Below, one piece after another: positions 1 to 64,000 of a stretch of DNA of 64,000 nucleotides. Position 1 is the stretch's first letter; the number at the start of each line of letters is the position of its first letter. Where the stretch lies: contig JAENRP010000007.1 of assembly GCA_024741835.1 (NCBI GenBank), forward strand, positions 62,001 to 126,000, read 5' to 3'. The position numbers and the translations under genes are program-made. Below the pieces are notes generated by a model. That model ran no database searches, was not told the origin of the DNA, and saw nothing but the letters and a program-made list of their open reading frames with translations. This stretch comes from Diplocarpon mali (Eukaryota > Ascomycota > Leotiomycetes > Helotiales > Drepanopezizaceae).

Positions 1-3000
1 TTACCTATTAGCCTTTGAAATAAGATCATTAAGCATTTTAGGATTAATAAGTAAGACCTTATAACCTTTGCTTTATTTGAGGAATTCTTAGCCTTTGCTT
101 TGAAATCAGATCTTAGTAAGAGAACTATTAATGCTATAGAGTAGGAAAAAGCCCTTACTCCTTCTTATATTAAAGACCTTAAGAGCCTGGTCTAAGAATA
201 CTCGAAAGCTTTAGAAGTTATAAAGGAGGTAAAGAAGAACCTAGTAGTTATACCTTTTACTTATAGGCCTAACTTAAGAGTAAGATCTAACCTTAGAATT
301 AAGGAACTTAAGACCTAATTTGCAAAACTCTGAATCTAAAGCTTAGAAACTAGAATTAATAATCTCTTATAAGAAAAATAGTATATTCTTTAATTTGGTA
401 ATAGATAAAACTCGGCTACTATAAGCCAACCTAGTAGTTCTTATTACTAGACTCCTGCTTTTTATCATTCGGAATAACCAGCTAATATAAGAATGCAATA
501 GCTGGTTAAAGAAGGAGGAATTGATCCTAATTAGCACTTTGCTAATATTAATGTTATAAGGTATTAAGGAAACGGTAATAGAAGATAGCTAATCTGCAAC
601 TTTTGCAATAATAAAGAACCTAACTGCGCTTTATATAAGTACTATAACAATTGTCCTCTTTTCCTTTATTTTATTAATATTAGGGTTATGCATATTAATA
701 AGTATAGGATACTTTGTATTAAAGATCTTAGGCCAGACGCTATTTTTATTAAAAAATATTAGAATCGTTTATAGCTATAGACTATTTGAATAATAATATA
801 TAATATAAAGTGGGATAAGGATTTGGCCGAATAGAAGCGTATTATTGAAATCAACTCTAAGGTCCTAACTTATATATATATAGGTTTAGCTAGCAATCTA
901 CCTAAGGGAGTGCTTACTAATTAAACTTTAAACTAGACTGCTATTAAAGTTAGAGGTATCTTTATTTTAAGGTAGGTTAATAATAATATATCTACTAATA
1001 TTAATGCTACTTCTATATTTAAAAACCCTTAGAATACTTAGTATCCTTTTAGATCTACTACTCCTTTAATATTAATAAAACTAGCTAAAGTCTAGAAATT
1101 AATATGTATAACTTAAGAATCTTAATATAAAGTCCAAACGCTAAAAGATACTTAATAATCTAGAACTATAGTAAATAAGGATAAAGCTAATATAGTAGAC
1201 GAATTAATCAAAGATATAATAGATAAAGATAGCTTTAAGCTTAAAGATTAAGAAGTCGAAGTTATTATATAGACCCTTGACCTTAAGTGAAAGAGATAGA
1301 TATTAAAATAGGAGAAATTCGTTAATAAATACGCTAGTTTAACTATAATAGAGAAAGCTATAGAAAATATTATAGCTTAGTAAATTAACCTTATATTTAA
1401 AGACCTATTTGGTTTGATTAGACGCTTTAATAAAGTGCTAGGAAAGCATATCCTAGTTGCTTTTAAAGATTTGAATAATAATAAGGAAATAGAAATTATA
1501 ATATAAAAGAACTTTAAGAAGCACTTAGCCTTAATCAAATGTCTTTAGATTATAGAAGATAAAGGAACTTAAAGGTATTATAATATTATAGTAATAGCTT
1601 TAATATCTTAGAATATTAATTGAAATTATTTAATAGTTATAATAAAAAGCCTTATTATTATTTATTTTATAAAAGAATTAGTTAAAGTAAAGGCTTTGAT
1701 CGATTATAGTTTAAAAGTTAATATAATAATTAGGAAAGTGGCAGAAATAGCTCGATTAATAATTGTTAGCAATCAACTTCTTATTTATTTAACTATTTTT
1801 AAATTAAAATACAATTTTAATAAATAGGTGAAAAACGTAAAGGTTAAAGTTAGAGGAATCGTTAATTATATTGACTTTCTAATAATAGAGAATTCTTTAA
1901 ATAATATTCTTTTAGGAATGCCCTTTATTTTAAAATCTTAGCTAATATTTAACTATCCTAAAGATAGTCTTATAAAAGCTAGTCTTTAAAATATAGATTA
2001 ATCTTTAAAAGGATAAATGGTTATTATAAGAGATATAGTCGAATTTTAAAATAAGGTTTTAGGAAATAATTAGCTAGCATAAGGGCTAAGCTTAATGCTA
2101 GTAAAGGAAGGCACTTAGCGAGGAGTTATAATAAAAGAAAGGTAAGTTTGCTGATTTTAAATAATAGTGATTTGATTTGCAGTCTTAGATTAAAAGTTAA
2201 ATTTAGAATTTTGAAAAATAGTATAATCGGCGTTTTATCAGCTTAATAATTAAGAAAAAAGAAAAATAAGGTAAAGAAGAGAGTTCGTTTTACAAATTTC
2301 AATAATTTGTTAATTATTTTAAAAAATTTAAAAACTATTTATAAGCTAGACCTGCGAGTGAAAAATAATAAAATTACTAATAATATTTCTATATATATAC
2401 TTTAAATTAATAACTTAGAAAATCTTTTATTTATTTTTAAAAAGGAAAATTCGAACCGTTTTATAAGATTTGATAAAAAAGGAAAGAAGTAGAAAAGTAT
2501 AGTATTAGCTAATATTCGAACTATATATAAAAGTAAGGCTAATAAAGTACAATTAGTAGATTAGGGAATCTTTAATAGCTTAAAGCTTAAAGGATTAGAT
2601 GATTAGTTTGAATAAGATAAGAAGCTTTAACCTTTAAAGCTAAGTGGCAAATTCGATAAGTTTATTATAGGCAGATTTTCTAATAAACTTATTAGATATC
2701 GGCTAATAAAAGAACGTTTTAATATATTGAAAATTAAAGAAGACTTAATAGAGTAAGAACGCAAACTACTTTATAAAACTTTAATAAATTAAAAGGACGC
2801 CTTAGCTTTTCATTAGACGGAACTTAGCTAGATTTGAGAAGAGGTCACGCCTTATATTAAGATTAAGATAATACCTTATAAAGCTTAATAAGAAAAAACA
2901 TTTAAGGTCTTTAAAGCTCTTTAAGAAAAGGTAATCGAAATATTAAAGGATAGATTAAAGTAAGGTATTCTTAAGTTTTATAATAGCCTTTATAGGAATA

Positions 3001-5880
3001 AATGATTCTTAATTGCTAAAAAAGAAAAGGGAACTTATAGATTAATAATAGTAATAGTAGAAATAAACTAAGTAACTATTAGAGATGCTAATATTCCTTT
3101 AAATATGGATAAGTTTTTAAATAAATTTGTAGGATTAACTTATAGCTCTTTTATTAACTTCTTCTTTAAATATAACTAATTTATTTTTAATATTAAATCG
3201 AGAGATATAATAGTAATTCAAATCCCTCTTAAGCTACTTTAGATAATAAGATTACCTTAAGAGGCTATAAATTCGATCGCTTAATTTATTTAAGTAATCT
3301 ATAAGATATTAGTAGATTATATACCTAATATTACGCTCCTTTATATAGAAAATATAAGAGTAAAAGGATTAAGATCATTTTATAATTATAAAGAAGTTTT
3401 TCTTAATATATAATGATTTATAATAGAATATATTTAAAACCTAGACTAGGTGCTTATATAATTCGAAAGGGTAGGAGTAATAGTTAGTCTGAAGTTATAA
3501 TACTATCTCCTATTAATAGAAATTGTTAGTTTTATTATTGATTCTAATAGCCGAAGTCCTTAAAGGGCTAAAGTACTTAAAATCGATAAATGGAAGAGGT
3601 ATAATAATATAGCAAAAGCTCGCGCATTTATTGGCATTATAGTATATTATCGTATATAGATTAAGGATTTTACTAAAAAGGCAGTACCTATTTACTCCTT
3701 ATTTTAGGAAGGGGCTAAGTTTTAATAAGAGGAACTTTAAATAGAGGCTATAAAATAACTAAAGCAAGCGTTACTTAAAGCGCTATATTTAATTAAAATA
3801 GACTATAGAGCTAATGCTAGGCTAATTATACTAATAGTTAATGTAAGCTTAATCAAATAGGGTGCTATCCTTTAATAAGCTGATAGCTAATAGAAAAGAC
3901 ATTTAGCTTACTTTGAAAGTAGTCTTTAGAATCTAGTAAAGACTAAGTATAATGCTATTAAATAGGAATGTAAAAGAGCCTTAAAAGTAATAAAAAAGAT
4001 GAGAAGCGACTTTTATAGCACTTACTTTATCTTTAAAACTAATGCTAAAGTGCTAGTAGAACAATTGAATAGAGCTATAAGCGACCTACTTAAAGTCTTA
4101 TTAATAAAATGGATTGCTTAAATAAGACTAATAGACTTTAAAGTCAAATATATTCTAAGAATGAAAAACACTACTGTAGATAGCCTTTTAAAAAGAACTT
4201 ACCTTTACCCTTTTAATTTAATTAAAGAAGATGAAATAAATATTAATAAGTAGGTAGAGAATGAAGTTGGTTATCTATTAATATATCGCCTTAAAGGGAT
4301 TCGACTCTTAGTCTTAGCCTGCAAGTTAAATAAGAGAATTTTATTACTTAACTACTTAGGTGACTTTAAAGAAATCGCGAAATTTTTAGTTACGCTTAAA
4401 TAACTAAAGATAGTTGCTCTTAAGGATTTTTAAAAATTTAAGGCTAAAGCTCTAATTTATCTAATGTAAGGAAGACGATTATTTAAAAGAAGCAATAACT
4501 TATTCCTTATACGACTTTATTTAAATAATGAAAAACTAAGAGCTAAGGCTATCTAAGATATTTATAAGGAAACTGGCTATTAAGGAGCTAAATCTACTTA
4601 CTATTAACTCTTAAGGAAATTCTTTTAAAAGGGTTCTTTTAAGGATTACAAAACCTTTATAAAAAGTTGCGTCTCTTATTAGAAATAAAAACCTAGTTAT
4701 AAAGAGAATCCCTTATTCCTAACCTAGCTATTAGGCCTTTTTTATAAAGTCAGTTTTAATATTATATAAGTATTAATAATTGAAAATAGGATTATATATT
4801 TTATTTTAATAAAGGAAGACCTATTAAGATAGCTTAAAGGACGACCTTTAAGATCTGCTAACTTTGAATCTATTATGAAATTCCTTTAAGAAGACGTAGT
4901 CTATTGCTATAGACTTTTTAATAGATTAACTATTAATAGAGGCCTTGAAAATAAAGGAGTGGTTAAAGCTTTTTTATAAAAATATAGTATTAAACAGGTT
5001 CAAATCTTAGTATATAATTCGAAAGCTAATAGAATAATAAAGCGAAAATATTGCGATATTCTTAATAGACTATCTAAAGTTACTTATAGAGGATTTAAGA
5101 ATTAGATAAAACACTTTTATAGAATACTCTTTACTTATTAAATGATAATTTATAAACCGATTAGAGTTATACTATTTTTCCTTATTTATAGTAAAAAGGT
5201 ATAGCTCCCTTTTGAATCCTAATATCCTATTTAGAGATTGTTCGATTATAGTCAAATTTAGAACTATTCCGATTTGCTTATAATAAGATGTTAATAACTT
5301 AAGCTTTAAAATATAGATATAAAGGAAATTATTCTACGAAAGAAACAATATTAGGAAAAAGCAAAGGAAGTATAGGCTGCTTCTAAAGTACTTAAAACGC
5401 ACCTTATTTAAAAAGATGATCTTATCTTAGTTTATAATATTGCAAAAAGTATTAATATATTAATAGATATTAAACTTAACTATCGATAGCTTAGCTTATT
5501 TAAGGTTAAATCTAAGTAAAAAGAAAAGGGATACTATTCTCTTTAGGAACTTAATAGAATTGATATTAAAGGAACCTTTGCAGCCAACTGATTAAAGCGC
5601 TTTTATTAATATAACTAGACCTTATTCCCTTTAAAAGACGAATTAGAAATTGATATAACCTCCGAATCTTTTATAAGAATTAATAGTAATATAAGCAACT
5701 TTAAACCCTTAGATAAAGATTAAGATTTTTCCAACTTGACCTATAAGCCGGTCTTATAAGTAAAGAATATTAAAATACCTAACTAATTATAACCCTAAGT
5801 TATTATTCCTAAAATATCCGAAGAACGTAAGTGGGAATACTAAGCGATTTCCTAGCCTATTAATTGTCCTACCTTCTTAT
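1..5880 (+). pseudogene. Gypsy gag-pol remnant (GypG-L)
   Basis: Degraded gag-pol in the order gag, protease, RT, RNase H, integrase, as in Ty3/Gypsy elements. A gag-like cysteine motif (CNFCNNKEPNC, with a further Cys) lies at about 595-654. The protease active-site region reads LIDYSLKVNII near 1694-1720, where an intact enzyme would have LIDSGS. RT spans about 2830-3420 and includes TIRDANIPLN and a catalytic box now reading YIEN at 3342-3353; GypG-R keeps YIDD. The integrase core, about 4790-5330, has a recognisable stretch around YNSKANRIIKRKYCDIL. Stops are nearly all TAA/TAG at expected Gln or Trp codons. The 3' limit is approximate because no clean stop can be picked out. Confidence 0.82.
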
Positions 5881-6159
5881 AATCTTTATTTTTTTTTATA
5901 TTTTTAGCAAGGTCGCCTCCTTTATTATTTAAGATATAGATCTTTTAGGATCACTTTAAATTCTTATCTACTCTGATTTATATTATATTCTTAATATTAG
6001 CCTTTAATTATAATATTCCTATTACTTTCCTTAAATAATAAATAAAAAGTCTAATTTCCTTAATATATATAAAGTAAACCTATTGCAGCTTATATGCCCT
6101 TTTAATTCTTATATCCTATTAAACTCTCTTATTTATACTCCCTATCTTTTATAAGTAAT

Positions 6160-9100
6160 ATGCCTCTAAAGAACTCATAAATGGTTTTATCTACTGCGAT
6201 AAGGGATAAATAATTACTAATTATAAACTTCTCTTAAGATAGCAGAACTATTACATCGTTAAAGAGCTTTAAATCGACCTACGCAGCCTTAGGAGATATA
6301 AAGTAATAAAAACTCCTTTTAACTTATACAAATGCTATTAATAACCTTTTAACCTAAGTAGCCCTTGGAATTCTCCAATTTAACAACTTCTTAACTAAAG
6401 AATTAAAACTAAAGGGAATCTTTAAAAAGGAATTCTTAGCTAACGCAGATTAATATATAACCTTAGCTAATACTTTTAAAATAGATTAAAATAAAAGAGA
6501 AGAATCTATTCGACGATTAGATAATTTAGCTATTAATAAGAAAGGACTCCTATTTCGTTCGCACTTTTTAACAAATATTGATTCTAATAATAAAAGACAA
6601 GTATTATTAAAAATTCTTAAGGAAAACACTCCTACTGCTAAAGCTATTCAGATTCTCAATTTCTTTATTATTTAAAAAGGAGTAGTAAAATTCTAAGGCA
6701 ATCGAATTCGCAGTCGCAGATTTATAAGCCTATTTAATATAGTAATTATAGCAGCTGATAGGGCTATAAAAAGATCAAATTAAGCTATAGATATTACCCT
6801 ACTTAATAGCACTATTATTAATATACTAAGGCTTTGCGCTTCTACTTATAGTTTGCTTATTTTAAAAGAGAACTGGACTTTTATACTAGGGTTTAAATAA
6901 GATTTCTTTAATAATAAAGAAGGGAATTAGTTATTTATAATTAAGCTTGCTTTAAAATTCGCTTTTTAGCCTAAAGATATAATAAGTGCTAAACTATATG
7001 ATTTAACTCGCAGTCTTAGACTAGGAGTTAGAAGTAAGAATTTTAAAACTAGACCTAATTTGCCTTTTATTAAAATGATTTTAAAAACCGCTATTAAATA
7101 AATTGCCTAAACGCTTAGCGTAGCCTCTTTAGAATTTTCAGAATCTTTAAAGGACTCTCCTTTAGCTAAACGACCTATTTTAACTCAACCTTTAAGAAGG
7201 ATAGATCGTTTAATAGCTACCTTAGCTAATTTGCAATTTGAAATGAAAGGATTATGCGCTTAATTAGACTCCTTTCTTAATAACTTAAAAGAGCTAGTTC
7301 TTAACTTCTTTATATCTATATATAACTGTTTTAAAAACGATAATATAAGGGAAGACCCTATTCCTACTGCTTTAAAGACAATTAAGAGAGCTGTTAAATA
7401 GATTCAATAGCTTATCTTAGACGAGTTTGCCCTTATAGATATTATTTAATTCTTTAATAATTATAAAAGTTAAGAACCTAGTCTTTCGGATGCTAAGTAA
7501 GACTATTTTATCTTATAAGAAAGAGAATATAAAAAGGAATTTATTAATTAAGATATTTATAATTATAGCAATATGCCTCAATCGGTCATTCTTAACTTTA
7601 AGCTTAAAGAATAATATAATATTTAAGTGTCCTTTATAATAAAAACTCGCTTTCGATAGTATCTTCCTAGTATAGGAATCGAAGAGAGAAGACTTTACGA
7701 CCTTTATATTTACTCTCTTTCGGTTTACTATAGTCTTAATTATAAAGGATTTAATATTAATAAAACTATTAAATACCTTAAACTTCTCTATATAGCAGAA
7801 GATATTAATCTTTTTCTAATCTACTTTAATAATTAATTCTTTATCTCTTTAAGGATACGCAAATCCAACCTATTAATAATAGAAGTATCTTTAGGTGTTA
7901 TAAAATTCAAGGCTAATCCTAAAGCCTTAAAAGCGTTAGAGCTGATTGAATAGAATAATTCCTTCTTATTAATATTATTAAATAATAAATAGTAAGAGGA
8001 AATAAAGGAAGAAGGGTCAATTGTAATGCCTGAACCCTTCGGATGCTGCTTCCTAACCGACAATTTTACTATTGATAATAGTGCTTTTATAAGTATATTC
8101 CTTTTTATTATAAGATAAAAAGTAAAGATATATCTTTATTACTTCTACCTTATAGATAGCGCGACGTTTATACTTTTTTATTTTTTTTATAATATAATAT
8201 TTAATCTTATTCAATAAGTCCTTTAAATATACTATAGACTCTACCTTTTAGCTATAATAGTAAGAAGTAAAGGAACCTATTAGCTTATAGCCTACCTTAA
8301 ACCTCTTTAATTAATTGGCCTTAGTCTTTATAATTAAGTCGTTTTAATAAAGAGAGATATAAGTACTACTAATAAAGAAATTCCGATTTTTACTTACGGT
8401 CCTGGCCTATAAGTCAATTTTATTAGAAAACAAGTCTTAGATTATCAAATCTTACTAATTAGATAAGGGCTAGCTTTTAAAAGCCTTAATAAGTAGGTCG
8501 GCTCTTAGTCGAATGTAAAACTCACTCTATTTATAAAGAAGATAAGTCGATAGACTTCTTAAGCACTTAATTCAAAATCTCAACTAGCTTAAATAATTAT
8601 AAAATTAAAGCGAAAGAAGATCTTACGACCTATTACTAATAATAGCAATCTAATTATAGTAATAATAAAATAGGGATACCTTCTTAAAATGCTTTTGGAC
8701 AATTCTTATAGGACTAGTGGTTTTATAGCCTTTTGCAATAACTATATAGCTATCTGCGATAAGAATACCTTAGAAAATAAGACTCGAATCTTCGATTTTA
8801 TCTTTTTAGTCTTTACTTTAAAGCAACCTCTAATACTTTAATAGATTAACGCAAGTAGAACTATTATACCTTTTAAAGCAGCTTTTCATCTTAAGAATTA
8901 TAGTAGCCTCTTTAAAGCTATTATTAGTTGATACTCTTAAATAGATCTATCGATTATAATCGAAGTATAGGAGTTGTTTCTTCTTAATAAAGACGAATTG
9001 AAAATCTATTTTATAAAATATAATCAGAAGCTCTTTAACGCCCTTATTAAGGCCTAAATAAATATTATAAATACTAAGTCGCTTCTTTATAGACTTAAGT

Positions 9101-9477
9101 CTTAAGGATAATGCAATAAAGTAAATACTATCTAAGAGCCTAATATACTAATTGATAAAGGCATTATTATAAGAAAATTCGGAAAAGAGACAAACTAAAA
9201 CGCTAGTATAGTATTAGACCCTAATTTAGAAACTAATCTCCTATTTTTACCCTTAAGCTTAAAAACGCTAAGACTGACTCGCGAGCCTGGCCCGCGAGTG
9301 AGGTTGGACTCGGCTGGCTTAAGCCTATAAGATAGTTCGAATGAATCTCGGCTACTAAATCTAAGGGTACTAATAGAAGATTCTTTAAGAAAGGCCCTTA
9401 AAGCTGAGAAATCGCTAAGAAGTAAGAACTAGCGCAAGAGAAAAAGGCTCCGAAGTGACGATAAAACCGACAATTGA
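6160..9477 (+). pseudogene. ORF3 of GypG-L, unknown ~1,105-residue protein, RIP-inactivated
   Basis: I do not recognise this product. An ATG at 6160 opens MPLKNS; the frame runs 1,106 codons with internal TAA/TAG only, and ends at TGA 9475-9477. The copy at 32310-35627 has exactly the same length, so the frame was once open. It lies downstream of pol and upstream of ORF4 and the LTR. ORF3 and ORF4 are paralogous: here AI*ILNFFII*KGVVKF*GN-like text matches AI*VLNYFTI*KGIKKL*GN in ORF4, and DEFALIDII*FFNNY matches DEFSIDNII*FFINY. I see no signal peptide, membrane span or enzyme motif, so an envelope protein is unlikely. It contains palindromes at 7006, 8392 and 9277, read in frame as T-x-x-P/L-x-x-x-V. 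A TATA-like TATATAAAG at 6066-6074 lies about 90 bp upstream. Confidence 0.6.
9277..9299. repeat. 23-bp palindrome in GypG-L (one of thirteen)
   Basis: Left half ACTCGCGAGCC, centre T, right half GGCCCGCGAGT. Other GypG-L copies start at 259, 2175, 2337, 4304, 5739, 7006, 8392, 24083, 24269, 25499, 26321 and 26746; all are 23 bp. Half-sites come in three flavours, ACTCGCRGGCC, ACTCCTRGGCC and ACYTATAGGCC, freely combined. Most lie in reading frames in the same phase (T-x-R-P-G-P-R-V type); 4304 is in another phase and 26746 is in the 3' UTR. Confidence 0.92.
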
Positions 9478-9654
9478 GTCAAGCAATCTGGAGAATCATA
9501 ATCTACCCCCCCCTTGAAAACCATTTAGAGAGATTGCGAATTATAGTTGAATTTTTTGGGATTATCTACTTTCTATATACCTGCACCTCTTTATTCTCAA
9601 CCTATTGTTCCATTCTATACATATTCTTTATTTACTTTACTTTTTATATGATTC
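9478..9654 (+). other. ORF3-ORF4 intergenic stretch, first part
   Basis: Non-coding linker between ORF3 and ORF4, cut by the Copia-A insertion; it resumes at 22820. It holds a C-run near 9507 and a T-rich tail. The uninterrupted equivalent lies on the minus strand at about 32125-32309. A 68-codon frame here (9474-9680) crosses into the Copia-A LTR and is not a gene. Confidence 0.55.
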
Positions 9655-9659
9655 ATTTT

Positions 9660-9892
9660 TATAGCAAGGAGGTTCTTTGATAGTAAACTTGATAGTAAAC
9701 TAGAAGAGGGCACAAAGAAGTATGAGGTGCAAATGACGATGTTAGGTGTCTTGATTCATAAGAGCTCTTTAATTATAAGCTATTTAATAAGGGCTGCCAC
9801 TAAGTTATATAGTAAGTCATATGATATATCATATATATAATATATTATATAATAGATTATATGATAAATATATGATAGGTATACTTGTAATA
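9660..9892 (-). repeat. Copia-A 3' LTR (233 bp)
   Basis: Direct repeat of 22582-22814; a third family member in the other orientation is 59558-59790. All three are 233 bp. On the element strand it runs TATTGCAAG-like to CTTGCTATA; the intact-looking end in the 59.8-kb copy is TACA. The polypurine tract AAAGGGG, complement of 9895-9901, lies two bases upstream of the LTR on the element strand, the same spacing as at 59549-59555. Confidence 0.93.
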
Positions 9893-10957
9893 TACCCCTT
9901 TGAGGAGACCTTTAAAGGTACTTACTAGTAATATATATGATATTATAACTTTTGTTATAATCTATAGTTTCATATGAAAAATCAACCTGCAGATATAGGA
10001 AATAGAGTAGAGTTTGCTAGCGCGTTCTACTCTAGAGTAGGAAATCCACCCCTTAGTAAGTCAAAATCAACTCGCAGGCCTGGCCTAGGAGTAGAAAAAA
10101 AAATCACCCCTTAATGGAAGTGCAAAAAAAAAAAATCACCTTATAATAGAGGTGCGAAAAAAAATCACCCCTTAATTGAGGTGCAGAACCTTTATATTTA
10201 ACAATTTGATAAAGGCGGCGTAGTTAGAGCTATTTAAGCTCTTAGTAAGGCCATCGGTGGCGTTATCTTTAGTATTTGTATACTAGAGGTTCAAATGGCC
10301 TTTCCGAAGTTCTTGCCGAATATAATAGAACTTAATATCGATATGCTTCGTTTTTCAATAATATTCGGGGTTTTCGGTAAGATAAAGGGCTTCTTAGTTA
10401 TTATAGATCATCTCGACTTTAGTAGTATTATCGCTGGCGTAGCCCATTTCCTTAAGTACCTAGCGTATCTAAGAGGCCTCTTATACGAATTTGCATATAG
10501 CGATATATTCTACTTTTATAAATAAGAGAGCGATAATAGTCTATCGCTTAGAAAAGGCGGTAATTATGCTATTATTAAAGAAGAAGACGGCCCTAGAATA
10601 AGAGGCTCTACTTCCTTTATTACCTACTTAATTAGAATTATAGTAGCTATGCAATTTCTAAAGCTCTAGGTCAGTTGTTTTACTTCTAAAGGTAGTATAA
10701 TAGAATCGCGTTCTTTATAAGTATTATAAAACTCGTTTTAAAGCTACTATATATTATAGCAAAGGGTTAGTAAGGAATTTGCTAAGAATGGAGCAATGGT
10801 ATAGTATATCCTAATGCGTATAGTGCGCAAGGTACTATAGAGAACTATAGATCTCTTAGTATAGCTTCACTTCCTATAGAGTGGCTTGGCCTTCAAATTT
10901 GACTATATGAACTTTATAGCTATTAGTAAAAGGCATTAGTACGCTTTTGCAATTAGT
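9893..10957 (-). pseudogene. Copia-A RNase H end of pol and 3' UTR
   Basis: This is the C-terminal part of the Copia-A polyprotein; the rest continues at 18561 beyond Copia-B. The RNase H end is recognised through the homologous plus-strand copy at 58197-59265, which reads IKHINIKFYYIRQEL and TKDNAADRLTKSLN, signatures of Copia RNase H C-termini. Here the matching bases lie at about 10230-10540 with RIP changes. The 3' UTR at 9893-10230 holds A-runs, short repeats of an AAATCACC-type unit at about 10085-10185 and the 23-bp palindrome at 10070. A 76-codon plus-strand frame (10295-10525) is antisense to the RNase H and not a gene. Confidence 0.78.
10070..10092. repeat. 23-bp palindrome in Copia-A (one of five)
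   Basis: Left half ACTCGCAGGCC, one central T, right half GGCCTAGGAGT. Other copies in Copia-A are at 19579-19601, 19624-19646, 21037-21059 and 21115-21137. The 10070 copy lies in the 3' UTR after pol. Its counterpart in the second Copia-A copy is at 59358-59380. The same palindrome is in both giant Gypsy copies. Confidence 0.9.
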
Positions 10958-11154
10958 TGTCGTGCAGAATGGGCGGAGTCTCCACTTATTCTGGAGACCC
11001 TCCACGTGACTCTGCTAAGTCATAGACTCTCCCTTTTCTTTCCGAAGTCTTCTTACTATATATATACTAGATAATAATACAATTAATCATCTTTATTTAT
11101 ATTAGCAAGCCTCTTAAGCGACCTAATGAAGGCCCTCTAGCCGACCGCACTATA
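10958..11154 (+). repeat. Copia-B 5' LTR (197 bp)
   Basis: Starts TGTCGTGCAG and ends CACTATA; its partner 18359-18555 starts TATTGTGCAG and ends CACCATA. The differences I see are transitions, as expected from RIP. Loss of the canonical TG and CA ends is explained by the same G>A and C>T changes. Confidence 0.95.
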
Positions 11155-11165
11155 GTTATAAGCCC
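11155..11165 (+). promoter_or_regulatory. Copia-B primer-binding site, half-tRNA type
   Basis: GTTATAAGCCC follows the LTR directly. Its complement GGGCTTATAAC differs by one transition from GGGCTCATAAC, the usual anticodon-loop region (CAT) of eukaryotic initiator tRNA-Met. Drosophila copia primes from a cleaved initiator tRNA-Met in this way. The tRNA match is from general knowledge, not from this genome. Confidence 0.55.
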
Positions 11166-11169
11166 TATA

Positions 11170-14100
11170 AGCACTTTAATATGCTTTCTCTTTATATGCA
11201 ATTGGCTAAAGGGCCTTTTAAGCTCCTAACCGACTTTTCGAGTATTTATAATAACTTAAAGGACCTTCATTTTCAATTAATAAATCTCCATTTTCCGATC
11301 GAACTTTATTTGCAAACTCTATTTATATACCTAACCTTTTCACTAGACTCTATTTAATATATCTAACTCTTTAAGTATCTCTAAGCCTCGCTTTAATACT
11401 TCTACCTCTTAGGTAAAGTAGTTTAATAAATATATATTCTTCGCTAAGCTCTATAATATCACTATTTTTACCAATCTAAGACTCCTATTTAAGTCAATTA
11501 TAGAGACCGAGCCTTAAGCTCCCTTTATATAAGAGCTTAAGGAACTAGAAACGGCTAACCTTTATATAGTATACGCGAGGTTATATAAAGAGTATATAGC
11601 GACTTTATTTGAATAGATTTACGCCCGCTTTCCCTTAGGAGATCCGTCAAAGGCTCCTCCTCTATAGGCTTTTTATAAGAATATTAAGGATAAATATAAA
11701 ATCCTAATAAAGGAGTACCACCTGCGTAAGGAAACTTAAAAGACCTAATGCAAATACTACGAACTACTCTTAGAATAGGTCTTTAAAACCGTTAATAGAA
11801 TGCTTTTAGCTTTTACGATAGCTTAAGTATAAATCCAAGTTGAAAAGCTCTCCTCCTTAATACCTTATAGAGATACTCCTATAAGTGGAACTACTATTAA
11901 TAACCTATATATTAATTTGGTGAACTAGCAACTCTTACTCTAAGGCCTAGTATCTATTTTAAAGCGTGATATTGCGCCTTCTAATAAGGCTATTTAGTCT
12001 TAGATAAGGCTTTAATACCGCGATATACTATACTAAGGCAAGACTAAGAGAACTAATATTTAGCAGTAGATCTAGGAGTAGTAGGAGATATACTGCCTAG
12101 TAGAATAATATAATCTCCTTAAAATCAAAGGGAGATTAGGAGTTACTGATTTTTTAGACTTAGTTATAGTAAAGATTAATCTGAGTTAGGCGACTTACTT
12201 AAAGGAGGAAATTATTACTAATAAGCAGATAGGAACCCTATATAAGCATAACCTAATATAGCTAAGCTACGCCTTAGCGGGCATTAAATCTAATAGAGCA
12301 ATTGATAATAAAGGGCTAGCAGTTTTTACTACTCGAGAGTCTCTCTTAGATGCTAAAACCCCTTCGCAGGCTCTAGCGAGCAGCTCTTAAAATCGCTCTA
12401 TAAGCTCTAGAAGGGAGATTAGGCCTAAGTGCCCTTATAGAGGCTTTAAAAATTACTATTAAAAGCCCTAGGACTATCGGAAACTATTATATACTATAGA
12501 TAGGCGTAAGGAAAATATAAAGGTTCTCCTTTCGCAAGAGGAGGTCTTACGAATATAAAAGGCGTTAAACGTAGGAGACTAGTTTAAGGGTCTCCGAGTA
12601 TAGCTTAAGGAGAATGATATTACAGTAATAGCAATTGACAAATTCAAGGGAAAGGCTTTAGCCTTTAGGAAGGATAGTTTAAGTAATAAAAGGGAGAACT
12701 TACTAGTCTTTATAGTAATAGATCCCTTTGCCTTTAATGCTTTTAAAGAATTGTTTAATATCTACTACCTCTTTAAGCTAAAATGCCACCCGCTCTCCTT
12801 AAGTACGCTCTTTGATAATTGCGCAGCTACTTACATTATTAATTTAAAGGATTTACTTATCGTAGGCACCTTTAAGCCTTCTAGCGACTTGTAGTAATAT
12901 ATTAAAGTAGGTACCTTAAGACTCCTAATCATTAAGAGAGGTAATAGATATATAGTAGACTCTTTTCTATAGTATAATAGCTCTCCTATAGGAATAATGC
13001 TTTGCAACATTACTATTATAAAGGAGTTTACTACTAATATCATCTTAAAGAGGCTCCTTGCGGATAAGGGTTTTTAGTACTCTAGGGTAGACCTTACTTT
13101 GCGCTTTAGGAGTATTAGAAACTTTATAAAGCAAGCTTAGTTAAAGCGTTATTATAATCTTATTTTCTTTAAATATAAGCCTATTAACTATTTAAATCTC
13201 TTAAATATACTTTAATATAACTTCTTTGCCTTAATAGCGTTCCTTATAGCTAAGACGATACTTTATAATAGGTTCTAATTTAACTATATACCTATTAGGG
13301 TACAGGATGATAACGCGTATACTTAGCACCTTCGCGCTAGCTACCTAAGCGCAGAGGCTCTTTAAGTGCTAATCAAGTGCGCCAAGGGAGTAAAGATCAA
13401 GGGAATACAAAGGCTAGAGTACCCTATATACGTAGTAGCGTCTGCTAAGTAAGTTATTTCTTATACTACCTTTGAGAACTAATCTCTAAAGCCCTTCTTC
13501 AGGATCTCCTAGGATCTCTTTAACTTTTTAAACAACTTATATAATAGTTGCTTATAGGTTCTTTTAATTAAGGACAAGTATAGTAATATACTTTAGACGT
13601 TCCTATTAAGATCGAAGGGTAGAGACGTAGTTATAGAGGTCCTTTAAGCCTTTAAAGTATAAGTGAAACGCTAATATAGGCTTTTAATTTGCAAAATCAG
13701 GTAAGATAATAATACTTTAGTAATCTTCTTAAGGGAAGACTCTCTTATAAAATACTAAAGATAGGTAAAAGAGGAGAGAATCGATTTAGAGCTTACTCCT
13801 ACTTATATATACTAACCTAATAGAGGCGTAGAGCAAATAGGAAGGGAGTTGATTAAACGCTCTATTAAAATAAGGATCTACGCTAGGCTTCTAGCAAGCC
13901 TTTAGCCAAAGGTTATAAAAGCTACTATATACCTTTATAATATCTCCTTACTTATTAAGAAGAAGATGATCTTATTAAGCGAGGCTCTTTATAATTGGTT
14001 TAAGTAGTATTTTCGATTCTATAAGCTACTGCTTATTAAGTAGATAATAGTAAGCTTAAAGCCTAACTAAAGTTGCGTTTATACATATAGCGCTTATATA

Positions 14101-16915
14101 TACCCTTTAATTAAAGAGAGGGAGGTAGGAAGGGACCGCTGAACCTTTAAAATTGAATTATAAGAGTACTTAGGTTACTTAATTAAATATATTACCTTTA
14201 ATATTTATAAAATCTAAGTTCCTATACTTTAGCAAGTAATAATAACTTATAATATCGAATTCGATAAGTCTCTCTTTTATAGTCCAAAAGCTAAGCGCGT
14301 AAACCCTATATCGTACTAGGAACTTAAGATAACCCTTTAATTAATTAGAAAGGGAAAGGGAGCTTAAGACGCTAAGTTCGAAGGCATTTTCGAGGAATCG
14401 GAGCTTATTGTAAGGTTGAACGCAATTGCTGCAAAAGAAGCCGCTATATAAAAAGAGCTTATATTATAAACCAATGCTGCTCTATAGCCTTTAACTAATA
14501 ATATAAAAGGCCTTAACTTAAATCCAAATCCGAAAGACCTGCTTAGAAACTCAGGAGTAGAAGCAAGCAAACTAAAAGCCACTTCGCCAGTCTTTAAGAA
14601 GGTAAATGGCGACTAGAGCTTAAGAGTAATAATTCCTTATAAAGGCCCTATTAAAGAAGGAACTATAGATAATTCTAAGGGAGTCTTTAAAGACGAGTTC
14701 TATAAGGCGATCGGCAGATCTTTAGCCGCTATTCTATATAAGAATAGAAATGGCTTAAGGGCTTTAAGATAGAGTCTTCGGTTATAAAGGCAGGCCTTAG
14801 TAAACTTTAGTAAAAGGCTAGAGGCACTACTGCTAAGATTTAAGAAGAGCTTTAATAATCTTATAAGAAGCGACCTAGTAAGAGGAGTAGGCCTTAATAA
14901 TATAATACCTTAAGTTATAATACTAGCTTAAAGACTATAGGCTTAAGAGATAGAGCTATTCAAACTCTTAAAGGAACCTCTAGTAATAATAAAAATAGAA
15001 GAAAAGACTTATAGAGAAAAGTATAAAAAGGAACTCCCTCTTCTTAAGTAAAAGAGGATAAGACGCTTAAGCATTAAGTAATAGGAGACTTTAAAAGTAT
15101 ATACTACTACTTTAAAGTATATGCTTTCTTAAAGTAATATTAATTTACCCTACTCCTTATATGCGCAAGAGTTTGTATCGACCTTTTAAGCAAATAAACA
15201 AATAAGGGAAAATAGGAAGGACTATTTAATAGTTTATATAATTATTAAAGCTATAGTTGATAATTAGGCAAAGGATAAAGCGCAGTCTTTTAACTGCCTA
15301 TAGTACTAAGGCTCTTTACCGAAGCCTTTGAAAGGATGGCTAGACTTAGAAAAGTACCCTTTTAGTAAACGATTTAAAGAAGAAGGGCATTAGGAGATTA
15401 GGAATTTAGAATCTTAAAGTTACTAGAGAATTGTGCAAAGGGATTACTTAAAGCCCTTATTAATACTATTGAAATGGGTTTTTACCTATAAGGTTAATAG
15501 CTCTAATGAGCTTTTAAAGTGCTAATTATAGCTAGTTATATAAAAGGATCTTTAAGATAAAGCTTTAATTTTCTCAACTTACGCAGCCACGCTTATAGCA
15601 AGGTCTTTTAAGGTACTAATAGCGCTTACTACGTATTTTGATATAAAAGTAAAGCAGTTTAATATTATTAATACATTTATTAACGCTTTTAAAGACCTAA
15701 GGAGTGCTTTAGTCATATGCTTTCTACCAAATGGCTTTAAGCGCCTTAGTATAGTAGTAGAACTGGACTGCGCGCTTTATAGGCTAAAAGACTCTCTAGC
15801 GCTATAGTATAGGAACTTCGTAAGAATACTCAAGGGCCTTTAACTTAAGCTACTAGGCGAGGAGCCTTGTATTTTTATAATAAAGGATCGTATAGTCTTT
15901 ATAGCATTTTATATTAATAATATTCAAGTATTATATAAGGCCTTTAACTTAGATTAAGCGACTTATTTAATTAAAGACCTAAAGAGGGCATATAAGCTTA
16001 CTATTATAAGAGATATCTCTTAGTTCCTTAAAGTAAGGATTATTTAAGATAAGAAGGTAAAGAGGATCTCTTTAGTTTATAATACCTATATTAAAAAGAT
16101 CGCTTAAAAGTTTAAAGCTAATATAAGAAGAGTGCTTAATATTCTACTACTAAAGAAGGAGTTTATTAAAAACTTAGGGTAAGCTTCCTTAGAAAAGGTA
16201 AAGGAGTACTAAGAGAAAATAGGCTCTATTCTCTATATAGCAATTATAATACGCTTAGATATTACGTTTATAGCCTCCTAACTATCTTTCTTCTTAATTA
16301 ATCTAAGCTTTAAATACCTTTTAACTATAGATTAGACGCTTTAATACTTATATAGTATGCGATTCTTAGGAATTACCTATAGCTTTAAAGCTAAGGAATA
16401 CTAATTGATCGCATCTTTAAATACTTTTTTTAAAGATAACCGAAAGACCTATAGATCCTTTTAAGAATACGTCTTCTTCTTATTTAAAGGACTGATTATT
16501 TAAAAAGCGAATCGCTAAGCGACTATTATACTTTCCTTTACTAAAATAGAACTCTATAGTATAGTTTCTACTATAAAGGAGATAATAGCTATAAAATGCC
16601 TCTTTAAGGAGATTTGCATAGACTCCCTCTTTAAATAGAATATATATTATAATAATTAATAAACGATTTAGCTAATTATTATAGAAAATAAGAAGATTAA
16701 AATAAGCCTTTAATATATTAAAATTAGTAATATATAGATCTGCTAAAAGTATTAAAAAGGAAGCTTTTAAATAATCTACCTCCCTATTAAGGAAATGCAC
16801 GTAAAAAGGCTTATTAAGAACTTAGACTACCAAAAGTTTAAAAGCTTTATTTATTTATTAAACCTCTAAAGCTTTTAAATAATCGTTTAGCAACTCGCAC
16901 TTGCTAGCAAGTAGT
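11170..16915 (+). pseudogene. Copia-B gag-pol polyprotein, RIP-inactivated
   Basis: Gag opens near 11178. A zinc-knuckle remnant KCPYRGFKNYY lies near 12430-12470 (Cys to Tyr by RIP). A protease-like FDNCAATYIIN is near 12810-12845, the GAG-pre-integrase box HLRASYLSAEAL near 13325-13365, and the integrase core follows with TPTYIYQPNRGVEQIG near 13795-13850. RT spans about 15430-16300: KWVFTYKVNSS, FDIKVKQFNIINTFINA and FYINNIQVLY (RIP-damaged catalytic box, near 15910-15940). RNase H follows with IELYSIVSTIKEIIA and ends near 16915. The order matches Ty1/Copia. Nearly all stops are TAA/TAG at expected Gln or Trp. Closest relative in the window: Copia-C. Confidence 0.85.
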
Positions 16916-18358
16916 TACTTATTATTAAAAGACTTATACTTATAAGCTCTTACTCTCTTATAGTTATATTTATTTGTTTTCTCTTATAAAGTATATTATA
17001 AAAGCTCTCCTTTTTTAAAAATATAAAATAGGTAATATTCCTAAGCTGCTATTATAAGGCGTAACCCTTTCTTAGATCCTCTTAGCTAAGGCCAAGAGCC
17101 GCGAAACTATAGCTATAAGCTCTGTACAGATCTCCTCTTAAGAGAGGCCCAGAGGCACTCCCTCGGCCAAAGGCCTGCCGGCGAATATACTAGCAATAGC
17201 AAGGGCGAAGGCAAGGGGTATAGTAGGGGCGATAGGAGCAAGGACGGCAAGGGCGGCGGCAATAGCAAGAGCGGCGATAGTAGGAGCAAGGATAGGAGAG
17301 ATAAAGGAAGATACTATAATAGCAGCTGCGATAGCAGCAGCAGATAGGATAAGAGCAGCAATAGCAATAGCAAAGGCGAACGGGTCTGAGCTAAAGGGCT
17401 TAGGAGCAAATAGGAATAGTATACTAGGAGTAAGAAAGGCAGCGATACTACTACTCGCAGGAGTAGCAGGCCCTCTTAGCACTAAGGTCTAATCGCTCCT
17501 ATCTTTTAAAATCAGCTTAAAACTTAATAAGACTTAATAAACGTACTATAAAAGCTCTAAAGCGTACCCTTTATTATATTAAGTAGTAGTGCCACCTCTT
17601 CCTTAAAGGCACTATAGGCGCGAGCCGATACAATAGCCTCTTAAGAGGCAAGGAAAGGGCCGCTAGCCTACTAGCAGCTATTGCTTAATATAGTATAATA
17701 AATGTAATGCGTACTAAAGGTACTATTAAAGTACTAATAATCGAAATTGCTAGTACTCTTGCATATAATGCAATGCACGCACGCGTTATTACGTTCTATC
17801 GTAGGCTTTGGCATATAATACGTAATAAAGGCAAGGCTCTTAGGCGGCAGCAGCGGTAGCAGCGGCGGCAGGGGCGGCAGGGACAGAGGCGGCGGCTTAT
17901 TACCTAGCAGGCGCTAGGACGACTGGGCTAGGGTTCCTACTCCTTAAAGAGCGCTAGCGACCTAGCGCAAAGTTAGTATAATAACGCAGGGTATAAAGAC
18001 TCTAAGGGTCTTACTTTATAAGGGCGGCTAGGGCTATAATAAGCGGGAGTTCCTTCTATATTTAAAAAATTATTAATATAAAGACAATATTTTAAATAAT
18101 AAAGGAGGGTTATTTTTAAAAGAAGGGAAGGAGAACTTCTGCAATAGAAATACTCTATAGGAAGCCTAATAGAGTATTAGCGTAGAATCGCAAAGATTCC
18201 TAAGCGCGCTTATTACTTATAGCGACCCTTCTTATTCTAGAAGGAACAACCTCTAAAGGGGCGGTACATAAGATAGAGCCTCTTTTCTTTACAACTACTA
18301 TTCTTTCTTTTGTTTTTATAGCTAAGCGATTCTAAGAGCATCGCCTAATTAGGGGGTA
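16916..18358. other. Copia-B long 3' region between pol and LTR
   Basis: About 1.4 kb, partly GC-rich, with purine-rich repeats built on GGCRATAGCAAG and GGAGCA units at 17160-17470 and GCGGCAGCAG runs at 17850-17890. The polypurine tract AGGGGG is at 18351-18356. The only extended reading frame is on the minus strand. Confidence 0.6.
17138..18010 (-). pseudogene. Antisense Ala/Pro-rich reading frame in Copia-B 3' region
   Basis: On the minus strand one frame runs from 18010 down to 17138. The upper half is interrupted only by TAA/TAG, consistent with RIP of Gln or Trp codons; the lower 114 codons (from 17482) are fully open. The product is rich in Ala, Pro and Ile/Leu, for example VPAAPAAAATAAAA near 17850. 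I recognise no domain. Copia-C has an antisense frame in the same position, which argues for retention rather than chance. Against it: RIP itself depletes TGA, and low complexity favours long frames. It could also be a structural or regulatory 3' sequence. Confidence 0.35.
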
Positions 18359-18555
18359 TATTGTGCAGAATGGGCGGAGTCTCCACTTATTCTAAAGACC
18401 CTCTACGTGACTCTGCTAAGTCATAGACTCTCCCTTTTCTTTCCAAAGTCTCCTTACCATATATACACTAGATAATAATACAATTAATCATCTTTATCCA
18501 TATCAGCGAGCCTCCTAAGCGACCTAATGAAGGCCCTCCAGCCGACCGCACCATA
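18359..18555 (+). repeat. Copia-B 3' LTR (197 bp)
   Basis: Direct repeat of 10958-11154, followed at once by the TTAGT TSD. It is preceded by AGGGGG and two bases, the same arrangement as the Copia-C 3' LTR. Confidence 0.95.
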
Positions 18556-18560
18556 TTAGT

Positions 18561-21500
18561 TATATAAAAACGTTTAAGAACCTTATTAATATAGGCGTTT
18601 TAATAAAGTGAGATCGTTCTATTTTATCGATCTCTAACTATATATACTTTTAAGAAGTAGTTAGCCGATTCGCTACCTATAATCTCGAAGAGGTTGCGAA
18701 GATCTCTTTTAAACTTATTATATATATTACCCTTCTTTGCTATTATAAGGAAGTCGTCGACGTAAGTGATAATAAGAATCCGAAAGGCGCAGTTGATATA
18801 TATATAATTGTTAGTATTAAGAGGTTGAAAATTGAGCTTTTATAGCTTAGACTATAGCTTTTCTTACTATAGTTGTAAAGATTATTTTAAGCTATATAAG
18901 GCCTTAAGAAGCTTAAGATAGTAGTCTTAAGGTAAAAGAACAACCTTATCTTAAGTATATCTAAGAGGTAACTTGATATAGATATTAGAGTCAGCTTTTA
19001 AATTAAGGAAAGCTATCTTAATATTAAATTGATCTAGCTTAAAGTCGTATAGTACTATAAGCGCAATTGCGATCTTTTAAATCGCAGATTTGTATATACT
19101 AGCAAAGGTTTAGTTATAATCTCGACCTTATTATTATATATAGCCTTATATAACGAATCTGACCTTCTATTAGGAGATTTCCTTATTTTAGTCTCTTTTT
19201 ATTTTAAAGATAAGCTTCGATTTAAGTATTCTATTATCTTTAAAGAGTTTTAAGCGTTTTACTATTACTTATATATTCTTATAAGCAAGGGAATTGTACT
19301 TAGAGTTGATCGTAGATCGCTATTTATCGGTATTAGCGCAAGAAAGGGCTTATTCAACTGTTTTTAGGTCATTTGGGTAAGGAGAGTCAAGTAAGGCCAT
19401 ATGGAAGGCGCTTAAATAGGCTTCCTTATTATTAGAATTATTAGCTTTGAATCTAAGAGCAGTAGAGCGAGTAGCTCTCTTCTTGGAAGGCTAAGGGTAA
19501 GCCTTATTCTTTAAACCAGGAGGTCTTCCTCTCTTTCTTAGAGTTGGAAGCTTAGCTTTATTAGCTTCCCTTAAATCGACTCGCGGTCCTGGCCTAGGAG
19601 TGAAATCGTAAGAGTCAGAATTGACTTATAGTCCTGGCCTAGGAGTAAAATCACCCTTTAATTGCGGCTTTATAATTAAGCCGTCTTTATTAAATTAAAT
19701 ATAAGATGATTAAATAATCTTTTTACCTATTTATAATAGTATATAGATTTGATAGATACTTTTGCTATTAAATCCGATAAGAGTATCTACCTTTGCTCTT
19801 AGAGCGAGTTTATTACTTTAAGTTCGCTTTTCTTTCTTAATTAGCATATAGATATAATAGCCTAGTACTTAAAGATGCTTAATTAAGGGAGTATAAGGCT
19901 TATTAGGCTTAATATTATCCTAAAAGACCTTATATAGAGTCTTACCACTTAGAATATTAGAGGCAGTAAGATTGGTAATATATATTACTAAAAGAAGAAG
20001 GTAAGGCTAGAGAAAGAAGGAGATATTTTAATTAATTATAGCTATTTGCAACTTTTCCATTAGTATACGAATTGATTATTCCGATCTGCCGTCTTATTCT
20101 AGCGTATATAAAGTAGATTCTTTTAAAATTATACTAAGGTTTTCTATAAGTATTCGCATTTATATAAGAGAGTACTCCTTACCTCTATTAGTTCTCTACT
20201 ATTTGATTATGCGATTATACTAAGTTTATAAAAGGCTAATCATCTTCTTATTTACCTTAAAGGCATTAGATTTATTTATATAAGTCTATCCTTATCTAGC
20301 TATTATAGTTAAGTAAGTGAAGATAAAGGCGTATTTATAACTATTAAGGCTAATTGGCTTTAGATGAACTATATCGACGTATAGCTTGTAAAGTGCCTTT
20401 ATAGGTCGAGGGCAAGTTGAACGTTTATTAACATATTAGAGAGGTCTGCCTTTTTCATAAGGAGCGCAGATTCGCATCTTCTTTGATTTTATTTCCTTAA
20501 TTTGCATATTAGTAATAGCAGATTAGGTCTTTCTGACTATTTATAGGCCAGCGTAGCTTAATCGACGGTGCTAGAGCTTAATATTAAGAGGTCCATTCTC
20601 AATAGCAGCTAGAAGAGCATATCTACTTATGTAATTAGAGGAGTTAGTAAAAGACTATTCCTTATTAATATATATATTATTATCAATAGTATAAATTTCC
20701 TTCTTATTAGATAGGAATAGCTTGCTATTTTGATAGAAGCCTTTGATTTTATTAAGTTTGCTACTTAAGTATAAGTAGATAGGTAATTGAGGTATATAGA
20801 GAGTATTAATTAACTTAAGAATATACACCTTTCTATTAGATTTGAGCGCATTAACTTTATAAGTGCTAACGCTAAGAGGTTGAATAGATCTATTAACTAT
20901 ACTTAAGGAGGGTAGATTATCTTAAGCAGTATAGGTAGTAAACTTAAAGAGATTATTAAAGATGTGCTTATTAGTACTTATATTATATAGCTAATAATTC
21001 CTTAATTTTAATAAGAAGCAGGAGGTAGAAGAACTAACTCATGGTCCTGGCCCGCGAGTGGAAATTGGCCTTAGGGAGGAGTTGGAATTGACTCCTAAGG
21101 AGGAGTCGGAATTGACTCCTAGGCCCGGCTCGCAAGTGAGAATTGGCCCTAGGGTTAATAATAGCATAGTATGCCTAAAGAGGTCATTATCTGACTCTTC
21201 GTCTTCCTTCTGAATCTTTTTAAAAGGCTTCTTGCCTTTTAGTAATAATAGCAAGGACTTATTATCCTTACCTTTAAGGTGATAAAATATATACTTCTTC
21301 TTTAAATCCTTCTCTTAGGCCTCTCTTTTCAATTTATTAATTGTAAAGCAATCTTCTGCCTTATAGTATAGCTCTAGTTGCTTATAATAAGGATAAGGGG
21401 AGTTAGGAGAAGAGGTAGTATTCCTAGAGGTGCTCTTTTTTAAGTCTTTAAAACCTCCTTTATTTTCTGACTTCTTATTAGAGGAATACAGCTTACTAGC

Positions 21501-22569
21501 TGATTTATTACTATATAAGACGGTTCTATTCATTTTTAAACTTTATAAGGCTTGAGCTTTATTAGTAATATCTTTAATAAGAGCTTTAAGTATGATCTCT
21601 GATTTTTATCCAACTACTATAGCTAAGCGAAGGTTAAAGCGTTATTAATCTGCTTAAATAGGCTATCTATTAAAATAGCTAGTAATAAATATAATAGGGT
21701 GCTAGTAAGAGGGAGGGGCAGAGTTAAGAGCTTCTAATTTAATGATTAAAAGCCTAAAGGCGATGATATAAGCTTTGAGTGAGTTAAAGTTATTATATTT
21801 AATAGTAACGTAGGTCTATATAGTATTATATTTAAGCACTATTCTAGATCCTTTGTACTATTTTTAAAGAGCTTCCTATATATCTAAGGCAGATTTATCG
21901 CCTTTTATATAAGCTAGTAGGCCTAGTTTACAATTAAGTGTAATAGTAAGCTTTATCTGAGATTCTTTAGCTTCCTATCTAATCTAATTATCCCTTTCCT
22001 TAAGTATAATAGAACGGTCTTATAAGTCAACCTTAAGTAGAGTATATATTCTAGCTTTTATATGGAGATATATAATTAAGGCGTTTGACTTTGCAAGGTT
22101 TAAAACCTTATTCCTCTATTAGCTATAGTCCTTTGCGCCTTTAAGCTTTTAAGACTTAGGGAGGCTAAGGGCAGCTAAAGATAATAATAATATCTTATTT
22201 ATATATATATATAAGGAGTTATCGAAAGGAGGAGAAGTAGGAGGAGGAGGAGATGAACTATTAAATTCGAGTTTAAGGTACTATATATTAGTCCTTATAA
22301 GATTAGGTGAATTAGGCAGTAGAGTACTTTTAGCAATTAAGCTAATAATCTTAGCTATTAGTCCTAATGATTTAGCTATAGTAATAAATCTTGCGTAAGC
22401 TTAGATTATTATATAGCGCTCTAGAAGGGGAGTAGCTACTATTTTATTATTGAAATAACGCTATTATACATTATTAGTTAAGTAAAACTCAAAAATATCA
22501 ATCAGCCTTTTTATTTATAAGAGAGACTCTAATCGATAGAATTTGTCGAATGCTATTTATAGGCATATA
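18561..22569 (-). pseudogene. Copia-A gag-integrase-RT, RIP-inactivated
   Basis: Minus-strand order from 22569 leftward: gag with a knuckle remnant YPYYKQLELYYKAEDC near 21340-21400 (Cys to Tyr changes), integrase at about 19750-20600, RT at about 18580-19500. Integrase motifs: an HRRLSYAG HHCC start near 20560, ICAPYEKGRPL near 20460, YVDIVHLKP near 20360, RTNRGKEY near 20190 and DGRSE near 20085. The RT catalytic box is intact as YVDD at 18753-18764. The frame continues across the Copia-B insertion into the RNase H at 10957. Palindromes lie at 19579, 19624, 21037 and 21115. A third of the Gln codons or more appear as stops, so no protein is made. Confidence 0.85.
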
Positions 22570-22581
22570 GGGCTTATAACC
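22570..22581 (-). promoter_or_regulatory. Copia-A primer-binding site, half-tRNA type
   Basis: On the element strand GGTTATAAGCCC follows the 5' LTR directly. It repeats the Copia-B site and matches the complement of the initiator tRNA-Met anticodon loop with one G>A transition. Confidence 0.55.
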
Positions 22582-22814
22582 TATAGTAAGGAGGTTCTCT
22601 AATAGTAAACTTGATAGTAAATTAAAAGAGGGTACGAAGAAGTATAAGGTGTAAACGACGATATTAGGTGTCTTGATTTATAAGAGCTCTTTAACTACAA
22701 GCTATTTAATAAGGGCTGTCATTAAGTCATATGGCAAGTTATATAATATATCATATGTATGATATGTCATATGACAGATCATATGACAAATATGTGACGG
22801 GCATACTTGCAATA
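22582..22814 (-). repeat. Copia-A 5' LTR (233 bp)
   Basis: Direct repeat of 9660-9892, followed on the plus strand by the ATTTT TSD and the resumed GypG-L sequence. Contains several CATATG/TCATAT-rich short repeats near 22725-22795. Confidence 0.93.
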
Positions 22815-22819
22815 ATTTT

Positions 22820-23239
22820 TTTGATTATTCCCTTTGTATATAACTTTCTGACGCTCACCTTTGAAATGTCGACCTCACCTTTGACAATTGTCATTTACCA
22901 ATTATAGGTCCTTGTATGCGTCATACCCTACTTTTGTTCCCACTTCTAGCCTCTTTATGCCTACTTTTCCTTTGTATACTAGTGCGACTCCAAATTCTAT
23001 AAATAAGCCTCTCTTTATATTACGATTTTACTTTTTTTACTTCTCTTTTCAATCCTACTAGACCTATAATATCAGTACTACTACTATTGTCTTTCTATTA
23101 TCAATCTTTTCAAATATAAGCCTACTATATTATTAATCTTTCTTAAATAATTATCTCTTTATTTAAAGCTACCTCCTTTGCTAAATAATTCATTATAGTA
23201 CTACTAACTATAAGTAAAAAGGCCATACCTAAGAAGAAT
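22820..23239 (+). promoter_or_regulatory. ORF3-ORF4 linker with possible ORF4 promoter
   Basis: Continues the linker broken at 9659. It has a TATA-box-like TATAAATA at 22998-23005, then a pyrimidine-rich leader (23025-23105) before ORF4 at 23240. The same layout exists in the inverted copy at 31706-32124. A separate promoter for ORF4 is an inference from this composition only. Confidence 0.3.
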
Positions 23240-26200
23240 ATATCGGTTATTGCCTTAGGCAGCAAGTCCTTAAGTATTACTAATAATGAACTAATATTAG
23301 AAGGAGGATTCTTATAGGATAGCAAGTTATTAAGATTATTAAAAGATATAGTAAGTACTTATAAGATGTTAGGTAAGACTAAATAGTAGGTATTTCTAAA
23401 TTCATCTATTAAAGTGCTTAACTATAGAATTTCTACTATTAAAGAAGGATTCTTAGGTTTTAATGATTTCTTAGATAAGGAACTCTAAGGTAAAGGTATT
23501 AATTATAAAAAGTTTTTATAAAAGTATTAAAGGTATGCTAATTTAATTAATTTATTTCGGAAGAACTGAGATAAGAAAAATGAGTATATAAAAAGATTAA
23601 TACAATTTACAAACAGCACTTATAGTACACTTTTCCGGACCTACTTTATAACCGATATTACTGCTAATAACGCCCTATAGAGGCTTAGTAAAATTTTTAA
23701 AATATACTAACCTATAGCAAGGGCTATATAGGTTTTAAACTATTTCACTATTTAAAAAGGTATAAAGAAGTTATAAGGAAATAGTATTTAAGGTAGAAGA
23801 TTTATTAGATTCTCAAGCACTATTATACACTCTACTATTCAGACTATAAAAGATAGCCCCACCTAGTATAATAATTTTACACTCTTTAACTAAATAGTTT
23901 TAGATACGCTTAATTTATAATAATTATAATATAGTCTACTTATTATAAAAGAAAAGATAATTTATCTTACTAAGTATACTATAAACTACTTTAATAATAA
24001 AATAAAGAGATAGGAATTTGTTATCCCTACTGCTACAAAGCTATTACTACTTATAGCCGAATTAGCAAACGAGCCCGACTTGACTTATAGGCCAGGCCCA
24101 CGAGTAGAAGAAGCATATAATAAAGAAGTCCTTAAGCATAAGGTACTTATAATACCTAAAGCTTAAGCAGAATACTAACCTAACCACCTATCTTCCGACT
24201 TAGACGAGTTTGAATCACTATCTCTAGAAGTGCCTTAAATACCTTAAATACTAGTAGTAAATAAATTAAGTCGCAGGCCCGGCCTATAGGTTAGCGCACG
24301 TAATAATATAAACTTAGAAGAAGATTTATCAGATAAAGAAGGAAGTACTATCACTAACGTCTTAGAAATTTTTAATAATACTAAGAAGGATATTGCAGAT
24401 ATTATACAATCTTTCCTTAAGGACTTACAAAAGTTGGTTCTTAAATTTTATAAGTTAATAATGAAATGTTTAAAGAAGGAAGGCTAAGGAGAAGTTTTAT
24501 TAATATAAGAAGGAACGGCAAGAGCTATTAAATAGATTATAAAACTGCAATAAGACGAATTCTCTATAGATAATATTATATAGTTCTTTATCAATTATAA
24601 GAAATCGAAAGGCGACTACTATATACTTAAGGCGAAGCTAGAAGATACTATGATAATGATCTCTATAGAATATTATTAAGTCCCCTTTAATATTAAGATA
24701 ATACTATAGTATAGTAATAGATTCAAAGTCATAGTAACCTTAGAAATGAAGACACACTTAAGTAAATTTGTAATAGGGATATTTAGAGACTACTATTTTA
24801 AGAAATTTTATATACTCTATAAACGATAATATACACTATACTACAAACTAGTATTAATAGGCATTACTAATAAAAAGGTATTATCTAATATCTATAAATT
24901 TTATACTACTCCTAATCTGAAACTATTCTTATTATACTTTGGAAACTATGCAATTATAGCCACTGGCAATAGAATAGCTAATTAGGTTAAGAAAGATATA
25001 TTATTAGGTTTTTCCAAGTTCTAAGTAGTACCTAAGGCCCTTAAATTGTTTTATAATATCGCTTGGACTCCTGCTTAATATAAGACTATACTAACTAATG
25101 ATACCTTAATATTACTTTATAGTAAAGGCTTTTTAAATATGCCTAAGCTGCTTAGCTATACCTTTTTAAGCGCTATGCGCATATATAGCTTTAGCTATTA
25201 TAGAAAGAATTCATTTTTAATATTAGTATAAGAGGAATTGGAAATATACTAGTATCATTTTCGGAATTCTAATAAAAAACTTTCGCCCCCCTTTGCATTT
25301 CTTTATAATATGATATATAGCTTAATATAATAGACTCTGAGAATGTACTATAGGCTATATCTTAGTATACTATTGACTTATTATAAGTCTTTATATAAGT
25401 TGGTGATATATCCTAAGCTTATATAGTTTATAGGTATTAACTACTATTTGAGAATTGTTACTATTAAGATTAACGCTAACTTGCGATTTATTAAATCGAC
25501 TCTTAGGCCTAGCTCGTAGGTCAATTCCTTTAATAATAGAACTATTGACTATTATATGATTCCTATTATAAAACAATCGACTAGAGAATTTGCTATATAG
25601 GAAAAGTCTTATAAGTCATTTATACTTATATCCTATTATCTTAAGAACTCTTAATAGATCTTATTAAATCTAATGCAAAGCGCTATATAATAAAAAGAGC
25701 TGAATACTAAGGAGAAAATTGTCTTAAAGGAATACATTTCAAATGATACTACTCTATTCTTAGTATTTATAAGATAAGGTACATTTATTGATCTCGATTT
25801 GGAATAAGAACCTAAAAAGGGCGGTTTTTTAACTATTAGCAATAACTATATAAAATTTATTAGTAATAATTTACTTAAGAATGGTACTAACTTAGAAGAT
25901 TTTCTTATTAACTTACTTAGTATAAAGAGACTAAGTATAGTAAGATAGGGTGCAGTAGGAGAATCTTTTGCAAAGTTCTATATAACCCTTAGGATGATAA
26001 AAGGCAGTCTATTATCAAAGGCCCTTATAGGTAGAAGATTATAGAATAACTTATTAGTAGTAATAGGTATAAAGGAGTTATTCTTAAAGGATATAATACA
26101 ATTGATAATATATTTAAAGAAATATAAGTAAGAACTTTTTAAAGATTTTACTAATACTTAAAAGCTAGTGTAATAACTAGAACTATAGTTATATAGCGAT

Positions 26201-26668
26201 AAATCCTAGGCTAAGATGAAAGGCACTAATAATAATATTAAAGCTAATAATATAATTAATAAGACAATTCTTCTTAAGAAATATAGTACTAAGAAACCCT
26301 ATGCTAAAACTCCTGATACGACTCCTGGGCCCGGCCCGCAATTCAATTTGAATAAAGGCAAGGGCAAGGAAGTATTGACTAAGAAGCTGCCTACCTTATC
26401 CCCCTCCTTAGTAGAAGACTCTTTAGAGGATAATAATAATAATAAAGAGGATAATAATAATAATGCTATAATATAAGTCTCCCTTCCTATTAATAGAAGC
26501 CGTCAAACTATACTAGTATCTATATAAAATACTAAAGCTCTTGCAATACTAAGACCGGACTCTTCTAATACTAATAGTAAACTATTAAAAAGAAGTAGGC
26601 GCTTTATAAAGAGAGTATTATCTAGTAATAGTTCTCCCTATCCCTTAAAGAGAATTAAGGAAAATTGA
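23240..26668 (+). pseudogene. ORF4 of GypG-L, paralogue of ORF3, RIP-inactivated
   Basis: Frame of 1,143 codons ending at TGA 26666-26668. The start codon is ATA here by RIP (ATG in GypG-R at 31705); the next residues are SVIALGSKS. Internal stops are TAA/TAG. The protein is unknown to me. It shares several blocks with ORF3, so the two look like an old tandem duplication. The C-terminal third carries a polar segment with Asn runs (NNNNKEDNNNN near 26435-26465), then a basic end, LKRIKEN. Palindromes at 24083, 24269, 25499 and 26321 read in frame, e.g. TYRPGPRV and TPGPGPQF. No enzyme motif, signal peptide or membrane segment is evident. Possible roles (structural, host-interaction or captured host gene) cannot be chosen from the sequence. 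Confidence 0.6.
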
Positions 26669-26780
26669 CATCTAGGTTAGTACTATTTTTAATTGTTTTT
26701 ACGACTCTATAGCTTGTTTGTTTATTTTACTAGTTTCGTTTTCTAATTCCTAGGCCCGGCCTATAGGTGAAAAGCGTATA

Positions 26781-26808
26781 NNNNNNNNNNNNNNNNNNNN
26801 NNNNNNNN
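26781..26808. other. Assembly gap (28 N)
   Basis: The gap lies just before an A/T-run in the 3' UTR of GypG-L. In GypG-R the matching place is a long T-run (28151-28167), so the gap probably hides a homopolymer that failed to assemble. Confidence 0.9.
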
Positions 26809-26992
26809 AAAAAACTCTTTTTTTTCTTTTTACCCTTTAATAAGGATATAGCCCTAGTTTAGGCCTTTTAATATATTAGTTTTCTCGCACTTAAGGTTTG
26901 CTAGTAATTGATATACTATTGCCTTAACCTATATTATTTTATATTCTTTACTAATAGTAGTAAGGACTACTACTTTTATTATTTAAGATATA

Positions 26993-27239
26993 TATAAAGA
27001 CCTAAGATAGATAGGTCTTATAATATATATTATATAATCGGCGTAGGACGGTAGGAGGATAAAAGGGCCATCTTCTATATATAAAGATAGCGCGCGTTGC
27101 TATAAGTACTAAATATACCCTATACTTAGGACTTGTTCCTAATATCTTATCTAAGAGAGCCCGCTTATGGTGCTTCCTCCTTTGGTTTTTAGGCCTTCCC
27201 TTAGGCCTATTCTTGTGTTGTCTCCCCTCTGTTTTTATA
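26993..27239 (+). repeat. GypG-L 3' LTR (247 bp)
   Basis: Inverted relative to the GypG-R LTRs at 27728-27973 and 50419-50664. Element-strand ends read TATAAAGACC and TTTTTATA, i.e. TG...CA after RIP. On the antisense strand all three LTR copies keep a short basic frame containing RPKGRPKN, an AT-hook-like string. Confidence 0.88.
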
Positions 27240-27727
27240 ATATAGAATAGGTATATAAAGGAGGCAGATCGGTAGCAAATAATCAAATGGCAATAAAGAA
27301 TAAAATAGCAAAGATAAATAGCTTAATAGCAAAGGTAGGTATAATAGGTGATAAGGACAGTATATAGGAAGTAGAATAGCAAAGATAAAGGTAAATAGCA
27401 AAGAGGGAAAGGAAAGGTGTCCAAGTGATAGAAGCAATCTTTATTTAAGCCTTATAGTAGTGCGATTATAGTCCGGTTGCGTTCTGGTAGGTTCAAGACT
27501 CTTTATTAAAGAGTCATCTAGAGTTATAATCCACTATGGCTATAAATTATAATAATTTGTAGAAGGGAAAAAGAGGGGCCTTTGAGAAGGTATATATATC
27601 AAGCTTCCTTCCTCCTTTGATCTCTCAACTCCAACTCCCACTTCTTATAAGTAGGTCGATTCCCCCTTTTGCTTTTAAGTTAATTAACCTTATAGTAGAT
27701 CTTATCTTATCCTATTAATACTATTAT
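27240..27727. other. Spacer between the two tail-to-tail giant elements
   Basis: 488 bp not shared with either element. The left half carries AAATAGCAAAG-type short repeats (27275-27405). The right half has a perfect 19-bp hairpin GACTCTTTA-T-TAAAGAGTC at 27497-27515, then a TATATATA and pyrimidine-rich stretch (27582-27635) resembling an LTR promoter and leader. No gene is supported. It may be a remnant of an older element or original host DNA. Confidence 0.45.
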
Positions 27728-27973
27728 TATAAAACTGAAGGGGAGACAACATAAGAATAGGCCTAAGGGAAGACCTAAAAACAAGAGGAGGAAGCACCAT
27801 AAGCGGGCTCTCTTAGACAAGATATTGGGAATAAGTCCCAAGTATAGGGTATATTCAGTACTATAGCGACACGCGCTATCTCTATATATAGAAGATGGCC
27901 CTTTTATCCTCCTACTATCCTACGTCAATTATATAATATATATCATAAGACCTATCTATCTCAGGTCTTTATA
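27728..27973 (-). repeat. GypG-R 3' LTR (246 bp)
   Basis: Direct repeat of 50419-50664. In the first 30 bases the differences are CpA>TpA or TpG>TpA (GACAACATAAG here versus GATAATATAAG there), a direct view of RIP. This copy is the less mutated one. Confidence 0.92.
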
Positions 27974-28285
27974 TATATCCTAAACAACAAAAGTAGTAGC
28001 CTCTACTACTATTAGCAAAGAATACAGAATAATACAAGTCAAGGCAATAGCATATCAATCATTAGCAAACCCTAAGTGCAAGAAAACTAATATATTAAAA
28101 GGCCTAAACTAGGGCTATATTATTATTAAAGGTAAAAGAAAAAAAGGAGAGTTTTTTTTTTTTTTTTATATATGCGCTTTTCACCTATAGGCCGGGCTCG
28201 GGAGTTAGAAAAAGAAACTAGTAAAACAAACAAATAAGCTATAGAATCGCAAAAAAAAACAATTAAAATAGAACCAACCCAAGCG
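27974..28285 (-). other. GypG-R 3' UTR
   Basis: Non-coding stretch between ORF4 and the 3' LTR. It contains a long T-run at 28151-28167 and a palindrome at 28183-28205, i.e. outside any ORF. No clear purine-rich tract survives next to the LTR. Confidence 0.6.
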
Positions 28286-31200
28286 TCAGTTTTCCTTAAT
28301 TCTCTTTAAAGGATAGGAAGAACCATTACTAAACAATACTCTCTTCGCTGAACAACCACTTCTTCTTATAGCATTGCTATTAGTATCTGACGAAGCAGGT
28401 CTTAGTATGGCAGGAGCTTCTATGCTCCTTGCGGATGCCAATATAGTATAACAGCTTCTGCCGATAGGAAGAGAGACTTATATAATAGCGTTATCGTTAT
28501 CATTATTATCATTATCCTTAAAGGAATTATCAATAATAGAGGAGGGAGAAGTAAGAGATTCTACAAATACTACTTCCTTAGCCTTGCCCTTTGATAGATC
28601 AAGTTGCAAACCGGGCCTAGGAGTCATATCAAGTGTCTTTACATAAGGCTTCTTAGTGCTATACTTTTTAAGGAGTATTGTCTTATTAATCATATTATTA
28701 GCTTTAATATTATTATCTATATCCTTAGTCTTTATCTAAGACTTATTACTATACAACTATAGCTTTAGTTATTAAACCAGCTTCTAAGTACTAGCAAAAT
28801 CTTTAAAAAGTTCTTATTTATACTTCTTCAGATATACTATTAGCTAAGACACGTCTTTTACAAATAAATCCTTTATAGTCATCACTACTAATAGATCACT
28901 CTATAATCGTCTTCCTATAAGAGCATCTAATAGTAGACCACCTTTTATCATACTAAGCGTTATATAAAACTTAGCTAAGGCTTCTTTAGCAATACTCTAT
29001 CTCGCTATACTTAGTTTCTTTATACAGATAGAATCGATAATAAATTCTTCTAAGTCAGCGCTATTCTTAAGTGATTCATTACTAATAACTTCTATATAGT
29101 TATTACTAATAGTAAGAAAACCACCCTTTTTAAGTTCTCTATCAAAATCCAGGTTAACAAAAGTGCCTTATCTTATAAACACTAAGAATAGAGTAGTCTT
29201 ATTAAAGATATACTCCTTTAGAATTATTCTATCCTTAATATTTAATTCTTTCTATTAAGCTGCGCTCTATACCAAATTCAATAAGATCTACTAAAAGTTC
29301 TTAAGGCGATAAGATATAAGTGTAGATAACTTATAAGACTTTTCCTATATAGCAAATTCTCTAATCGATTGTTTGGCTACCAGAATCACATAGTAGTTAA
29401 TAGTTCTATTATTAGGTGGATTGACCCGCAAGCTAGGCCTAGGAGTCAATCTTACGAATCTTATATTAATATTAATCTTAATAGAAATAATTCGCAAATA
29501 GTAGTCAATGCCTATAAACTATACAAGCTTAGGATACGCTATTAGCTTATATGAAGAATTATAATAAGTTAATAAAGCACTAAGATATAGACTATAGTAC
29601 ATCCTTAAGGTCTGCTATATTAAGCTATAAGTCATATTATAAAGAAAGGCAAAGGGGGAGCTTGGCTTCTTATCTAAAGTCCGGAAATAGTATCAGTACA
29701 TTTCTAGCTCCTCTTATACTATTATTAAAAATGAATTCTTTCTATAATTACTATAATTATACATGCGTATAGTACTTAGGAAAGCGCAGCTAAACAATTT
29801 AAGCATATTCAAAAAACCTTTGCTGCAAAGTAATATCAGGTTATTACTAATCAGTATAGTACTATACTAAGCAGGAGTCCAGGCGATATTATAAAATAAT
29901 TTCAAAGCTTCAGGCTCTACCTTAAACTTAGCGAAACCTAATAATATATCTTTCTTAACCTAGCTTGCTATTCTATTGCTAATGGCCATAATTGTATAAT
30001 TCCTTAAGTATAGTAAAAACAACTTTAAGTTAAGTGTAATACAAAATTTATATATATTAAAGGAAACTTACTCATTAGTTAAAGATACTATTATCAGCCT
30101 ATAATATTATGCATATTATCGTTTATATAAAGTACAAAATTTTTCGAAACTAAAGTCCTTAAACATCCCTATTACAAATTTGCTTAATTGTATCTTTATC
30201 TCTAATATTACTACAATCTTAAATCTATCGCTATATTAAAGTATTATCTTAATATTAAAAGGAACTTTACAGCACTCTATAGATATAATTATCGTACTAT
30301 TTTCTGGCTTTTCTTTAAGGATATAATAGTCGCCCTTCGATTTCTTATACTTGATAAAGAAATGCATAATGTTGTCTATAGAAAATTCGTCTTATTATAG
30401 CTTTATGATTTATTTAATAGCTCTTGCTATCGCTTCTTATACTAGTAAAACTTCTCCTTAACCTTCCTTTTTCAAACGCTTTATTATTAACTTATAGAAT
30501 TTTAAAACAAATTTTTATAGGTCTTCGGAAAAGGTTTGCATAATATCAGCTATATCCTTCTTAATATTATTAAAAATTTCTATTACGTTAGTAATAGGGT
30601 TATTCTCTTCGTCTATCAGATCATCTTCAAAGTCTATATTATTATATATTCTAACCTATAGGCCGGGCTTATAAGTCAACTTCTTTGCTACTAGTATTCT
30701 AAGTGTTCGAAGCATCTCTAAGGATAATGAATCAAACTCGTTTAAGTCTAATAATTAATAATCGCAATAGTTAGCTATTTGAGTTCTAGGTATTATAAGC
30801 ACCTCTGGCTTAGGAACATCCTCCTTATATAGTACTTCTACCTATAGGCTAGGCCTATAAGTCAAATTTTGCTTATCAGTTGAATCTTCCGAGGGTAGTA
30901 GCATTTTCTAAGCAATAGGTATAATAAACTCCTATCTTTCTATCTTATTATCGAAGTAGTTTATAGTATACTCAGTTAGATAGATCATCTTTTCCTTTAT
31001 AATAAATAAACTATATTATAACTATTGCAAACCAAGGGTATCTAGAACTATTTAGTCTAGCAATATAATATTATTATACTAAGAGGGGCTATCCTTTATA
31101 GTTTAAATAGCAGAGTGGACAATAGTACTTGAAAAACCTATAAATTTTCTACCTCGCGCACTATTTCCCTGCAGCTTTTTCATACCCTCTTAAATAGTGA

Positions 31201-31705
31201 AATAATTTAATACCTATATAGCCTTTGCCACTAGTTGGTATATCTTAAAAATTTTACCAAGCCCCTATAGGGTATTATTAATAGTAATATCAGTTATAAA
31301 GTATATTTGAAAAAGTATACTATAGGTACTACTTATAAACTGCAACAACCTTTTTATATATTTATTTTTCTTATCTCAATTCTTCCAAAATAGATCGACT
31401 GAATTAGCATACCCCTAATATTCCTATAAGAATTTTTCACAATCAATTCCCTTTATCTTAAGCTTATTCTTAAGAAAATCATCAAAGCCTAAAAATCCTT
31501 CTTTAACCGCAGAGATTCTATAGTTTAATACTTCAATAGATAAGTTTAAGAATACCTATTGTTCTATTTTACCTAACGTTTTATAAGTGCTTACTATATC
31601 TTCTAATGATCTTAGTAACTTACCCTCTTATAAAAAGCCACCCTTTAATATTAGCTTATTACTAGTAGTATTCATTGACTTACTACCTAAGGCAACGACT
31701 GACAT
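28286..31705 (-). pseudogene. ORF4 of GypG-R, RIP-inactivated
   Basis: Starts at an intact ATG (31705) with MSVVALGSKSMNTTSNKL and ends at TGA (28286-28288): 1,140 codons versus 1,143 in GypG-L, so a few codons of net indel only. Stops inside are TAA/TAG. Palindromes at 28602, 29424, 30654 and 30840 match those at 26321, 25499, 24269 and 24083 in the other copy. The Asp/Asn-rich segment near 28490-28530 is shared. Function unknown; see the ORF4 entry for GypG-L. Confidence 0.6.
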
Positions 31706-32309
31706 ATTCTTTTTAAGTGTGGCTTTCTTATTTGAGCTTAATAGTACTATAATGAATTAGTCGGCAGAAGGGGTAGCTTTAAACAAAGAGATAATTATTT
31801 AAGAAAGATTAACAATATAAGAGGCCTATACTAGAAAAGATTGATAATAGAAAGATAATAGTAGTAGTACTAGTATTATAGGTCTAATAGGGTTATAGAG
31901 AAAGTAAAAAAGTAAAATCGTTATGTAAGAAGAGGCTTATTTATAAAGTTTGGAATCGCGCTAGTGCATAAAGGAAAAGTAGGCATAATAAGCTTAGAAG
32001 TAGGAACAAAAGTAGGGTGTGATACATATAAGGACTTATAATTAGTAAATGATAATTCTTTAAAAGTAAGGATAATATTTCAAAGGTAAGCGTTAGAAAG
32101 TTGTATATAAAGGAAATAATCAAAGAGTGGATTATATAAAGAATAAAGTAGAGTAAAGAATATATATAGAATAGAATAATAAATAAAGAATAAAGAGGTA
32201 TAAGTATATAGAAAGTAGATAATCTTAAAAAAATTCAATATCTAATTTGCAATTTCTCTAAATGGTTTTCAAAAGGGAGGTAGACTATAATTCTCTAGAT
32301 CGAATCGAC
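31706..32309 (-). other. ORF3-ORF4 linker in GypG-R, uninterrupted
   Basis: The intact version of the linker split by Copia-A in GypG-L. AT-rich, with AAAGAATA-type short repeats at 32140-32200. It shows that 9659 and 22820 were once adjacent. Confidence 0.6.
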
Positions 32310-35300
32310 TCAATTGTCAGTTCTATTATCACTTTAGAGTCTTCTTCTCTTATATTAGTTCTTATTTCTCAGCGATTTCTCAGCTTTAAGGACCTCTTTT
32401 AAAGGATCTTCTATTAGTACCTTTAGATTTAGTAACTAAGGTTCATCCGAACCTTCTTATAGGCTTAAGCCAGCCAAGTCCAACCTTACTTGCAGGCCAG
32501 GCTCGCGAGTCAGTCTTAGCGTTTCTAAACTTAAAGGTAAAAATAGGAGATTAGTTCCTAAATTAGGGTCTAATACTATACTAGCATCTCAGTTCGTCTC
32601 TTTTCCGAATTTTCTTATAATAATGCCTTTATCAATTAGTATATCAGGCTCTTAAATAGCATTTACTTTATTGCATTATCCTTAAGACTTAAGTTTATAA
32701 AGAAGCGACTTAGTATTTGTAATATTCGTCTAAGCCTTAATAAGGGTATTAAAGAGCTTCTAATTATATTTTATAAAGTGGATTTTCAATTTGTCTTTAT
32801 TAAAAAGAAATAACTCTTATACTTTAATCATAACCGATAGATCCGTTTAAAAGCATCGACTAATAATAGCTTTAAAAAGGCTACCGCAGTTCTTAAGATA
32901 AAAAGCTACCTTAAAAGGTGCAGTAGTCCTACTTATATTAATCTATCGAAGTACTAAAGGTTGCTTTAAAGTAGAGATTGAAAAGATAAGGTCGGAGATT
33001 TAAGTCTTATTTTCTAAGGTATTCTTATTGCAAATAGCTATATAATTATTGCAAAAGGCTATAAAACTACTAGTCTTATAAGGATTGTCCGAAAGCATTT
33101 TAAAAAGGTATCCCTATTTTATTATTACTATAATTAGATTGCTATTATTAATAATAGGTCGCAAGATCTCCTTTCGCTTCAATTTTGCGATTATTCGAGC
33201 TAGTTGAGATTTTAAACCAAGTGCTTAGGAAGTCTATCGACTTATCTTCTTTACAAATAGAGTGAGTTTCACATTCGACTAAGAGCCGACCTACCTATTA
33301 AGGCTTTTAAAAGCTAGCCCTTATCCAATCGGTAGGATCTAATAATCTAAGACTTGCTTTCTAATAAAATTAACTCGCAGGCTAGGACTGCAAGTGAAAA
33401 TCGGAATTTCTTTATTAGTAGCACTTGCATCTCTCTTTATTAAAACGACTTAATTATAAAGACCAAGGCTAATTAATTAAAAGGGTTTAAGATAGGCCAT
33501 AAGCTAATAGGTTCCTTTACTTTTTGCTATTATAACTAAGAGGTAGAGTCTATAGTACATTCGAAGGACTTATTAAGTAAGACTAAATATCATATTATAG
33601 AGAAAATAAGAAGGTATAAAGGTTGCGCTATCTATAGGGCGGAAGTAATAAAGATACATCTTTGCTTCTTATCTTATAATAGAAAGGAATATACCTATAA
33701 AAGCACTATTATCAGTAGTAAAATTATCGATTAGGAAGCGGCATCCGAAGGGTTCAGGCATCACAATTGACCCTTCTTCCTCTATTTCCTCCTACTATTT
33801 ATTATTTAGCAATATCAATAAGAAAGAATTGTCTTATTTAATTAGCTCTAATGCCTTTAAGGCTTTAGGATCAGCCTTGAATTTTACAGCCCCTAGAGAT
33901 ACCTCTATTATTAATAAGTTGGATTTGCATATCCTTAAAAAGATAAAGAATTGATTATTAAGGTAGATTAGAAAAAGATCAATATCTTCTACTATATAAA
34001 GAAGTTTAAGGTATTTAATGATTTTATTAATATCAAATCCTTTATAATTAAGACTATAGTAAACTGAAAGAGAGCGAATATAAAGGTCGCAAAGTCTTCT
34101 TCCTTTGATTCCTACGCTAAGAAGATACTATTAAAAGCGAGTTTTTATTATAAAGGATACTTGAATATTATATCATTCTCTAAGTTTAAAGTTAAGAATA
34201 ACCGATTGAGGCATATTGCTATAATTACAAATGTCTTAATTAATAAATTCCTCTTTGCGTTCTCTTTCTTATAAGATAAAATAGTCCTGCTTGGCATCTA
34301 AGAGACTAGGTTCTTGACTTTTGCAATTATTAAAGAATTAAATAATATCTATAAGAGCAAACTTATCTAAGATAAGCTATTGAATTTATTTAATAGCTCT
34401 CCTAGTTGTCTTTAAAGTAAGAGGAATAGGGTCTTCCCTTATATTATCATTTCTAAATCAGTTATATATAGATATAAAGAAGTCAAGAACTAGCTCCTTT
34501 AAGTTATTAAAGAAGGAGTTTAAGTAAGCGCGTAATCCTTTAATTTTAAATTGCAAATCAGCTAAGGTAGCTATCAAATGATCTATCCTTTTTAAAGGTT
34601 AAGCTAAAATTGGTCGTTTAACTAAAGAAGAGTCCTTTAAAGATTCTGAAAATTCTAAAGAGGCTACGCTAAGCGTTCGAGTAATCTATTCGGCAGCGGT
34701 TTTTAGAATCATTTTAGTAAGAGGCAGGTTAGGTCTAGTTTTAAAATTCTTATTTCTAACTCTTAGTCTAGGACCGCGAGTTAAATCATATAGTTTAGCG
34801 CTTATTATATCTTTAGGCTAAGAGGCGAATTTCAAAGCAGGCTTAATTATAAATAACCAATTCTCTTCTTTATTATTAAAGAAATCTTATCTAAACTCTA
34901 GTATAAGAGTCCAGTTTTCTTTTAAAATAAGCAACTTATAAGCAGAAGCGCAAAGCCTTAGCATATTAATAATAGTGCTATTAAGTAAAGTAATATCTAT
35001 AGCCTAATTTGATCTTTTTATAGCTCTATTAGCTACTATAAGTACTATATTAGATAGGCCTATAAATCTGCGACTGCGAATTCGATTGCCTTAGAATTTT
35101 ACTACTCCTTCTTAAATAATAAAGAAATTGAGAATTTGAATAGCTCTGGCTATAAGAGTATTTTCCTTAAGAATTTTTAATAATACTTGCCTTCTATTAT
35201 TAGAATTAATATTTATTAGGAAATGTAAACGAAATAGGAGTCCTTTCTTATTAGTAGCTAAATTATCCAATTATTAAATAGATTCTTCCCTTTTATCTCG

Positions 35301-35627
35301 GTCTATTCTAAAAGTATCGGCTAAGGTTATGTATTAATTTATATTAGCTAAGAATTCCTTTTTAAAGATTCCCTTTAATCTTAATTCTTCAGTTAGGAAG
35401 TTATCAAATTAGAGAATTCTAAGGGCTACTTAGGTTAAAAGGTTACTAATAGCATTTGCATAAGCTAAAAGGAGTTTTTATTACTCTATATCTCCTAAGG
35501 CTATATAGGTCGATTTGAAGCTCTCTAACAATGCAATAGCTCTACCGTCTTAAGAGAAGTTTATAACTAGTGCTTATTTATCTCCTATCGCAATAGACAA
35601 AACCATTTATAAGTTCTTTAAAGGCAT
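32310..35627 (-). pseudogene. ORF3 of GypG-R, RIP-inactivated
   Basis: ATG at 35627 (MPLKNL), TGA at 32310-32312, 1,106 codons, identical in length to ORF3 of GypG-L. The N-terminal part reads VLSIAIGDK and LGDIE with few stops. Palindromes at 32488, 33373 and 34759 correspond to 9277, 8392 and 7006. Equal length between two heavily mutated copies shows that RIP added substitutions but few indels, and that this was a true frame. Function unknown. Confidence 0.62.
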
Positions 35628-38600
35628 ATTACTTATAAAAGATAGGAAATATAAATAAGAGAGTTCAATAGGGTATAAGAATTAAAAGGGCATATAAGCT
35701 ATAATAGGTTTATTATATATATATTAAGGAAATTGGACTTTTTTATTTATTATTTAAAGAAAGTAATAGGAATATTATAATTAAAGGCTAATATTAAGAA
35801 TATAAAATAAGTTAGAGTAAGTAAGAATTTAAAGTGATCCTAAAAGATCTATATCTTAAATAATAAAAGAGGCAACCTTGCCGAAAATATAAAAATAAGG
35901 ATTAGAAGAAGGTAAGACAATTAATAGGCTAGGAAATCGTTTAGTATTCCTACTTGCATTCTTTAGATATTTTAGGAATAATAACTTAAAGTCGCGATTA
36001 GTTAGGTATTTTAATATTCTTTACCTATAGGACTGGCTTATAAGTCAAATTAGAAAAATCTTAGTCTTTATCCAAGGGTTCAAAATTGCTTATATTGCTA
36101 TCAGTTCCTATAGAAGATTTGGAGGTTATATCAATTTCTAATTCATCTTTTAAAGGGAATAAGGTCTAGTTGCATCAATAAAAGCGCTTTAGTTAGTTGG
36201 CTGCAAAGGTTCCTTTAATATCGACTCTATTAAATTCCTAAAGAGAATAGTATCCCTTTTCTTCCTACTTAGACTTAACCTTAAATAGATTAAGCTATCG
36301 ATAGTTAAGTTTAGTATTTGCAGATATATTAATACTTCTTATAATATTATAGACTAGGATAAGATTATCTTTTCGAATAGGATGCGTTTTAAGTACTTTG
36401 AAAGCAGCCTACGCTTCCTTAGCTTTTTCCTAATATCGTTTCTTTTATAAAATGATTTCCTTTATATCTATATCTTAGAGCTTAAGTTATTAGCATCTTA
36501 TTATAAGTAAATTAGAATAGTTTTAAATTTAACTATAGTCGAATAATCTCTAAATAGGCTATTAGGATTTAAAAGGGAGCTATACCTCTCTATTATAAAT
36601 AAGGAAGAATAGTATAACTCTAGTCGGTTTATAGATTATCGTTCGATAAGTAAAGAGTATTTTATAAAAGTGTTTTATCTAATCCTTAAATCCTTTGCAA
36701 GTAACTTTAGATAGACTATTAAGAATGTTATAGTATCCTTATTCTACTACTCTATTAGCTTTCGAGTTGTATACTGAGATTTAAACCTATTTAATACTAT
36801 ATTTTTATAAGAAAGCTTTAACTACTCCTTTATTTTCAAGGCTTCTATTAATAGTTAATCTGCTAAAAAGTCTATAGCAATAGACTACGTCTTCTTAAAG
36901 GAACTTTGCAATAGATTCAAAGTTAGCAGATCTTAAAGGTCGTCCTTTAGGCCATCCTAATAGGTCTTCCTTTACTAAAATAAAATATATTATCCTATTC
37001 TTAATAGTTGGTACTTATATAATATTAAGGCTAACTTTATAAAAAAGGCCTAATAGCTAAGTTAAGAATAAGGGATTTTCCTTACAATTAGGTTTTCGTT
37101 TCTAATAAGGGATGCAACTCTTTATAAAAGCTTTGCAATCTTTAAAAGAGCCTTTTTAAAAGAATTTTCTTAAGAGTTAGTAGTAAGTAGACTTAGCTCT
37201 TTAGTAGCCAGTTTCCTTATAAATATCTTAAATAGCCTTAGCCCTTAGTTTTTCATTATTTAAGCAGAGTTATATAGGGAATAAGTTATCGCTTCTTTTA
37301 AATAATCGTCTTCCTTATATTAAATAAATCAAAGCTTTAGCTTTGAATTTCTAAAAATCCTTAAAAGCAACCGTCTTTAGTCGTTTAAGTATAATTAAAA
37401 ACTTTGCGATTTCTTTAGAGTCACCTAAGTAGTTAGGTAATAAAATTCTCTTATTTGACTCGCAGGCTAGGCTTGCGAGTCGAGTCCCTTTAAGGCGATA
37501 TATTAATAGATAACCAACTTCATTTTCTACTTACTTATTAATATCTATTTTATCTTCTTTAATTAAATCAAAGGGGTAGGGCCGAGTTCTTTTTAAAAGG
37601 CCGTCTGCGGTAGTATTTTTCATTCTTAGAATATATTTGACTTTAAAGTCTATTAGTCTTATTTAAGCAATCTATTTTATTAGCAAGGCTTTAAGTAAGT
37701 CGTTTGCAGCTCTATTCAGTTGTTCTACTAGTACTTTAGTATTAGTTTTAAAGATGAAGTAAGTGCTATAGAGGTCGCTTCTTATCTTTTTTATTGCTTT
37801 TAAGGCTCTTTTGCATTCCTATTTAATAGCATTATACTTTATTTCTACTAGATTCTAAAGACCACTTTTAAAGTAAGCTAGATGTCTTTTCTATTAGCTA
37901 TTAGCTTATTAAAGGATGGCACCCCATCTGATTAAGCTTGCGTTAACTATTAGTATTATTAGCCTAGCGTCGGCTCTATAATCTATTTTAATCAGATATG
38001 GTGCTTTAAGCAACGCTTGCTTTAATTATTTTATAGCCTTTATTTAGGGTTCCTCCTATTGAAACTCAGCCCCTTTCCGAAATAAGGCGTAAATAAGCGC
38101 TGCCTTTTTAGCAAAATCCTTAATCTAAATGCAATAGTATACTATAATGCTAATAAATGCGCGAGCTTTTGCTATATTATTATACCTCTTCTATTTGTCG
38201 ATTTTGAGTACTTTAGCCTTTTAAGGACTTCGGCCATTGGAATTAGTAATAAAACTAATAATTTCCATTGATAGAAGATAGTATTATAACTTCGGACCAA
38301 CTGTTGCTTCTGCCCTTTCGAATCGTATAAGTACCTAATCTAGGTTTTAAATATATTCTATTATAAATTGTTATATACTAAAAAGAACTTCTTTATAATT
38401 ATAGAATGATCTTAATCCTTTTACTCTTATATCGTCTATATAAGGGAGCGTAATATTAGGTATACAATCTACTAGTATCTTATAAATTACTTAAACAAAT
38501 TAAGCGATCGAATTTATAGCCCTTTAAGGTAATCTTATTATCTGAAGTAGCTTAAAAGGGGTTTGAATTACTATTATATCTCTTGATTTAATATTAAGAA

Positions 38601-38957
38601 TAAATTAGTTATATCTAAAGAAGAAGTTAATAAGAGAGCTGCAAGTTAATCTTATAAATTCATTTAAGAACTCATCCACATTCGGAGGAACGTTAGCGTC
38701 CTTAATAATTATTTAATTCATCTCTACTACCGCTATTATTAGTCTGTAAATTCCCTTCTCTTTCTTAGTAACTAAGAACCATTTGTTCCTATAAGGGCTA
38801 TTATAGAACTTAAGAACTCTTTACTTTAGCCTATCCTTTAACATTTCGATTACCTTTTCTTAAAGAGCTTTAAGGACCTTAAATGTTTTCTCTTACTAGG
38901 CTTTATAAGGTATTATCTTAATCTTAATATAAGGCGTAACCTCTTCTTAAATCTAGC
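35628..38957 (-). pseudogene. GypG-R pol, RT to integrase part, and pol-ORF3 linker
   Basis: Continues pol across the Copia-C insertion. RT has an intact YIDD at 38431-38442, followed by IRVKG. RNase H and integrase follow leftward to about 35920; the remainder to 35628 is the AT-rich linker before ORF3. Palindromes at 36023 and 37458 match 5739 and 4304 of GypG-L. The palindrome at 37458 is read in a different codon phase from the others. Confidence 0.78.
37458..37480. repeat. 23-bp palindrome in GypG-R (one of fourteen)
   Basis: Left half ACTCGCAGGCT, centre A, right half GGCTTGCGAGT, a near-perfect dyad. Other GypG-R copies start at 28183, 28602, 29424, 30654, 30840, 32488, 33373, 34759, 36023, 46634, 46796, 48712 and 49721, each 23 bp. 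Thirteen have a counterpart at the homologous place in GypG-L; that of 49721 lies left of the window. Confidence 0.92.
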
Positions 38958-38962
38958 CAAGT

Positions 38963-39134
38963 TGTTGCGCCATGAGGAGCCTCAGGCACTGAGGCATCTG
39001 AGGACTGGCTTATGTAATGTACCCCTGAAGTGGCCACGGAGCACTTCTATAAAGGGAGCTCAGATATACAGTTAGAGTAGAATTTTACAAGCTTTTGCCA
39101 CCATTGAGAATCCACCTTAAAATACAGCACAACA
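38963..39134 (+). repeat. Copia-C 5' LTR (172 bp)
   Basis: Starts TGTTGCGCC and ends CACAACA. By eye it differs from the 3' LTR at about a dozen sites, all transitions. Confidence 0.96.
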
Positions 39135-39146
39135 GTTATCAGCACC
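39135..39146 (+). promoter_or_regulatory. Copia-C primer-binding site candidate
   Basis: GTTATCAGCACC follows the LTR directly and shares its GTTAT start and AGC with the Copia-A and Copia-B sites, but departs from the tRNA-Met anticodon-loop complement at two or more positions. Likely the same priming mode; weaker match. Confidence 0.4.
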
Positions 39147-39289
39147 ATTCGCGACTCTTAGGAGCAAACGATTAAAAATCTACTATGTTTAAAGACTTCT
39201 TAAAGAGGTTTTACTACTATTTTTCATCTATTCTCCCTCGCCTATACGCGTTATACGACCTGACTCGACGTTCCAACGCTCTCAGCTAA

Positions 39290-42200
39290 CCAATAGACCT
39301 ATACTCCCTACCAACCCAATCAATATAAGCGAGTACTAGTAAAAAGAAGCTTAGGAGCTTAGCTCTAGTAGAGTTATGCTTTAAGATAGGAAGTCATAGC
39401 GCATTTGGTACGCTAAGCTAGAGTTTCAAGCTGAATTTCTACGCCTTTAGAAGCATATAAAGAAGCCAAGACAGGTTAATAACCTTAAACTGTATGCTAT
39501 AGAGACGGGAAACCAAACTCCGCTTTATAAGAACGAAGCTCCACATCTGCTAGATCTAGAAATAGAACTGCTGCAGCTTGAAAAAATTGTGGAAGGATAG
39601 GACTAGAGAGTATTGCAAAGCTACTACAAGTTGTACTAATAGTAGGAAGCTACTAATTAATAAACGCCAGCTCTACTACTACCTGCGAAGATAATAGCTA
39701 AAGACATAGAGCTGGAGTATAAAATGGCAGTAATACAATACAATCTTATAATAGAAACGTGGAAAAGGAATAGGAGCTCCTATACTCAGTTATACCGTTG
39801 GATTACTAAGACAGTACACCCTATATTGCTTCGAGCAGTACAATATAATTGCAAGGAAGCAGGGAAACTGTCAATTCAATAGATCGTAAAGCACCTGCGC
39901 AAGGAACTAGCCCCCTCTGAGGTTAGCATAATAGAGTCAATTCGGGAAGACTATAATAATAAGCTCTCTAAAATAAGGAGCAGCAAAGTAGAACTAAAGA
40001 CCTGGCTTGCTAGCTTTAGGGAGATCTACTAAGAAGCACGAACGTATAGAATCCTAGAGGTTTAAGGCTCCCTTGCGATTACGAAGTTTCTATAGTCGGT
40101 TTACTGCTAGGCTCCCACTTAGTCTTAGCAGATCTAGGCAGAGCTTATTAAAGATAATAAGCTAGGTCTGGAGCACGGAAAAGACATAGTCTATTACGTC
40201 AATTGGTTCTTAAGCTTAATAAAGCGAAGCCTCGCAAGCTCCTTATCAAAGGTAACCCTTAGAGTATACGCCTTGCTTAAAGGAGTAGGCGATTATACTA
40301 ATCTAAGAGCATTAAGTAAAGGCAAGGTAAAGAAGACTCTTAAAGGGAGCGTTAAAAAGTGCCCTTGCCCTTAGGTTAAAAATCACTTCTAGAACCTAGA
40401 GGAGTATAATAGGCTGAAATATGCCTTAACTAGCGCTAAGGAAGGTACGCTTCGAAACCTCCCCAGCTATAATAAGGTTAAAAGAACGCGTGAAAACCTT
40501 GCTTCCTCAGAATGGAAAGAGCTTTGAGCTAAGCTCTCCTATTTCAAACACGCTCCTATAGATCAATTTAAGGAAAGAATATCTGCCAAAGCTTTAGGGA
40601 GCAGCAAATCCAAGATCATAGCCGCCCTCCTAGATCCAACTCTCTTTAAAGACTTTACCCTAGGAATATACTCCACCTTTAGAGCTCCCTACGCTCTCTC
40701 AAATACAACCCTACTTAACAACTGCGCTGCGATGCACCTTGTTAATTAAGAGGAGCTTTTAGTTCTTAAATTATTGAAAATCGCATATCCTTAAGACTAT
40801 ATAAAGGCGGGGAGCTTAAGTCTGCTAATAAGGAGGAGGGGTATACGTTTGATAAAAGGGGTTCTTGCTAATGGAGGAGACTTAGAGCTTAGGAATATAG
40901 CGCTCATAGATAGGTTTAATATTAATATTATCTTAGAGCCTCTTTTAAAGAAGGCTAGAGTATAGTATATAGGCCTAGACGCAATGCTCCGAAGGGGTAT
41001 AGCAGATAATAACGTAGTTATAAAGCAGCTAAAGCGTAGGTCGAATATCATAGTGTTTGAATATAAGCCTATCAACTTTTATAACACTGCTAACTCGCTA
41101 TGCTGTGCTTAACCAACCTGCCTAGCCTTCCCTACTTTATAATAGCGTCTGCGAAGCTAATATAAACCCCTAAGGAGCAGCGTATTCCTAAGAGCTAGGA
41201 ACGATTCAGCAGATATTTGGCACCTTCGATCAGGCCATCTAAGAGCTAAGGCGCTTGAGAAGCTTGTATTAAACGCAAAGGGGGTGAAGATTAAGGGGAA
41301 GCTATAAATCAATTGTAAAGCTTACGCTTAGGCAAAAGCTAAGCAAAAGCCTTCTAAGAGAGAGTCAGATTTCAAGGCTCTAAGACCATTCTTTAAGTGC
41401 TCCTAGGACCTATTTGACTATAGTACATTAAGCCTCTCTTTAGAAAGCTGGCTTCTCCTAATTAAGGATGAATTTAGTAGGAAGTTATTTAGATATACTC
41501 TGCTCCATAAGTCCTTAACGCTAGTTCTAGGAGCTCTTTAATCTTTTGAAGCATAAGTAAAGCGCTGTTATAGCCTCTCCTTATATATTCTAAGGAGCGA
41601 TAATAATACCTTAGTATTCCCCTTATAAGGAGCATCGAAATATAAAGAGTGGTGCAAAGCTAAAGGCATAAAGGTAGAAGTCACTCTATCTTATACTTAT
41701 AAACTAAATAGAGCTTCCGAGAGAGCGGGAGTAGAGATCATTAAAAAGGCACTTACTATACTAATCTCTGCTAACCTCTTAGAGCACCTATAGCCTAAAG
41801 CCGTACTAGCTGTAATATACCTTTATAATATCGGCCTATTAAAGCGTAGGAGATGGAAGAGTCCAAATAAGGTGCTCTAACTCTAGTTTAAATAATACTT
41901 TAAGTAGTATAATCCGCAGATTACTATAAAGCTTACTACTAATTTAAGACCAGAATAGGGAGGTATAAAAGCGTATAGAGTGCGCGCGTACCTATTAGCA
42001 AAGGAGAGGGAAGCTCTAAAGAATAAAAGAGCTTTTAAAACTATACTATAAGGGCATATTAGATACCTAGTTAGTTACTGCGCTACTAATATATATAGGA
42101 TCTAAGTGCCTAAGCTCTAAAAGGTTATAATCTCTTAAAATGTCGAATTCGATAAGTCCAAATTCTACTCTAAGGAGTATAAAAAGGTGGCTAGCCACCT

Positions 42201-44672
42201 GCTTCTAATTATTAAGGAGATTGTGCAAATGATTAAGGAGGAGGAGGAGGAAGCTTAAGACGCTGAGTTAATCGTCGAGAACGTAGAAGGAGCTTTGGAC
42301 AAGTAGCCTGCGGATAACCTAGTAAGGGGTGAGCCTATTAATCTTTTACCGATAGAAGCTCCGAGCTCAGATCTATCAAAGGCTCTTATCCCCTATAAGG
42401 CTACTTATAGCGTTTCTACTCTAGCTACTTAAGAGCAGCTGCCTAGTAGCGAAGGGTTAGACGCTTTAAGATAACTATTAATAGTTAAGAGGAGCGTTAA
42501 AAGCGATATTATAAATGCTAGTTCCGCCGGGGAGCGCAATACCAGGCCTTTAGTTGCTATACGGATTGAGTAATCGCAAAGGCAGGAGCAGGCCCCTTAA
42601 TTACTAGAAGCTCTATTATAGGCAACTAGTGAAGAAGCACGCCAGCTCTTATTAGAAGCACCGATCGATTGGGAGCTACGCTAGGATATGGAAGCTCTTA
42701 AGGGTAATACCGAAAGAGGGAGCTCTCTGAAACTAATAGAAGCTTAGCTTGAAGTACTTGATATAAGGGCCTTTCGAAAACGCAAGAAGCCTGATAAGGA
42801 GCAGGAAATAGTACCTATACCGCTCCGCAGGTTAAAAAGGAGAAGAGGGAGCGGGAATACTATATACGCAACGTGCGTTAAGGATCTCCTACTAGCCCTT
42901 AAAGAACCTAAAACATATCAGTTGGAGTAGGTAAATAGCTTTATATCGACTTTCTAGCCAAGTTAGAAGCCTATGAGAACTGATAAAGAAGAGTATAAAG
43001 CGGTATACTACGTCATTACCGCGGCGACTCAATCTAGAAGCTTTAGAGGAAACTCTACCCTTCCAATTCCACCTTAAGACAAGCTTCCTAAAGCGCTAAC
43101 TCACTAGAAGGAGCTTGCAAATCACCCTTTCGGAGAGCAATTTAAAGAGAGAGCTAAAACTGAGATTAAGAACCTAAAAGCGCGCAATTGCTAAAGAGTG
43201 ATCGATAGAAGCAAGGCTACTATAAGGCCTATACCACTAAAGTGGGTCTTTAATTATAAGCTAAACTCCTCTAGGGAGATTAGCCGCTTTAGGTCAAGAA
43301 TAGTAGTAAAGGGAGATCTTTAGGAGGAAGCTTCTATTTTCTCTACCTACGCTACGACGCTCGCATCGAGATCTTTTAGGGTTATAATAGCGATCGCCGC
43401 TAAATTCGATATAGAGCTCCGACAGTTCGATGTTATTAACGCCTTTATAAATGCTAAGAGAGACCCTTAGAGCGCGCTAGTTGTTTGCTTCTTACCAGAT
43501 GGTTAGAAGTAGAAAGATAAGGTAGTAGAGCTCGATCGCGCCTTATACGGCCTTCGAGACTCCCTAGCGCTCTAGTACAAGGATTTCACTAGTACTCTTA
43601 AGTCTCTAAAGCTTACCCCTCTTAATAAGGAGCCTTGCATATTCATTAATAAGGATAGGACTGTGTTTATAGCCTTTTACATTAATAATATACAAGTAAT
43701 ATACCACTCCTCCTATATAGAAGAAGCTTAGAAGACTATAGAGGGACTGCGCGAAGCATACGAATTAATAGCTATAGGAGATATTGAGTAGTTCTTAAGG
43801 GTGAGAGTCTCTTAAGATAGGAAGCAGGGTATAATTACTCTGCTCTATAACGCCTATATTGAGAAGATGGCAAAGAGGTTTAGCCTTAATATAAGGCGTT
43901 TCCCTAGTACGCCGCTCCCCTACTTCGAACTTAAAAAGAACTACGAAACAGCTCCCTACTCGAGAATTAAGGAGTTCCAGGAAAAAGTAGGCTCTGCCTT
44001 ATATATAGCTATTATACTACGCCTAGATATAGCTTTTGCAGTCGCCTAGCTATCTCATTTCTATATAAACCCAAGCTCCGAATACCTTAAAGCTATTAAT
44101 TGGACAATTCGCTACCTTTTTAATATACGCTTCCTAAGAATCACTTATAGTCGATTTAGTAGATCAAATAACCTAATAGTATCGTCAGATGCTTCTTTTG
44201 CAGATGATCCAGAGATAAGGCGCTCCTCTTATAGTTTTATTATATTCCTATTTAAAGGAGCAATCATTTGGAAAGCCTCGAAGCAACCGATAGTTACTAC
44301 TTCTACTATAGAGGCTGAGCTCTTAGGAGTAGCGCATATAGCAAAGGAGATAATAGCTTTAAAGAGGTTCTTTAAGGAAATAGAGCTTGAGGTGAAAGCT
44401 CTATAGTCCATATTTTACGATAATCAATAGATAATATGGCTTATTATAAGAGACTCTTAAAGGATTTTTATAAAGCTCTAATACGTTGATATACATAATA
44501 TATGGCTACGATAGGAGTATTAAAAAGGGAGCTTTCAAGTGGCCTATCTCCCTACTAAGGATATGCACGCAGATGGCCTTACTAAAAACCTTCTTCGACA
44601 AAAGTTCAAGAGCTTCATTAAGCTTTTGAACCTCTAAGACGTAAGAGGTCTAGTTGAGAAGCTAGCATTTTA
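39290..44672 (+). pseudogene. Copia-C gag-pol polyprotein, lightly RIP-damaged
   Basis: Gag is readable from about 39300 (WYAKLEFQAEFLRL near 39410; LYRWITKTVHPILL near 39790). A knuckle-like KKCPCP lies near 40350. A protease-like NNCAAMHLVN is near 40720-40750, and GAG-pre-integrase WHLRSGHLRAKALEKL near 41220-41270. The integrase core has LSYTYKLNRASERAG near 41685-41730. RT: PLKWVFNYKLNSS (43230), ELRQFDVINAFINAK (43420-43465), FYINNIQVIY (43675-43705, catalytic YVDD lost to RIP). RNase H: SSDASFADD (44185), STIEAELLGVAHIAKEI (44310), KDMHADGLTKNLL (44560-44595). Ends TAA near 44672. Several 60-90 codon windows remain open (e.g. 43867-44049), but the polyprotein as a whole is broken. Confidence 0.88.
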
Positions 44673-44783
44673 AATGCTCCATAATCCTTTCACATCTCCT
44701 TTATAATAGCGAGTGGGAAGGAAGCGTAAGACAGGGTTCAATTTTCGTATACTAATACATAGGGAGGCTTCAAACCAACTCCC

Positions 44784-45708
44784 TTAGATAATCAGAACCT
44801 CTAACAGCTCCGCGAACAATATAAGGGCGCGTCCCCGCCGAGAAGCAACCGACTCCTCCGGTGGCGCAGCCCTAGGAGCCGCCTGGGGAGCAACGCCGGG
44901 AGCAACGCCGGGAGCAATAACAAGAGCAGCCGCAGGAGCCTCAAAAGCCTCTGCGAAGCGGGCAGCGAGGCCAAGAGGTACTATAATCAGCGGCAGCAGG
45001 AGCTCCTAAGCTATTGGTTCTAGGAAGCTATTAGCTACGGTATAAGAAAGCTTATAATAACTTACCCTCTAACGATACTACCTCCTCTATCTCTCTCCAG
45101 CGCGCCTTTCGAAGCTCCTCTCTTACCTTCCTCTTAGTAGCAGCAAGGCCCTAAACTACTTATTAATGGCAAACCACCTAGAGGGAGCTTAAGAATATAC
45201 CGCGGTATCACTATCATTCTCTTCTAATAAGAATACATAGTCTTCCTACGCCTTTAAGGCGCCGACAGGAAGCTCTTAGCACGCGTGGCCTCCCTTTGCA
45301 TAACGAAAGCAGCGTACTCCCACTATACTATTAAAGCATACGCCAGCCGACTTCCTAGCTAGGAAGCTCCAAACGCACCCCTTATATAGTATATTCCTTA
45401 TTAGCCCCTACTCCAGCTTGCGATAGAAGGAGGGAGCTGCGGAAGGGACCGCCGGTATTCTAAGAACCACGGCCTAAGGGGTGGCAGGGAGGGGAGGAGG
45501 CGCGCTCCCTCTTAGAGGTATCACTATATCAAACGTCTTAGGCGCGTTATCATCCTCCTGCTATCTGCCGCGCTAAAAAGCTCCAAGCTGTGTTCGAGTA
45601 CAACAACTTCGCTATAAGTCTTTAGCAAGAGTAAGGGAGCACAATCAGGAAGCTTATAGTAGTAGCCCCAGTAGGGCGCTCCTCAGAGTTATTATTACTA
45701 TTCTCCAT
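44784..45708 (-). pseudogene. Antisense Ala/Pro-rich reading frame in Copia-C 3' region, with Cys motif
   Basis: An ATG at 45708 opens MENSNNNSEERPTGATTISF. After a one-base frame shift near 45620 the frame continues to TAA at 44784-44786, broken only by TAA/TAG. Visible parts: DIVIPLRGSAPPPLP near 45520, a Cys-rich segment RCFRYAKGGHAC near 45290-45325, and an Ala/Pro-rich C-terminus (IAPGVAPGVAP near 44890-44925). If the Tyr is a RIP-changed Cys, the pattern is C-x2-C-x6-C, half of a fungal Zn2Cys6 cluster; that is an inference. Convergent with gag-pol and located between pol and the 3' LTR. The equivalent place in Copia-B also has an antisense frame. Confidence 0.45.
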
Positions 45709-45994
45709 TTTAAAGTGATTATTTAAAGAAGTATAAGGAAGGAAAGCTTTATAAGGGAAAAACGCGTACTTTTATAGGCGCGCTGCCTTTGTTAACTTTC
45801 CTTTATCACCTGATTTAGCTTCCATTCTATAGAGGAAGCACCTAGAACACGCTCTCTCTTTCATTTATTACAGCTTTGTTAAGCAATTTTCATTATTCTA
45901 AAAGCTAGGGAGCATAATAAGGGAGTCTTATATACTAGATCTAGCGCTAGTTATAGCTAAGCCTAGCTAGGAGCTGCTTCTCACCTAGGGGGTG

Positions 45995-46166
45995 TATTGC
46001 GCCATAAGGAGCCTCAGGCACTAAGGCATCTGAGGACTGGCTTATATAATGTACCCTTAAAGTGGCCACGGAGCACTTCTATAAAGGGAGCTCAGATATA
46101 CAATTAGAGTAGAATTTTACAAGCTTCTGCTACCACTGAGAATCCACCTCAAAATACAGCACGACA
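45995..46166 (+). repeat. Copia-C 3' LTR (172 bp)
   Basis: Direct repeat of 38963-39134; ends CACGACA and is followed by the CAAGT TSD. The first bases read TATTGCGCC (TG>TA by RIP). Confidence 0.96.
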
Positions 46167-46171
46167 CAAGT

Positions 46172-49100
46172 TCTATTTAATCAAAAGCTAAGGCGTCCTT
46201 TCGATTTATTAAGGTTTTATAAAGTAGTTCGCGTTCTTATTCTATTAAGTCATCTCTAATTTTTAGTATATTAAAATATTCTTTTATTAGCTAATATCTA
46301 ATAGGTTTATTAGAAAATCTGCCTATAATAAACTTATCGAATTTGCCACCTAGCTTCAAAGGTTAAGGCTTCTTGTCTTATTTAAACCAATCGTCCAGTC
46401 CTTTAGGCTTTAAGCCGTTAGAGATTCCCTAATCCACCGGTCGTACTTTATTAGCCTTACTTTTATATATAGTTCAAATATTAGCTAGTACTATACTTCT
46501 TTACTTCTTTCCTTTTTTATCAAATCTTATAAAATAGTCCGAATTTTCCTTTTTAAAAATAAATAAAAGATTTTCTAAGTTGTCAATTTGAAGTATATAA
46601 ATAGAAATGTTATTAGTAATTTTATTGTTTTTCACTTGTAGGTCCGGCCTATAAGTGGTTTTTAGGTTTTTTAAAATAATTAATAAATTATCGAAATTTA
46701 TAAAACGAACTCTCTTTTCTACCTTATTTTTCTTTTTTCTTAATTATTAAGCCGATAAAACGCCGATTGTACTATTTTTCAAAATTCCAGATTTGACTCC
46801 TAGTCTAAGACCGCGAGTTAAATCACTATTATTTAAAATCGGCAAACTCACCTTTCTTTTACTATAACTCCTTACTAAGTGCCTTCCTTTACTAGTATTA
46901 AGCCTAGCCCTTATACTAGCTAATCGTTTCCTAAAACCTTATTCTAAAATTCGGCTATATCTCTTATAATAACTATTTATCCTTCTAAGGATCGATCTAT
47001 ATTCTAAAGGCTAGCTTTTATAAGCCTATCTTTAAAATAGTTAAATATTAGCTAAGATTCTAAAATAAAAGGCATTCTTAAAAGAATATCATTTAAGGAA
47101 TTCTCTATTATTAGAAAGTCAATATAATTAATAATTCCTCTAACTCTAACCTTTACATTTTTCACTTATTTATTAAAATTGTATTTCGATCTAAAGACAG
47201 TCGAATAAATAAGGAGTCGATTGCTAACAATTATTAATTAAGCTATTTCTACTACTTTTCTAATTATTATATTAACTTTTAAACTATAATTGATTAGAGC
47301 CTTTGCTTTAATTGATTCTTCTATAAAATAAATAATAATAAGGCTTTTTATCGCAATTGCTAAACAATTTCAATTGATATTCTAAGATATTAAAGCTATT
47401 ACTATAATATTATAGTACCTTTAGGTTCCTTTGTCTTTTGCAATCTAAAGACATTTGATTAAAGCTAAGTGCTTCTTAAAGTTCTTTTGTATTACAATTT
47501 CCATTTCCTTATTATTATTCAAATCTTTAAAAGCAATTGGGATATGCTTTCTTAGCACTTTATTAAAGCGTTTAATCAAACTAAATAGGTCTTTAAATAT
47601 AAGGTTAATTTGCTAAGCTATGATATTCTCTATAGCTTTCTTTATTATAATTGAACTAGCGTATTTGTTAACGAATTTCTCCTATTTTAATATCTGTCTC
47701 TTTCGCTTAAGGTCAAGGGTCTGCGCAATAACTTCAACTTCTTAATCTTTAAGCTTAAAGCTATCTTCATCTATTATATCTCTAATCAATTCGTCTACTA
47801 TATCGGCTTTATCTTTATCTACTATAGTTCTAAACTATTAAGTGTCTTTTAGCGTTTGGACTTTATATTAAGATTCCTAAGTTGCATATGCTGATTTCTG
47901 GACTTTGGCTAGTTTTATTAGTATTAATAGAGTAGAAGATCTAGAAGGACGCTAAGAATTCTAAGGGTTCTTAAATATAGAAGTAGCATTAATATCAGCT
48001 GAAATATTATTATTAACCTATCTTAAGATAGAAATGCCTCTAACTTCTATAGCTATTTAATCAAAAGCTAGGTCCTTAAGAACTCCCTTAAGTAGATTGC
48101 TAATTAGACCTATATATATATAAGTTGGAATTTTAGCATTTATATTTATAATACGCTATCATTTGACCAAATTCTTATCCTATTTTATACTATATATTAT
48201 TGTTCGAATAGTCTATAACCATAAGCGATTCTAGTGCTTTTTAATAGGGATAGCTTCTGGCCTAGGATCCCTAATGCAAAGCATCCTATACTTATTAATA
48301 TATATAACCCTAGTATTAATAAAATAAAGGAAAAGAGGGCAATTATTGCAATACTTATATAAAGTGCAGTTAGGTTCTTTATTATTGCAAAAGTTGCAAG
48401 TTAATCGTCTTCTATTGCTATTCCCTTAGTACCCTATAGTATTAATATTAGCAGAGTGCTAGTTAGGATTAATTTCTCCTTCTTTAATCAACTATTAAGT
48501 TCTTATATTAGCAGGTTATTCCGAATGATAAGAAGTAGGAGTCTAGTAATAGGAACTACTATATTAGCTTATAGTAGCCGAGTTTTACTTATTACTAAAT
48601 TAAGGAATATGCTATTTTTCTTATAAGAGATTATTAATCTTAGTTTCTAAGCTCTAGATTCGGAGTTCTGCAAATTAGGTCTTAAGTTCCTTAATTCTAA
48701 GGTTGGATTTCACTCCTAAGTCAGGCTTATAAGTGAAAGGTATAACTACTAGGTTCTTCTTTACCTCTTCTATAACTTCTAGAGCCTTTGAGTATTCTTA
48801 GACCAAGCTCTTAAGGTCTTTAGTATAAGAGGGAGTAAGGGCTTTTTCCTACTTTATAGTATTAATAGTTCTCTTACTAAGATCTGATTTCAAAGCAAAG
48901 GCTATGAATTCCTTAAATAAGGCGAAGGTTATAAGGTCTTACTTATTAATCTTAAAATGCTTAATAATCTTATTTCAAAGTCCAGTAAGTAATCTAAGTA
49001 AGAAAAGGCGGCCTCTTTCAACTTTATTAAGTATTTTCTAGCTAATTAAGGTATTTGACATATAAGTAAAAGTCCGATAGTAGTTCTTAAGTTCCTTAGG

Positions 49101-50129
49101 AGTATAAGTGACTAGAACAAATTCCTTTAAGAAAGCTAGGGTATTATAAATCTACTATCTATTAAATTCGCGAAATTCAGATTTAAAGGCCTTAATAAGG
49201 AGTTCTTATAAACTATAAGTTTTCCATTTAAGGAGGGACTTGATAATATCCTTACTTATATAATTATAGTAGTAAAGAAGTCGAGAAATCATATCCTCTT
49301 ATATAATATTAAAATTGTAATAAGTTTCCTTATATTGCTTAAGGAAATTAGTAATATTAGCGCCTATAAAGTAAGGAGCGCCAGGGGAATTAAGAAGGGG
49401 AAAGTGATTAGTAATAGCCTTAAATGCGGCTATTATCGTTTTATACTAACCGTCTAGGTTGATAGAATCTATAGAAGGCAAAGGGGAAGCTTTAATATTG
49501 CGAGATTAATTGCTAAGAGGAGTACTTCGAAATTCAAAAGGGCTTAAAGAATATTCAAAATCTAAGTCAATCTTAGAGTAATTAGGACAAGTTTAAAAAG
49601 ATTTAAATAAAGGGTTAATGAAAAGTTTAAAATTATTATTATTTTTAGTATTTTCTAATATCGATATTGAAAAAGTAGGTAATAGTCTTAAGTTGTTTAA
49701 GGATGTCTTTTTATCCTCTTACTTATAGGCTAAGCTTAGGAGTAGAATTCCGGATTCTGCTAAAAGTTTAATCCGAGTTTGCTAAAAGATTCTAAGTAAG
49801 TACTAAATAGCCAATAGGAGTATTGCAATTAATTGCAATAAGATAAGGTTTACCTAATCAAAGACCAATTTCTAAGATAAGGTTTATATTTAAGATTTTT
49901 CTTAGCCTTTAGGCCAATTCCTATTAGTCCTTAGAATAAAAGGGTCTCTAGAGACAATTCCAAGGCAATTTTTAAAGTTCTATTAAGCTAAAGCAGCTGA
50001 ATTATCGGATTCGGATTTCTAAAGATTCTAAGGAAGCACTTCCGATTGGAGTTTACGCTTAGTATTACTCAAGTACTTAAAACTACCGCTATTTAAGATT
50101 GCTATTATAAGGTTTGCTAAACTTTTCAT
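46172..50129 (-). pseudogene. GypG-R gag, protease and first part of RT
   Basis: A gag start is proposed at ATG 50129 (MKSLANLIIAILNSG), about 290 bp inside the 5' LTR. Gag reads SPGAPYFIGANITNFLKQY near 49330-49390 and has the cysteine motif CNFCNNKEPNC near 48370-48430. The protease region is near 47250-47320. The RT N-terminal part runs to the Copia-C insertion. Palindromes at 46634, 46796, 48712 and 49721 lie in this frame. Comparison with GypG-L base 1 (matching about 48990 here) shows what the left copy lacks. Confidence 0.8.
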
Positions 50130-50397
50130 ACTAGGAAGCTAAAAATTCCGAAAATCTCGAAGTTAAGAAAGAAAATAAGGGTTTTTAAAGCAAAGCCGAA
50201 AAGGGAAAATCTAAGGTTATTAATAGTTGCTAAACGAAAATCGATAGTTCTAAGTAATTAGGCAATTAAGGATAAGGGTTTTAAAGTCGATCAAAATGCT
50301 ATAAGTGTTTCAAAGACGTATTCTTCGAAAGGCCGGTCTCTTATCTGCGAACTAAGAGATTAATAAGGTCGTATAAGGACGGAAATCTTAAGAAATC

Positions 50398-50418
50398 AGT
50401 CCCTGCGTAGGTCACTAA
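50398..50418 (-). promoter_or_regulatory. GypG-R primer-binding site candidate
   Basis: On the element strand the 5' LTR is followed by TTAGTGACCTACGCAGGG. A TTGG start before RIP would fit a tRNA 3'-CCA primer, but I cannot name the tRNA. Confidence 0.35.
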
Positions 50419-50664
50419 TATAAAACTAAAGGGGAGATAATATAAGAATAGGCCTAAGGGAAGACCTAAAAACAAAAGGAGGAAGCACTATAAGCGGGCT
50501 CTCTTAAATAAGATATTAGGAATAAGTCCTAAGTATAGGGTATATTCAGTACTATAGCGATACGCGCTATCTCTATATATAGAAGATGGCCCTTTTATCC
50601 TCCTACTATCCTACGTCGATCATATGATATATATCATAAGACCTATCTATCTTAGGTCTCTATA
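50419..50664 (-). repeat. GypG-R 5' LTR (246 bp)
   Basis: Direct repeat of 27728-27973 with many transitions. It keeps, on the plus strand, the basic frame KNRPKGRPKN seen in the other two LTR copies. Confidence 0.92.
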
Positions 50665-51731
50665 TTATTATTATTAGTAAGTGCTCTAATTATTAGCCGA
50701 CCCCCTTTAATATATATATCGCTAACTTAGATAGTACTTAAATGCAATCCTAAGGACCTGCCTAAGGCCTTTTAGGTGCTATACGTATATTATATGCGTA
50801 TAATATTAAGAAAGGAGGCTAGTAAGAATAATACTAGCTATATATGCGTATTTAATACTCTTACTTTTAAGAAGTATAATTACTACATTGCGCAATAGGT
50901 AAAGTATATCTTAGTAAGTGCCCTTTAATATCCTCTTACTTTAATAACCTTTAATAGATATCCGTTTTAAATACTTATTTAAGCTTAAGATAAGTATATT
51001 ATCCTTTAAGATACTTAGGTTAGCGGCGATATTAAAGCGATCTAAGAAGCGGCCTAAATCCTATTTAAAGAGACTTAGATATAAATCTTTATAGTCCTAA
51101 AGACTTAAGATACCCTTTAGTTAGCTTAGCTAAACGAAGCTTATACTTTCTACTATAGTATCGACCTTGCGAACACTTAGCAAGCTATAAGTGCCTTTAA
51201 ATCTATTTAATATCGATAACTAACTATTTATAAGATCTATTGCGCGCTATCTAAGGCGGTAATACTACCTTTAGGCATCTTAAAACTTAAGGCACTAAGG
51301 TACTTAGCTCCCTTTAATATATAAAGGGGCTATTTAATTCAATTAAAGGCCGTTCTTAGGCTCCTTTTAATAATATCTACTATTAAAAAGGCAAGGGTAG
51401 ATAAGTCCCTTCTAAAGGCTTTCTAAAGGGTAGGGATTTGGATCTTAATAATTTGGATAAACCGAATCTAAAGGAGATCGCGGCCGCTCTTACTTAAGTG
51501 CAAGCTTAAGAGGAGCAGGCCAACTTGGTCGCTATTTCGGATAGTAAGGCCTTTAGGACTTAAGGGGCTAGGGATCTATGCCTTAGAAATCCTAGTGCTT
51601 AGGATAGGTGCTTATTAAAGGTAGAATCGTTAGTAAATTGTTATCTTTAGTAATATAATAATCGCTGCTTTACTATAACCTCCTTCTTAAGTACTACTTA
51701 AGTGATAAAAAAATGCAAGTACGCGCAGATA
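50665..51731 (+). pseudogene. Unassigned degraded coding-like block
   Basis: Outside GypG-R and not clearly Copia-D. On the plus strand one frame from about 50845 to 51400 has stops that are mostly TAA/TAG (e.g. ALSKAVILPLGILKLKALRY near 51245-51305), followed in another frame by DLNNLDKPNLKEIAAAL near 51440-51490. It may be part of a gag-like region of another retroelement; I recognise no motif. No LTR, TSD or end could be fixed. Confidence 0.3.
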
Positions 51732-51826
51732 AGTAAGAAAAGATAAAAAGAAGGTAGTAATAGCAAGTATAGGGATATAGTAAGAAAAGATAAAAAAGAA
51801 GGTAGTAATAGTAAGTGTAGGAATAT
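51732..51826 (+). repeat. Tandem duplication, two units of 47-48 bp
   Basis: Units 51732-51778 and 51779-51826 both begin AGTAAGAAAAGATAAAAA and end in ATAT; they differ by one inserted A and a few transitions. Purine-rich, followed by an A-rich tract (51838-51862). It may be the 3' end of the block to its left. Confidence 0.7.
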
Positions 51827-51959
51827 ATCTTATAGTAAAATAAAAAAATAAATAAAAAAAATTGCCAATAGCTTATAATTAAAAATATCAGATATTATTA
51901 ATCTAAGACCTTTTTAAGTCTAGTTATGCCCTAATAGGCCTTTGTATCTATCCCTCCTT

Positions 51960-54900
51960 CTTAATAGTTATCGAATTAATATCTACCAGTTGCTAAAAGG
52001 CCTAATTTAAATTGGCTTTTATTATAGCATCGGCAGGGTTGCTAGCACTATCGATCTAATGTATCTCTATAAGCTCCCTATTCTTATACAATTATCAAAT
52101 AGCTATTATATTAATTATTAATCGCTTCTCCTTTATAATACCCAATTTGATAATACACTTATATAAGGAAAGGGAATCTATATATATAATAGTAAGGAGG
52201 CGGGGTAGACTTAGCTTAGCTATTACTATATCGATTGTTATAGCTATAGAAACTAGTATATTAATACCTACTACTATTATATATAGTTCAGAGGCTAGTA
52301 TAGCTTTTATTACTCTCTTATACTTCATTAAGCTATAGTATAGAATATTGCCTTTTAAAGTAAACTGCGATTCTCTTTCCTCTTTAGTAGCTAGTACGAT
52401 AATATAGCCGATCTATAAGCTTAAATCCTTATTATTAGTAAAAGATCTATCGATAAATGCAAATAGCTTAGCGTTTTGCAAATTAATAGCAAGGTAGGTT
52501 AAGCCTCTTTTAAGGTTATTTCAGATCTAATTAAGTCGCTTATTCAAATTCTCTATATCTTAAACTATCGGATCCTAGTATTAGGCTATAGCTAATAAAT
52601 CGAAGGAAGCTTCTAGCTGGCAGATTATAGCTAAATAAGCTCCTCTTGCTCTTTGCTTTAAGTATTATTACTTATAGCCCTCTTAAGAAGTGTCGACTAA
52701 TTCCAGCCTTTAGCCTTAGCCCTTTTGTCATATATATACTATATCCCCTTCTTAGGAAATAATATACCTATTAAAAGCTAGTGATTCGGTGCTTAATAGG
52801 TATTGTATTAGCTTTATAAGGAATCCTACCCTTTTAATCTCGTCCTCCTCCTTTTTTAAGAAGTCTGCTTCTCTAAGTATCAAAGTATCGTCCGTTTGTA
52901 TTCCTATTATACCGAAAAAGGGGGAAGTGCTTAAGGTTAATAATAGATAGGGGTTATAAGTTGAGTTAGCTATATCAAGATTGCTGCGATAGTACTTATA
53001 GTAGGTACTAAACTAATAATTTCCTAATTCGGGAATGCTATAAAGCGGCAGTACCACTTTAAAGACCGTACCTGCAAGGAATAGCTTAGCGATATCTTAT
53101 AAGGGAAATACAAATATATCGCATAGTAGCTTCGAAGCTGCCTGGGTATATGCTTATATAATATCCTATAGGCCGAGAATGCCCTTCTTATAACAGCCGC
53201 ACCCTCAACCGGTGCAATTACCTAGGAGTACGGCGTTTTAAGGTTTTGCAATCTCGATTCGATGCAGGGTTATTTCGAATCGACCCTAAAGGTGCAAAAG
53301 GATATTCTTATATAATATTACGTAAATAGGCAAAGAGCCTTAAGCTGCTTATGTATATAAGGGAGAAGGGCTCTCCTATAGGAAGGGCTCTCCAACTTCT
53401 TCGTTTCTTTCGTATTAGACCTATAGAATACGCCTTTTGCACCACTTCTTGCTACCATACTTGATCTCGCACTTCGGCGGTTCTGTGTCGTTACACTTCT
53501 TGCCCTATTCTTTAAAGTATTCCCGGATTAATGCCAAAAGTGATACTAAAAGGCGTTAGCTTACTTATTGGATAGTTAGGGATTAAGTGATTATACCTTC
53601 CTCCTTTTTACTAGTATTAATCTAGGCCTATACAACTAGGCGTGATTTCTTAAATAGGTGATCTATCTCCTTCCCCTTTATCTTATCAACCATTCTCGAT
53701 TTGAAGATCCTCTTACCTTTTATAGTAGGGTCATTTTTATTTATCGGCACAAATACCCTCCTATTCATTAGCCTTTAGTATTCCTTTAGGCGAGATTACT
53801 AAAAAGGGCGCCTAAGAGTGGTAATCTTGCCTTCTGCCTATAGCTTCTGCGACAGTTCTTAGTCCCTATTCTCCTTCTCTATTAGGAATACCTCCGATTT
53901 GGCTATATATAGCTTATCGTCTACTTTAAAGGATATCTATATCTTAGTATTATAGTTATTATTAATTATAAGAAAGCTAGAAATAGGCTTAATAAAGGGA
54001 ACTTCTACTCTTAGCGATTACTTATAGCTATTAAGTTGCGGCTTAATTAAGCGAGAGGGCTCTACTTCTTTATTAACGTTAGTTATATTCTACTCCCTTT
54101 CGATAGTCGTTCGATCCTTAGGTTTAGTTCCTTTAGTTTCCTTTAAGTAGTTTTCTTTATTATTGATTTTAAATAAGCGTACGCTTATTAACCTAAAGTG
54201 CTTTATTCTACTGCTAATATTAACTATATAGGTTTCGTTCTTTAAGCCTAGGAACTCGAATAGGCCTATCTATCCTCCTTTCTCTTAATATACTAATACC
54301 AAGTCTTTTAGCCTTAAATTATAGATATAAGTGGTTCTAAGGCCATTCCTTATGCTTAAAGTGTTATTGACCTTACGAGTAGTATAGATCTTTCTAACTT
54401 CCTTTATAGCCTTTTTAATAGTTGCTATCCTCTATTCTACTAATAGATTCGGTAGATCTAGTTCAATTAGCCTTAGATATGCCTTAAAAATAAGCAAGGT
54501 AAGAATTATCCTATTAAGCCCTGCTATATTATTAACTGCTTTAATAGCCATTTGCAGCCTCTTATTATTGCTTAATCAGAGGTATTTAGCTATTATTATC
54601 TCAAAGGCATATCTTAAAAGGCGATAATACTATTCGACCTTGCTAATAGAATAGTACGCTTTTATAAGAACTAGCTTAAGGATTATTCCTATAGATCTTA
54701 AAGAGCTTTTGAACTCTGCTGAGTTAAAGTTAATGCTATAGTTATATACTATAAAATTAAGAGGTCTAATATACGTATCCAGCTAAGCTAATTTAAGGGC
54801 TTGAAATACTGCATCAGCCGAATATGCTTCTATTCCCTTTTATAAGAACCTTATAGCTTTAAATCCTATCGCTTTATTAACTATATAAAGGGCGTTCCTT

Positions 54901-57780
54901 CTATCGAACTAAGCAATATCAATATATATAGTATAATTAAAGTCAATATCATCTTATAGCTTAAATCGGAATCTATAAGAGGCATTAGCGTAGAGTTAAT
55001 AATAGCAGTATATTTCCCTTACTCTTACTATAATGCTAAAGTCTATATTATAACCAGCCTAGTTTAAAAGGTATTTAAGGCGTTTTACTAAAAGATGTCT
55101 GAATCTTTTATATAGCTTTTAGATCTCTATTTCTATTAAGTAGCATATATTGATTATACCTTCTAAAGTTATTAAAAGTTGCTCTATTATATTAAGTAAG
55201 AGCTATAAGTGCTTATATTTTCTAATAATTAAGTGTTTCTCCTTACCAATTATAAGCAAATTACGCAGATTATTGTATTTAGCTCCTATTTTATCGAGTT
55301 ATTATAAGCAGATTAAAAACGGTATATCTACCTCTATAATTAAGAACTCTATAGGGCCTGCCGGTATTTAAACAATTGTCTTACCAATTGCATTTCGCAA
55401 ACCTACCCTAAAGGTAATTTTATACTTTTCAACGCTGAGTAGAGCTAGAACTGCATCTTATATATTTTGCAAAGCTTTAAATTAGTTAATTCTTCTTACA
55501 TTTTTATTTAAAGTGCCTATATCGATTAGGAATCCTTAAAAGAACTAATCCGTCTACTAAGTTGTAAATACCTTAAGGTCCGTTTGTATAGGTTTATTAA
55601 CCCTTATTATTAAAAGGTATTTAGCCTTCTACTTTTTAAGCTAGTCAAGCATAGTTCTTAAGTTATATTCCTTCTTAAAAGCTAGGAATACTATAATAAA
55701 GTTGATATTACTATCCTTAGGATTACTAATTACTTAGTCCTCTTCTTCTAAAGAGGTTTCCTATTTATCCTTATCAGTCCTATTACCCTTTAAATATACT
55801 CCGTTTTCTTCTTATAAGAGGTATACCTTATATATTTTATCTATTGGCTTATACCCTTTGGCTTATTAGCTTACTATATAGTAAGACTTTTAAGCGGCTC
55901 TTTCTTCTTCTAAGTGCTTACTACTATAGCAGTTCTTTTTCTAATATATAATACACCTTATATAGCTTGGTTTTAGTTAAAAGGTTATTCCTCTCTTATT
56001 ACCTTAGGCAAACTTTATCTTTCTATTTGAAAAGTGCGCTATAGATTGCCTTTACTCTTTAGCTAAATAATATTAGGATTTATTAGTAGTTGAACTAAGG
56101 TGCTAGGGTTTAGATAGTCTATCTTAAGCAACTACTCTTACGCAAGCCTATAAGCTATTTAATAGAGCTAGGAATGTCGCTAGTAGCTTAAAAAGTGCTA
56201 TTTGAAATAGCCGATTCTTAAAAATACCTTATATAAGTCTATCTCTAATAGATCGATTATTCCTTATACTAGTATATAAACCTAATTGCAAGTTTTATAG
56301 CTCTTTAATATAGTTCTTAAGTTGGGTTAGGATCGGTTTTCCCTTTTAATAGTCTTCTTATTAGAATAGGTCAAATGTCAGCCGAAACCACCTCCTTAGG
56401 AATCTGCTACTTCTCTTTTCAGTCTTATAATTAGCCCAAATGGCCTCTACTAGCTTAGCGAACTTAAAGTTCTTATTTTATAAGTATTAATAGTAGTACG
56501 TTGAGGCCGAGTCTTATAGTATAGATAGAAAGGCTTTATATTATATACTCTAGTTTATAGAAGCTCTTTAGTATAAATCGGCGAATATATAAAGCTTTTT
56601 ATTAAAGTGATCTTTCTTACTTAAGTATTAAGTTTCTTTAATATATATCTTACTTAGATTTATAAAAGTTTTAGCCTAATTTAAAGTCAAAGGTTTTATA
56701 ATATATTAGGATAATTAAGCATCGCTCTGATTTAGGTTTAAAAGCGCTCTTAAATCCCTCCTTATAGCAAAGGGTAGCAATAATCTATCTCTTAATTAGA
56801 TCGGCGGTATTAGTATCAGATTCAGGATCTTTAAGTATTATATAATTAAGGTTTATCCTAATTAAAGTTAATAAAGTATTCTTTTAAAGTTGTATTATTC
56901 GATTATTTATTTTAAAGTATCTGCTTTATATAGGTTATCTTATAAAGTATTATTATTATATCTAAGGTATCTTTACTAAAGCGAGTCTTAGCGTATTATC
57001 TCCTATTTAACTATAGTAACCCTTTAAGCAAGTGGCTCGCTTATTTGTATAGATTCGGCAAATTCTAAAGTAGATCTTATTCTATATCTTAGAGATTATA
57101 TTATAACTAAGTTTAATACTTTTTAAGTCTATAACTTTAGTTAATCTTCTAGCTACTTATTTCCTTCTTAGTATACTATATTAAAAAGTGCCTAGCCGAT
57201 CGAAACGCCCTTCTTATATTAAACGTATACTCTATAGTATTAAAGGTTGTCCTTTAAGTATTATCGAATGTCCTTATCTAGCGATTTAAAATCGCTAACT
57301 ATCTAATCTTAGAATTCCTTTTAAAAGTCCTTAGTAAAGTATAACCCTCTCCTTTTACTATCTTATAGTATCTTTCGAAAGTTCTTTATATATTAGTCTT
57401 TTAATCTAAGGGCCTTTTCGCTAGGTTGATCCTCTTAAGGTCTTATATCTCTTTTAAAGTCCTTTAATATCTAGGGTTATTTTAGATTAAGCGGTATTAA
57501 TAGTCCTCCTTTAGTTATTTCCTAATATTATCTGGATATTGCTCTATGCTCTAATAAGGTCCGAAAGAAGTCTGATATAATTGTATTTTATATATTATTA
57601 TACTATTATCTAATTATAATTGGGATACCGATTGCACTCCAGTTTTACCCTAATTATAATATATAATAGAACGTAGGTAAAAGAGGATAGTATCTACCTT
57701 TAAAGTAACAACTCTAGCTTAATTCGCATACCTTTCGCCTTTTCCCCTCTAGTAGTAACTGATATTACTTCGTACGTTTA
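51960..57780 (-). pseudogene. Copia-D gag-pol polyprotein, RIP-inactivated
   Basis: From right to left on the minus strand: gag with a knuckle remnant IRCIIY*KKNCYSSKH near 55920-55980 (Cys to Tyr by RIP), integrase in the middle, RT around 52700-53900 with a catalytic-type QTDDTLIL at about 52875-52900 (TDD at 52887-52895), then RNase H: ILASELYIIVVG and IYIDSLSLYKCIIKLG within 52095-52328 and SASNPADAIIKAN near 52030. The RNase H form TDS-x-SLY-x-CLVKLG-like is typical of a widespread fungal Copia group distinct from Copia-A, -B and -C. RT is split by a solo LTR at 53189-53495. The start near 57780 is not defined. Confidence 0.8.
53189..53495 (+). repeat. Solo LTR of an otherwise absent element (307 bp)
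   Basis: Starts TATAACAGCC, ends GTCGTTACA, with a perfect TSD CTTCT at 53184-53188 and 53496-53500. It interrupts the Copia-D RT; joining the flanks restores a sensible RT reading. It is more GC-rich than its surroundings and contains TATATAAG near 53361 followed by a pyrimidine-rich leader (53395-53420), as in an LTR promoter. A single LTR with its own TSD indicates recombination between two LTRs. Orientation is taken from the TATA and leader order. Confidence 0.85.
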
Positions 57781-57892
57781 AGTTAGTATTTAAGGTAAGC
57801 TAGAAATACAATTAAATACTCTTTAAAATTAAAAAAGAATTCTTTAATTTAATAACCTTACTATTTATAGTAAAGGTGCTACTACTAATTAG

Positions 57893-58191
57893 TATAGGTT
57901 CTATACTAATAATCGATATTTATATAAATATAATTAAGTACTTATTATTAAAAAGAATCTATTATAATATCTATCTATCTCTATATAACTAAGATAGTAC
58001 CTTTATACTTATAAATATCCTCCTTCTTATAGTCCCTTTTAGCCGCATATGGATATCCTTCTAAAGTCCTTCGGCTGAACAGCCGTCCGAAATATATACG
58101 AAACTCCTTATATCGCATATAGTACAGCTGTATAAGATGACCCTAGGAACGAGGGCAGCTTGCCTCCTGCATAGGAATCTGCGTACTAACA
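57893..58191 (-). repeat. Copia-D 5' LTR (299 bp)
   Basis: Same length and sequence family as the solo LTR at 58659-58957. On the element strand it starts TGTTAGTACGCAG and ends GAACCTATA. It has no matching TSD at its other edge because internal Copia-D follows, so it is an LTR of an element and not a solo LTR. Confidence 0.85.
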
Positions 58192-58196
58192 ATATA

Positions 58197-59267
58197 ACTA
58201 ATTGCAAAAGCGTACTAACGCCTTTTGCCAATAGCTATAAAGTTCATATAGTCAAATTTAAAGGCCAAGCCACTCTATAGGAAGTAAAGCTATATTAAAA
58301 GATCTGCGGTTCTCTATAGTACCTTACGCACTATACGCATTAGGATATACTATACCACTGCTCTATTCTTAGCAAATTCCTTATTAACCCTTCGCTATAA
58401 TATATAGCAGCTTTAAAATAAGTTTTATAATACTTATAAGGAACGCAATTCTATTATACTACATTTAGAAGCAAAAGAACTAACCTAGAGCTTTAGAAAT
58501 TGCATAGCTATTGCGATTCTGATTAAGCAGGCGATAAAGGAACTAGAGCCTCCTATTCTAAGGCCGTCTTCTTCCTTAATAATAGCGTAATTACCGCCTC
58601 CTTTAAGCGATAGACTATTATCGCTCTTTTATCTATAGAAGTAGAGTATATCGCTATATATAGGTTCTATACTAGTAATCGATATTCACGTAAATATAGT
58701 TGAGTACTTATTATTAAAAAGAATCTATTATAATATCTGCCTATCTCTATATAACTGAGATAGTACCTTTATACCTATGAATATCCTCCCTCCTATAGTC
58801 CCTCCTAGCCGCATATAAATATCCTTCCGAAGTCCTCCGGCTAAACAGCCGTCCGAAATACATACGAAACCCCTTATATCGCATATGGTATAGCTATGTA
58901 GGATGACCCTAGGAATAAGGGCAGCTTGCCTCCTGCATAGGAATCTGCGTACCAATACTATATGCAAATTCGCATAAGAAGCCTCTTAGATACGCCAGGT
59001 ACTTAAGGAAATAGGCTATAGCAGCAATAACGCTACTAAAGTCGAGATAATCTGCAACAACTAAAGAGCCCTTTATCTCATCGAAAACCCCGAATATCAC
59101 TAGAGAATAAAGCATATTAATATCAAGTTCTATTATATTCGGCAAGAGCTTTAGAAAGGCTATTTGGACCTCTAGTATACGAATACTAAAGATAACGCCG
59201 CCGATAGACTCACTAAGAGCTTAAATAGCTCTAACTACGCCGCCTTTATCAAATTGTTAAATATAAA
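58197..59267 (+). pseudogene. Copia-A RNase H remnant
   Basis: C-terminal pol fragment interrupted by the solo LTR. Readable motifs: EIICNN*RALYLIENPEYH near 59050-59100, RIKHINIKFYYIRQEL near 59105-59150, YTKDNAADRLTKSLN near 59180-59222, then NYAAFIKLLNI and a stop near 59267. These are standard Copia RNase H C-terminal features. A minus-strand 78-codon frame at 58909-59145 is antisense to it. Confidence 0.8.
58659..58957 (-). repeat. Copia-D-family solo LTR (299 bp)
   Basis: Perfect TSD CTATA at 58654-58658 and 58958-58962. The empty site is visible in Copia-A at about 10500-10510, where the same flanks join. Same length as the Copia-D LTR 470 bp to its left, from which it differs by transitions. 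Confidence 0.92.
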
Positions 59268-59357
59268 GGTTCTATACTTTAATTAAAGGGTGATTTTTTT
59301 TTATACCTCTATTATAAGGTGATTTTTTTTTGCACTTCTATTAAAGGGTGATTTTTT

Positions 59358-59380
59358 ACTCCCGGGCCAGGCCCGCGAGT
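59358..59380. repeat. 23-bp palindrome in the second Copia-A copy
   Basis: Left half ACTCCCGGGCC, centre A, right half GGCCCGCGAGT. It lies in the 3' UTR and is one of the least RIP-changed copies. Homologous to 10070-10092. Confidence 0.92.
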
Positions 59381-59557
59381 TGATTTTAATTTACTAAGGG
59401 GTGGATTTCCTACTCTAAAGTAAAGCGCGCTAGCGAACTCTACTCTATTTCCTATATCTGCAGGTTGATTTTTCATACGAAACTGTAAATTATAATAAAA
59501 GTTATAATATTATATATATTACTAGCGAGTACCTTTAAAGGTCTCCCTAAAGGGGTA

Positions 59558-59790
59558 TATTGCAAGTATGCCTATCATATATTTGTCATATGATCTATTA
59601 TATAATATATCATACATATAATATATTATATAACTTGCTATATGACTTAGTGGCAGCCCTTGTTAAATAGCTCGTAGTTAAAGAGCTCTTATGAATCAAG
59701 ACACCCAATATCATCGTTTGCACCTCATACTTCTTCGTGCCCTCTTCTAGTTTACTATCAAGTTCACTATAAAAGAACCTCCTTGCTACA
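59558..59790 (+). repeat. Copia-A-family 3' LTR (233 bp)
   Basis: Runs TATTGCAAG to TTGCTACA, preceded by AAAGGGG (59549-59555) and two bases. It keeps the CA end that the other two copies have lost. A CTTTGA...TCAAAG inverted repeat follows at 59792-59809. Confidence 0.93.
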
Positions 59791-59795
59791 GCTTT

Positions 59796-62354
59796 GAAAA
59801 AAATCAAAGTCGCAAATTAACTACGCTTGGTAACATTTGAAGTCCCTCCCCCCCCCTTTTAACGTGCTGTATTAGTTCTTAACCATATAGCATGAGCGGA
59901 AAACGCTGTGGTCGGATTTACGTACAAGGAGTTACAAGCCCAAAAACTCCTTGTGTCTTCACTATTCAGCCCATGGTACCCGGGATTCCCAATTCCTTAG
60001 ATAAGAGTCTAACCCGTACCTCAATCGACAGTTATTCCCTCCAGGTCTCGGGCGAGTACATTCTCGGAAGGTGCCTTGACAAACAGAGTCGCCTCAGGCT
60101 CTCTATAAACATTTGAAGTCTTCCAATAGAGATATGGAATTAATGCCGTAAATTAGCTTACCCTCTGCAAACAAGTCCCTACACTCTACAAGGTTTAGCG
60201 AAAGTCTCAACTACGTAAGGTGAAGTTCAGCTGATCTAATTAGCCCGTTGGGTCACCGAATTCGTAGGCACCATGCTGACTCGTAAGATATTATAGACCC
60301 TTGCATACAGAGTAGTATCGTGGAACTAGTACGAGTCAGGCCAGTTCTCGTGAAATAGATATACAAAGCTGGTAGTTGATACTATACTTAGCGCCGAATC
60401 GGTCCTAACGCCACGAGTCACATCCTCAGACATTTTTTGGAGCCATGATTATGAATTACCGTACGAGCCCTAGCTTGATGGAAACATATCTAGCGCGAGC
60501 CTAGAATGGAATCGGGAGGATCCGTCAGCCCGAGGAGCAGCAACAGGTAGAGCCGTGGTGGAATCGGAGCTACTACGGAAAGTCTTCGGAGTAAACCCCC
60601 TTTTAAAGAGGTGGAAATCAATGCCGACGATGGGGGTGGCCAGCGGAGGGTGGCCTCGCTTACCCCAGATCCTGTTTACCGAACCTTGTCAGGTATGCCC
60701 GGCTTTGCTTGCCCTCTCCTGCTGCGAAAAATCCCTGCGGATGTCTCTGGTGAGCATCTATAGCCGACATCCCTGATGATCGAGTCTTTGCAAGTAGAAG
60801 GGTTTGGAGCGCTGTTGCACTTCGTGCGCAAAAGGACAAACATCGAGGGGTTGCGGGAGAGGCCGTGCTGGCACCGGCAGGATTAATATGGCGCGCCCGA
60901 TCTCCCCCCCCCCCCCTCTTTTCTTTCTTGAGTTTGACGAGAACGGGTGCGGGGGGATCAAGTAAGACCCACCGCATACGTACGATCGTGGCATGCACTA
61001 CGGGGAAAGAAAATAGACTTGGAGAATCGCATGCCAAAAGCTCAAAAGCTACCCAGAAAGCTGTGCCCGTGCTCTCAGGGGTACATACCATCTCCGTGGA
61101 AAACTACCAGCCTATCAACCTATGAAATTATAAATATACAGATCTCCAGAGGCATCCTTTTACCAAGTACTGAGGTTTTATTTACCCAGGTAGGTATTAA
61201 GCTTAATCGTGAGTCATGTACCTGCGAAGAGGGGGTGGTGGGACGGCCGGGGGATGTGACTGACAATTGAGAATCTTCGGGTCTTCTATTCAAACTCTAT
61301 ATGCGCCCCTGGTTTACTGTTTTCCGAGAATCCTGGTTTGCTGTAAATGCTCCTTCGTACGCGGAATGCCTTTGCCACCGCCTAGAAGTCAATATTGACA
61401 CCAGGGAATGTGCAGTTGTCGGTCATAACAACTGTAATACTTTCTCAACTCCAGATCAACGTCGCGGATCCGAGGCATCTTTTCCTTCAGGAACTCATCA
61501 AGGTATCTGTAGCCGTAGGTAGCTTGCTGTCTTCTCTGGCCGACTCCCATCTCCATCTCGTGATCCTCCTCGGTATTTCATCGAGTCCTCTTGTGCTTGG
61601 CGCGAGGAAACGCTCGCCCGGATCCAAACCCAATCGGCTAAACTTCAACCCCAACTCCGACCTCCACTCCACTCCACTCCACTCCACCTCACCTCACTCC
61701 ACTTCACCTCCACTTTTACCGCCACTTCACTTCACTCTATTCTTTCGTCTCCTCTTCGCCCATTACCAAAGGGAATCAATCTCCCCGCCTCCACTGCACG
61801 GAGCGCAATCTACTCGTTTAACTTCGTGACATCGACCTCCGCCTGTCGACCGAGGAAGACCCCCGCCAACTCCCAGATTCCGGATGAGGTCTACCCCGTA
61901 CATACGTTCTAGATTGCTGGGATCACGAAGGTCCGGCATGAGGACTATTCCCTCTCTCGGGACTTGTGCACATTCGATGGGGAAGAACGGAATTGCCCGA
62001 GAGCAGGGTGAGGTGGACATTCATGGGTACCTACGAACATAGGTACAGGTCACGTACCTTGCCTATAAATCGTGCCAGCGGGCGGACGGAAAAATGCTGG
62101 AAGTCTCGGGGATATCGTTTTAATGGTCAGATGATCTCGCCCGGGCAATGATTTATCCTCCTCTCTTTCGCCGTCTGCTTTGGCTTTTCCTTCTACGTCG
62201 GTGTCATTTGTGTCAAGGCTCTCGCTGCCCGGTCCCTTCTCTGCATCGGTACTTAAAAAGTGCCTACCTACCTACCCACCCAAGGTACTCTTTCTGTACC
62301 TAGGTGCACCGAAGCTATCTACCTGCTTCAGGTTCCCGTTACCCAGTACCCAGC
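59796..62354. other. Base-balanced intergenic region upstream of the tannase gene
   Basis: Right of the last LTR the composition changes abruptly and RIP features vanish. I find no convincing gene. A 74-codon frame at 59892-60116 (MSGKRCGRIYVQG...) is possible but unsupported. Structures: a 10-bp inverted repeat ACAAGGAGTT/AACTCCTTGT at 59924-59954, an 8-bp inverted repeat GACTCGTA/TACGAGTC at 60278-60337, poly-C runs near 59847 and 60904-60917, and a TACCT-rich segment (62262-62315) in the presumed promoter. Overlapping frames on both strands at 60660-61829 share no motif and are treated as chance. Confidence 0.55.
61661..61738 (+). repeat. CCACT/CACTT microsatellite
   Basis: Imperfect pentamer array, four clean CACTC units at about 61665-61687, then degenerate CACCT/CACTT units. 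It creates spurious long frames on both strands. Confidence 0.8.
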
Positions 62355-64000
62355 ATGCGCTGCCTCGCCTTCTCTGTCCTCCTCGCAGGCCTTGTCAACG
62401 GAGCTACCCTCGCGAAGCCCAAGCTCTCCTGCGCCCAGTTCGGCTCGGAACTTGTCATTCCAAACGTCACGGTCAACTTCGCGACGCATGTCCCAGCCGG
62501 CACCAATCTCACGCTTTCGCAGGACTACGACCTGGCGTCTTGCGGAAGGGCGAGCCAGGTGGTTGATGTGGACATGTGCCGGCTGGCCCTGTATGTGGCG
62601 ACGAGCAGTCGTAGCGGGATCACACTTGAGGCCTGGCTGCCCATGAACTGGACAGGGCGATTCTTGAGCACAGGGAACGGTGGTGTGAGTGGATGCATTC
62701 AGTACGAGGACCTAGCGTATGGTACTGGCTTCGGTTTTGCTACGGTTGGTATGTGATTCATGACCGATATCCGAGCCTGGGTGGCGAAAGCTACACGTGT
62801 TTGAAGAGGGTTGACCTTCTCCCAAGGGGCCAATAATGGACACAACGGAACGAGAGGTATTGTAGGTCTACGGCTCATATCGGATCGTTGATGCTGGTAG
62901 GGCCACAGCTGATGGACAGCAGGCGTTTGAAGGAAACAAAGATGTGGTGCGCGACTTTGCCGATCGAAGCATGCATACAGGTGTCCTCGTCGGAAAACAG
63001 CTCACCGAGAGATTCTATGGCAACGCGCACAGTAAGTCGTACTACCTCGGCTGCAGCACCGGCGGTCGCCAGGGCTTCAAAGCCGTACAGACCTATCCTG
63101 AGGACTTCGATGGCGTCGTGGTCACAGCCCCTGCATTGAAATTCCCCTCGCTGATAAGCTGGAGTGCGCGTTTCTACACAATACTCGGGAATGTGGGAGA
63201 CCCTACTTTCGTGCCTCCTGCCACTTGGAGAGGGCTTATTCGCACGGAAATCCTGAGCCAGTGTGATGGGATCGACGGCGCGGTAGACGGTATCATCGAG
63301 GATCCATCATTGTGTCATTTCAGACCAGAGGCGCTGCTGTGTCCATCTGGAAGCCCAGATGCCACGTCTTGTCTAACATCAATTCAAGTTGGCGCTGTAC
63401 GAAAGGTGTATGATGATTATTACGGAGTTGATGGGCAGCTGATCTATCCGGGCTTGCAGCCAGGAGCGGAGCAAGTTGCCGCGTCCGTATTGTTCAGCGG
63501 GGAGCCTTTCCCATATTCTGAGGATTGGTTCAAATATGTGGTCTACGGTGAGTCTGAACCCGATGTCATTGCGAGCTCTGCCAAGATGGCAGTTGAAGGG
63601 AAGTAGAGATGAACGCTGATGATGTGATGTGTAGATGATCCGAACTGGGATGCGGCTGCATATTCGATTCAAGATGCAAAAGTAGCGATTGACCAGAACC
63701 CGTTCAACATCGATACCTGGAATGGAAACCTCTCTGCTTTTGAGAGCAAGGGCGGTAAGATTCGTAAGTCTACGACCTCCCTGCTCAGGCCTTAGGCCCC
63801 GGACAGGTATTGATATCGCATACAGTACATCAACACGGTCAAGAAGACGCCATCATTACATCCGGCATCAGCCCTCTATACTACGATCACGTGTCCAGAA
63901 CGATGGGAAAGACGTCTGCACAACTTGATCAGTTCTACCGGTTCTTCCGAGTCTCAGGCATGGGTGAGACACTCATCTTACTCTTTCATCGCACCCCCTT
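62355..64000 (+). CDS. Tannase / feruloyl esterase family secreted hydrolase, 3' end outside window
   Basis: Proposed exons: 62355-62748, 62827-62856, 62909-63547, 63635-63763, 63826-63963, with GT-AG introns of 78, 52, 87 and 62 bp and a fifth starting at 63964. The in-window product is 443 residues. ATG 62355 is chosen because it gives a signal peptide (MRCLAFSVLLAGLVNG); an in-frame ATG at 62304 would bury it. The family cleaves ester bonds of gallate or feruloyl groups in plant material, outside the cell. Seen: the GCSTGGRQG nucleophile elbow with Ser191 next to Cys190 (63052-63057), GNGGVSGCIQYEDLAYG, ANNGHNG across exon 2, and the Asp box HGQEDAII (Asp405). The catalytic HC of the CS-D-HC motif should follow intron 5. 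Family length is about 520-560, so roughly 100 residues are missing. Substrate cannot be told. Confidence 0.9.

Follow-up and report, generated by a model that had tools for sequence, protein, structure and literature searches.

A 23-bp near-palindrome recurs at fixed places in LTR retrotransposons of Diplocarpon mali, and on the evidence of its sequence we give about an even chance to its being a DNA-level recognition site, most likely for a dimeric protein, that has been kept at those places for a long time. The window on which this account is based comprises 64,000 nt of contig JAENRP010000007.1 (positions 62,001 to 126,000, forward strand).

Abundance and distribution of the motif

Inspection of the window found the near-palindrome at all 33 starts given in the initial annotation (Table 1). 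A position matrix built from these sites, and then used for scoring and scanning, gave them scores from 14.9 up to 37.7 and scored nothing else in the window higher than 6.4. In 20 Markov simulations of the window a mean of 0.2 matches exceeded 12 and the maximum exceeded 15 in 2 of 20 runs, which puts the 33 sites far above chance. The same is true genome-wide, where a scan had been proposed in the annotation: a degenerate pattern allowing at most one mismatch returned 11,166 sites versus 21 for the reversed control, and a stricter pattern 2,227 versus 0. The thirteen site pairs described as common to both giant Gypsy copies were recovered, as were five sites in Copia-A, with one more in a second Copia-A fragment (59358). 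No sites were found in 10,093-19,578, 37,481-46,633 and 49,744-59,357, three intervals that include the elements which the earlier reader had named Copia-B, -C and -D and called siteless.

All sampled sites lay inside members or relatives of four LTR families, two of Gypsy type and two of Copia type. Each family possesses reverse transcriptase (RT) domains or RT-type RNaseH (the reverse transcriptase of family E being Gypsy-type), and 20 of 20 other sampled stretches lay in LTR elements. A further 60 kb of GC-rich DNA contained no site above score 14 and three scoring 12 to 14; neither there nor in the sampled stretches was a host gene seen to carry a site. In this sample, which covers part of the genome, the motif is concentrated in certain transposon families, with few copies outside them. 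Tandem arrays hold up to ten sites, mostly 39-54 bp apart and occasionally 78 or 90, and the number of units differs between copies (E3, 1 to 3; E2, 2 or 4; A2, 2 or 3; X2, 2 or 3).

Table 1. Motif sites and host elements in the window. Each site row rests on the near-palindrome at its start and on the matrix score, with strand given as '.'; further support is named in the last column.
Feature	Positions	Strand	Further basis
G1, Gypsy copy 1, gag region	259..281	.	place also checked in further Gypsy copies
G2, Gypsy copy 1, upstream of RT, phase 0	2175..2197	.	stop-codon phase test
G3, Gypsy copy 1, upstream of RT, phase 0	2337..2359	.	stop-codon phase test
G4, Gypsy copy 1, RNaseH-integrase linker, phase 1	4304..4326	.	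phase test
G5, Gypsy copy 1, tail after integrase	5739..5761	.	
G6, ORF3, place homologous to G9	7006..7028	.	ORF3/ORF4 comparison
G7, ORF3, place homologous to G11	8392..8414	.	ORF3/ORF4 comparison
G8, ORF3, place homologous to G12	9277..9299	.	ORF3/ORF4 comparison
A3, Copia-A 3' region	10070..10092	.	
A2, Copia-A, integrase-RT linker, tandem unit	19579..19601	.	
A2 second unit, Copia-A, 45 bp from first	19624..19646	.	
A1, Copia-A, just upstream of Pol_BBD domain	21037..21059	.	
A1 second site, Copia-A, just upstream of Pol_BBD domain	21115..21137	.	
G9, ORF4, Gypsy copy 1	24083..24105	.	ORF3/ORF4 comparison
G10, ORF4, Gypsy copy 1	24269..24291	.	
G11, ORF4, Gypsy copy 1	25499..25521	.	ORF3/ORF4 comparison
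G12, ORF4, Gypsy copy 1	26321..26343	.	ORF3/ORF4 comparison
G13, 3' end of Gypsy copy 1, probably noncoding	26746..26768	.	phase test
G13, Gypsy copy 2	28183..28205	.	copy 1/copy 2 pairing
G12, Gypsy copy 2	28602..28624	.	copy 1/copy 2 pairing
G11, Gypsy copy 2	29424..29446	.	copy 1/copy 2 pairing
G10, Gypsy copy 2	30654..30676	.	copy 1/copy 2 pairing
G9, Gypsy copy 2	30840..30862	.	copy 1/copy 2 pairing
G8, Gypsy copy 2	32488..32510	.	copy 1/copy 2 pairing
G7, Gypsy copy 2	33373..33395	.	copy 1/copy 2 pairing
G6, Gypsy copy 2	34759..34781	.	copy 1/copy 2 pairing
G5, Gypsy copy 2	36023..36045	.	copy 1/copy 2 pairing
G4, Gypsy copy 2	37458..37480	.	copy 1/copy 2 pairing
G3, Gypsy copy 2	46634..46656	.	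copy 1/copy 2 pairing
G2, Gypsy copy 2	46796..46818	.	copy 1/copy 2 pairing
G1, Gypsy copy 2	48712..48734	.	copy 1/copy 2 pairing
G0, Gypsy copy 2, probably 5' leader	49721..49743	.	
A3 in second Copia-A fragment	59358..59380	.	
Gypsy copy 1, first window part (gag region, pol, ORF3)	1..9655	+	
Gypsy copy 1, second part (ORF4, 3' repeat), beyond nested Copia-A	22820..27242	+	
Gypsy copy 2, other element nested ~39,134-45,997	27725..50665	-	
Copia-A, terminal repeats 9660-9892 and 22,582-22,814, other element nested inside	9660..22814	-	

Half-site anatomy and constraint on the DNA letters

The motif is built of two inverted 11-bp half-sites flanking one free base, and before RIP decay the half-site would have read ACTCSCGGKCC. 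The sampled element copies are decayed, and the TATA half-site forms probably reflect such transition (RIP) decay, because TRGPGPRV-like peptides occur in intact proteins of D. coronariae. The three half-site types of the initial annotation probably come down to one two-way choice at position 5 and another at position 9, with half-sites freely mixed between sites. Half-site switching was rejected as a general process, being limited to G4, where it is clear, and to G1 and E1, where it is seen. Constraint extends to the second neighbour on each side (Y-N-23-N-R): at 17 of 27 positions all 26 places keep one purine/pyrimidine class, and these include the third codon positions 3, 6, 18 and 21; the centre base and the immediate neighbours vary freely. 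The sole window site violating the 15-position purine/pyrimidine mask is G5 of Gypsy copy 2 (36023).

At 15 coding places read in phase 0, third positions 3 and 6 were pyrimidine in 15 of 15 and third positions 18 and 21 in 0 of 15, and flanking third positions were uniform in 0 of 20; since these third-position and invariance counts come from sites found with the window-derived matrix, and from tandem units that are not independent, the invariance across sites is partly ascertainment. Within ORF4 a transversion was present in 3 of 115 site columns versus 10.1% of 3,937 columns, and 38% of random ORF4 windows were as transversion-poor as a site. At G0, Gypsy subfamilies I and II differ by a transversion at one of 23 positions, the centre (flanks 9-11%), I and III at two (flanks 20-21%), and II and III at three (flanks 21-22%), the site ranking only among the best 12% of alignment windows (59 of 507). 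Six diverged sets had transversions in 6 of 138 cells, three of these at the centre. ORF3 and ORF4 are paralogs, about 30% identical, with three sites at homologous places, and four further Gypsy copies had 55 of 55 aligned places filled, G5 of the C4 copy being present in decayed form (score 9.0). The C80 copy, from a diverged Gypsy, was rejected as an example of an empty site, since it is internally deleted. That motif letters seem to stay constant where the protein would be indifferent suggests that something reads the DNA itself.

A proposed recognition site weighed against other readings

Two readings had been offered initially, a bound DNA site and a palindromic micro-element. The bound site is better supported, because third codon positions are fixed, the centre is free and the places are kept across very diverged relatives; the micro-element is less so, and may yet describe the motif's origin. 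Neither of the results named initially as refuting occurred: the motif is far above chance genome-wide, and homologs in other species lack the same residues. We infer that a protein reads the motif. An old recognition site may have been multiplied, for the most part through tandem duplication and occasional recombination from one element to another, and could help the element, for example in escape from silencing, integration or chromatin targeting, perhaps working like VANDAL/VANC motifs, with the encoded peptide a tolerated by-product. Although speculative, the ORF3 or ORF4 product is a candidate binder; ORF3 had no Pfam or PDB match, and its structure prediction gave no usable fold (pLDDT 33.5). 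A doubtful proposal is that of a family-crossing DNA address system, whereby Gypsy-type and Copia-type elements of a single fungal lineage would have filled both coding and noncoding DNA with one dimer-binding palindrome, with synonymous positions constrained, and one protein, perhaps from the duplicated ORF3/ORF4 of the giant Gypsy, would act on all these elements, one family supplying it and others exploiting it.

The coding context was judged from stop codons in 22 site groups. The same phase was lowest in stops on both flanks in 13 of them, which does not fit the frame tolerance claimed initially, and 8 were mixed or noncoding (G0, G13, A3 and X2 look noncoding); one group, G4 (4304/37458), has another phase, phase 1, on both flanks. 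One phase is favoured even where other phases would be open, an observation that counts against a pure DNA role, which does not predict it. The encoded peptide, T-[RP]-[GE]-P-G-P-[RG]-V, has eight residues and lies in linkers. It is present in regular form in the intact proteins P0027 and P0028, and its pattern matched 2 of 59 retrieved proteins, both from D. coronariae. Sites in pol fall outside the RT, RNaseH and integrase cores; the RNaseH-integrase linker is occupied in both giant Gypsy (G4) and family E (E3), both of which also have a site before RT, and Copia-A has sites ahead of Pol_BBD and in the integrase-RT linker. It is nonetheless improbable that the peptide is itself what is kept, whether retrotransposon proteins are processed there or use it as another kind of short linear motif: the prevailing phase, the regular intact peptides and the position of sites at domain boundaries in giant Gypsy, family E and Copia-A would suit such a role, but the fixed third codon positions and the arrays of up to ten sites would not, and the four groups that look noncoding and G4 in its other phase strain it further.

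A selfish palindromic micro-element, Rickettsia-like, that inserts in frame into linkers and is then amplified by retrotransposition is possible, if hardly probable. Two Copia-A homologs, P0029 from Rhynchosporium graminicola (58% identical to P0028) and P0030 (57%), are without the motif at A1 and are there 26 and about 30 residues shorter than P0028; the rarity of the peptide pattern, matched by 2 of the 59 proteins, and the linker position of pol and Copia-A sites point the same way. In the empty-site comparison that had been proposed, however, none of the 55 aligned Gypsy places within the genome was empty, the motif-free linker at A2 is no shorter (63 and 69 versus 61 residues), and the A1 difference covers a two-site array with no single clean insert; the linkers in pol could not be aligned. 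An insert that was copied would bring its centre base along, yet this base is free, and the sample showed no host gene carrying a site. Short direct repeats around sites, allowed a few bases off the border, exceeded shuffles (P 0.001 or less in one test; in a second, mean repeat match P 0.003, with repeats of at least 5 nt in 7 of 22 groups versus 2.6 expected, P 0.006), which favours insertion, but directly at the borders 15 of 16 tests showed no excess (one P 0.041), and the repeat periods are 30-32, where period 31 (G2, G3, G7, A1) would break the frame. Target-site duplication is doubtful, as border repeats did not exceed shuffles and the offset ones have no fixed border and are often out of frame. 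The recognition-site reading leaves the flanking direct repeats without explanation.

The near-perfect dyad symmetry and the RT domains or RT-type RNaseH of all four families might also point to a hairpin that would form in the RNA or cDNA of the element and serve packaging, translation or strand transfer. Pair 9/15 is possible in 19 of 26 places (shuffle mean 16.1, P 0.16), but pair 5/19 in only 8 of 26, below the shuffle mean of 12.5; covariation at these two pairs was not supported over the 26 places. Half-sites are often unable to pair, which argues against a hairpin and makes it very unlikely. Least probable is a passive minisatellite-like unit, slipped and carried along without function: tandem unit number does vary between copies, but site conservation exceeds that of the flanks, site places are homologous in ORF3 and ORF4, and the motif is present in both Gypsy-type and Copia-type elements.

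Comparison with known systems

Among the matches listed in the literature searched we found no report of such a motif, and the term 'palindrom' is absent from the main texts, as far as available, of the D. rosae and D. coronariae genome papers. If the recognition-site reading is true, retrotransposons of two superfamilies keep a long protein-binding site in coding sequence and pay for it with fixed peptides, which would make the motif a counterpart, in a fungus and exposed to RIP, of the anti-silencing motifs of plants; the motif is also a ready probe for finding its putative binding protein. Of the systems with which it may be compared, VANDALs are DNA transposons, a VANC-type system comprises an element-encoded protein that binds the motif and removes silencing, and Rickettsia palindromic elements are longer than 23 bp.

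According to section 9 of one source (PMC2996958), the Rickettsia elements are palindromes read in frame within unstructured protein parts of assorted cellular genes. The present motif is likewise a palindrome read in frame within such parts, but it has 23 bp, fixed places and fixed third codon positions, and in our sample is confined to retrotransposons (20 of 20 stretches in LTR elements, none above 14 in 60 kb). PARCEL, as described in the same source, comprises palindromic coding repeats in tandem, 25-residue and amphipathic, with a mobile-element link in some taxa (PMC2996958); here, in contrast, the peptide has eight residues in place of a 25-residue amphipathic repeat, and the motif is also solitary and in probable noncoding DNA. 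Nematomorpha mitochondrial genes, in the available part of the report, contain perfect inverted repeats that reach 284 bp and have arms coding for conserved parts of the protein (PMC6649704), and so share inverted repeats within protein genes, whereas ours is one short motif repeated at many places. In Arabidopsis VANDAL, as the available portions of two papers describe it, a short VANC-binding motif occupies many places in a transposon family, comes and goes with tandem repeat units, and is rare elsewhere (PMC5735166, PMC10398659); the VANC21 motif is 9 bp and mainly noncoding, and 'palindrom' is absent from the available 2017 text (PMC5735166). Our motif likewise has many places in transposon families, is rare elsewhere, and is gained or lost via tandem units. 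It differs from the VANC motifs as a 23-bp palindrome with a putative binder only, in Gypsy-type and Copia-type LTR elements, and in being mostly coding: in 13 of the 22 groups the same phase has the fewest stops on either flank.

Abundance of the motif and the elements that carry it

At each of the 33 starts claimed in the initial annotation we found a 23-bp near-palindrome, two inverted 11-bp half-sites around one centre base. All 33 score at least 14.9 against a matrix built from these same sites, the next-best place in the window scoring 6.4; simulated windows gave a mean of 0.2 matches above 12 and a maximum above 15 in 2 of 20 runs. Nor is the motif at chance frequency genome-wide: with at most one mismatch, ACYYNYRRKCYNRGMYYRNRRGT occurs 11,166 times in the 49.4-Mb assembly versus 21 for the reversed control, a stricter pattern without mismatch 2,227 times (control 0) and a nearly undecayed pattern 88 times (control 0).

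In a sample of 20 stretches of 10 kb, selected partly around listed sites, the 107 sites scoring above 14 all came from the 140 kb with less than 45% GC; the 60 kb with 45% GC or more yielded none. Three places in the latter reach 12-14, scores that are easily attained in GC-rich DNA because the matrix background is AT-rich. One AT-rich stretch (L021) had no sites either. Another 20 stretches, around less decayed sites taken from about 50 listed of the 88, all match the same element families or their relatives; this sample is small, so some sites may lie outside LTR elements. Grouping by flanks placed 140 sites in 23 clusters.

Element families and other features of the window and of sampled stretches
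Feature	Location	Attributes
Giant Gypsy		~16 kb; integrase and RNaseH domains
Family E		Gypsy-type RT, RNaseH and H2C2 domains
Copia-A		RVT_2 in intact relative
Copia-X		RVT_2
Giant Gypsy extra genes ORF3, ORF4	window about 6080-9460 and 22825-26770	no Pfam family matched
Run of 28 N	window 26781-26808	shortly after site G13; N there in some other copies too
29-bp tandem repeats	window 10095-10185 and 59273-59357	adjoin A3 sites in Copia-A 3' region
24-bp tandem repeat	window 21059-21121	between two A1 sites; shorter palindrome ACTCCTAAGGAGT inside
Copia-X ten-site arrays	L016:12-533 and L025:4289-4804, minus strand	open over 174 and 172 residues, strand opposite its reverse transcriptase
Open frames of at least 150 residues	window 62304-63852 (right end)	the window's only ones; perhaps a host gene region
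Different Gypsy family	L036 (G000:C74:102501-107000)	no sites; 49% GC and long open frames, hence little RIP
GC-rich places scoring 12-14	L027 at 1570; L034 at 1048 and 2756	

Intact relatives and place in the proteins

The sole ORF3 relative in the protein search was P0027 of Diplocarpon coronariae (open frame of 1105 residues, 71% identity, 98% coverage). C-to-T or G-to-A changes from P0027 explain 305 of the 324 aligned differences with the ORF3 element copy, and the reverse changes 13; judged from this alignment, the direction is that expected of RIP. P0028, from the same species, is a relative of Copia-A (67%). Together the two matches suggest D. coronariae or a close relative as the source of the assembly. 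The peptides at the sites are TRGPGPGV, TRGPGPRV and TREPGPRV in P0027, and TREPGPGV (twice) and TPGPGPRV (three times) in P0028; the peptide expression was absent from the 57 other proteins compared. These data fit an undecayed half-site ACTCSCGGKCC, with a GAG variant at codon 3, and we infer that the CCTAGG and TATA half-site forms would be its transition products.

Phase 0 is lowest in stops on both flanks in 13 of 22 groups, including the Copia-X group X2 with its many stops; G4 of giant Gypsy is in phase 1, and 8 of the 22 are mixed. Every spacing in the coding arrays listed is a multiple of 3, and the X2 region shows 61, 64 and 66. Giant Gypsy sites lie upstream of RT, in the RNaseH-integrase interval and downstream of integrase, and the peptide is absent from the Gypsy homologs P0001 (32% identical) and P0002. 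Of the family E sites, E2 precedes RT, and E3 falls in the interval between the RNaseH and H2C2 domains, a position comparable to that of G4. Copia-A has A2 between integrase and RT, and A1 immediately upstream of Pol_BBD, near a DTG motif resembling that of retroviral proteases. The Copia-A homologs P0029 (Rhynchosporium graminicola) and P0030 lack the motif, which is therefore not a peptide common to these homologs: either this lineage acquired it or the other lineages lost it. The comparison of homologs with and without the insert, proposed initially, gave a divided answer: at A1, P0029 has 26 and P0030 about 30 residues fewer than P0028, but the A2 linkers without the motif are no shorter (63 and 69 residues, respectively, versus 61 in P0028).

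Paralogous to each other (29% identity at E 1e-81, against E 2.6 for the best reversed control), ORF3 and ORF4 carry sites at homologous places: G6/G9, G7/G11 and G8/G12 differ in purine/pyrimidine class at 3, 2 and 2 of 23 positions, G10 being without a partner. When four further giant Gypsy copies were compared with element copy A1, all 55 aligned places comprised 23 bases with no gap, 54 scoring above 14 and one decayed (9.0); in window copy 1, G0 falls beyond the window edge. In a diverged copy, L010, the left half of the G7 place is degenerate (score 16.4). L010 and L057 are giant Gypsy relatives with internal deletions, and sites near both their ends are retained.

Constraint on the site as DNA

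Seventeen of 27 positions, including the second neighbour on each side, keep one purine/pyrimidine class at all 26 places compared. The centre base (18 Y, 8 R) is free, as are the bases directly next to the site on either side (12 versus 14). At 15 phase-0 coding places, some of them tandem units that are not independent of one another, and among which G7 (its phase backed by P0027) and E1 are less clear in phase, a pyrimidine occupies third positions 3 and 6 in every case and third positions 18 and 21 in none; 20 flanking third positions at these places average 0.55 pyrimidine, none of them uniform. Because sites were chosen by the matrix, the invariance in both comparisons is partly ascertainment.

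Comparisons between homologous copies, with those of ORF3 against ORF4 and of the further giant Gypsy copies above among them, are less exposed to such ascertainment. Among five ORF4 copies, transversion variation affects 3 of 115 site columns versus 10.1% of 3,937 columns; 38% of random 23-column windows likewise have at most one transversion column, giving ~0.8% for five of five (our own product). At G0, subfamilies I and II differ by a single transversion in 23 positions, which is the one at the centre (flanks 9-11%); I and III differ by 2 (20-21%) and II and III by 3 (21-22%), L033 being excluded as homology stops shortly past the site. The site falls within the best 12% of windows in this alignment (59 of 507), a modest result.

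Turnover, origin and possible recognition

Units of site plus spacer (45, 48, 54 or 61 bp) are tandemly repeated in numbers that differ among copies: 1, 2 or 3 at E3, 2 or 4 at E2, and 2 or 3 at both A2 and X2. Exchange of half-sites at a fixed place is clear at G4, with further instances at G1 and E1. Close to the two borders of a site, short direct repeats are commoner than in shuffles (24 places, P 0.001 or less), and those of at least 5 nt occur in 7 of 22 groups versus 2.6 in shuffles (P 0.006). Their periods in the seven groups are 30, 31 or 32, which for the most part would shift the reading frame. Such repeats could be the trace of an insertion and favour, as an origin, a micro-element, a selfish palindrome proposed to enter in frame.

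Base pairing does not appear to be what is kept: the 5/19 pair cannot form in 18 of 26 places, where half-sites are mixed, and pairs are fewer than in shuffles, and the 9/15 pair, which could form in 19 of 26, is not significantly above shuffles. A putative dimeric protein reading the two half-sites would suit the motif, since the one-base spacing is strict, the centre free and the half-sites independent. This recognition is compatible with a micro-element origin, and the sites may first have arisen by such insertion.

Zn2Cys6 factors typically have sites with inverted CGG triplets, but the 23-bp motif is longer than sites of that type. Our leading guess, by analogy, is that the sites might serve in anti-silencing or targeting, after the Arabidopsis VANDAL transposon protein VANC as outlined in PMC5735166.
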